Assembly (NCBI GenBank): GCA_029068555.1 | Contig: JAIECJ010000197.1 | Location: 1-36,554, forward strand | DNA from: Lachnospiraceae bacterium | Lineage (GTDB): Bacteria > Bacillota > Clostridia > Lachnospirales > Lachnospiraceae | DNA length: 36,554 nucleotides | Direction of reading: 5' to 3' | In this document: positions 1 through 36,554 of the stretch, in pieces | How positions within the stretch are numbered: position 1 is the stretch's first letter | How the letters are laid out: each line of letters opens with the position of its first letter | Translations under genes and position numbers: made by a program | The notes under the pieces: generated by a model | What the model saw: only the letters and a program-made list of their open reading frames with translations | What the model was told of the DNA's origin: nothing | Database searches by the model: none

Positions 1-6
1 AGATTC

Positions 7-149
7 GTTACTGTTCACACCTACGCCAAAGTAGTGGGAATCATGCGCCAAAATGCTTGCCTTTTAGCATTTTGTGTTCAAAATCTGTTATAATTCACAC
101 CTCAATAACTTATAAGCTGATGAAAACTGGCGTTGGTGTGAATTGTAAC
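7..149 (+). mobile_element. Family A MITE-like element, copy 1 (143 bp)
   Basis: This element is repeated almost exactly at 15584-15726 and 36326-36468, always 143 bp and in the same orientation. Its ends are imperfect inverted repeats: GTTACTGTTCACACC on the left and GGTGTGAATTGTAAC on the right. Inside is a perfect 9-bp hairpin, CAAAATGCT (49-57) with AGCATTTTG (66-74), and an extra TTCACACC at 94-101. It has no coding capacity, so it would have to be moved by a transposase elsewhere. A target duplication cannot be judged here because the window starts only six bases upstream. It lies just upstream of the NUDIX gene promoter. Confidence 0.85.
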
Positions 150-188
150 GCTTTTCTTATGTTTCCGATTATGAAAGGATAGTTTTTC

Positions 189-217
189 TTGTTAATTTAT
201 GCTTTCTCCCGTATAAT
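189..217 (+). promoter_or_regulatory. Sigma-A promoter of the NUDIX gene
   Basis: A -35 box TTGTTA (189-194) and a perfect -10 box TATAAT (212-217) are separated by exactly 17 bases. The start codon of the NUDIX gene follows about 75 bases downstream, with an AAGGAG ribosome site at 278-283. Confidence 0.75.
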
Positions 218-292
218 TATAATAGGGTTAAAAATTTTTATAATCATATAATCAGGATACAGTTCCTTAACAAAACAAAGGAGTCGGAACCA

Positions 293-853
293 ATGAAATT
301 TAAAGGCATTCAAAAAAGAGAAGAGGGAAAATTTATTACGCGCTATGATGTCGCATACCAGACTGTAGATAACAAGGAAAAAATTTACGAGATTATCAGC
401 CGAAACAGACAGCTTGACTCGGTAGAGGCGCTCAACGGGAGCGATCCCGACTCGGTTGTGATTATTGCGACAGACGAGAGCGGGGAGCGGCTGCTGGTTA
501 ACAGGGAATTCCGTCTGGCGGTCGGTGACTGGGTTTATAACTTCCCGGCAGGGCTGATTGATGCGGGTGAGGAGCCGGTTGAGAGTGCAAAGCGCGAGCT
601 GTGGGAGGAAACAGGGCTTGAGTTGTATGAGGTTGATGATTTTATCGGTCCAAGCTACAGCGCAGTAGGCTTTAGCAATGAGATTAATGTCTGTGTGGTT
701 GGAAAGGCGCGTGGAACCTTTCAACCAAGCACCTCCACGGTGGAGGAAATCGAACCGAACTGGTACACAAAGGCGGAGCTGAGAGAGCTGTTGAAAACAG
801 AACGATTTGCGGCGCGGACACAGGCGTACAGCTATTTGTGGAGCAGGATGTGA
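293..853 (+). CDS. NUDIX hydrolase, ADP-ribose pyrophosphatase type
   Basis: This 186-residue protein carries a complete NUDIX box at residues 87-109: G87, five residues, E93, seven residues, then R101-E-L-W-E-E-T-G-L109. The three box glutamates needed for Mg2+ binding are present. The beta-rich N-terminal part and the PAGLID segment leading into the box are typical of ADP-sugar pyrophosphatases (NudF/YqkG group), which cleave ADP-ribose to AMP and ribose 5-phosphate in the cytoplasm. The exact substrate is inferred from family resemblance. The start is fixed by AAGGAG ten bases upstream. It is a single-gene unit with its own promoter at 189-217 and a hairpin terminator at 896-927. Confidence 0.88.
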   Translation: MKFKGIQKREEGKFITRYDVAYQTVDNKEKIYEIISRNRQLDSVEALNGSDPDSVVIIATDESGERLLVNREFRLAVGDWVYNFPAGLIDAGEEPVESAKRELWEETGLELYEVDDFIGPSYSAVGFSNEINVCVVGKARGTFQPSTSTVEEIEPNWYTKAELRELLKTERFAARTQAYSYLWSRM

Positions 854-895
854 ATAGATAGAGAGAAATGAGAAAACTGTACATATTAAAAATAT

Positions 896-927
896 AAAAA
901 CTGACACTTTTCACGGTGTCAGTTTTT
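896..927. terminator. Bidirectional-type intrinsic terminator
   Basis: The stem CTGACAC (901-907) pairs perfectly with GTGTCAG (916-922) around an 8-base loop. Five A precede it and five T follow it, so it could work on either strand. It separates the NUDIX gene from pdxS. I see no convincing promoter between it and pdxS, so some read-through is possible. Confidence 0.82.
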
Positions 928-986
928 GCGTATGATGGACACATGCAATGCGCGTTGCGGCATATTTTGTTGTGGAGGAGAAGAAG

Positions 987-1862
987 ATGGATAATAAGAG
1001 ATATGAACTGAACAAGGAACTGGCACAAATGCTAAAAGGCGGTGTCATTATGGATGTGACAACTCCCGAACAGGCGCGGATTGCAGAGGAAGCGGGCGCG
1101 TGCGCGGTTATGGCGCTTGAGCGAATACCAGCTGACATCAGGGCAGCAGGCGGTGTTTCACGCATGAGTGACCCTAGGATGATTAAGGGCATTCAGGATG
1201 CTGTTTCCATTCCAGTGATGGCAAAATGCCGTATCGGGCATTTCGCGGAGGCGCAGATACTTGAGGCGATAGAGATTGACTACATTGACGAGAGCGAAGT
1301 GCTTTCGCCGGCGGATGACGTGTATCATATTGACAAGACGAAGTTCAAAGTACCTTTTGTGTGTGGTGCAAAGGATTTGGGTGAGGCGTTAAGGCGCATT
1401 AGCGAGGGGGCTTCCATGATACGCACAAAAGGAGAGCCGGGGACTGGCGACATAGTTCAGGCAGTCCGTCATATGCGGAGGATGAACCAGGAAATTGCAA
1501 GACTGACGTCCATGAGGGAGGATGAGCTTTATGATGCGGCAAAACAGCTTCAGGTGCCTTATGACTTGGTTAAATATGTCCATGAAAACGGAAAACTTCC
1601 AGTAGTGAATTTCGCGGCGGGCGGTGTGGCTACTCCGGCAGATGCGGCGCTTATGATGCAGCTTGGCGCGGAAGGTGTCTTTGTCGGTTCGGGCATTTTT
1701 AAATCGGGAAATCCGAAAAAGAGAGCGGCAGCCATTGTGAAGGCTGTCACAAACTTTAAGGACGCGAAGCTTTTGGCTGAGCTGTCAGAGGATTTGGGTG
1801 AGGCAATGGTCGGTATCAATGAGCAGGAAATTCAGCTTCTTATGGCTGAGCGGGGAAAATAG
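987..1862 (+). CDS. pdxS: Pyridoxal 5'-phosphate synthase lyase subunit PdxS
   Basis: This 291-residue TIM-barrel protein is the synthase subunit that makes PLP from ribose 5-phosphate, glyceraldehyde 3-phosphate and ammonia, working in a dodecamer with PdxT. Catalytic residues match the family: D23, K80 in MAKCRIGHF (the imine-forming lysine) and K148 in the [10 protein letters not shown] segment. The phosphate-binding [12 protein letters not shown] and [12 protein letters not shown] segments are intact. The frame stays open 13 codons further upstream, but the ATG at 987 has a strong GGAGGAG site and gives the usual family length. pdxT follows after 47 bases, so the two are an operon. Confidence 0.97.
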
Positions 1863-1909
1863 GATTTGTGCAATGGCAGCAGCCCGTGGCGGATGGAAAG
1901 GAGAGTCAA

Positions 1910-2485
1910 ATGAAAATAGCGGTTCTTGCGGTGCAGGGCGCATTTATGGAACATGAAAAAATGCTTGCACAGCTTGGGATAGAGAGTTTAGAAATCAGGC
2001 AAAGAAAGGATTTGGGTCAGGATTTTGACGGGCTGATACTGCCTGGCGGTGAAAGTACCGTGATGGGCAAGCTTCTGCGGGAGCTTGACCTGTTAGAACC
2101 GCTGAAAGCGAAAATAGCGGATGGACTTCCAGTGCTTGGAACCTGTGCCGGGCTGATTCTGCTGGCGGAGAAATTGTCAAACGATGATAACGTTTACTTT
2201 GGGACGCTGCCTGTTACTGTGAAGAGAAATGCGTACGGGCGGCAGCTTGGAAGTTTTTTTACCAATGCCAAGGTGAAAGGAGTCGGAGAAATTCCAATGG
2301 CATTTATCCGGGCGCCGTACATAGAGGCCGTGGGCAGCGGCGCGGAAGTGATCGCGGAGGTGGATGGAAATATCGTGGGAGTCAGATACGGCAGTCAGAT
2401 AGGGATTTCGTTCCATCCCGAAGTGACAGACAGCCTGCGTTTTCACAAATATTTTGCGGACTTGGTGACGGCGTTTTTACAGTAA
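1910..2485 (+). CDS. pdxT: Pyridoxal 5'-phosphate synthase glutaminase subunit PdxT
   Basis: This 191-residue class I glutamine amidotransferase supplies ammonia to PdxS. The triad is visible: nucleophile C79 in LGTCAGLILL, and H169 and E171 in SFHPEVTD. The LPGGEST oxyanion-strand motif is at residues 44-50. The ATG at 1910 follows an AAAGGAGAG site; an in-frame ATG at 1868 lacks such a site and would add 14 unrelated residues. The last nine bases overlap the tail of the convergent kinase gene on the other strand. Confidence 0.97.
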   Translation: MKIAVLAVQGAFMEHEKMLAQLGIESLEIRQRKDLGQDFDGLILPGGESTVMGKLLRELDLLEPLKAKIADGLPVLGTCAGLILLAEKLSNDDNVYFGTLPVTVKRNAYGRQLGSFFTNAKVKGVGEIPMAFIRAPYIEAVGSGAEVIAEVDGNIVGVRYGSQIGISFHPEVTDSLRFHKYFADLVTAFLQ

Positions 2486-3325
2486 TAAACTCAGATATTT
2501 TTCAAAAGGAATGCCATGAACCCCCGGAATATTGTTTTGGGACGCCTCCTCTATGGCTGGGCGCAGAAAACGGACTGCTTTTTTCAGGGATTCTTCCGCG
2601 CCAAGTCCCCCGATCATGCTTCCCGCGATGACGGAAGCTGTCAAATCGCCGGTGCCAGAGAAATTTTTTCCCGTATATGGCATTTCGAGATAATAAGCGG
2701 AGTCCGGAGTGACAGCGAGATTCCCCATATAGTTCTGTTTGGGCAGGCGGCGTATAATACCTGTCACAATAACAGTCTGGCTTCCATACGCTTTCTTCAT
2801 CAGACTGCGCGCAGTGTCTTCTATATATTGGACATAGTCAGCAGCATCGCAGTGGTCTGTCAGCTTTTCGTAGTCGGCGTCGGCGAGGAGGCAGAGCTCT
2901 GTCAGGTTGGGCGTGATGACACTGGCACGTCTGGTCAGTTCTTTCATGCCATTGAGAAGCTCCTGAGTAAAGATGCATATGCGCTCCCCGTTATCTCCCA
3001 TGACAGGGTCGGCCAGGTAGAGTGTATCTGCGGTATGGAACTTCTCAAGAAAATAAAGGACATTATGCATCTGTGCAGCGCTTCCAAGGTAGCCGGAATA
3101 GATGCCGTCAAACTGGATGTGCATCTTCTCCCACTCGTCTGTGAAGCGGTTCATCTTGTCTGTATAATCATCATAAAAGTAGCTTTGAAACCCTGTCTGT
3201 GCCGAGAGAATTGCGGTGGGCAGCGGGCATGCCTGTATTCCGAGAACAGAAATGACAGGAATTGCCGCTGTCAGTGAGCATTTGCCAAAGCCGGACAGGT
3301 CGTTGATCAGGGCTATTTTTTTCAT
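2477..3325 (-). CDS. Pyridoxal/pyridoxamine kinase (PdxK/PdxY-like)
   Basis: This 282-residue ribokinase-fold enzyme phosphorylates B6 vitamers (pyridoxal, pyridoxamine, pyridoxine) and so provides the salvage arm next to the de novo genes pdxS-pdxT. The N-terminal NDLSGFGKCSLTAAIPV segment, DPVMGD at 106-111, TPNLTE and the anion-hole GTGD with the catalytic base D227 are all present. The start at 3325 has AGGAAAGGA about eight bases upstream; a longer frame to 3361 has no such site. The gene is convergent with pdxT and their 3' ends overlap by nine bases. No hairpin terminator lies between them. Upstream it diverges from the ferritin-like gene. Whether it is PdxK or PdxY in the strict sense cannot be decided here. 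Confidence 0.9.
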   Translation of the reverse strand: MKKIALINDLSGFGKCSLTAAIPVISVLGIQACPLPTAILSAQTGFQSYFYDDYTDKMNRFTDEWEKMHIQFDGIYSGYLGSAAQMHNVLYFLEKFHTADTLYLADPVMGDNGERICIFTQELLNGMKELTRRASVITPNLTELCLLADADYEKLTDHCDAADYVQYIEDTARSLMKKAYGSQTVIVTGIIRRLPKQNYMGNLAVTPDSAYYLEMPYTGKNFSGTGDLTASVIAGSMIGGLGAEESLKKAVRFLRPAIEEASQNNIPGVHGIPFEKYLSLLL

Positions 3326-3456
3326 GGTCTGATATCCTTTCCTGAATATTTCGTATACCATTATAAATGATTATCTGTAAAAAGTATACATTGATGCGCC
3401 TGTTTTTTAATATATTGGGTATTGAGAACCGTGATGGTAAATTGAGGTATATATTT

Positions 3457-4005
3457 ATGGAAAGCTGTGAAAAAAAGATTGTGAGCGGGTGTGATTTTTC
3501 CGGCGTGAAACCTGCAGTGATGGATTTGCCCTATCCGCCAGTGCAGGTGCGGGAACAAAACCAGAATTATGCAGATCTCATCAGCATCAGCTACGCTGGC
3601 ATGGTGTCTGAAATGTCTGCCACTTTGCAGTACATCAATAATGAAAACCGCATATTTCACCAAAAATGCCAGATGGGAAAGGCATTTCTCGGAATGGCAA
3701 TGGCGGAAATGATGCATATGCAAATGCTTGGACAGCTGATATGTCTGCTGGGCGGGAGTGTCAGCTATACTGCGAGACAGCAGGGCGGACGGCAGTGGAT
3801 GTGGTCACCGCAATGTCTGACGCTTCCTGAAAAGTTTGGGGATATGCTGCAGGTAGATCTGGAGAGTGAGCAGGCGGCAATCAACCAGTACAGTATGCAT
3901 ATCAGAAAGATTCAGGATGACTATGTGAACGCTGTGCTCAACAGGATTATACAGGATGAGCAGTACCATATCATGATGCTGCGATCGATGATGGATACGC
4001 TTTAG
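3457..4005 (+). CDS. Ferritin-like / CotJC-like di-metal protein
   Basis: This is a four-helix ferritin-like protein of about 182 residues, of the clostridial type that begins with a PYPPVQV segment and continues YAGMVSEMSA. The four expected metal ligands and ExxH pairs are visible: E in VSEMSATLQY, E and H in AEMMHMQMLG, E in ESEQAAINQY, and E and H in DEQYHIMML. Family members are annotated as Mn-catalase-like or bacterioferritin-like proteins, sometimes linked to spores or oxidative stress; the reaction here is not known. The ATG at 3457 has GAGG nine bases upstream. The frame is open back to 3367, but that extension lacks family character. It diverges from the B6 kinase gene. Confidence 0.78.
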   Translation: MESCEKKIVSGCDFSGVKPAVMDLPYPPVQVREQNQNYADLISISYAGMVSEMSATLQYINNENRIFHQKCQMGKAFLGMAMAEMMHMQMLGQLICLLGGSVSYTARQQGGRQWMWSPQCLTLPEKFGDMLQVDLESEQAAINQYSMHIRKIQDDYVNAVLNRIIQDEQYHIMMLRSMMDTL

Positions 4006-4024
4006 AAATGAAACAAAATATTAC

Positions 4025-4053
4025 TTGGAAAAGCAGTGAAAATGTGATATTAT
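4025..4053 (+). promoter_or_regulatory. Promoter for the ttcA-larE fusion gene
   Basis: TTGGAA (4025-4030) and TATTAT (4048-4053) are separated by 17 bases. The next start codon is at 4320. If this promoter is used, the transcript has a leader of roughly 260 bases that includes the hairpin at 4088-4114 and a complete MITE. Confidence 0.6.
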
Positions 4054-4087
4054 GATAAAGAATATATGTTCATATTCATTAAGACAG

Positions 4088-4114
4088 AGGACTTTGCACT
4101 TGCTGCAAAGTCCT
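4088..4114 (+). promoter_or_regulatory. Strong 11-bp hairpin in a leader
   Basis: AGGACTTTGCA (4088-4098) pairs perfectly with TGCAAAGTCCT (4104-4114) around a five-base loop. No T tract follows, so it is not a classic terminator. It abuts the left end of the family B element. It may be an attenuator, a factor-dependent terminator of the ferritin-like gene, or part of an older repeat. Confidence 0.5.
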
Positions 4115-4278
4115 AGAGTGTGTTTGAAAAATCATTCCTACCACCTGCACGCCCCACTTTGCGTGATATTTGCACCAAATTCAGTCAACATAGCCCGCTA
4201 TGCCTCCTTCATTTGGCACAAATCTCCCACAAATTGTGACGCACATCTGGCAGAAAGCATTTTTCAAACACGCTCTAG
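4113..4278 (+). mobile_element. Family B MITE-like element (about 166 bp with TA flanks)
   Basis: The ends are long imperfect inverted repeats of roughly 60 bases. The left end reads CTAGAGTGTGTTTGAAAAAT and the reverse complement of the right end reads CTAGAGCGTGTTTGAAAAAT. Both ends sit next to TA, which would fit a TA target duplication as made by IS630/mariner-type transposases; that assignment is an inference. There is no transposase gene inside. An open frame running through it (4052-4303) is considered accidental. A second copy starts at 36479. Insertion here placed the element in the leader of the downstream gene. Confidence 0.78.
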
Positions 4279-4293
4279 AGCGTGTCTGAAAAA
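4260..4293. repeat. 34-bp palindrome where two family B ends meet
   Basis: The right end of the family B element runs directly into a second, outward-facing copy of the family B end sequence (AGAGCGTGTCTGAAAAA). Together they form two 17-base arms with one mismatch. It lies just upstream of the AGAGGTGA ribosome site (4302-4309) of the fusion gene, so the RNA could fold into a strong hairpin next to the initiation region. Confidence 0.65.
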
Positions 4294-4319
4294 GAGATTA
4301 TAGAGGTGATTATACTGAT

Positions 4320-6086
4320 ATGGCATATGCGTCGGAAAATGACAAGGACTATCTGGAGATAGAGCAGGACTTGCGCAAGAAATACCGGAAAAATCTCTGG
4401 TGCAAATTTACCAGGGCAATACGCGAGTATGATATGGTTCAGGAGGGGGACAGGATTGCAGTCTGTATCTCGGGCGGTAAGGATTCCATGCTGATGGCAA
4501 AACTGTTTCAGGAACTGAAAAGACATAACAAATTTGATTTTGATGTGAAATTTCTGGTTATGGATCCCGGATACAAGCCGGAGAACAGGCAGTTGATTGA
4601 AAGCAACGCAAGGCGACTGAATGTACCGCTGACCATTTTTGAGTCTGATATTTTTGAGTCGGTCTTTCATATAGAAAATTCGCCCTGTTACCTGTGTGCA
4701 AGGATGCGGCGCGGATATCTGTACAGCAAGGCAAGGGAACTTGGATGCAATAAGATTGCGCTGGGGCACCATTTTGATGATGTCATCGAGACGATTCTGA
4801 TGGGAATGTTGTATGGGGCGCAGGTGCAGACCATGATGCCAAAGCTCCACAGTACGAATTTTGAGGGAATGGAACTGATTCGACCGATGTATCTGATCCG
4901 GGAGGAGCACATCAAGGCATGGCGGGATTACAATAACCTGCGTTTTTTGCAGTGTGCATGCAGATTTACAGAGAACAGTACCTTTCAGGGAGACTTGGAA
5001 AACACTTCAAAACGCAAGGAAATCAAACAGCTGATACGCCAATTGAGGCAGATTAACCCGTTTGTTGAAAATAATATTTTTAAAAGTGTTGAAAATGTAA
5101 ATCTGAGTACTATAATAGCATATAAGCAGGATGGCGTGCGGCACCATTTTCTGGATGATTATGAATTGTCAGAAAATAAAATGATGCAGGGAGATATGCA
5201 GCAGGAGACGTGTCAGGACAGCGCAGTACAGAGGGCGCGGCAGTTCGGCAGAGCTGATACTGTACGGGACGAACAAGATTCAAAAGAGGAAAAACTTGCG
5301 CAGTTAAAAGCGGAGCTGCAAAAGCTTGGCAGTGTGGCAGTGGCTTTTTCGGGAGGGGTTGATTCAACTTTTCTTTTAAAGGTGGCGCATGATACGCTCG
5401 GGGATAAGGCAGTCGCAGTTACTGCAAAATCCTGCGTGTTTCCAGACAGGGAATCTGATGAGGCGGAGGCATTTTGCAAACGTGAAAATATCACACAGTA
5501 CATCTGTGAGACGGACGAGCTTGGAATCAGCGGCTTTTCTGAAAATCCGCCGAATCGCTGTTACCTGTGTAAGAAGGAACTTTTGAAAGGAATCGAAAAA
5601 ATAGCGCAGGCGCAGGGAATCATGCATGTTATAGAAGGCTCCAACATGGATGACCTGGGCGACTATCGCCCCGGAATGCAGGCGATAACGGAGCTTGGCA
5701 TCAAAAGTCCGCTCTGGGAGGTGGGGCTGTATAAACAGGAGATACGGGATTTGTCAGAAAAATATCATCTTCCGACATGGGATAAGCCATCATATGCCTG
5801 TCTTGCGTCACGCTTTGCGTATGGAGAGACAATCACATCAGATAAGCTTTGCATGGTCGAGCGGGCAGAGCAGCTTCTGCTGGACAAGGGGCTGCGGCAG
5901 ATGCGCGTCCGCATACATGGCACGCTTGCGCGGATTGAGGTGCCTTTGGCTGATTTTGGGCGTGTGATGCAGGAGGATGTCCGAAACGAAATCACGACGA
6001 AATTTAAGGAATACGGTTTCAGTTATGTGACTTTTGACCTACAGGGTTATCGCACAGGGAGCGCAAACGAGGTATTAAAGCAATGA
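4320..6086 (+). CDS. Fusion of TtcA-like tRNA thiolase and LarE-like sulfur transferase
   Basis: The 588-residue protein has two PP-loop ATP-pyrophosphatase domains. Residues 1-285 resemble TtcA, which makes 2-thiocytidine in tRNA: SGGKDS at 51-56, C123-x-x-C126, GHHFDDVIET at 149-158 and a CAC pair C212/C214, matching the C-x-x-C plus distant Cys that hold a [4Fe-4S] cluster in E. coli TtcA. Residues 322-588 resemble LarE, the sulfur transferase for the nickel-pincer cofactor: SGGVDS at 344-349, C414-x-x-C417 and C494 in the YACLASRF segment. Three cysteines fit the cluster-type LarE rather than the sacrificial single-cysteine type. Residues about 286-321 form a polar linker. No larB or larC is nearby. 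The gene overlaps tcdA by four bases (ATGA). Confidence 0.85.
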   Translation: MAYASENDKDYLEIEQDLRKKYRKNLWCKFTRAIREYDMVQEGDRIAVCISGGKDSMLMAKLFQELKRHNKFDFDVKFLVMDPGYKPENRQLIESNARRLNVPLTIFESDIFESVFHIENSPCYLCARMRRGYLYSKARELGCNKIALGHHFDDVIETILMGMLYGAQVQTMMPKLHSTNFEGMELIRPMYLIREEHIKAWRDYNNLRFLQCACRFTENSTFQGDLENTSKRKEIKQLIRQLRQINPFVENNIFKSVENVNLSTIIAYKQDGVRHHFLDDYELSENKMMQGDMQQETCQDSAVQRARQFGRADTVRDEQDSKEEKLAQLKAELQKLGSVAVAFSGGVDSTFLLKVAHDTLGDKAVAVTAKSCVFPDRESDEAEAFCKRENITQYICETDELGISGFSENPPNRCYLCKKELLKGIEKIAQAQGIMHVIEGSNMDDLGDYRPGMQAITELGIKSPLWEVGLYKQEIRDLSEKYHLPTWDKPSYACLASRFAYGETITSDKLCMVERAEQLLLDKGLRQMRVRIHGTLARIEVPLADFGRVMQEDVRNEITTKFKEYGFSYVTFDLQGYRTGSANEVLKQ

Positions 6087-6790
6087 ATCAATTTGCAAGA
6101 ACAGAACTTTTGGTGGGGGCTGCAGGGATCGAAAAACTCAAAAATGCCCGTGTTGCCGTATTTGGAATTGGCGGTGTGGGTGGTTATGTGGTGGAGGCGC
6201 TTGCGCGCAGCGGTGTCGGGACACTGGACTTGATTGACAATGACAGGGTAAGTCTGACCAACCTCAACCGCCAGATTATCGCGACACACAGTGCGATCGG
6301 AGAGTACAAAGTGGATGTGGCGAAAAGACGGATATTAGATATTAATCCGGCGGCATCGGTTTATACATACAGGACCTTTTTTCTGCCTGAAACGATGTCG
6401 GAATTTGATTTTTCTGCGTTTGATTATGTAGTGGATGCGATTGATACTGTGACAGGGAAAATCCAGCTTGTCATGGAGGCGGACAGACTGCGAACGCCGG
6501 TTATCAGCTGCATGGGAGCAGGAAACAAGATGGATCCGACAGCCTTTGAGGTTTCGGACATTTATCAGACAAGCGTATGTCCGCTGGCGAAAGTGATGCG
6601 CCGCGAACTGAAAAACAGGGGAATCAGGAAACTTAAGGTTGTCTATTCTAAGGAGATTCCTATCACAAAAACGCAGCCGCCTGGGAGTAATGCCTTTGTA
6701 CCGTCCGTCGCCGGATTAATTATGGCGGGTGAGGTGGTAAAGGATTTGTTAGCTGGTGGGGAAGCTGTTTCTGGCAGGAGGGAGAATTAG
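6083..6790 (+). CDS. tcdA: tRNA threonylcarbamoyladenosine dehydratase TcdA (CsdL), E1/ThiF-like
   Basis: This 235-residue E1-like protein has the nucleotide-binding FGIGGVGGYV (residues 27-36), the acidic strand DLIDNDRVSLTNLNRQ, the AIDTVTGK segment and the family tail KTQPPGSNAFVPSVAGL. TcdA uses ATP to cyclise the t6A base of tRNA. The start codon overlaps the stop of the ttcA-larE fusion (ATGA), so translation is probably coupled. This places two predicted tRNA-modification activities in one operon. Other ThiF-family roles such as sulfur carrier activation are less likely, given the overall match to TcdA. Confidence 0.87.
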   Translation: MNQFARTELLVGAAGIEKLKNARVAVFGIGGVGGYVVEALARSGVGTLDLIDNDRVSLTNLNRQIIATHSAIGEYKVDVAKRRILDINPAASVYTYRTFFLPETMSEFDFSAFDYVVDAIDTVTGKIQLVMEADRLRTPVISCMGAGNKMDPTAFEVSDIYQTSVCPLAKVMRRELKNRGIRKLKVVYSKEIPITKTQPPGSNAFVPSVAGLIMAGEVVKDLLAGGEAVSGRREN

Positions 6791-6795
6791 CGTTT

Positions 6796-7476
6796 ATGGC
6801 ATATGAAAAGCTGCTCAATGAAATTTATGCGGTGGTGTCTTTAAAGTATCTCTGGCGGGAGTACCAGCCGTCTTTTATAAAGAGCGAGTCACCAGACTGG
6901 ATAAATGAAACCATGGATTTGGGACTGGAGGTAAGTCAGGCGCTTTTACCTGATGACGGACAGACAAAGAGTTTTATTGACCAGTATCTGGGCTGTTTGA
7001 AGGAGGAACTTCCGCCAGCTGCAATAGAGCGTTATGGGGAGCGGCTGAATTTTTATAACGGCAGATTCTGGGCAGTCCTGCCCGACGATATGGAAAATCA
7101 GAACTATCTGTTTAAGGCAAAATACAGGTTCGACAAAAAACTCGAAAAGCTGAACACAAGTTACCAGCAGAGACGGCACAACGGACTTTATCTCTTTCTG
7201 CATCCCTCAGGCGGGAGCGACATTGATACGAGGGATTTGTTTGAATATATGGGTGCGCGTCAGAAACACTGTGCACAGCATTTTGACTGGGTATTTTTGA
7301 ACTGTGAAAAGGTAATCTATGTATGTAATTATATGGAAGGTACGATAGAGTCAATTGTACTTCCACAGAATTCCGCAGATTTTCTGAATACGGAGGCTGA
7401 GTATCTGCGGTATTGCAGGGACTGGGCGGATGGTGTGCCGCTTGATGAGGAGAATGGCTCAACAGAGAACAATTAG
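6796..7476 (+). CDS. Hypothetical protein, 226 residues
   Basis: I do not recognise a family. The protein is soluble, with no signal peptide or membrane segment, and is rich in Trp and Tyr. It begins MAYEKLLNEIYAVV and ends in a polar tail. The frame is clearly coding: it has GGAGGGAG ten bases upstream, starts five bases after tcdA stops, and ends 15 bases before the GH27 gene, with codon use like its neighbours. It is probably in the same transcript as the ttcA-larE fusion and tcdA. Its function is unknown. Confidence 0.75.
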   Translation: MAYEKLLNEIYAVVSLKYLWREYQPSFIKSESPDWINETMDLGLEVSQALLPDDGQTKSFIDQYLGCLKEELPPAAIERYGERLNFYNGRFWAVLPDDMENQNYLFKAKYRFDKKLEKLNTSYQQRRHNGLYLFLHPSGGSDIDTRDLFEYMGARQKHCAQHFDWVFLNCEKVIYVCNYMEGTIESIVLPQNSADFLNTEAEYLRYCRDWADGVPLDEENGSTENN

Positions 7477-7491
7477 GAAAGGAAGATTCAC

Positions 7492-8805
7492 ATGAACAAA
7501 AATGATTTTGCACCGACACCCCCTATGGGCTGGAACAGTTACGATTATTATGATACAACCGTGACGGAGAAAGACATTCAGGCAAATGCGGACTATATGG
7601 CTGCACATTTAAGGCAGTACGGATGGGAATATGTGGTGGTGGACATCGAGTGGTATTCCAATGATGCTGGTACCATGAGAGATAAGTATCAGTATATTCC
7701 TTTTGGCGATGACGAGATAGATGCATATGGAAGGCTTCAGCCGTCACCGCGCAGGTTTCCGTCATCAGCAGGCGGAAAAGGCTTTGGTCCGCTTGCAGCG
7801 TATGTACACGGCCTGGGACTTAAGTTTGGCATTCATATCATGCGTGGAATTCCGAGAGGGGCGGCGCAGAATCATCTGCCAATATACAACAGCAGTTTTA
7901 CCGCGAATGAGGCGGCAGACGCTTCTTCTGTCTGCCTGTGGAATCCCGATATGTATGGTATATATGACAACGAAGCAGGTCAGGCGTATTACGATTCGAT
8001 TATCGGCCTATATGCGGACTGGGGCGTTGATTTTATAAAGTGTGATGACATTTGTGACAGCCGGCTGTACAGGGAGCCGCTTGTGTTCTCAGGGTGGCAT
8101 GAGACCCGGATGCTGCACAGGGCGATAGAAAAGTGCGGCAGACCGATTGTCCTAAGCCTTTCACCGGGACCGGCGCATGTTGACCGTGCATGGCATTACG
8201 CCCAGAATGCCAATATGTGGCGCATCACGGATGATTTGTGGGATAAGTGGGATTTGTTAAAAGAAATGTTCTGGCGCTGCGAAAACTGGCAGGATCATGT
8301 AAAAAAGGGATGCTATCCTGATTGTGACATGCTTCCGCTAGGACATCTTGGAAAGGGTTTTGGACATGAGTGGGAGTGCAGCCTCACGCGCGAGGAGCAG
8401 AAGACCATGATGACACTGTGGTGTATGTTCCGCTCACCGCTGATGCTTGGATGCGAGTTGACGCTGCTTGACGAGTGGACAAAGTCACTGCTTACAAATG
8501 AGTCACTGCTCTCCCTGTTAAGTGCAGATCGCCATGGCAGACAGATTACGAGAACAAACGAGTGTGCTGTATGGGTGAATGAGAGTGATAATGGGGGTGC
8601 TGTCTGCGTGGCTTTGTTTAATCTGGAAGACACAGAAACGACACTGTCCGTAAAGCTAAGTGAATTTATGGATAATGTGGAAGATGGCAGGGAATACAGG
8701 TTTCGCGAGCTGTGGGATGATGTATGGCTTCAAACGGTTCACCAGACAGTAGAGACAGAAGTGGCGCCGCATGGTGTGAAAGTCTTTCTGCGTCTTGGCG
8801 AATAG
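7492..8805 (+). CDS. GH27 alpha-galactosidase family protein
   Basis: This 437-residue protein has the GH27 opening TPPMGWNSYDYY and the following strand VVVDIEWY. By position the nucleophile is D185 in DFIKCDD, where GH27 enzymes usually have KYDN or KFDG, and the acid/base is D248 in NMWRITDDLW. LGCEL at the end of the barrel is followed by a beta-sandwich C-terminal domain. No signal peptide is present, so it should act in the cytoplasm on imported oligosaccharides. Relatives include alpha-galactosidases, alpha-N-acetylgalactosaminidases and beta-L-arabinopyranosidases, so the substrate is not settled. It has its own AGGAAAGGAAG ribosome site. Confidence 0.87.
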   Translation: MNKNDFAPTPPMGWNSYDYYDTTVTEKDIQANADYMAAHLRQYGWEYVVVDIEWYSNDAGTMRDKYQYIPFGDDEIDAYGRLQPSPRRFPSSAGGKGFGPLAAYVHGLGLKFGIHIMRGIPRGAAQNHLPIYNSSFTANEAADASSVCLWNPDMYGIYDNEAGQAYYDSIIGLYADWGVDFIKCDDICDSRLYREPLVFSGWHETRMLHRAIEKCGRPIVLSLSPGPAHVDRAWHYAQNANMWRITDDLWDKWDLLKEMFWRCENWQDHVKKGCYPDCDMLPLGHLGKGFGHEWECSLTREEQKTMMTLWCMFRSPLMLGCELTLLDEWTKSLLTNESLLSLLSADRHGRQITRTNECAVWVNESDNGGAVCVALFNLEDTETTLSVKLSEFMDNVEDGREYRFRELWDDVWLQTVHQTVETEVAPHGVKVFLRLGE

Positions 8806-8845
8806 GGTGTGACTGCATGGTTCAATAAGGGAGGAGAAAAAGCAA

Positions 8846-10168
8846 ATGTACCAGGAAATTGCGAAATTAATTATGTATGGGGATATGGACAAGGACTGTA
8901 TTCTTTATCAGATGGGGGAAATATTCCGCCGCTTTGATGAGAAGACCAGCTCAAAGCCAGTGCTTATCAAAGATATCTATACACAGTTGAAAAAGCTTTT
9001 GATTGTCGCCACGGAGTACGGATTTAACCATAATCTCTGGCACAATTACCTTACTTTTTTCATGGTGACAAATGAAAATCCGTTCAGCATTACCTGCGAG
9101 AAGGTAGGCGCCAATGACGGAAGTGTCAACCACTTTGCCAAAAATGATTTCAGGGTATTTAAAAATCTGTTTGACTATGATTTTTCGTTGATAGAGGATG
9201 AACTTGGTATCGACTGTTTTTCACAGATTTCTGATTACAGGGCAATCGGCAAGAAGGAGCTGATGTACAACAAAAATGTCAGTGACAAGATTATTGACTT
9301 GAGCGCGCAGCTGGAGCAGGCTGCTGATGAAAATGCGTTTTTTGATTGTGTGACGTCATTTTATAGGGATTTTGGCGTTGGGATGTTTGGGTTGAACAAG
9401 GCGTTCCGCATCAGGGATAAGTCAGATGGTTCAGTAGTGTTTCTGCCGATTAACAATATGGACAAGGTGATGCTTGATGACTTGGTTGGTTATGAACTGC
9501 AGAAAAAGAAGCTTGTCGACAATACAAGGGCATTTGTGGAGGGCAGAAAAGCAAACAATGTGCTGCTTTTTGGGGACAGCGGCACTGGAAAGTCCACGAG
9601 CATCAAGGCAATTGTGAATGCCTTTTATCCACAGGGACTGCGCATGATCGAGATTTACAAACACCAGTTCAAGGATTTATCGAATGTCATTGCACAGATT
9701 AAAAATAGAAATTATAAGTTTGTAATATATATGGATGATTTGTCGTTTGAGGAATTTGAGACTGAGTATAAGTTCCTCAAGGCGGTCATTGAGGGCGGCG
9801 TGGAGACGAAGCCTGATAATATTCTGATCTATGCAACTTCAAATCGCAGACATTTAATCAAAGAGACCTGGAATGACAGGAGCGATGTGGAGGTTGATAA
9901 CGGCATGCACCGCTCTGACACGATGGAGGAGAAACTCTCTCTTGTAAACCGCTTTGGTGTCACTATCAACTATTCGAAGCCTTCGCAGAAAGAGTACTTC
10001 AATATTGTAATCGAACTGGCGCACAGACAGGGCATTCAGATGTCTGACGAAGAACTGAAGGCAGAAGCAAACAAATGGGAATTGAGCCACGGAGGAATCT
10101 CGGGACGCACTGCACAGCAGTTTGTCAATTATTTGGACGGTCAGGCTGAACTGCTACAGGGATTGTGA
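8846..10168 (+). CDS. DUF815-type AAA+ ATPase
   Basis: The 440-residue protein has an N-terminal half of unknown fold and a C-terminal AAA+ module. The Walker A loop is at residues 243-251 (GDSGTGKST), Walker B is at 292-298 (FVIYMDD), and the sensor-1 region reads ILIYATSNRRHL. The segment DLVGYELQKKKLVDNT before the ATPase core is the hallmark of the DUF815 family (PF05673), whose cellular role is not known. The GGGAGGAG site lies nine bases before the ATG. It is 40 bases after the GH27 gene and could be in the same transcript, although no functional link is evident. Confidence 0.87.
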   Translation: MYQEIAKLIMYGDMDKDCILYQMGEIFRRFDEKTSSKPVLIKDIYTQLKKLLIVATEYGFNHNLWHNYLTFFMVTNENPFSITCEKVGANDGSVNHFAKNDFRVFKNLFDYDFSLIEDELGIDCFSQISDYRAIGKKELMYNKNVSDKIIDLSAQLEQAADENAFFDCVTSFYRDFGVGMFGLNKAFRIRDKSDGSVVFLPINNMDKVMLDDLVGYELQKKKLVDNTRAFVEGRKANNVLLFGDSGTGKSTSIKAIVNAFYPQGLRMIEIYKHQFKDLSNVIAQIKNRNYKFVIYMDDLSFEEFETEYKFLKAVIEGGVETKPDNILIYATSNRRHLIKETWNDRSDVEVDNGMHRSDTMEEKLSLVNRFGVTINYSKPSQKEYFNIVIELAHRQGIQMSDEELKAEANKWELSHGGISGRTAQQFVNYLDGQAELLQGL

Positions 10169-10175
10169 TTAAAGC

Positions 10176-10204
10176 TTTACACCTTTTGTAGAATCTGATA
10201 TGAT
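10176..10204 (+). promoter_or_regulatory. Sigma-A promoter upstream of the 61-aa gene and nptA-like gene
   Basis: TTTACA (10176-10181) and TATGAT (10199-10204) are separated by exactly 17 bases. The promoter begins eight bases after the stop of the DUF815 gene. It likely drives the small gene at 10256 and the Na/Pi cotransporter. Confidence 0.7.
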
Positions 10205-10255
10205 GAAAATATGCAGTCAATATAAAGCGAATGGTAAAAGAAAGCGGGCGATTGT

Positions 10256-10441
10256 ATGTCAGAGAAAGAAATGTTGAAGATAATGGTGGAGGAATTTTCC
10301 AGAGTACAGAAATACATGATTTTAATTCAGGACAAAGAGTCGGCAGCATATAGAGAAATTAAAGACCGTTATATTGAATTGAAAGTTATCTTGACCGTTT
10401 CAGGGATTAATATTACTGAATTAGATAAGATAAAGGAATAG
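10256..10441 (+). CDS. Small hypothetical protein, 61 residues
   Basis: This is a short charged, mainly helical protein with no membrane segment and no family that I recognise. Support for its being real comes from the good promoter 52 bases upstream, the coding-like base pattern and its position before the phosphate transporter gene. The ribosome site is weak (only a GCGGGCGA stretch). It could be a regulator or partner of the transporter, but nothing in the sequence shows this. Confidence 0.55.
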   Translation: MSEKEMLKIMVEEFSRVQKYMILIQDKESAAYREIKDRYIELKVILTVSGINITELDKIKE

Positions 10442-10514
10442 CAAAAAACTTATAAGAGAAGGAAAGCAGCAGCTTAGACACGGTGACAGGCAGCTGCGAA
10501 GGAATAAGAATGAC

Positions 10515-12299
10515 ATGGGCATAACATCTATTTTATCGTTACTTAGCGGGGTAGCTCTATTTCTGTTTGGGATGTCCCTCATGGGAGACGGACTGAAAAA
10601 GGCAGCGGGGGAAAAGCTGGAGCTTATTTTATATAAGCTTACCAGCACACCGATTAAGGGTGTTCTTCTGGGAACAGCGGTCACGGCAATCATACAGTCC
10701 TCCTCTGCCACGACAGTCATGGTGGTCGGTTTTGTAAATTCGGGCATGATGAAGGTGGCACAGGCAATCGGAATCATTATGGGGGCAAATATTGGTACCA
10801 GTATTACGGGTTGGATTCTCTGCCTGTCTTACATAGAGGGGTCAGGCGGCATTGCACAGCTCCTTTCCACAACCACAATATCAGCAGTTGTCTCTATTAT
10901 CGGTATTTTGTTTAAGATGATATCGAAAAAAAGCACATACAAAAATGTCGGGGATATTATGCTCGGTTTTTCGATATTGATGGTCGGAATGCAGAGCATG
11001 AGCGGCGCGGTTTCCCCGCTGAAGGAAAATCCGCATTTTGTAAATATGCTTACCATGTTTTCCAATCCTTTTATGGGTATTTTGGTCGGTATTGCTTTTA
11101 CGGCAGTATTACAGAGTGCATCGGCTTCCATCGGTATTTTACAGGCACTTTCTGTGACTGGGGCAATTACGTTTGCGTCAGCATTTCCGATTACACTCGG
11201 TATCGGTGTAGGTGCAGCCTGCCCAGTGCTCTTGTCTTCGATCGGGACGAACAAGAACGGTAAGAGGACCGCGCTGATTTACCTGATGAATGACTTGTTT
11301 GGCATGGTTTTCTGGGCAGTTGTTTTCTACTCGGTCAATGCATTTGTCCGGTTTGATTTTATGGAAATGACAATGAGCCCGATAGCGATAGCGATATTGA
11401 ATACTGTTTTCCGACTGGCAACGGTCATGATTCTGTTCCCATTTATCAGGTGGATAGAGAAGCTCGTGTTCAGACTTGTGAAGGATACGCAGGAGGACAG
11501 AGAGGAGCAGGCGGATTTCGACCTGCTTGAGGAGCGTTTCCTGAAATATCCCGCACTCGCGATCGGTCAGAGCCATACAGCCATGAACGGCATGGCAAAA
11601 AAGGCAAGAAAAAACATTGTGCGTGCCATGGGTCTTTTTGACAATTATACAGAAGACCGCTACAACAAGGTACAGGAAAAGGAAAATCTGATTGACAAGT
11701 ACGAGGATAAACTGGGCACTTATCTTATGCAGCTGACAGGGCGTGACATGACAGAAAACCAGTCCAAACAGGTGTCTATTTTCCTGCATACAATCAGCGA
11801 TTTTGAACGGCTCGGCGATCATGCGGTGAATTTGTCAAGGTCGGCAAATGAGCTTTACGAAAAGAAGATATCGTTCTCGGACGAAGCTACCTATGAATTG
11901 TCTGTTCTGGGGGGAGCCGTGAAAGAAATTCTGGAGATTACGGTGGATGCCTTTTCCGATGATGATGTGGACAGGGCAATCAGAGTGGAGCCCTTAAGAG
12001 AGCTGATTAATATGCTCTGCAATGAATTAAAATCACGGCATATTACACGTCTTAGAAATGGAAAATGTGAACTGAAACAAGGGTTTGCGTTTAACAATAT
12101 CCTGACCGATTTTGAACGAATCGGTGCGCACTGTTCCAATGTTGCAGTGGCGCTTCTGGAATCGGAGGCAGCAGATTTTGACACACATGAGTATCAGAAG
12201 AGCATCCGTGAGATGAACAATGTGATGTACAGGGAGCTTTATGAGGCATATGAGCTGAAGTATGATATCAGCAAGACCAAAAAAGCGAAGAAGAAGTAA
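10515..12299 (+). CDS. Na+/phosphate cotransporter, NptA type with C-terminal PhoU domain
   Basis: The 594-residue protein has two inverted Na/Pi-cotransporter repeats in its membrane part (residues about 1-310), each with the QSSS-type signature: QSSSATT at 61-67 and QSASAS at 200-205. GANIGTSITGW is the second half of the first repeat. From about residue 340 the protein is soluble and helical. It contains a PhoU-like bundle with the two related segments ISDFERLGDHAVNLS and LTDFERIGAHCSNVA. It should import or balance phosphate at the cytoplasmic membrane, with PhoU acting as a sensor or gate (inferred from the family). An AAGGAA site precedes the ATG. A strong terminator follows at 12315. 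Confidence 0.92.
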   Translation: MGITSILSLLSGVALFLFGMSLMGDGLKKAAGEKLELILYKLTSTPIKGVLLGTAVTAIIQSSSATTVMVVGFVNSGMMKVAQAIGIIMGANIGTSITGWILCLSYIEGSGGIAQLLSTTTISAVVSIIGILFKMISKKSTYKNVGDIMLGFSILMVGMQSMSGAVSPLKENPHFVNMLTMFSNPFMGILVGIAFTAVLQSASASIGILQALSVTGAITFASAFPITLGIGVGAACPVLLSSIGTNKNGKRTALIYLMNDLFGMVFWAVVFYSVNAFVRFDFMEMTMSPIAIAILNTVFRLATVMILFPFIRWIEKLVFRLVKDTQEDREEQADFDLLEERFLKYPALAIGQSHTAMNGMAKKARKNIVRAMGLFDNYTEDRYNKVQEKENLIDKYEDKLGTYLMQLTGRDMTENQSKQVSIFLHTISDFERLGDHAVNLSRSANELYEKKISFSDEATYELSVLGGAVKEILEITVDAFSDDDVDRAIRVEPLRELINMLCNELKSRHITRLRNGKCELKQGFAFNNILTDFERIGAHCSNVAVALLESEAADFDTHEYQKSIREMNNVMYRELYEAYELKYDISKTKKAKKK

Positions 12300-12314
12300 A
12301 TAGCAGTTTTTATG

Positions 12315-12345
12315 AATACCGCAGATACTGTGTCTGCGGTATTTT
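12315..12345 (+). terminator. Intrinsic terminator after the Na/Pi cotransporter gene
   Basis: AATACCGCAGA (12315-12325) and TCTGCGGTATT (12333-12343) form a perfect 11-bp stem with a seven-base loop, followed by a short T run (TTTTC). It ends the phosphate transporter transcript. Confidence 0.85.
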
Positions 12346-12386
12346 CAAAAAAGAGAAAAGCTTGGATGAAATGAGGGAGGAACAGA

Positions 12387-14120
12387 ATGTTTATAAAGGG
12401 AATGGATATATCCTCATATCCGGAAATGATGGACAAGGGGCACCGCTATTATGATTTTGACGGAAATGAGGTCAATGTGATTGACCTTGCAAAAGAGCAG
12501 GGATTTGATTACGGACGCCTGCGGATTTGGAACAATCCAGAGTATGTCAAGGAGTCGGGCGGCTATTGTGATTTGGCGCATACGAGAAGGATGGCAGCCG
12601 AAATCAAAAAGCGCGGGATGGGATTGCTGCTTGACTTTCATTATTCGGACTGGTGGGCAGATCCTGGCAAGCAGACAAAGCCGGAGGCGTGGAAAGATTT
12701 GCATGGTGACGCTCTTGCGCAGGCAGTTTATGATTATACAAAAGCGGTTCTGGAAGCGTTGGACGCAGACAATGTTTATCCGGAGATGGTTCAGATCGGG
12801 AATGAAATCCGCTGCGGAATGCTGTGGCCGGACGGCAGGACAGACAACTGGGAAGGGCTTGCGCGGCTTATAAATGCCGGAATTTGTGCAGTGCGGGATA
12901 CACAGGGAGAGCGTGATACCAAGGTGATGCTGCATCTGGATCAGGGCGGACGGTATTATTATTTTAAAGAATGGTTTGACAATGCGCTTGCGCATGGTGT
13001 GACAGATTTTGATATCATCGGGCTTTCTTATTATCCGTTCTGGCATGGGACATTCAACGATCTCAAAAATACGATGGAAGATTTGGCAAAGCGTTATCAC
13101 AAGCCGATGATTATTGCAGAGGTGGCACATGCATACCGCAGAAGCAAGGGCGAGCTGTTTGGTGAGGCGCAGGAAAAGATATCTGGGTTTCCGGCGGGGG
13201 GCGCAGCACAGAAGGAAGTGCTGGAACTGATTATGAGCATTGCGGAGCATGTCAGTGACGGGCTGGGGATTGGCGTCTTTTACTGGGAGCCTTTCTCAAG
13301 ACCGGATGATGAGACAGATGACAGCTGGGGAAGCTGTATGGGCGTTGTGGATGCCGACGGCAGACCGACGCTGGGAATCAAGGCATTTGGTTTTGACCCG
13401 GAGATGACAGATGTCAACAGGATTGCGAAAATATATGAGCCGTCCATGATTACAGTGACACTGGATGATGAGCCTTCTGTGTATCTTCCCAGAGCAGTGA
13501 AAGTATTGAAGTATGACGGAAGATTGGAACGGGAAGAAGTTACATGGGCATTTGACAAGTCAAAGCTGATTAAAAATGATACGATTGTCATTAATGGAAC
13601 GCTCCCGCAGTGCGGGCAGTGTGTCAACCTGCCCATTTGCCTTGTGGATGAAAAAAAGAAACAGAACTTGCTCAAAAATGCAGATTTTGAGAATATGTAT
13701 AATGGCATACCGGAATATTGGGAAATCAGCGAGGAATCTGATGAGTACAGCTTTGTGCAGGAAATCAGACAGGAGACAGCGGAAGAATTTCCGTTTGAAA
13801 CGACGAACTATTTTTATTTTAAGGGTGAGAGCAATTTTAAGATGATTCTGTGCCAGAGGGTTGAGCGGCTTTTGGCAGGAAAATATGTCTTTTCGTTGTC
13901 ATATAAAGGAGACAATACAACTGGCGTGAAAATACATCTTTATGCGCGTTCAGCGGATGGAGCGGATGTCAGACAGTCCCTTTTTCCATCCGCTGAGGAG
14001 TGGACCAAACACAGTGTAGAGTTTACAGTCGATAAGGACAGCGGGGTAGAGGTCGGAATCATGGTGGACGCTCCGGCAATTTATGGTATGCTGAAAGATG
14101 TCTGTCTTGCATGCGTTTGA
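12387..14120 (+). CDS. GH53 endo-beta-1,4-galactanase with C-terminal beta domains
   Basis: Residues 1-345 are a GH53 arabinogalactan endo-galactanase barrel: FIKGMDISSYPEM at the start, GRLRIWNNP, LLDFHYSDWWADPGKQ, acid/base E140 in VQIGNEI and nucleophile E245 in IIAEVAHAY (usually ETAY in the family). Residues about 375-440 look like a bacterial Ig-like domain, and about 445-577 like a carbohydrate-binding jelly roll (opening NLLKNADFEN). The protein lacks a signal peptide, which is unusual because most GH53 enzymes are secreted. Here it probably trims imported galactan oligosaccharides, or is exported by an unseen route. GGGAGGAA precedes the ATG. Confidence 0.88.
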   Translation: MFIKGMDISSYPEMMDKGHRYYDFDGNEVNVIDLAKEQGFDYGRLRIWNNPEYVKESGGYCDLAHTRRMAAEIKKRGMGLLLDFHYSDWWADPGKQTKPEAWKDLHGDALAQAVYDYTKAVLEALDADNVYPEMVQIGNEIRCGMLWPDGRTDNWEGLARLINAGICAVRDTQGERDTKVMLHLDQGGRYYYFKEWFDNALAHGVTDFDIIGLSYYPFWHGTFNDLKNTMEDLAKRYHKPMIIAEVAHAYRRSKGELFGEAQEKISGFPAGGAAQKEVLELIMSIAEHVSDGLGIGVFYWEPFSRPDDETDDSWGSCMGVVDADGRPTLGIKAFGFDPEMTDVNRIAKIYEPSMITVTLDDEPSVYLPRAVKVLKYDGRLEREEVTWAFDKSKLIKNDTIVINGTLPQCGQCVNLPICLVDEKKKQNLLKNADFENMYNGIPEYWEISEESDEYSFVQEIRQETAEEFPFETTNYFYFKGESNFKMILCQRVERLLAGKYVFSLSYKGDNTTGVKIHLYARSADGADVRQSLFPSAEEWTKHSVEFTVDKDSGVEVGIMVDAPAIYGMLKDVCLACV

Positions 14121-14160
14121 AAATGATTTCTGTGTCTGACAGGTGGATGGATTGGAGAAT

Positions 14161-14922
14161 ATGGATAAAAAGAACCGGAATAAAAAGCGGTATGAAAAAC
14201 TGGACGGAATCAGAGGAATTGCGTTGCTGAATATGGTTGCATACCATATGATTTGGGATTTGGTATACATATATCAGGCGGATTGGGACTGGTATAGGTC
14301 GCAGGGAGCATATATTTGGCAGCAGGGAATTTGCTGGACATTTATATTTCTGTCTGGTTTTTGCTGGTCGTTGGGTAGTCATGCATTGAAACGCGGCATT
14401 ACCGTGTTTCTGGGCGGTGCTGTCATCACTGCGGCGACGCTCGCCGTCATGCCCTTGAACCGGGTTGTGTTTGGGGTGCTTACACTGACAGGTTCCTGTA
14501 TGCTGCTTATGTGCCTGTTTGATAGATGGTTCAAAAAACTTCCGGCATCCGTGGGATTGGCAGTGAGTGCTGTGGCTTTTCTGATGACACGGAATGTCAA
14601 TGAGGGGGCTCTTGGTTTTGAAAAGTGGAAGCTGTGCAGACTGCCATCGGGACTATATAAAAATATTGTCACTGCCTTTTTGGGTTTTCCACAGGAAGGT
14701 TTTTACTCGACTGATTATTTTTCACTGATTCCGTGGATGTTTTTGTTTACGGCTGGGTATTTTCTGTTTCGCTTTGTCAATGGGAAAAGGGTTATGGCGT
14801 TATTGGAAAATAGCGCTCTGCGTCCTGTCGAGTGGCTTGGGAAACATTCGTTTGGGATATATATGGTGCATCAGCCTGTTATTTATGCTGTTTTAGAGAT
14901 ATTGTTTTGGATGAGGAGTTGA
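14161..14922 (+). CDS. DUF1624 / HGSNAT-like membrane acyltransferase
   Basis: This multi-pass membrane protein of 253 residues begins with a cytoplasmic charged stretch, then LDGIRGIALLNMVAYHMIWDL, the signature of the heparan-alpha-glucosaminide N-acetyltransferase catalytic domain (DUF1624), including the conserved H29. Several hydrophobic spans follow and the C-terminus carries LGKHSFGIYMVHQP, as in bacterial acyltransferases that decorate surface glycans. The ATG at 14161 has GGAG five bases upstream; an in-frame ATG at 14143 has poor spacing. The acceptor is unknown. It lies 40 bases after the GH53 gene. Confidence 0.82.
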   Translation: MDKKNRNKKRYEKLDGIRGIALLNMVAYHMIWDLVYIYQADWDWYRSQGAYIWQQGICWTFIFLSGFCWSLGSHALKRGITVFLGGAVITAATLAVMPLNRVVFGVLTLTGSCMLLMCLFDRWFKKLPASVGLAVSAVAFLMTRNVNEGALGFEKWKLCRLPSGLYKNIVTAFLGFPQEGFYSTDYFSLIPWMFLFTAGYFLFRFVNGKRVMALLENSALRPVEWLGKHSFGIYMVHQPVIYAVLEILFWMRS

Positions 14923-15009
14923 ATAACATGAACACATAAGGATCCAAAGGAAGATTGTAAACATGGATATTTAATGTTTTTGGTAAAATTAAGAAAGGCA
15001 TGAGTGGAA

Positions 15010-15576
15010 ATGATGGGGTGTAGAAAGCCGAATCCGGTTGTGTTTCTTGACAGGGACGGTGTGCTGGCCGTCGAAAAGAGCTATGTGCGCAGCAGGGAAG
15101 ATCTTGAGATTTTTCCGTATGCGGGAGAATGCGTAAAAACAATCCACGAAAAAGGATATCTTGCAATCGTGGTGACAAACCAGAGTGGTGTGGCGAGGGG
15201 ATATTTCACCGAGGCACAGCTGCAGGAAATGAACAGATATCTGATGCAGGAAACAGGTGTTGATGCAGTCTATTACTGTCCGCACCATGAAAAAGGAGTT
15301 GTCAGAAAGTATGCATGCCAATGCCAATGCAGAAAACCTGCGGCCGGAATGATATGGCAGGCATGCAGGGATTTTGATATTGATATGGCAGATATTGGAA
15401 ATTCATACATGGTTGGTGACAGGGCAAGTGACATACAGCTTGGGCAGAATGCCGGACTTACCACAGTGTTGTTGGAGTCAGGATATGGGACGCAGCGGCT
15501 GGAACAACAAATAACGCCCAGCCATATTTGCATGGATTTGGCAGATTTTACTCGGAATATTCTGATCCAGGGATAA
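15010..15576 (+). CDS. HAD-IIIA sugar phosphatase, GmhB / histidinol-phosphatase-like
   Basis: This cytoplasmic HAD-superfamily phosphatase has motif I VFLDRDGVL (D14 nucleophile, D16 acid/base), motif II VVTNQSGVARG, the zinc-binding loop CPHHEKG...CQCRKP and motif IV MVGDRASDIQLG. This is the architecture of D-glycero-D-manno-heptose-1,7-bisphosphate 7-phosphatase (GmhB). The substrate may be another sugar bisphosphate or phosphate. A GTG at 15004 is an alternative start; the AAAGG site at 14994-14998 fits either. It lies immediately left of the family A element that borders the glycan cluster, so it may feed that pathway. Confidence 0.83.
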   Translation: MMGCRKPNPVVFLDRDGVLAVEKSYVRSREDLEIFPYAGECVKTIHEKGYLAIVVTNQSGVARGYFTEAQLQEMNRYLMQETGVDAVYYCPHHEKGVVRKYACQCQCRKPAAGMIWQACRDFDIDMADIGNSYMVGDRASDIQLGQNAGLTTVLLESGYGTQRLEQQITPSHICMDLADFTRNILIQG

Positions 15577-15583
15577 TAGCAAG

Positions 15584-15726
15584 GTTACTGTTCACACCTA
15601 CGCCAAAGTAGTGGGAATCATGCGCCAAAATGCTTGTCTTTTAGTATTTTGTGTGCAAAATCTGTTATAATTCACACCTCAATAACTTATAAGCTGATGA
15701 AAACTGGCGTTGGTGTGAATTGTAAC
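15584..15726 (+). mobile_element. Family A MITE-like element, copy 2, with 8-bp target duplication
   Basis: This 143-bp copy is flanked on the left by ATAGCAAG (15576-15583) and on the right by ATAGCAAG (15727-15734), a perfect 8-bp direct repeat as left by transposition. It differs from copy 1 at only a few positions. In the internal hairpin AGCATTTTG has become AGTATTTTG, which keeps pairing through a G-U. It inserted right after the phosphatase stop codon and marks the left border of the glycan cluster. Confidence 0.9.
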
Positions 15727-15765
15727 ATAGCAAGGATTTGGAAAGACTGAAAAATGAAAAATATA

Positions 15766-15794
15766 TTGCAAAATGATGGTGATTGTTGTAGACT
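15766..15794 (+). promoter_or_regulatory. Candidate promoter of the glycan cluster
   Basis: TTGCAA (15766-15771) and TAGACT (15789-15794) are 17 bases apart. It lies between the family A element and the first gene of the cluster. The -10 box is weak, so this is only a candidate. Confidence 0.42.
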
Positions 15795-15840
15795 AGTTAT
15801 AGCAAAATTGTGATTACACTAGCCGAGGAAGGTGGACAGC

Positions 15841-17208
15841 TTGAAGAAGTACAAGAAGAAAGATCTGCTGCAGACAGTGTCGGAGCTAATAAAAGTGAAT
15901 GATTCCATCAGCAGGGCAGCGTCTTCGACTGTCCTTTTTGAAGCGGAAGATGCATTTGCGAAATGTCAGGAAGCCGCTGTTGACCTTGGCAGTTATCTTG
16001 AGACACTCGACATGGACTATACGCCCATGGTAAGTATTCTGGAAGATTACTGCGAGAATATTTATCAGATAAGCACAAATATTCAGGATGAAAGCCAGTG
16101 CAGGAAGTTGACCAAGAAAATTAGGAAACAGCTTATTCAACTGCAAAATGCCATTACTTATGATATGCCTGCAGATAAAAAAGAAGTCGTGTTTTTACCA
16201 TACAAAGCAGCGATGTGGGATTCGCTGGAAAGTGTATGGCGGGCGGCGCAGGAGGATGAGAACTGTGAGGCTTACGTGATTCCCATTCCTTATTATGATA
16301 AGAATCCGGACGGGAGTTTTCGAGAGATGCATTATGAGGCTGACCAGTATCCGGATTACGTGCCTATCACGAAGTATGATACGTACGATTTTGAGGTGCA
16401 TCGGCCGGATATCATTTATATACATAATGCATATGATAATTGGAACCTGGTCACAACCGTACATCCGCAATTTTTTTCCAAGAATCTGAAAAAGTACACA
16501 GATAAGTTAGTCTATATTCCATATTTCGTTCTGAATGAAGTAAGTCCGGATAATGAGCAGATGATAGAAAAAATCAAGCATTTTTGTTTTATGCCGGGCA
16601 TTATCAATGCGGACAAGGTGATTGTACAGTCGGAGGACATGAAACAGATTTATGTCAGTGAATACCTGAAGGCTGCAAAGGCACACGGACTACAGGGAAG
16701 GCATCTGGACAGGGCATATTTGGAACAGAAGTTTCTGGGGATCGGCTCACCAAAGTACGATAAGGTGCTTTCTACTCAAAAAGACGATTTGGACATTCCC
16801 AAGGAGTGGCGGAATGTGATTGAAAAGCCGGATGGAAGCAGGAAGAAAATTATCCTGTACAATACTGGTATCGCATCGCTGCTTGCGTACAATGAAAAGT
16901 GGATGGACAAGATAGCGGATGTACTCAAAATTTTTAAGGAAAATCAGGATGAGGCTGCCTTGCTGTGGCGTCCGCATCCATTGATTGAAAGCACGCTGCA
17001 ATCCATGCGTCCGGAGATTATGCGAAAGTATATGGCGATGAAGGAACAGTATATTGCGGAGGGCTGGGGAATCTTTGATGATACAGCCGATGTAGACAGG
17101 GCAGTGGTACTCAGTGATGCGTATTATGGGGATAGCAGCTCGGTGGTACAGATGTATCAGCAGACGGGCAAGCCGGTGATGATACAGAATGTGAATATTA
17201 GAGATTAA
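15841..17208 (+). CDS. TagF-like GT-B transferase (CDP-glycerol glycerophosphotransferase family)
   Basis: The protein has about 455 residues. The first 110 residues are helical and charged. The rest resembles the GT-B fold of the CDP-glycerol glycerophosphotransferase family, with VVFLPYKAAMWDSLESVW opening the Rossmann domain, LLWRPHPLIEST (the RPHP motif) and GDSSSVVQMYQQTGKPVMI near the end, where donor phosphates bind in TagF. The chosen start is TTG at 15841, because GAGGAAGG ends eight bases before it; a GTG at 15832 overlaps that site. The protein stops just after the GKPVMIQN motif, where I recall longer homologues continuing into a propeller-like domain. Base composition matches the left flank. 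It may add a polyol- or glycerol-phosphate unit. Confidence 0.72.
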   Translation: MKKYKKKDLLQTVSELIKVNDSISRAASSTVLFEAEDAFAKCQEAAVDLGSYLETLDMDYTPMVSILEDYCENIYQISTNIQDESQCRKLTKKIRKQLIQLQNAITYDMPADKKEVVFLPYKAAMWDSLESVWRAAQEDENCEAYVIPIPYYDKNPDGSFREMHYEADQYPDYVPITKYDTYDFEVHRPDIIYIHNAYDNWNLVTTVHPQFFSKNLKKYTDKLVYIPYFVLNEVSPDNEQMIEKIKHFCFMPGIINADKVIVQSEDMKQIYVSEYLKAAKAHGLQGRHLDRAYLEQKFLGIGSPKYDKVLSTQKDDLDIPKEWRNVIEKPDGSRKKIILYNTGIASLLAYNEKWMDKIADVLKIFKENQDEAALLWRPHPLIESTLQSMRPEIMRKYMAMKEQYIAEGWGIFDDTADVDRAVVLSDAYYGDSSSVVQMYQQTGKPVMIQNVNIRD

Positions 17209-17449
17209 AATAGTAAGACGGCATAATGTATATATTGGAATTACTTATGTATAAAGTAAGATATATATTTACGATTGTGAGGCATCAAGATATACAAAAT
17301 ACTGATAGCATTGTATGTGTTTAGGATATAAGTTTATAGCAGTTTTTTAATTGCTTTAAGACAGGTAAGGTACTTAGAAAGCAATGGTTAACGCGAATGT
17401 TTGGCAAAAGTAAACTTGTTCTGGCTGGTGAATAGATAGAGGGGAAAAT
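17209..17449 (+). other. AT-rich spacer, composition boundary, weak promoter candidate
   Basis: No gene is seen in these 241 bases. This is where base composition drops visibly compared with the left side. TTTACG (17268-17273) and TATACA (17291-17296) are 17 bases apart and might drive the propeller-like gene, which otherwise has no near promoter. Confidence 0.35.
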
Positions 17450-18604
17450 ATGATAAAAAGAGGATTTTATTTTCAAGACTGTATTCGCATTAATAATGAT
17501 ATATGGTTTGCATCAGGAGATTATAATGGACTATATAGATACAATGTAGGCAATAAGAGAACAGAAAGGGTAGCGCTTTTTCCAAATGAGCCATTTTATC
17601 AGGAAAGCTTGTATATAAAAATTTGTTTTTATGATAATAACCTTATATTTATTCCACAGTATGGTAAAAGAATTAATATTTATAACCTTTATAATAAATT
17701 GTTAGTTGATATTGAAATACCAAATTTAACAGAAAGTATACAGCCTCCATATTTTTGTGAGGCTGTAGTTTATAAACAATATCTTTTTATGATGGGAGCT
17801 AAATATCCCGGAATAATAAAAGTGAATCTTGAAAACTATGAAGTAGAAATTATAGACCAACGGTTTATAAAACTTCAGAATGAAATATGCATGAATATAT
17901 ATGGAATATTTTTGGGAACGGAGGGTGTACTGGAAGCTAATAAATTTTTTATTCCATGTTATCAATGCAATAAGGTTTTGGAAATTAATCTAGATATAGG
18001 TGAGTATTGTCTTTACGAGGTTGGTAGTAAGAACAATCAATATGCCAGAATCATAAAGGCAGGTGATACATTCGTATTGGTAACGCATAATGTGAAAAAT
18101 GATGGTTATGTGGTTTTTTGGGATTATGAAAAAGACACTTGTGAAGAAGTGCATTTTGAAATGAGGGGATATGTGGATAGAGCTGTTATCGAATATTTGG
18201 GGGATATATGGATTTTGTCTTATGCATCCAATGAAATTTGTCGTGTGGGAATTAGAGACAAACAGGTTAATTATTATTCGGTGCCGGATGTAGATAACTT
18301 AGGAATTATATTTGCAAGAGTGGTTGATAATGAATTGTTGTTTTGCGACTATTATACGCAGTCTTGGTATAAAATAAATAATTCTATGGTGATTGAAAAA
18401 GTATTGGAAAAAATAGATGAGTGCGTAAGCGAAAAAGAAATAGAGAAACGACTTCTTGAAGATGAGTTTGAGAATAAATTATATGATGAAAAAACGTCTT
18501 ATTTGGAGTTCTTTATTAAGAAAGTTCAGAAATCTGAGACTTTGTATTCTGATAAAAAAAGTGGTGCATTAATTGGTAAGAATATATATAAATTATGTAA
18601 TTGA
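17450..18604 (+). CDS. Propeller-like protein of unknown function
   Basis: This 384-residue soluble protein lacks a signal peptide. It shows repeated beta-rich blades, for example IWFASGDYNGLYRYN, FEFHSYTQSWYKIN-like turns near residues 300-315 and several GxxxW or FxGxL turns, suggesting a beta-propeller. The opening NNDIWFASGDYNGLYRYNVG resembles a domain that I recall fused behind TagF-like proteins in other Lachnospiraceae, which would explain its place right after such a gene. The last 60 residues are charged and helical. GAGGGGA precedes the ATG. Function is unknown; a glycan- or scaffold-binding role is only a guess. Confidence 0.62.
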   Translation: MIKRGFYFQDCIRINNDIWFASGDYNGLYRYNVGNKRTERVALFPNEPFYQESLYIKICFYDNNLIFIPQYGKRINIYNLYNKLLVDIEIPNLTESIQPPYFCEAVVYKQYLFMMGAKYPGIIKVNLENYEVEIIDQRFIKLQNEICMNIYGIFLGTEGVLEANKFFIPCYQCNKVLEINLDIGEYCLYEVGSKNNQYARIIKAGDTFVLVTHNVKNDGYVVFWDYEKDTCEEVHFEMRGYVDRAVIEYLGDIWILSYASNEICRVGIRDKQVNYYSVPDVDNLGIIFARVVDNELLFCDYYTQSWYKINNSMVIEKVLEKIDECVSEKEIEKRLLEDEFENKLYDEKTSYLEFFIKKVQKSETLYSDKKSGALIGKNIYKLCN

Positions 18605-18689
18605 AAATGGTAGTTTTTCAAAGTGGTTAAACAGATGAGAAGCATTTGCGCGTGCGTTAATTGATGGATGGAATAGAGGAATAAATTGA

Positions 18690-19880
18690 ATGAATAAACA
18701 ACCAGTGTTTACGGTTATTATACCAACATATAACAGAGAGCATTTTTTGAAAAGAACTATTGACAGTATATTATCACAAACTTTTAAAGATTTTGAGTTA
18801 ATTATTGTGGATGATGGTTCTACAGACAATACGAATGCTTTAATAGACACATATGAAGACAATAGAATTGTATATGTTAAAAAAGAGAATGGTGGACAAA
18901 ATTCGGCAATAAATGCAGGGTTACAAAGAGCAAAAGGCCAATATATTGCTTTTTGCGATTCCGATGACACATGGATGCCGGAAAAGCTGGAGAAGCACCT
19001 GCAAAAATATCAGGAGGATTCTGAAATAAAGGTGGTCTACAACTTGACAGGTGTTATAAAAGAAGAAGGTGGGGAGCAAAAAATAATACTTGCCAGAGAT
19101 GATGTTTATGAAGGCTGGTGTTATAGAGAAATTTTAGACCAGGGATATTTAACCTCCCCTTCGTTTTTGTCTTGCAAAAGTGAATGTTTTGATAAAATTT
19201 GCTATTTGCCAACTGATGTTTTCATATGTCAGGATGATGATTTGTGTTTTAAATTATGCAAATATTATAAGGTGGGATTAGTCAAAGAGATATTGGGAGT
19301 ATATCATGTTGATGCCCCTGATAAATTATGCGCGAAGAAAAAGCAGTATGCATATGATTTTATTAAGTTTTGGGATATATGGAGTGATGAGGCAATAATG
19401 GTATGCGGTATAGAATCACTTAAGGATAAGTATGTTAAAGCATCCTATTATTGCTTAGAAGCTGATGAAATAAATATGGCAAAAAAAGTATATCAGCGCG
19501 CATGCAAAATGGTAGATGACTCAATAGAAGAAGTAAAGAATAGAATAAAACGTGAACTGCAAGGAGATGAAGAAATAATTATTTATGGAATAGGAGACTG
19601 GGGAAAAAGAATTTACAAAATGTTAGCAATGATAGGATTCCAGAGGCTTACATTTGCAGTAACATATTCAGCACAGGACTTGGACAATCTGTACGGGATA
19701 CCGATCAGAGAAATAGGGACATTAATATCAAATGTTGACACCCCTTTGATTATCGCTTCATCAGATTATTATCATGAAATGAAATCAATAGCGCACGAAA
19801 AAGGTTTTAATAAGATAGTTTCTTATTTGCAGGTTAAACGTATGATATTCGATAGGGAGGACAGTAATGGGATATTATGA
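18690..19880 (+). CDS. GT2 glycosyltransferase with C-terminal Rossmann-like module
   Basis: Residues 1-230 are a GT-A family 2 glycosyltransferase: FTVIIPTYNREHFLKRTI, VDDGSTDNT at 40-48 and the metal-binding DSDD at 90-93. Residues about 293-385 form a separate alpha/beta module beginning EEIIIYGIGDWGKRIYKML and ending near DTPLIIASSDYYHEM, the recurrent module of this cluster. It should act at the cytoplasmic side of the membrane and add one sugar to the growing glycan; donor and acceptor are unknown. There is no membrane segment. Its end overlaps the next gene by 14 bases, so they are co-translated. Confidence 0.85.
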   Translation: MNKQPVFTVIIPTYNREHFLKRTIDSILSQTFKDFELIIVDDGSTDNTNALIDTYEDNRIVYVKKENGGQNSAINAGLQRAKGQYIAFCDSDDTWMPEKLEKHLQKYQEDSEIKVVYNLTGVIKEEGGEQKIILARDDVYEGWCYREILDQGYLTSPSFLSCKSECFDKICYLPTDVFICQDDDLCFKLCKYYKVGLVKEILGVYHVDAPDKLCAKKKQYAYDFIKFWDIWSDEAIMVCGIESLKDKYVKASYYCLEADEINMAKKVYQRACKMVDDSIEEVKNRIKRELQGDEEIIIYGIGDWGKRIYKMLAMIGFQRLTFAVTYSAQDLDNLYGIPIREIGTLISNVDTPLIIASSDYYHEMKSIAHEKGFNKIVSYLQVKRMIFDREDSNGIL

Positions 19881-20940
19881 TGTGATGAAAAGTGAGATGC
19901 AAAGAATATATAATGCATTGATTGATGAAGAATCAAAAGATTGGTTTAACGCAAGAGTCGAATATATGATAACAAGAAATTCTGATGCATTTCTAAATTC
20001 TGTGTTCTCATTATTCAGAAAATATCAAAAAAAGTGTCATCATGTAGGTATGGAAAGGTTTGTTAAAGATAAAGATTACAGAGGAGTAATTATTTATGGT
20101 TGTGGACACGATGGAAAACTGACTAAAGAAATATTGAATTTATGTGGATATTTGGTTTCGTTCTGGTGTGACAGCAATCAACAAATTGTTGGAAATAAAG
20201 TGAACGGGTTAAGAGTGATTTCTACAGAGGAATTAGTAGAAAAATATGCAGATTATTTGGTGGTTATCGGTTCGTTTAAGTATATGAATCATATAAAAGA
20301 GCGATTGCGGTCGTTTGGATTTCCATTAGATCGGGTAGCAATATTCAGTGATAATGCATATGACTGGGCAGTTACGGGAACTCAGTATTTTGATATGTTT
20401 GAGCCAGGTAATAAAGAGATTTTTATTGATGGAGGGGCATACAACGGAGATACAATTTATGATTTTATGGCATGGAATAAGGAGAATGCGTATAAAGTTT
20501 ATTCCTTTGAACCAATGAAAGGCATGTATGAACTTATTTTAAAGAGATTGGAAAAAGATAATATAACAAGTGTAAATGTTTTAAATTCTGCTGTGTGGGA
20601 CAGAAAAGAAGAATTGTTTTTTGCAGATATGGTAGATGGTTCAAGAGTTGCGTGTGGTGGGAGTATAAAGGTAAATGGGGAACGTATAGATGATATTGTG
20701 GGTACGGATGAAGTTACATTTATTAAGCTGGATGTGGAAGGTGCAGAGTTAGAAGCATTAAAAGGTGCAAGTGAGACCATTCAAATGTGTCATCCAAAAC
20801 TTGCTATATGTATATATCATAAACCAACAGACATTTTGGATATAGGAAAATATATATTGGAATTAAGCCCTGATTATAAGTTGGCAATAAGGCATTATAC
20901 ATTATCAGATTGTGAGACAGTTTTATATGCAATTCCCTAA
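19867..20940 (+). CDS. FkbM-family methyltransferase with N-terminal Rossmann-like module
   Basis: The 357-residue protein has a helical N-terminus, then the recurrent module (about residues 71-165, starting GVIIYGCGHDGKLTKEIL), then an FkbM methyltransferase domain from about residue 180: IFIDGGAYNGDT (SAM binding), YSFEPMKG, and FIKLDVEGAELEALKGA. FkbM enzymes methylate hydroxyls, often on sugars. The predicted role is O-methylation of a glycan unit. GGGAGG lies upstream of the ATG and inside the end of the preceding gene, which it overlaps by 14 bases. Confidence 0.87.
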   Translation: MGYYDVMKSEMQRIYNALIDEESKDWFNARVEYMITRNSDAFLNSVFSLFRKYQKKCHHVGMERFVKDKDYRGVIIYGCGHDGKLTKEILNLCGYLVSFWCDSNQQIVGNKVNGLRVISTEELVEKYADYLVVIGSFKYMNHIKERLRSFGFPLDRVAIFSDNAYDWAVTGTQYFDMFEPGNKEIFIDGGAYNGDTIYDFMAWNKENAYKVYSFEPMKGMYELILKRLEKDNITSVNVLNSAVWDRKEELFFADMVDGSRVACGGSIKVNGERIDDIVGTDEVTFIKLDVEGAELEALKGASETIQMCHPKLAICIYHKPTDILDIGKYILELSPDYKLAIRHYTLSDCETVLYAIP

Positions 20941-21002
20941 TAACATTATGATATTACTACAAAGCATAAATTCTTCAAAAAATTCTGGTAGGGGGTAGGA
21001 AT

Positions 21003-22127
21003 ATGGATTTTATACCAGTAAACAAGCCTTTGCTTAATGGCAATGAAAGAAAGTACTTATGCGAGTGTATTGATACAGGCTGGATTTCATCGGAAGGTCC
21101 GTTTGTAAAGGAATTTGAACAGAAGATGAGTGCATCCGTATGCAGAAAGTATGGTGTTTCAGTATCAAATGGTACAGCTGCATTGGAAGTGGCAGTTCAG
21201 GCTTTGGGTATTCGAGAAGGCGATGAAGTGATTATGCCAGCCTTTACCATTATTTCATGTTCTATGGCGGTTGCAAAGGTGGGGGCGGTTCCAGTATTGG
21301 TGGACAGTAATATACATACATGGAATATGAATGTAGAGGAAATTGAGGCAAAAATAACACCGAAAACAAGGGCTATTATGGTTGTTCATTTATATGGACT
21401 TCCTGTTGAAATGGACAATGTCCTTAGCCTTGCAAAAAAATATAATTTGAAGGTTATTGAGGATGCAGCAGAGATGCATGGTCAGACATATAATGGAAAA
21501 CCATGCGGCAGTTTTGGTGATATCAGTACATTTAGTTTTTATCCAAACAAACACATAACAACTGGTGAGGGTGGAATGGTTGTGACGGATGACGAGGAGT
21601 TGGCAGAGCGCTGCAGGCTGCTCCGTAATCTGTGTTTCAAAAAGGATGTCAGGTATGTACATGATGAAATTAGTGGTAACTACCGTTTTACCAATCTGCA
21701 GGCAGCAGTCGGTTTGGCACAGCTGGAAAGATTGGACGAGTTTGTAAAACGCAAGAGGGAGATGGGAAGGTATTATACAGAAGCCTTGGAAGATGTGAAA
21801 GGTATTCAGCTTCCGATTCCTAAAACGGAGTATGCAGACAATATTTACTGGGTATATGGTATCGTACTGAATAAAGACATTAAGCCGGATAATAAAACGA
21901 TACAGAAACTTTTAGCAGCAGAAGGTATCGGTGCAAGAACCTTTTTCTGGTGTATACATGAACAGCCTGTGTATCAGGGACAGGGGATGTTTCAAAACGA
22001 AAGATATCCGAATGCGGAATATCTGGCTAGAAAAGGTTTCTATATACCCAGTGGATTGGCCTTAACACAGGAACAGATGGAATGTGTTGTATGTAAGGTT
22101 AAGAAAGTAATGACACAGTTAGGGTGA
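21003..22127 (+). CDS. DegT/DnrJ/EryC1 PLP-dependent sugar aminotransferase (perosamine-synthase-like)
   Basis: The 374-residue protein is complete. PLP ligands are visible: K183 in SFYPNKHITTGEGG forms the Schiff base, D154 in VIEDAAEMHG contacts the pyridine nitrogen, and SNGTAALEVA near residue 55 binds the phosphate. The closing YIPSGLALTQEQ and the lysine segment resemble GDP-perosamine synthases, which transfer an amino group to C4 of a nucleotide-linked 4-keto-6-deoxyhexose; the exact sugar is inferred. The following methyltransferase suggests that the amino group may then be methylated. No matching 4,6-dehydratase is in the window. AGGGGGTAGG precedes the ATG. Confidence 0.9.
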   Translation: MDFIPVNKPLLNGNERKYLCECIDTGWISSEGPFVKEFEQKMSASVCRKYGVSVSNGTAALEVAVQALGIREGDEVIMPAFTIISCSMAVAKVGAVPVLVDSNIHTWNMNVEEIEAKITPKTRAIMVVHLYGLPVEMDNVLSLAKKYNLKVIEDAAEMHGQTYNGKPCGSFGDISTFSFYPNKHITTGEGGMVVTDDEELAERCRLLRNLCFKKDVRYVHDEISGNYRFTNLQAAVGLAQLERLDEFVKRKREMGRYYTEALEDVKGIQLPIPKTEYADNIYWVYGIVLNKDIKPDNKTIQKLLAAEGIGARTFFWCIHEQPVYQGQGMFQNERYPNAEYLARKGFYIPSGLALTQEQMECVVCKVKKVMTQLG

Positions 22128-22142
22128 TAAGAGGGATACAGT

Positions 22143-22898
22143 ATGGAAGTGTTTCAGGATTATGCATATTATTACAATGCATTTTACCATGATAAGGATT
22201 ACAGAACAGAAGCAGAACGGGTTGACCTGTTGCTGAAAAGGTATGGGAAGGATGTAAAACGCGTTATTAACTTTGGATGCGGCACTGGAAAGCATGACAA
22301 GGAATTGGTCAATATGGGATATAAGTGCATGGGTATAGATATGAGTCAGATGATGATAGATATTGCAAAGGGGAACGTACCATGCAAGGAAAGTATTGAC
22401 TTTTCTGTTGCTGATATACGACAGTATAAAACTTCTGTAAAATATGACGCAGTGATTTCACTGTTTCATGTTATGAGTTACCAGAATACGTATGAAGATA
22501 TTTTATCAGCATTCCAGTCAGCGAGGACTGCATTAAATGTTGGAGGACTGCTTTTGTTTGATGTGTGGTATGGACCGGGCGTGTTGAGTGACAAACCGGT
22601 GTTGCGGGTAAAAGAAGTGCAGAACGATAAATACCGACTGATACGAATAGCAAGACCTGTCATGCATGACAAAACAAATATTGTTGATGTCTGTTATGAG
22701 ATTTTTGTCATTGACAACCGGACAGGAGAAACGAAGACAATTAACGAAGTACACAGCATGCGGTATTTTTTCAGGCCAGAGCTTGAAAGCTATCTGAAAA
22801 ATGCTGGCTTTGAACTGATTGACAATCTGGACTGTGAGACACTAGAGGCAACAGACTTTGCTTCATGGACAAGTTATTTTGTGGCGAGGGCTGTCTGA
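22143..22898 (+). CDS. Class I SAM methyltransferase (amino-sugar N-methyltransferase-like)
   Basis: This 251-residue Rossmann methyltransferase has motif I VINFGCGTGKHD (41-52), GIDMSQMMIDIAKG (motif II) and DAVISLFHVMSYQNTYED (motif IV). The overall layout, including the N-terminal YAYYYNAFYHDKDY, resembles TylM1/DesVI-type N,N-dimethyltransferases that act on nucleotide-linked amino sugars. It starts 15 bases after the DegT aminotransferase, which fits an aminotransferase to N-methyltransferase sequence. Methylation of an oxygen cannot be excluded. AGAGGG precedes the ATG. Confidence 0.83.
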   Translation: MEVFQDYAYYYNAFYHDKDYRTEAERVDLLLKRYGKDVKRVINFGCGTGKHDKELVNMGYKCMGIDMSQMMIDIAKGNVPCKESIDFSVADIRQYKTSVKYDAVISLFHVMSYQNTYEDILSAFQSARTALNVGGLLLFDVWYGPGVLSDKPVLRVKEVQNDKYRLIRIARPVMHDKTNIVDVCYEIFVIDNRTGETKTINEVHSMRYFFRPELESYLKNAGFELIDNLDCETLEATDFASWTSYFVARAV

Positions 22899-23196
22899 AA
22901 AATAAAGACTAAACGTACATTGACAATTTTATACTTATGTCAGGGAGATTATTGTTAAAGTCTGAGAAATGTAATATTCCATCTTATAGCATTTGCAGTG
23001 GGATTGTAGAAAGGAAAAGTGGTATGTTAGTTATAGAGACTGATATACCTTTATTTTGTAAAGGAACTATATTAGCGTTTATTGGCGATAGAAGCATGTA
23101 AAGCAAAAATAAAGATTGTGCTAAATAGAATTTCCTGATATGAGTATGAAAGCAAAATACTTATATTGGGATTTTTTATTGAAAAAGGGAGAGTTT
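22899..23196 (+). other. AT-rich spacer of about 300 bases without a clear gene
   Basis: Only a weak 54-codon frame (22937-23101) is open here. It has no ribosome site and no recognisable product, so I do not call it a gene. No good promoter, hairpin or repeat was found. It may be a scar from gene exchange within the cassette. Confidence 0.4.
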
Positions 23197-23631
23197 ATGG
23201 GACAGGTAGAGGAAGTAAGAAAAAAGAACAAGCTTCTTGCAATGATTATTCGTAATAATTATGATTGCAGCGGTGTGGACTTTATTACGCCAAATGAGTA
23301 TTCGCAGCAGGTAGCTTATATGCATCATCCTGCAGGAAAGGTGATAGATGCCCATGTGCATAATATGGTTCATAGGAATGTTGTGCTGACGCAGGAAGTT
23401 TTGTTTATTAAAAAGGGTATCTTGCGTGTGGACTTTTATGATGAATATGAGGACTATTTGGAAAGCAGGAATTTGTTTCCAGGAGATATTATCCTTCTGG
23501 TTTCTGGCGGGCATGGCTTTCATGTGCTGGAAGAGGTTGAGATGGTGGAGGTGAAACAAGGACCTTATGCGGGGGAAGATGATAAAAAAAGGTTTTTGGG
23601 AGTTGAAGACGAAAAGGTAAACTATGTGTAA
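23197..23631 (+). CDS. Cupin-like small protein of glycan clusters
   Basis: This 144-residue protein has a single cupin barrel. The first cupin motif is visible as HHPAGKVIDAHVHN, and the second as FPGDIILLVSGGHGFHVLEE, with histidines placed as metal ligands. The start at 23197 follows GGGAGA; the frame is open further upstream without a site. Related proteins are often found in surface-polysaccharide loci and are usually annotated only as cupin domain proteins. It may act on a nucleotide sugar (isomerase or epimerase chemistry) or bind a ligand. It is not an obvious FdtA or RmlC homologue. Confidence 0.68.
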   Translation: MGQVEEVRKKNKLLAMIIRNNYDCSGVDFITPNEYSQQVAYMHHPAGKVIDAHVHNMVHRNVVLTQEVLFIKKGILRVDFYDEYEDYLESRNLFPGDIILLVSGGHGFHVLEEVEMVEVKQGPYAGEDDKKRFLGVEDEKVNYV

Positions 23632-23749
23632 AGGATTGGAATATTAGGACTATTTAAATTACAAGATAGCAGGAAAGGATAATAGTCTGGGCATTCTGGA
23701 ATACTTTGGTGTATAAGATGTTTAGCATATTATAGAGGGAAAGCAGCAT

Positions 23750-24898
23750 ATGGGTAAAAAAATGCTTGTTATACTGGACACAAAACCAGAGTGGGGGGGG
23801 GAACATCAATATGCATCTGTGATGATGAACTGCATTTTGGAAATTACAGATACGAAAGATTTGCTTGCAATATGTAGCAGCAGATATTGGAGAAAGTGGT
23901 GTAGGGAGAATGGAATACGAATACTGGATATTCAGTGGTATTCATTTTCTATACAGGAACAGGAGTATCATATTAAATATTCTCTATTTTCAAGAATATA
24001 CTGTATGTATTTGAGTAAGCTTGGAAAGATAATTCGCAAGGAAAAAGTGAAAGCAGTCTTGTGCACAAGGCAAGGGATATTTATTCCTAATTTAAGCATT
24101 AAGGTATTGGCACCAGTTCATGACTTGATGCACAGGTATGAGGGACATTTTCCGGAGGTAACGGGTGAGTATGGAACGAGGGAACTCATTTTTGCATCTA
24201 AGGCAAGATATGCATGGTGTGTGTTGACAGATTCCAAGGTTGGGAAACATCAATTCATAGAATCCTATTTGCCATATATGAGAAGAAGGCTACCGCATAT
24301 AATCAGTCTGCCGTTTGTAGTTCCAAGTCACATTGCGAAGTGTGATGAAGAAGAAATAGAAGTTCCGCTGAAATATGTATTTTACCCAGCCCAGTTTTGG
24401 CAGCATAAAAATCACCTGAACCTGTTAAAGGCAGTCAGAATTCTTGCAGAAGATATTTGTGATATTCATCTGGTTTTGGTCGGATCAGAAAAGAACAATT
24501 TGAAAATGGTTCGGCAATATATCTCTGAAAATCATTTGGATGACAATGTGACAATAAAAGGGTTTGTTAGTAATGGGAATATAACATATCTTTATAAACA
24601 TGCTGTAGGATTAATTATGCCATCCTACTTTGGCCCGACAAACATACCGCCGCTTGAAGCGATGGCATTAGGCTGTCCTGTGGCTGTATCGAATAAATAT
24701 GCAATGCCTGAACAGGTTAGAGACGCAGGACTTTTATTCAATCCTGATTCGCCTGAAGAGATAGCAGAATGTATAAGGAAGATGTGGTGTGACGATAATC
24801 TAAGACAGCAAATGCGGCAAAAAGGATATAAAAGAGCAGGAAGATGGAGTGAAAAAAATTTTTCCGCTAAATTAAATAAAATTATAAATAAAATATGA
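23750..24898 (+). CDS. GT4-family glycosyltransferase
   Basis: This 382-residue GT-B enzyme has MLVILDTKPEWGGEHQYA as its N-terminal Rossmann strand, FYPAQFWQHKNHLNLLKAV (donor-side start, typical of family 4) and the donor-binding FGPTNIPPLEAMALGCPV at about 293-310, the E-x7-E-like region of GT4. It should transfer a nucleotide-activated sugar in the cytoplasm; the donor is unknown. A GAGGGAAAG site precedes the ATG. Unlike several neighbours, it has no extra Rossmann-like module. Confidence 0.87.
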   Translation: MGKKMLVILDTKPEWGGEHQYASVMMNCILEITDTKDLLAICSSRYWRKWCRENGIRILDIQWYSFSIQEQEYHIKYSLFSRIYCMYLSKLGKIIRKEKVKAVLCTRQGIFIPNLSIKVLAPVHDLMHRYEGHFPEVTGEYGTRELIFASKARYAWCVLTDSKVGKHQFIESYLPYMRRRLPHIISLPFVVPSHIAKCDEEEIEVPLKYVFYPAQFWQHKNHLNLLKAVRILAEDICDIHLVLVGSEKNNLKMVRQYISENHLDDNVTIKGFVSNGNITYLYKHAVGLIMPSYFGPTNIPPLEAMALGCPVAVSNKYAMPEQVRDAGLLFNPDSPEEIAECIRKMWCDDNLRQQMRQKGYKRAGRWSEKNFSAKLNKIINKI

Positions 24899-25006
24899 AA
24901 AAGTGTTAGCTCTAATAATAGCTAGAGAGTTATTATTTGGCAGATGAACAAAATTTGATCAATCTCAAAGGCAGGTTGAAGAATGTGTAAAAAATAAGGG
25001 AGTATT

Positions 25007-25078
25007 ATGTTTGTGAACTTGAGTAACGGTAAGGTTAGGAACGAATTAGGCAATGTTTTGAAAGAGGAACTGTTATGA
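25007..25078 (+). CDS. Possible 23-residue leader peptide
   Basis: A short frame starts at ATG 25007 behind AAGGGAG and ends in TGA 25076-25078, overlapping the ATG of the fucosyltransferase-like gene as ATGA. The close ribosome site and overlap suggest translational coupling, but the frame is too short to be sure. It resembles no known peptide that I know of. Confidence 0.3.
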   Translation: MFVNLSNGKVRNELGNVLKEELL

Positions 25079-26061
25079 ATAAAATGAAACATTGTTTTAT
25101 ATCGAAAGACAACGCGGAGCGTAATCTATTTCGGATGCGGATAAGGCACTGTGGTCCGCTAAACAGTAATAAAATAATATATTATATAGCAGAGAATAAT
25201 AAAAATCTTGGTTTCTTTGCAATGTATAGGTATTGGCTTGAATATCTGTATTTTGCTGATGTGTGTGGCTATATACCTGTGATAAATGTAGGATCTGAAT
25301 TTTCTTATGCAGATATGGAAAAAGTTAATGAAACAAGGAATCCATTTGAGTATTACTTTAATCAGCCTGCGTTAATAGGGGTAAAGAGTGCAAAAATGAG
25401 CCGTAATGTGATTAATGCTGATATTGTCCATCGACAGATGGTTGAGCTGATTTTTACTGGTAAATATTGCAATTATAAGGCAAACAAAAGATATATGAAT
25501 GCAATGGGGTATATTGTAAAAAAATATATGCGGTTTAATCAGTCTACATGGGAATATATTTCTATGGGAATGAATCAGCTAAATATTGATAAAGGTAAAA
25601 TCTTGGGAGTTCATATAAGAGGAACCGATTTTCGTGCCAGCTACAATAATCATCCGGTGTACATAACAGAGGAGGAATGCTTTAAGGAAATAGATGTATT
25701 GTTATATAAAAAGCCATATACCCGAATATTTGTTGCAACGGATGATAGCAGAATTTTAAAGCGTTTTGTGGAGAAGTATGAAAGACGGATTTGCTATTAT
25801 GATGACATAATACGAAGCGACAAAAACCAATCGGTTGCATTTAGTAAAAACAGCAGAAAGAATCATAAATATTTGCTGGGTTTAGAGGTAATAAGGGATA
25901 TGTATACATTGTCTGTGTGTTCAGGTTTGGTAGCAGGAGTGTCACAGGTAGCTATATGTGCGCATATCAATAAACTGGCAAGGGGAGAACATTATGAAGA
26001 TATAAAGATTATAGATAAAGGTTTGAACGACAACAGTCATATTTTCATGAGACATTCGTGA
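25075..26061 (+). CDS. GT23 / O-fucosyltransferase-like protein
   Basis: The 328-residue protein has GVHIRGTDFR (H180-D185), the HxRxTD-type motif of the fucosyltransferase superfamily that includes NodZ, FUT8 and POFUT, followed by IFVATDDSRIL, which matches the second donor motif of that group. The arginine of the motif contacts the GDP-fucose phosphates in known structures. There is no membrane span or signal peptide. It is therefore a candidate alpha-fucosyltransferase or related GDP-deoxysugar transferase. AGAGGAA lies eight bases upstream. Its last bases overlap a GTG alternative start of the next gene. Confidence 0.72.
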   Translation: MNKMKHCFISKDNAERNLFRMRIRHCGPLNSNKIIYYIAENNKNLGFFAMYRYWLEYLYFADVCGYIPVINVGSEFSYADMEKVNETRNPFEYYFNQPALIGVKSAKMSRNVINADIVHRQMVELIFTGKYCNYKANKRYMNAMGYIVKKYMRFNQSTWEYISMGMNQLNIDKGKILGVHIRGTDFRASYNNHPVYITEEECFKEIDVLLYKKPYTRIFVATDDSRILKRFVEKYERRICYYDDIIRSDKNQSVAFSKNSRKNHKYLLGLEVIRDMYTLSVCSGLVAGVSQVAICAHINKLARGEHYEDIKIIDKGLNDNSHIFMRHS

Positions 26062-26069
26062 GGGGAAAA

Positions 26070-27119
26070 ATGAGAAAATTACTAGTCTGGGGAATAGGGA
26101 ACTATGCCAGAAGATTTATAGAGAATCAGTGCAATGAAGAAATCATTGGCTTTATTGAAACAAATAAATCAACAGATACATATATGGGTAAACCGGTATA
26201 TGACAGCAGGGAAATACCGGATGGAATTGATTATATAATCATAGCAAATTCATATGCGACTGAAATATATAATTGGTGTCTGCGGCTGAAAATTGATACG
26301 ACGAAACTGATTTTTCTGTACGGAGTAAAACAACAGATGGGATGCACAGATTCACACATAATAAAGTCGGTACTGTCTAATGCAAACTATACTATATACT
26401 GTGCAGAATTTGGGATAATAGACCAGACATTTGTAAAATCAGATGCAGAAGAATATCAAATGCTCAATAGACGTTCAAATTTTGCAATACAAGAACAGTA
26501 TATGTGGCCGATTATAGTAGACAAATATGCTCCGGCAGGGAGAATCCAAAATTATTTCTGGCAGGATTTATGGGCTGCAAGGTTAGTCATAAAATCAGGA
26601 ATAAAGAATCACTTTGATATTGGTTCAAGACTGGATGGATTTATTGCACATCTTTTAGCTGCACAAATAGATGTAACAATGATAGATATCCGTAAATTTC
26701 CGGGAGAAGTGGAGCATCTACATGCAATAGTTGATGATGCGACAACACTTCATCAGATACCGGATGAGAGTATAGGAAGTATGTCGGCACTCTGTTCTTT
26801 GGAACATTTCGGGCTTGGAAGGTACGGGGATCCCATTGATCCGGAAGCCTGTTTTAAATGTTTTGAAAATATTCAAAAAAAGTTAAAAAAAGGTGGGAGG
26901 CTATATCTTTCTTTGCCGATTGGCAAAGAAAGAGTAGAGTTTAATGCACACAGAGTTTTTTATGCCAGAACAGTGGCAGAATGTTTTCATACATTACATT
27001 TGGCAGAATTTTCTTGTACCGCGGAGGGGAAGATTGAATATAATGTGGACATACATAAATATGATAATGATTCACATAATGGCGAGTGGCGGTACGGATT
27101 ATTTTCTTTTATAAAGTAA
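26070..27119 (+). CDS. DUF268 protein with N-terminal Rossmann-like module
   Basis: Residues 1-95 are the recurrent module (RKLLVWGIGNYARRFIENQC, then YIIIANSYATEIYNWCL). From about residue 105 the protein matches DUF268 (PF03269), a methyltransferase-like fold: HFDIGSRLDGFIAHLLAA, DVTMIDIRKFPGE, CSLEHFGLGRYGDPIDPEA and GGRLYLSLPIGKERVEFNAHRVFY. Function is unknown in the family, although it is common in glycan loci. The ATG at 26070 has AGGGG close upstream; a GTG at 26058 overlapping the preceding stop is an alternative start. Confidence 0.82.
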   Translation: MRKLLVWGIGNYARRFIENQCNEEIIGFIETNKSTDTYMGKPVYDSREIPDGIDYIIIANSYATEIYNWCLRLKIDTTKLIFLYGVKQQMGCTDSHIIKSVLSNANYTIYCAEFGIIDQTFVKSDAEEYQMLNRRSNFAIQEQYMWPIIVDKYAPAGRIQNYFWQDLWAARLVIKSGIKNHFDIGSRLDGFIAHLLAAQIDVTMIDIRKFPGEVEHLHAIVDDATTLHQIPDESIGSMSALCSLEHFGLGRYGDPIDPEACFKCFENIQKKLKKGGRLYLSLPIGKERVEFNAHRVFYARTVAECFHTLHLAEFSCTAEGKIEYNVDIHKYDNDSHNGEWRYGLFSFIK

Positions 27120-27183
27120 ATAGGCATGAATGCCAGTGACAGAAGTGTATATCCGTTTTTTGCATAAGGAGGCTTTAAATAAG

Positions 27184-27660
27184 ATGAATAAACAGGCAAT
27201 TTCGATTTTATCAGCGTTAGCAGGAGCACTAGCAGGGGTAGGAATAGTGGGAAAAGTATCAGTGGGCAGGAGTCAAAGAATTCAGTCCATGTCTGACAAG
27301 CATTTGGCATTATTTCTTATGATGAACCAGTGGGTAAAAGTAAAACAGGACGGAAAGAATCTTTCTACATATTTTGAAAAGAATGGGTATAAAAAAGTTG
27401 CGATATATGGAATGAGTTATGTGGGCGGAACACTGGCTGATGAACTCAAAAACACGAATGTAGTTGTAGCATATGGGATTGATAAAAAAGCTGACTCTGT
27501 TTATTCCGATGTGGACATTGTATCTATGGAAGATGAATTAGAAGCAGTGGATGCTGTTGTAGTTACAGCAATAACCTTTTTTGATGAGATAGAGGAGCAG
27601 CTTTCCAGAAAAATAAAATGTCCGATTATTTCACTGGAAGATATACTATACGAAATATAA
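27184..27660 (+). CDS. Membrane-anchored stand-alone Rossmann-like module protein
   Basis: The 158-residue protein starts with a hydrophobic, glycine-rich segment (about residues 5-24, LSALAGALAGVGIVG) that looks like a membrane anchor. From residue about 70 it is the recurrent module alone: KKVAIYGMSYVGGTLADEL through VDAVVVTAITFFDEI. No catalytic domain is attached. AAGGAGG lies 11 bases before the ATG at 27184; the frame is open back to 27130 without such a site. It could tether or organise the module-bearing enzymes at the membrane, but this is only inference. Confidence 0.68.
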   Translation: MNKQAISILSALAGALAGVGIVGKVSVGRSQRIQSMSDKHLALFLMMNQWVKVKQDGKNLSTYFEKNGYKKVAIYGMSYVGGTLADELKNTNVVVAYGIDKKADSVYSDVDIVSMEDELEAVDAVVVTAITFFDEIEEQLSRKIKCPIISLEDILYEI

Positions 27661-27703
27661 ATATTGAAAGTGGCGATGTTAAAGGAAAGGTACTAGGAGT
27701 TGT

Positions 27704-28585
27704 ATGAACATTGTAAGAATATCAGATGGATTAGGAAACCAGATGTTTCAGTATGCGTTTGCAAGAAAAATCAGCGTGACAACTGGACATAAAGTGTATC
27801 TTGACACACGGTTTATTAACAATGAAGACTTGATCGGGAAAGAGAAGAACTCCTATTTCAAAAAGAAATTGGCATATCGTGAGTATGGGCTATTACATTT
27901 TAATATTAAGCTTCCGGTAGCGGATGGCAGGGTGCTTATTCCATGGAAATATATAGAGCAGTCAGGGTATCTACAACAGGCTGTTTATGGTCTGGCAAAC
28001 CAGGGCTTTTGGTTATGGAAGTATAAGAGAGAGAATTTTAATTTTGAAAGGGAACTTTCATGGGTGGACAGAATGCTGCCGACATACTATCAAGGATATT
28101 TTTTTGATTTAAAATATTATGATGACATTAAGTTAGTTTTGCAGCACGAATTCTCACTGAAAGATAAAGTAAAACTTCCGCGGGAGTTACGGGATATTTT
28201 AAGCAAAAAAAATACAGTTTCGCTACATATACGAAGAGGGGACTTCTTAAAGCTTAACCGTGATATAAGTGAATCGGCATATTATAGAAAGGCAGTTCAG
28301 ATAATTCAAAAAAAGATAGTGAATCCGATATTTTTAATATTTTCGGATGATATCAGCTGGGTTAAAGAAAATATGAAAATACATGACGAAAAAATATATC
28401 TCAGCGGAATGGGATTTAATGATTATGAGGAGTTTGCCATTATGAAACATTGTAGCCACAATATTATAGCCAATAGTACATTTAGTTATTGGGCTGCATA
28501 CTTAAATTCAAAGAAAGATAAAATAGTCATTTGTCCAAAACATTGGCGAAACAGTATTATCCCTAAAGAATGGATTCAATGTTAG
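27704..28585 (+). CDS. GT11 alpha-1,2-fucosyltransferase
   Basis: The 293-residue protein opens with MNIVRISDGLGNQMFQYAFAR, the GT11 signature (GLGNQMFQ at 9-16). HIRRGD at 175-180 is the GDP-fucose-binding HxRRxD motif. FLIFSDDISWVKENM and EFAIMKHCSHNIIANSTFSYWAAYL complete the family pattern. It is expected to add fucose in alpha-1,2 linkage in the cytoplasm. GDP-fucose synthesis genes are not in the window. AGGAG lies before the ATG. No Rossmann-like extra module is attached. Confidence 0.93.
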   Translation: MNIVRISDGLGNQMFQYAFARKISVTTGHKVYLDTRFINNEDLIGKEKNSYFKKKLAYREYGLLHFNIKLPVADGRVLIPWKYIEQSGYLQQAVYGLANQGFWLWKYKRENFNFERELSWVDRMLPTYYQGYFFDLKYYDDIKLVLQHEFSLKDKVKLPRELRDILSKKNTVSLHIRRGDFLKLNRDISESAYYRKAVQIIQKKIVNPIFLIFSDDISWVKENMKIHDEKIYLSGMGFNDYEEFAIMKHCSHNIIANSTFSYWAAYLNSKKDKIVICPKHWRNSIIPKEWIQC

Positions 28586-28610
28586 TAAATATTATATGGA
28601 GAGCAAGTAT

Positions 28611-29870
28611 ATGCAAAATGAGTTGGTATCAGTAATCGTTCCATCATTCAATGCTGAATTATTTATTGGAGATTGTCTGGATAGTTTGATAAATCAGACT
28701 TACTCTGCCCTTGAAATAATATGTGTGGATGATGGTTCAGTTGATAGTACTTACCATATATTGCAAAAATACCAGTCAAAGGACAGAAGAATAAAATTAT
28801 TAAAACAGAATAATAAATTTGCAGGTGTTGCACGCAATTGTGGAATCAGGGAAGCAAAAGGGAAGTATCTGCTTTTTGTTGATGCAGATGATTTCTGCAG
28901 ACTGGACATGGTTGAAACACTGGTAAAAAAAGCAGAGTCAGATCAAACGGATATTTTGATATTTGATTTGATGCGATATGATAATAGGAGCAAAAAGGCT
29001 GTTGAAGATTCGTGGACAAGTGTGTACCCAGAGCATTTTGGAGAAGGTGTCAAAGGAGCGGTCGATATAAAAGATACTATTTTTCAAATTACGTCCTCTG
29101 GACCTATGAATAAACTTTTTTTGCGTGAGTTTATTATCACTAATGAAATTTGGTTTCAATCAATTCCAAGGACAAATGATTTGTTTTTTGTGTATACAGC
29201 TATGACATATGCGAAGCGCATTGCTATATTAAATCAGAAACTGCAATATTATAGGATAAATAATTCAAGCAGCCTTCAGGCTACAAATGACAAAACTCCA
29301 CTGTGCTTTTTGGAAGCGCTGCAGGGATTAAAAGACAATCTGGTAAATCGTGGTGTATACGAATGGTACAAAGCTAGCTATACTGAAATGGCAGTAGCTG
29401 TTTCCATGTTTAATCTTGCTGCTCAAAAAAGTGAGGATACATATATTCAGGTAATGGATGCAATTTGGCACAGAATTGAGAAGCCTGATATAGGTCTGTG
29501 CAGTGTGCAGGCTGGGAGACTTGAACTGCTAATTCAGCAGGGAGTAAGGGTTATTATTTATGGTGCAGGCAAACTTGCTGAGGTGTTTGTAAAATACCTA
29601 TTGTTTATTAAACATATAAATAAGGAAAGAATAAAAATTGTAGTCACACAAAGATCGCATATTCAAAATGTACTATGTGGAATTAGTGTAAAAGTGTTAA
29701 GCGAACTGACTGAGGAGGATGAAATGTCTGCTTATGTGGTAGCTGTAGATAATAAAGGAGTTCAATGCGAAATGATAAAAAATTTGCAGATAAAAGGGAT
29801 TGACACTATTACTGCAATAGATTTTAAGTGTATGTTGGCATTGCTCGGAATGAGGAAGACACCCTGCTAA
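28611..29870 (+). CDS. GT2 glycosyltransferase with C-terminal Rossmann-like module
   Basis: This 419-residue protein has a family 2 catalytic domain (LVSVIVPSFNAELFIGDCL, VDDGSVDST at 39-47, DADD at 91-94). Residues about 311-410 form the recurrent module (VRVIIYGAGKLAEVFVKYLL, then MSAYVVAVDNKGVQCEM). The chosen ATG at 28611 has GGAGAG seven bases upstream; an ATG at 28596 is in frame but without a site. A decayed copy of the same type of module begins just downstream at 29904. Confidence 0.85.
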   Translation: MQNELVSVIVPSFNAELFIGDCLDSLINQTYSALEIICVDDGSVDSTYHILQKYQSKDRRIKLLKQNNKFAGVARNCGIREAKGKYLLFVDADDFCRLDMVETLVKKAESDQTDILIFDLMRYDNRSKKAVEDSWTSVYPEHFGEGVKGAVDIKDTIFQITSSGPMNKLFLREFIITNEIWFQSIPRTNDLFFVYTAMTYAKRIAILNQKLQYYRINNSSSLQATNDKTPLCFLEALQGLKDNLVNRGVYEWYKASYTEMAVAVSMFNLAAQKSEDTYIQVMDAIWHRIEKPDIGLCSVQAGRLELLIQQGVRVIIYGAGKLAEVFVKYLLFIKHINKERIKIVVTQRSHIQNVLCGISVKVLSELTEEDEMSAYVVAVDNKGVQCEMIKNLQIKGIDTITAIDFKCMLALLGMRKTPC

Positions 29871-29903
29871 AAATATTTGGTTATAGTAAATGGGGAACTA
29901 AGG

Positions 29904-30044
29904 ATGGACAAAGTTATAATTTATGGGATTGGAAATGATGGTAAATGCATTCTGGAAATTGTGCATGATATTCAGGGGAACAGGGATAAAATGGTTTTAG
30001 AGCATTTTCAAACACGCTTTAGTATTCCATCAGACAAAATATAG
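29904..30044 (+). pseudogene. Truncated Rossmann-module gene interrupted by a family B element end
   Basis: A 46-codon frame starts with VIIYGIGNDGKCILEIVHD, clearly the first strand, glycine loop and helix of the module found elsewhere in this cluster, with the residue pattern of the N-terminal type. The similarity stops at about residue 30, exactly where the sequence becomes a family B element end (29998-30021), and a stop codon follows. The rest of the gene, perhaps a methyltransferase or glycosyltransferase, appears lost. Confidence 0.7.
29998..30021 (+). mobile_element. Fragment of a family B element end
   Basis: The bases read TAGAGC followed by ATTTTCAAACACGCTTTA, close to the right end of the family B element at 4113-4278. 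TAGAGC may be the start of the left end with the interior deleted. It lies inside the decayed module gene. Confidence 0.6.
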
Positions 30045-30079
30045 AGTTGTGGACTGTATGGTCCGTGCCAGTACCAGGC

Positions 30080-30120
30080 AAAATTTCGACGGCGATGCGG
30101 TGGCATCGTCTGGAAATTTT
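30080..30120 (+). other. Imperfect hairpin between decayed gene and methyltransferase
   Basis: AAAATTTC (30080-30087) pairs with GAAATTTT (30113-30120), and CGATGC (30093-30098) with GCATCG (30103-30108). The remaining bases pair poorly. It may be a terminator or interior of a lost repeat. No open frame is convincing between 30045 and 30242. Confidence 0.4.
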
Positions 30121-30242
30121 ACGACGCAATGATGCGAAACAGGAAGTTCACGATTCTAATATCTGACCGGATGGAGTAATATAGAAAAGTGATAAATGGG
30201 ATTGATACCAGAGGACATTGTAAGGATATTGGAGAAAGATAT

Positions 30243-31115
30243 ATGATGAAAAGAATAATTGTATGGGGAACGGGAATGTACTTTGAAGAACTATGCGAAA
30301 GAGGGTGCATAGAAGGATTTGAAATTCTGGCATTTTGCGATAATGATTCAAAAAAGCATGGACAGCTATTTCACGAAAAGGAAATCATTGCGCCAGATGA
30401 GATTAAAGAGAGATATTTTGATGCGATATACATAGCCAGTTTGACATATTATGAAGAAATAAAAATGCAGATTTTAAGGGAAAAGCTTGCCCCAGAGAGT
30501 AAAATCAAGTCATTTATTCCCATAAAAGATAAATATGAGGGGGAACTGGCATTCTGGTCTGCTGTCTTTAAAAAGGAAGGGAATCATTTTAGCAATACAT
30601 TATACAAAAAACGTATGCTCGAAGTAGCAGGGGAGGAAGACGATTCCTTTTGGACAGATAAAGTCGTTGTTGATTTTGGCTGTGGTCCAAGGGGAAGTCT
30701 TGCATGGACAAAAACTCCGGCGGTAAAAATTGGTGTAGATGTATTGGCTGCGAGATACTTGGAGAAGTTTGGAGATGAATTAGTCCGGCAGGATATGGTG
30801 TATGTAACGTGTAGTGAGGACAGGATTCCTATTCCTGATAATTATGCAGACTGGCTGATCACGATTAATTCTTTGGATCACGTTGACAATCTTGATAAGA
30901 TGGCGAGTGAACTGATTAGAATATTGAAACCAGGTGGAAGTATTTTGGGAAGCTTTAATTTGAATGAGCCTGTTACAGAATGTGAGCCCCAGACATTGAC
31001 AGAAGAAATTTTAGAAGAAAAATTGTTGTCTCATTTTGATATTGTAAGCCGGCGGATTGTCAAGATGGAAGACATTAGAAAAGAAATGCTTTATGTCAGG
31101 GCAGTGAAAGGATGA
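30243..31115 (+). CDS. SAM methyltransferase with N-terminal Rossmann-like module
   Basis: The 290-residue protein begins with the recurrent module (MKRIIVWGTGMYFEELC to AIYIASLTYYEEIKMQIL, residues 2-95). A class I methyltransferase domain follows: VVVDFGCGPRGS at about 140-151, GVDVLAARYLEKFG, DWLITINSLDHVDN and LKPGGSILGSFNL. It is the third domain context, after FkbM and DUF268, in which the module precedes a methyltransferase-like fold. The ATG at 30243 has GGAG eight bases upstream. The end overlaps the next GT2 gene by four bases (ATGA). Confidence 0.83.
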   Translation: MMKRIIVWGTGMYFEELCERGCIEGFEILAFCDNDSKKHGQLFHEKEIIAPDEIKERYFDAIYIASLTYYEEIKMQILREKLAPESKIKSFIPIKDKYEGELAFWSAVFKKEGNHFSNTLYKKRMLEVAGEEDDSFWTDKVVVDFGCGPRGSLAWTKTPAVKIGVDVLAARYLEKFGDELVRQDMVYVTCSEDRIPIPDNYADWLITINSLDHVDNLDKMASELIRILKPGGSILGSFNLNEPVTECEPQTLTEEILEEKLLSHFDIVSRRIVKMEDIRKEMLYVRAVKG

Positions 31116-32329
31116 AGTTCATTGAGCGGAAGAAATTGCCGCAAATTAGTGTGATTGTTCCTGTCTATAATATTGAAAAGTATCTTTGCCAATGTATAGA
31201 CAGTATTCAAAAACAGACTTATTCAAATCTTGAAATTATTTTGGTCGATGATGGTTCTGTTGACCAGAGTGGTATGATATGTGATAAATATGCTTTGGCG
31301 GACAGTAGAATTCGTGTGATTCACAAACAGAATAGAGGGCTGGTAAGTGCGCGTAAGGCAGGAGTAAATATTGCCGTTGGAGAATATATAGCTTTTGTGG
31401 ATGGTGATGACTGGATTGAATTGGACACTTACCAGAGCTTGATTGAAAATGGCAGAGAGGCAGATATTATTGCCTTTGCTTGTTATGAGGAGTACGGGGA
31501 TTATCAAAGTGTTAGAAAAAATAATGTAAAAGAAGGTTTATATGTTTCGGAAAGCGAGAGAGGCTTAATCTATGAAACAATGCTCATGGATACTCACTTT
31601 TATGAATTTGGACTTATGGCCTCTTTGTGGAGCAAACTGATCCGCAAAGATATTATTGTGAAAAATCAAAATAAAGTTAGCGATCAGATCAGTTATGGCG
31701 AAGATGTAGCATGTACATTTCCGTGTCTATTGGATGCAACAACGATATGCGTGACGAATATGCCGCTTTACCATTATCGGCAGAGACAGGGGTCTATTGT
31801 AAAAAGCAGCGCAAAAGTGCCGCGGAGTAATTTCATCAATATATACAGTCTGTTACTAGGGAAATTTGAATCTGTTCCATTGTATAATGATGTGCTGAAG
31901 ATGCAGCTTTATTTCTATATGTGGTTTATCCTGCTGGCAAAATCATATGGTGATTTGGGAACAGGGATGGCACTCATACCCTTTTTAAAGGTCCGTTCTG
32001 GGATGAAGATAATCATATATGGTGCAGGGACATTTGGCAGAGCGGTAAGGGAATACTGTGATAAGTCACAGAGCATCAAAGTAGTGGGCTGGGCAGACCT
32101 TCATTACATGACATACCGTGGTCATGGACTGGATGTTACAAGTATTGATGAGCTGCAAAATTTAGAATTTGATGTGGTGATAATCGCGGTATTAAATGAA
32201 AAGACTGCGGAGAAGATAAAGGAGGATTTCGTAAAAAAAGGAATTTCGGAGGAACGAATAGACTGGGCAAAGAAGAGTGTACTAGGCATGATACAGCTAC
32301 CCGACTGGGTTACAAGGCGGAGGGATTGA
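31112..32329 (+). CDS. GT2 glycosyltransferase with C-terminal Rossmann-like module
   Basis: The 405-residue protein has ISVIVPVYNIEKYLCQCIDS, VDDGSVDQS at 45-53 and DGDD at 97-100 of the family 2 fold, with a helical middle part. Residues about 298-395 are the recurrent module (MKIIIYGAGTFGRAVREYC through DVVIIAVLNEKTAEKI). It shows the same order, GT2 then module, as the genes at 18690 and 28611. It is translationally coupled to the preceding methyltransferase (ATGA overlap). Confidence 0.86.
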   Translation: MKFIERKKLPQISVIVPVYNIEKYLCQCIDSIQKQTYSNLEIILVDDGSVDQSGMICDKYALADSRIRVIHKQNRGLVSARKAGVNIAVGEYIAFVDGDDWIELDTYQSLIENGREADIIAFACYEEYGDYQSVRKNNVKEGLYVSESERGLIYETMLMDTHFYEFGLMASLWSKLIRKDIIVKNQNKVSDQISYGEDVACTFPCLLDATTICVTNMPLYHYRQRQGSIVKSSAKVPRSNFINIYSLLLGKFESVPLYNDVLKMQLYFYMWFILLAKSYGDLGTGMALIPFLKVRSGMKIIIYGAGTFGRAVREYCDKSQSIKVVGWADLHYMTYRGHGLDVTSIDELQNLEFDVVIIAVLNEKTAEKIKEDFVKKGISEERIDWAKKSVLGMIQLPDWVTRRRD

Positions 32330-32333
32330 ATTG

Positions 32334-33722
32334 ATGAGCACGCGCATACTTTTTGGTGCAGGCGTATATGCGAAAAAATATAAGGCACTGCTTGAGTATC
32401 TGGATATGGATTTTGATTATTTTACAGACAACGATGCCTCGAAATGGGGGACGTTTCTTTATGGGAAGAAAGTCATTGCGCCAAATGTACTAAAAACATT
32501 TCCCCAATGCAGCATCATTATTTCGAGTACCCATGAGAAAGCTATCAGAGACCAACTTGCGGGGATGGGTATGGATGGCGGCATCGTGGATCTGGGTGTA
32601 CTGTATGGCTTATGTGAAAAGCGGATGTCTGGAAGTGTCTGTAGTCATTCTGCCGCTGATAGTGGAAAAACAATCCTGGTTGACATGTATGAGGGCATTG
32701 GATGGGGCGGGACGGAGCTCTGGGCGGCAAATCTGGCAGAGGGACTTAGGGATGCGGGGTATAATGCCGCCTTGTTGGGCTGTACAGGGCAGCCTGCACT
32801 AGAGGAACAGTATGAGGCTATGGTGAGACGCATACCGGAAGAAAATACAATCATGCAGATGGTCAGGTACATGGAGGGCAGGATGCCATTTATCTTTATT
32901 AACAATTTTGCAGGCTGTGCATTTATGGCGGCATCCATTGTAAAGCGCAAATATCCTGGCCTTGTAAAGATCGTGTCAGTAATCCACAGTGACAGCAGGA
33001 GCCTCTTTGATGCATATATGATGTTGGGAAAGTATATGGATAAAATATTTTGTGTGAGCAGCCAGATACGGGACCACATGCAGGAGCTGTACGGTTTTGA
33101 CCATGGTTCGTATTATACAAGGGAGCAGCCGGTAGGGATGGACATGTCATGGAGACGAAAGATAAATGCATCCGGTGCACTGCGGATTGGATATGCGGCA
33201 AGGCTTGTGAAACAGGCGAAGCGTGCAGACCTACTTATGGATTTGATCGGCCTTTTGGAGAAAAAGGGTATGGACTATATTTTCCAGATTGCAGGCGAAG
33301 GGGAATGTTCCGGGCTGATTGGACAGTTCATATCCAGAAAAAGGCTGCAGGATAAGGTACAGCTGATGGGCAGACTGCCCAAAAGCCAGATGGACGTTTT
33401 CTGGAAAGGTCAGGATGTCTTTGTCAATGTTTCGGAGTATGAGGGGACGAGCCTTTCCATGCTGGAAGCAATGGGATATGGATGCGTGCCTGTGGTTACG
33501 GATGTAAGTGGTGCAAGAGAATTTATCAGCCAGGAAAAAAATGGCTGTATTTGTGATGTCGGTAACATGGAAAGGATTGCAGACTGTATTGCAATGCTGG
33601 CGGACAACAGGGAGCTGCTAAAAATATATGGTGATAAATGCCGCAGGATAGTACAGGAGCGGTGTAATCCCAAAGAATATATTAAATATTGGATAGAGGA
33701 AGTGTTGGGGGACTGGATATGA
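32334..33722 (+). CDS. GT4 glycosyltransferase with N-terminal Rossmann-like module
   Basis: Residues 1-95 are the recurrent module (TRILFGAGVYAKKYKALLEYL through CSIIISSTHEKAIRDQL). Residues about 110-462 are a family 4 GT-B enzyme with a glycine-rich N-terminal strand (IGWGGTELWAANLA), RIGYAARLVKQAKRADLL, and the donor-site VNVSEYEGTSLSMLEAMG. The ATG at 32334 has GGAGGG nine bases upstream; a TTG at 32331 is less likely. The gene is at the right border of the AT-rich cassette and its own DNA is already less AT-rich than the genes to its left. Its stop overlaps the start of the epimerase gene. Confidence 0.86.
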   Translation: MSTRILFGAGVYAKKYKALLEYLDMDFDYFTDNDASKWGTFLYGKKVIAPNVLKTFPQCSIIISSTHEKAIRDQLAGMGMDGGIVDLGVLYGLCEKRMSGSVCSHSAADSGKTILVDMYEGIGWGGTELWAANLAEGLRDAGYNAALLGCTGQPALEEQYEAMVRRIPEENTIMQMVRYMEGRMPFIFINNFAGCAFMAASIVKRKYPGLVKIVSVIHSDSRSLFDAYMMLGKYMDKIFCVSSQIRDHMQELYGFDHGSYYTREQPVGMDMSWRRKINASGALRIGYAARLVKQAKRADLLMDLIGLLEKKGMDYIFQIAGEGECSGLIGQFISRKRLQDKVQLMGRLPKSQMDVFWKGQDVFVNVSEYEGTSLSMLEAMGYGCVPVVTDVSGAREFISQEKNGCICDVGNMERIADCIAMLADNRELLKIYGDKCRRIVQERCNPKEYIKYWIEEVLGDWI

Positions 33723-34786
33723 ATATACTGCAAAATGAAATGTACCAGACAGATATTAAATGTGTATTGGGAATGGATATTCCATGGGAAAAACTGGACA
33801 ATAAGACATTTCTGATAACGGGCGCTACAGGCATGATTGCTTCTGTAATTATTGATATATTGATGAAACGAAACACGGAATATGGGCAGCACATCCGGAT
33901 TTATGCCGTAAGCCGCAGCAGGCAGAAAGCGGAGGGGCGTTTTTGTACATACTGGGATAATCCCAATTTTACATGGCTTCCGCATGATATCAATAATCCG
34001 CTGCCGGAGCTTGGACAAATGGATTACATCCTTCACGCGGCAAGCAACACGCACCCAAGGGCATATTCCATGGATCCCATAGGTACAATAACGGCAAACG
34101 TGCAGGGAACTTATCATCTGCTGGAGTACGCTTCCAGCCATCAGTGCGGACGTTTTTTCTTCTTTTCATCTGTGGAAATCTACGGGGAAAACAGGAATGA
34201 TGTGGATAAATTTGATGAAAAATATCTCGGCTATATTGACTGCAATACGGCACGCGCGGGATATCCGGAAAGCAAGCGGCTGGGGGAGGCGCTCTGCAAC
34301 GCCTTTTCGGCGCAGAAAGGACAGGACTTTGTCATAGGAAGGTTCTCACGGGTATATGGACCAACAATGGCAGCAGAAGATTCCAAGGCAGTCGCCCAGT
34401 TCATAAGGAAAGCGGCAGCGGGAGAGGACATTGTATTAAAAAGTGAAGGAAACCAGCTCTACTCCTATACCTATGTGGTTGATGCCGCGTCGGCTGCGCT
34501 GTATCTTTTATTAAAGGGAGAACCGGGAAGTGCAGTAAATATTGCCGATCCCCAGTCCGACATCACATTGCGGGAACTGGCATCCCTTCTTGCAAGAGAG
34601 GCAGGGACAAGGGTTGTATTTGAGCTGCCTGATGATATAGAGCGCGCAGGATATTCCACTGCAACGAAGGCTGTTTTGGATGGAATAAAGCTCGCGCAGC
34701 TTGGGTGGAAAGCATTAACACCGATAGCGCAGGGACTGGACAGGACGGTGCGGATTTTGAGTCAGATAAAGGAGAGGGAAGAATGA
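33719..34786 (+). CDS. NAD-dependent extended SDR epimerase/dehydratase
   Basis: The 355-residue protein is an extended short-chain dehydrogenase: NAD-binding TGATGMIAS (34-42) and the catalytic Y182-P-E-S-K186, with SS at the start of FSSVEIYG as the third member of the triad. It resembles nucleotide-sugar epimerases or decarboxylases (UDP-glucuronate decarboxylase and CDP-sugar epimerase branches). Its substrate is not clear. Both neighbouring cytidylyltransferases suggest that a CDP-linked sugar may be involved. It is joined to the preceding and following genes by ATGA overlaps. Confidence 0.85.
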   Translation: MNILQNEMYQTDIKCVLGMDIPWEKLDNKTFLITGATGMIASVIIDILMKRNTEYGQHIRIYAVSRSRQKAEGRFCTYWDNPNFTWLPHDINNPLPELGQMDYILHAASNTHPRAYSMDPIGTITANVQGTYHLLEYASSHQCGRFFFFSSVEIYGENRNDVDKFDEKYLGYIDCNTARAGYPESKRLGEALCNAFSAQKGQDFVIGRFSRVYGPTMAAEDSKAVAQFIRKAAAGEDIVLKSEGNQLYSYTYVVDAASAALYLLLKGEPGSAVNIADPQSDITLRELASLLAREAGTRVVFELPDDIERAGYSTATKAVLDGIKLAQLGWKALTPIAQGLDRTVRILSQIKEREE

Positions 34787-35487
34787 ACATAGCATTACTG
34801 CTGGCGGCAGGTGTGGATCCGACATTCCGGATGGACATCCCAAAACAGTTTGTGAATGTATACAACAGACCGGTTATCGTATATACCATGGAAATTTTCC
34901 AGAACCATCCGGAAATTGATGCCATGATGGTAGCATGCCTCAAGGGCTGGGAAAACATGGTTGAGGCATATGCAAAACAGTTCGGTATCAGCAAGCTCAG
35001 ATGGGTCATACAGGGCGGGGGAACCGGACAGGAAACATCAAAAATAGCGGCGGACAATCTGATGGAGTCCTGCTCGGCGGACGATATCATTATCATTCAT
35101 GATGCAATACGTCCCATGGTATCAGACGAAATTATCTCGGACAGCATTTATACCTGCAGGAAGAAGGGGATGGGGGTCGCGGCGGTGACTTCCATGGACA
35201 ATGTCATGATGACAGACGACGGCATGACAGGCAGACTGTCCATCTCACGGTATGCATTCCGGCGGATACAGACCCCACAGACATTCTTTCTTGGCGAGCT
35301 GAAGAAGGCGCATGAGGAAGCACTGGAAAAAGGCATCATATCTGAAAATGATACCAACAACATGATATCAAGGTTAGGCAGGAACGTAAACTTTTCAAAG
35401 GGGTCTGACCTGAATCTCAAGATTAACACAGTGGAGGATGTGGCAATGTTTAAGGCGCTGTATGCCATGAAAAACGGGGATATTTAA
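34783..35487 (+). CDS. IspD/TarI-like cytidylyltransferase with degenerate nucleotide loop
   Basis: The 234-residue protein matches the IspD/TarI fold along its length: PKQFVNVYNRPVIVYTMEIF, HDAIRPMVSDEII and RIQTPQTFFLGEL. In the usual N-terminal loop, where the next gene reads GGSGSR, this one reads AGVDPTFR. G12 and R14, which normally hold the CTP phosphates, are replaced by D and T. Activity with CTP is therefore doubtful; it could be an inactive partner or use the loop differently. The ATG at 34783 has GGAGAGGG upstream and overlaps the epimerase stop (ATGA). Confidence 0.8.
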   Translation: MNIALLLAAGVDPTFRMDIPKQFVNVYNRPVIVYTMEIFQNHPEIDAMMVACLKGWENMVEAYAKQFGISKLRWVIQGGGTGQETSKIAADNLMESCSADDIIIIHDAIRPMVSDEIISDSIYTCRKKGMGVAAVTSMDNVMMTDDGMTGRLSISRYAFRRIQTPQTFFLGELKKAHEEALEKGIISENDTNNMISRLGRNVNFSKGSDLNLKINTVEDVAMFKALYAMKNGDI

Positions 35488-35522
35488 GAGTGCCAGATAA
35501 TACAGGAGAGGAGCGGGTGGGT

Positions 35523-36257
35523 GTGAATATCGCATTGATACTGGCAGGGGGAAGCGGCTCCCGGACGGAACAGTCCGTGCCGAAACAATTTATAAGTATC
35601 TATGAGAAACCTATTATCATCTATACACTGGAAGCTTTCCAGCATCACCCCGAAGTAGACGGAATCATTGTCTCGTGTATTGACGGCTGGCATGATGTCC
35701 TGAAAAGCTATGCAGCCGCGGACGGCATCGACAAGCTGCGCTGGATAGTGGACGGGGGGGATAACGGGCAGTCATCCGCACGGAATGCGCTTGTGGCGCT
35801 GGAGAATACCTGCAGCGAGGATGATATCGTGATAATACATGACGCGGTTCGTCCGATGGTTTCGGAAGAAATTATCACGGACTGCATCACAAAGGCGCTG
35901 GAATACGGCTCGGGGCTTTCGGCAGTGCGGTGCCAGGAGACCATCATGCGGACAGAGGATGGAAAATGCGGCCATGTTGGGATTGACAGAAACGACATCA
36001 TGCGTGTACAGACACCGCAGGCATATAGATTTGGGAAAGCACTCTGGGCACACAGGGAGGCGTTGAAGCGGGGAATTACCAATGCGGTTTATACAAATAC
36101 CCTGATGATGGAGCTTGGGGAGGAACTGCATTTTTCATGTGGTTCTAACAAGAATATCAAGATTACGACACTTGAGGATATCGACATTTTCAAGGCACTC
36201 TATATAACGAAACGGGATGCATGGCTGAAAAATTCAGATAGAATAAGCCGGATATAA
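35523..36257 (+). CDS. IspD/TarI-like cytidylyltransferase (canonical loop)
   Basis: This 244-residue protein is a paralogue of the preceding one. Its N-terminal ILAGGSGSRTEQSVPKQF has the intact glycine-arginine loop, followed by EKPIIIYTLEAFQHH, HDAVRPMVSEEII and RVQTPQAYRFG. The family joins CTP to a phosphorylated alcohol or polyol such as ribitol 5-phosphate (TarI) or methylerythritol phosphate (IspD). Here a CDP-activated unit for the glycan is the likely product. The start chosen is GTG 35523 with GGAGAGGAG upstream; longer in-frame starts at 35490 and 35517 are weaker. It is the last gene before the right-hand family A element. Confidence 0.85.
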   Translation: MNIALILAGGSGSRTEQSVPKQFISIYEKPIIIYTLEAFQHHPEVDGIIVSCIDGWHDVLKSYAAADGIDKLRWIVDGGDNGQSSARNALVALENTCSEDDIVIIHDAVRPMVSEEIITDCITKALEYGSGLSAVRCQETIMRTEDGKCGHVGIDRNDIMRVQTPQAYRFGKALWAHREALKRGITNAVYTNTLMMELGEELHFSCGSNKNIKITTLEDIDIFKALYITKRDAWLKNSDRISRI

Positions 36258-36325
36258 AAGGTTTTATTAATATTTTTCTGAGAGTGATGCTTCGCAAACG
36301 CAGGTGCAGCGGTGGCTGCGTCGAC

Positions 36326-36468
36326 GTTACTGTTCACACCTACACCAAGGTAGTGGGAATCATGCGCCAAAATGCTTGCCTTTTAGCATTTTGTGTGCAA
36401 AATCTGTTATAATTCACACCGCAATAACTTATAAGCTGATGAAAACTGGCGTTGGTGTGAATTGTAAC
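36326..36468 (+). mobile_element. Family A MITE-like element, copy 3, with near-perfect 8-bp target duplication
   Basis: This 143-bp copy is flanked by GCGTCGAC on the left and GCGTCGAG on the right, seven of eight bases identical. It differs from copy 1 at a few positions. It follows the last cytidylyltransferase gene and borders the glycan cluster on the right, in the same orientation as copy 2 on the left. The 68 bases between the gene and the element hold no clear terminator, only a short GC-rich stem (CAGC with GCTG). Confidence 0.87.
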
Positions 36469-36478
36469 GCGTCGAGGC

Positions 36479-36554
36479 CTAGAGCGTGTTTGAAAAATCA
36501 TTCCTGCCATCTATATAACGACGCGTATGCGTCGTATTCACCACTTTGCGTGAT
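36479..36554 (+). mobile_element. Family B MITE-like element, left part, cut by window end
   Basis: It starts with CTAGAGCGTGTTTGAAAAAT, as at 4113, continues with the shared ATTCCT and CACTTTGCGTGAT segments, and carries an inserted palindrome ACGACGC-GTAT-GCGTCGT in between. The right end lies beyond the window. It sits only ten bases after the family A element, so the right border of the cluster is a small cluster of mobile elements. Confidence 0.72.

Follow-up and report, generated by a model that had tools for sequence, protein, structure and literature searches.

The window, a 36,554-nt stretch of a Lachnospiraceae bacterium genome (assembly GCA_029068555.1, contig JAIECJ010000197.1, forward strand), harbours a cluster in which a small Rossmann domain of about 85 residues, hereafter the module, recurs in eight proteins, as scored with a profile built solely from other genomes. 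The module is attached to several types of transferase and methyltransferase, and one copy is carried by a small membrane-anchored protein without an enzyme domain:

19569..19814, + strand: module (residues 294-375), C-terminal on a GT2 protein (gene 18690-19880), with V for the acid at the end of strand 2
20080..20325, + strand: module (residues 72-153) on the N-terminal side of an FkbM methyltransferase (gene 19867-20940), by profile and Pfam
23750..24898, + strand: GT4 without a module, same cluster, by Pfam and profile
26070..26300, + strand: module, N-terminal on a DUF268 protein (ORF 26058-27119), by profile and Pfam
27184..27660, + strand: stand-alone membrane-anchored module protein (mean pLDDT of the model, 84)
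27196..27258, + strand: Gly/Ala-rich hydrophobic anchor of the stand-alone protein, bounds set by eye
27292..27387, + strand: pre-module helix of the stand-alone protein, which recurs before the C-terminal modules of some transferases
27388..27627, + strand: module of the stand-alone protein, by profile and model
27704..28585, + strand: module-less GT11-type transferase, encoded immediately downstream of the stand-alone gene, by Pfam and profile
29547..29807, + strand: module, C-terminal on a GT2 protein (ORF 28596-29870), the weakest intact copy, also with V for the acid
29904..29996, + strand: module remnant in a decayed gene
30246..30485, + strand: module, N-terminal on a SAM methyltransferase (ORF 30189-31115), by profile and Pfam
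32003..32260, + strand: module, C-terminal on a GT2 protein (gene 31112-32329), modelled alone (mean pLDDT 92)
32346..32579, + strand: module, N-terminal on a GT4 protein (gene 32331-33722), by profile and Pfam
33689..36257, + strand: precursor genes without modules, an SDR and two IspD-like genes, the second IspD-like by shared group

Four ORFs have alternative starts (26058/26070, 28596/28611, 30189/30243 and 32331/32334), and the start conserved in the family of the stand-alone protein is 27184.

The first-pass annotation of this DNA had counted nine modules. Eight are intact and score 22.7-77.3 bits against a profile of 614 modules, all from other genomes. The ninth, at 29904, is a far weaker remnant (12.8 bits over 19 residues; E 0.0115 in a profile search of its own genome) that is interrupted by a stop and frame changes. 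Among 3,400 shuffled sequences (100 rounds of the 33 window ORFs and the remnant) the top score was 7.6 bits. The next-scoring window ORF, 6083, reached 8.5 bits, and the window ORFs searched with the profile yielded no tenth module. The module of 19867, which had been called N-terminal, does lie on the N-terminal side but starts only after 71 residues; it shows a partial match to the NeuD/PglB/VioB N-domain. The partner domains named earlier (GT2, GT4, FkbM, DUF268 and methyltransferase) were recovered by Pfam. The central observation, that homologous copies of a single module sit on many unrelated enzymes and on a membrane-anchored protein, is borne out.

The fold is that of a small Rossmann domain whose nearest matches are Rex, the CapD-type N-domain 3nkl and 2g6t, with PglD-type and WbaP domains scoring below these three. 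The Rex NAD(H)-binding domain is the top profile match of a 41-row alignment (7e-10), although the window Pfam matches include no DNA-binding winged helix. The CapD/PglF-like 3nkl is matched at a profile E of 1e-9 and a Foldseek TM of 0.66 (query-normalised). The clostridial C2185-like protein 2g6t (PF22674) is the module's top Foldseek match (E 1.4e-3, TM 0.65) and the top profile match of A1; however, the window stays below the PF22674 cut-off of 27 (20.7 bits for 30189, 18.5 for 26070 and 13.9 for 31112). The title of the 2g6t entry describes the protein as uncharacterized. The relationship to the N-terminal domains of PglD and CapD that the first-pass annotation proposed is supported by matches to the 3nkl, VioB and WbaP profiles and by PglD_N (PF17836), which exceeds its cut-off of 23.4 in one of eight window proteins (31112, 27.4 bits), reaches 21.0 bits in 19867, and is not listed at E<=1 for the other six. 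Similarly, two of six scanned proteins match the PglD/NeuD/VioB family (TIGR03570) over its N-domain only, far under the whole-protein cut-off. Unlike in that family, the window Pfam partners (GT2, GT4, FkbM, DUF268, methyltransferase or none) include no beta-helix acyltransferase. The suggested CoA binding finds no support and is rejected, since none of the eight window proteins matches PF13727 at E<=1; a relationship to that family shows only through 3nkl and WbaP in the profile searches. A weaker relative is the DUF of WbaP (8t53; WbaP chains at a profile E of 1.5e-3), which, according to PMC10942596, dimerises and responds to uridine nucleotides, including UMP. In the proteins of WbaP and PglF type the domain comes after a membrane-helix bundle (same article), whereas the module is found on 17 enzyme groups, mostly without a hydrophobic segment.

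Over 645 modules the glycine loop and the acid of strand 2 are among the most conserved features (G8 97%, G10 76%, D32 78%), and most copies retain the ribose-type Asp. These residues, the Rex and CapD-type domains as nearest solved relatives by profile, the UMP response of the WbaP DUF and the tracking of enzyme class by module sequence (below) would all suit regulation by nucleotide sensing only, wherein each module tunes its own enzyme through a free nucleotide or dinucleotide, as has been proposed for the WbaP DUF, or, as in Rex, through redox, and no shared platform exists. That explanation is considered rather unlikely, for the reasons given below. Glycine loop and acid occur together in most enzyme classes but not in all: the strand-2 acid is missing throughout DUF4422 and both RgpF groups, and one in three GT2 copies also lacks it, two window GT2 modules (18690 and 28596) among them. 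Since it is absent from whole classes, a single ligand common to all modules appears unlikely from the sequences. Further, the uracil-contacting residue of PglD-type domains (Asp41 of Pcryo_0637 and Asp36 of PglD; PMC8040287) has a counterpart, as a second Asp, in just 2 of the 501 modules in which the ribose Asp is retained. On this signature, a grip on UDP-sugars exactly like that of PglD is rejected, and the count speaks against a simple PglD-like UDP-sugar reading.

In the source genome, 32 module copies were detected at E<=1e-3, of which 31 lie on three contigs; at this threshold modules are confined to contigs C109, C213, C185 and C97. All eight intact GT2 proteins on C109, C213 and C185 carry a module (a ninth match on these contigs is a stop-containing fragment), against none of 45 on other contigs (Fisher 8.6e-9). 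For GT4 the figures are 3/5 on C109 and C213 and 0/14 elsewhere (Fisher 0.01), with one broken GT4 case on C97. When module-free regions of this genome were sampled, a single ORF reached E<=1e-4, and it encodes a CapD-like protein that matches PF13727. Within their own genome, homologous modules are restricted to these loci, so that the outcome named in the first-pass annotation as refuting, modules equally common outside such clusters, did not occur there. Such a restriction is left unexplained by sensing only, which offers no reason why GT2 proteins outside the loci of the same genome lack the module. In a census of the phylum the module profile matched in 59/299 genomes, a figure that overstates the spread because many matches, ORFs of 211-231 residues, are probably Rex. 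Scoring covered the first 16 or 32 candidates of each genome, which makes the copy numbers from this census lower bounds. Regions L065-L104 hold a module in 307/734 ORFs and were picked for their richness in matches, so that this is no density estimate. No prior description of such a shared module was found in the titles and abstract openings of open-licence articles in PMC.

Related loci were compared through the best 80 of 143 chosen by their stand-alone protein; these are mutually related, so that none of the counts and P values from them are independent. Glycan-acting and precursor labels were set by the present analysts from Pfam names, with one representative per group. Within these loci, 321 of 526 ORFs in 20 glycan-acting groups bear a module and 17 of the 20 groups have at least one carrier, whereas none of 119 ORFs in nine precursor groups does. 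Carriers are all or nearly all members for FkbM (45/45), GT-D (14/14), RgpF-C (13/13), DUF268 (21/22) and GT32 (16/17), followed by DUF4422 (24/28), WcbI (9/11) and radical SAM (7/12). On the other hand, only 41/126 GT4 and 1/24 GT11 proteins carry it, and it is absent from CDP-glycerol transferases (0/9), 15832-like proteins (0/14) and 22143-like methyltransferases (0/8). The labelled groups cover 645 of 1413 ORFs and the stand-alone proteins a further 95. The remaining 673 ORFs, 206 of them with a module, are unlabelled, for example cluster 15 (13/13 with a module), cluster 31 (methyltransferase-like, 0/8), cluster 22 (cupin-like, 0/9) and cluster 19 (no Pfam name, 0/11). Drift of the iterated profile towards other Rossmann proteins is countered by the precursor groups themselves, several of which are Rossmann enzymes, and by reversed and shuffled sequences, all at E>=0.25. 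The module thus occurs on glycan-acting groups and is absent from precursor groups, a split that sensing only does not explain. The same split would be expected of a common handle, whereby modules grip a feature shared by all intermediates, for example a nucleotide-linked or carrier-linked chain end. A handle would also fit the near absence of multi-span membrane proteins, which make up 3 of 1413 ORFs in these best 80 of 143 loci against 16 of 104 in the module-free transferase regions of the source genome, as counted by a simple hydropathy rule. However, whole classes have lost the strand-2 acid, no such carrier is seen in the loci and a handle does not need an enzyme-free copy, so that this explanation is regarded as distinctly improbable.

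The conserved stand-alone form co-occurs with the fusions. Among genomes of the genus, a match of its type is present in 23/24 with at least 10 modules and in 2/12 with fewer. In the best 80 of 143 loci, 80 of 95 members have one hydrophobic segment, while in 15 of 95 it falls below the threshold, and 469 of 527 fused proteins have none. The anchored copy is highly conserved, with nine residues invariant in the family and six of them at the ligand edge of the predicted structure. A conserved edge could equally serve a common handle; the strong conservation of an enzyme-free copy is left unexplained by sensing only. In the same best 80 of 143 loci, module-less transferases adjoin the stand-alone gene more often (65/149) than module-bearing ones (28/131), an effect with P 0.019 when GT4 is taken by itself and P 0.086 when GT2 is. 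Further, the helix that precedes the module of the stand-alone protein recurs ahead of the C-terminal modules in 15 of 23 GT4 fusions. The helix-plus-module arrangement hence exists both fused and separate, although the fused GT4 do not have their closest relatives among the GT4 proteins encoded upstream of a stand-alone gene.

Module sequences follow the enzyme and not the locus. Label changes by enzyme class number 68 against 299 when shuffled, a result slightly favoured by grouping on whole-protein similarity that includes the module and obtained with the 'other' rows (211/645) left out. By locus they number 595 against 589 shuffled, and pairs of different class are as dissimilar within a locus (mean identity 0.199) as between loci (0.195). 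Such comparisons speak against a locus-specific docking code, and any docking would not be specific to the locus; the lack of a locus signal is also what a common handle with the same target everywhere would give. The idea that a single module was recently duplicated inside the cluster is rejected, as the other window modules share 15-29% identity with that of 31112 and modules track enzyme class. The class-wise phylogeny, together with an identity of only about 20% between module classes, would suit a passive heirloom, an old structural part kept for folding or dimerisation whose clustering reflects the transfer of whole cassettes. Its placement at either protein end across 17 enzyme groups, the fused and separate helix-plus-module forms and the sharp divide between glycan-acting and precursor enzymes are hard to obtain passively, which makes this account quite unlikely.

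The favoured explanation, plausible while still short of probable, is that the module is a tag of assembly enzymes, marking those that act on the growing glycan and tying them to the anchored copy. Modules may associate with each other, by likeness to the dimer of the distantly related WbaP DUF, and soluble enzymes would gather on the membrane-anchored copy. With their nucleotide crevice kept, most copies could bind a nucleotide or sense one, and a transferase without its own module might be supplied with one in trans by the adjacent stand-alone protein. Support for the assembly-enzyme tag comes from the WbaP DUF, which both dimerises and answers uridine nucleotides, from the restriction within the source genome, the split between carriers and precursor groups and the scarcity of multi-span proteins, as well as from the co-occurrence of the stand-alone form, its module-less neighbours, the helix recurring in GT4 fusions and the conserved ligand edge. 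Counted against it are the glycan-acting groups that rarely or never carry the module, the loss of the acid, the lack of similarity by locus, the weak P values within single classes, the upstream GT4 that are not nearest kin and the 15 of 95 stand-alone proteins with no hydrophobic segment above the threshold. In the split transferase Alg13/Alg14, an anchored Rossmann partner (Alg14) serves a separately encoded soluble transferase. The analogy with the stand-alone protein ends there, as Alg14 completes the active site and no such role is suggested for the module.

To our knowledge, how bacteria hold the glycosyltransferases of one pathway together is a largely open question. The module fusions and the anchored copy suggest a common way to gather or control glycan-building enzymes. 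A more far-reaching version, which is doubtful, would have these bacteria assemble glycans in a mode of its own: enzymes from some fourteen unrelated families, most of them soluble, would share the tag and form an assembly line on its dedicated anchored copy, with no flippase-like or polymerase-like proteins in the locus and the crevice holding either a common switch or the nucleotide end of the growing chain. Regardless, sequence alone divides the glycan loci of one genome into those with the tag and few multi-span proteins and those that are tagless with multi-span proteins. As the tag tells chain-acting from precursor enzymes, it would aid the annotation of the many unnamed enzymes in gut Lachnospiraceae.

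A gene for a 2g6t/C2185-like protein presumably lies near flagellin genes in Clostridium acetobutylicum. Among the matches listed, flagellin genes occur about 4-25 kb from the cluster in G006, G011, G014, G017 and G012, a flagellin-family gene and a module share a contig at a distance of no more than about 30 kb in 2 of the 13 genomes searched for both (G012 and G017), and flagellin and modules are more than 100 kb apart in G010 and G023. No flagellin gene was found within 10 kb on each side in any of the 80 stand-alone-centred loci (best 80 of 143). A flagellin glycosylation island as a rule is not upheld by these counts, 2/13 genomes being about chance by a rough estimate. In the source genome, the flagellins among the matches listed are on the module-free contigs C19, C64, C99 and C167, and on C19 the flagellin stands beside module-less GT2 proteins, one of them with TPR matches.

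C109, the contig of 36,554 bases that makes up the window, belongs to a draft genome of 4.1 Mb in 242 contigs. The first-pass annotation had placed eight intact copies of a small domain, hereafter the module, and one remnant (at 29904) in its glycan cluster, and these positions were upheld by an independent profile of 614 modules, all from other genomes. The eight copies scored 22.7-77.3 bits and the remnant 12.8, while the other window ORFs tested reached at most 8.5 bits and the best of 3,400 shuffled sequences 7.6 bits.

Against solved structures, a 41-row module profile matched Rex (7e-10), the CapD-type N-domain 3nkl (1e-9) and the C2185-like clostridial protein 2g6t (1.4e-8) and, more weakly, WbaP (1.5e-3), 7l7z (a putative acetyltransferase, 2.3e-3) and VioB (6e-3); other Rossmann dehydrogenases ranked between these. 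An eight-row profile ranked 2g6t and 3nkl at the top. When a confident 41-row model of the module at 31112 (mean pLDDT 92, pTM 0.84) was compared with Foldseek, 2g6t was nearest, 3nkl and Rex appeared within the first 30 matches, and none was better than E 1e-3. Together, the profile matches and the model identify a small Rossmann fold of the nucleotide-binding kind.

In the own genome, 32 module matches at E<=1e-3 fall on C213 (12), C185 (11), C109 (8) and C97 (1). The module had been tied to such clusters, and the 54 GT2 domain matches of this genome bear this out: all eight intact GT2 on C109, C185 and C213 carry an in-frame module (a ninth match there is a fragment with a stop), compared with 0/45 on other contigs. 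Similarly, of 20 GT4 matches, the module is on three of the five on C109 and C213 and on 0/14 elsewhere in the genome; on C97, the transferase and the module occupy adjacent open frames of ~230 residues. This C97 region (22579-23870) is a broken second copy of the window GT4 gene with an N-terminal module; its module is close to that at 32334, and a nearby ORF is integrase-like by eye.

Among relatives, 51/60 had at least one module match at E<=0.01, with as many as 54 per genome within the genus. A family survey (one genome per genus, 150 genera) gave matches at E<=1e-5 in 59, with a highest copy number outside the own genome of 14 among the matches listed. In the phylum survey 59/299 genomes matched, many of these matches probably being Rex. 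From these copy numbers, the large expansion is therefore a trait of the own genus and some relatives.

The module also occurs without an enzyme, in a stand-alone protein of about 158-180 residues (window copy at 27184), in which a long helix precedes the module and most members also have a hydrophobic N-terminal segment. Screening 84,980 species genomes yielded 143 confirmed relatives, and the best 80 of the 143 loci were kept. Titles of the relatives nearly all read Lachnospiraceae, other clostridia or unnamed bacteria; only two of the 80 loci differ, lying on metagenome-bin contigs (24.5 and 4.7 kb) labelled Muribaculaceae and Bacteroides. In these loci, the module is on 622 of 1413 ORFs, 95 of them full-length stand-alone proteins, and a second module gene is present in 79/80; in the remaining locus, L178, the sole module gene is a fusion containing the match. 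Counting fused forms as stand-alone-type matches and stand-alone copies as modules, such a match was present in 23/24 genomes of the genus with at least 10 modules versus 2/12 with fewer. The same survey did not show the protein in any genome from the order's other 24 genera, but a separate survey of the family showed it in 16 further genera, several with fused forms only.

The stand-alone protein is the most uniform large class, with a between-locus mean identity of 0.55 (96 rows) versus 0.21 for GT2 modules. Nine residues are invariant among 27 sequences: six lie at the ligand edge, where strands 1, 2 and 4 end or the first helix starts; D141 stands at the beginning of strand 4, and the other two are in the anchor and the pre-module helix. 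Small module proteins of another type, 145-153 residues long and without an evident membrane anchor, were also observed (L076:8070-8510, L100:14891-15337, L079:547-984, L089:11988-12449).

Across the 80 loci, twenty groups of glycan-acting enzymes have the module on 321/526 ORFs in total, and the 17 carrying groups correspond to about fourteen families.

Table. Carrying groups of glycan-acting enzymes in the 80 loci (ORFs with module/all ORFs of the group)
FkbM: 45/45
Long FkbM: 14/14
GT-D: 14/14
RgpF-C: 13/13
TOD1-like: 6/6
DUF268: 21/22
GT32/Caps_synth: 16/17
DUF4422: 24/28
RgpF-N: 7/9
Methyltransferase-11, two groups: 10/12 and 2/6
WcbI: 9/11
GT2: 89/130
GT4: 41/126
Radical SAM: 7/12
FUT8-like: 2/6
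GT11: 1/24

The module is absent from CDP-glycerol transferases (0/9), 15832-like proteins (0/14) and one methyltransferase group (0/8). None of the 119 ORFs in nine precursor groups (SDR, DegT, IspD, ribulose-phosphate epimerase, CTP transferase, UDP-GlcNAc epimerase, UDP-sugar dehydrogenase, ADH and asparagine-synthase-like) carries it; the P value of glycan-acting versus precursor groups (5e-42) is a guide only, since the loci are related and not independent. A further 673 ORFs lie outside the assigned groups, 206 of them with the module. A 746-residue protein (L066:3833-6073) combines a weak methyltransferase match, a mid-placed module and a C-terminal cytidylyltransferase-like domain, and in other proteins, 746-787 residues long, the module likewise sits in the middle.

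In a FastTree phylogeny of 645 modules, enzyme class changed 68 times versus 299 with shuffled labels (434 labelled rows), and locus labels 595 versus 589 times. Thus modules travel with their own enzyme, with no sign of locus-specific matching. Their target should then be the same across loci, be it the anchored protein, other modules generally or a small molecule.

The stand-alone pre-module helix recurs before C-terminal modules in 29/232 fusions tested (GT4 15/23, GT2 6/84, other fusions 7/48 and a single long FkbM protein). The C-terminal modules of GT4 form the class nearest to the stand-alone one (mean identity 0.278). Passing over neighbouring stand-alone genes, the next gene upstream is a GT4 for 37/95 stand-alone genes versus 123/1109 background ORFs. 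Further, stand-alone genes adjoin 65/149 module-less GT4, GT2 and GT11 versus 28/131 module-bearing ones (P 8e-5; by single class, GT4 P 0.019 and GT2 P 0.086). The second stand-alone gene of the own genome (C213:35377) follows a GT4 match without a module, and in the window a module-less GT11 gene is the downstream neighbour. The fused GT4 are not the nearest relatives of those upstream of stand-alone genes, so neither the fused nor the separate form simply descends from the other.

The best conserved features across all 645 modules include the loop glycines (G8 97%, G10 76%, G13 58%), the acid ending strand 2 (D in 78%) and last-helix positions (I72 71%, L76 76%). The acid is kept in 100% of stand-alone, 96% of N-terminal GT4 and 95% of FkbM modules, in 66% of C-terminal GT2 modules and in 0% of DUF4422 and RgpF modules. 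In PglD-type enzymes, a second Asp, in contact with uracil, follows directly (PMC8040287); the modules that keep the acid have Asp at this next position in 2/501, and on this basis UDP is not predicted as the ligand.

The best supported mechanism is that the module would serve as a shared tag tying assembly enzymes to the membrane-anchored copy, and it may also sense a nucleotide. Experimental backing comes only through kinship: uridine nucleotides stabilise the DUF of WbaP, which forms dimers and has a proposed regulatory role in the enzyme (PMC10942596), and the corresponding domain participates in the modelled dimer of EpsZ (PMC12802240). Curated families do not cover the module well: one of the eight window module proteins passed the PglD_N cut-off, and no NCBIfam model exceeded its cut-off over the module in the six proteins scanned. 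The fold itself is already known, and no description of such a common module was found in the literature searched; as far as that search extends, the common tag across some fourteen enzyme families and its anchored stand-alone form are new.

Membrane machinery is sparse beside the module genes. By simple hydropathy, ORFs with six or more membrane segments number 3/1413 in the 80 loci versus 16/104 in module-free transferase regions of the own genome. The count works in the window, where it flags 1/35 ORFs (10515, outside the cluster); the own regions on C213 and C185 hold 1/64, not among the module genes. A flippase, polymerase or permease could be encoded elsewhere.

Flagellin glycosylation was considered because flagellins are many in the genus and, in some genomes, sit close to module genes, but it does not stand as a general pattern: 0/80 loci hold a flagellin, and most genomes checked are without linkage among the matches listed. 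Flagellin-family genes are very numerous per genome in the genus, with at least 11 matches in the own genome; at L193 (on C19), L196 and L198, GT2 without a module lie beside them, two of these GT2 with TPR matches.

Two adjacent IspD-like genes (34705-35487 and 35490-36257) follow an SDR gene; the same trio is on C185 (L067:8793-11291), and an IspD-like pair is at L197:70-1655. This arrangement suggests a cytidylyl-activated precursor. A GmhB-like HAD phosphatase (15004-15576), with an SIS and a cytidylyltransferase-like protein in C213:1-15000, points to a possible heptose route. At the cluster start, a 384-residue protein (17450-18604) without a Pfam or NCBIfam match is possibly a beta-propeller by eye, and L068:10902-12038 on C185 may be similar. 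Large proteins without a Pfam match also lie beside module loci (15832-17208 and L197:1839-4289), and L191:1826-4402 may be another.
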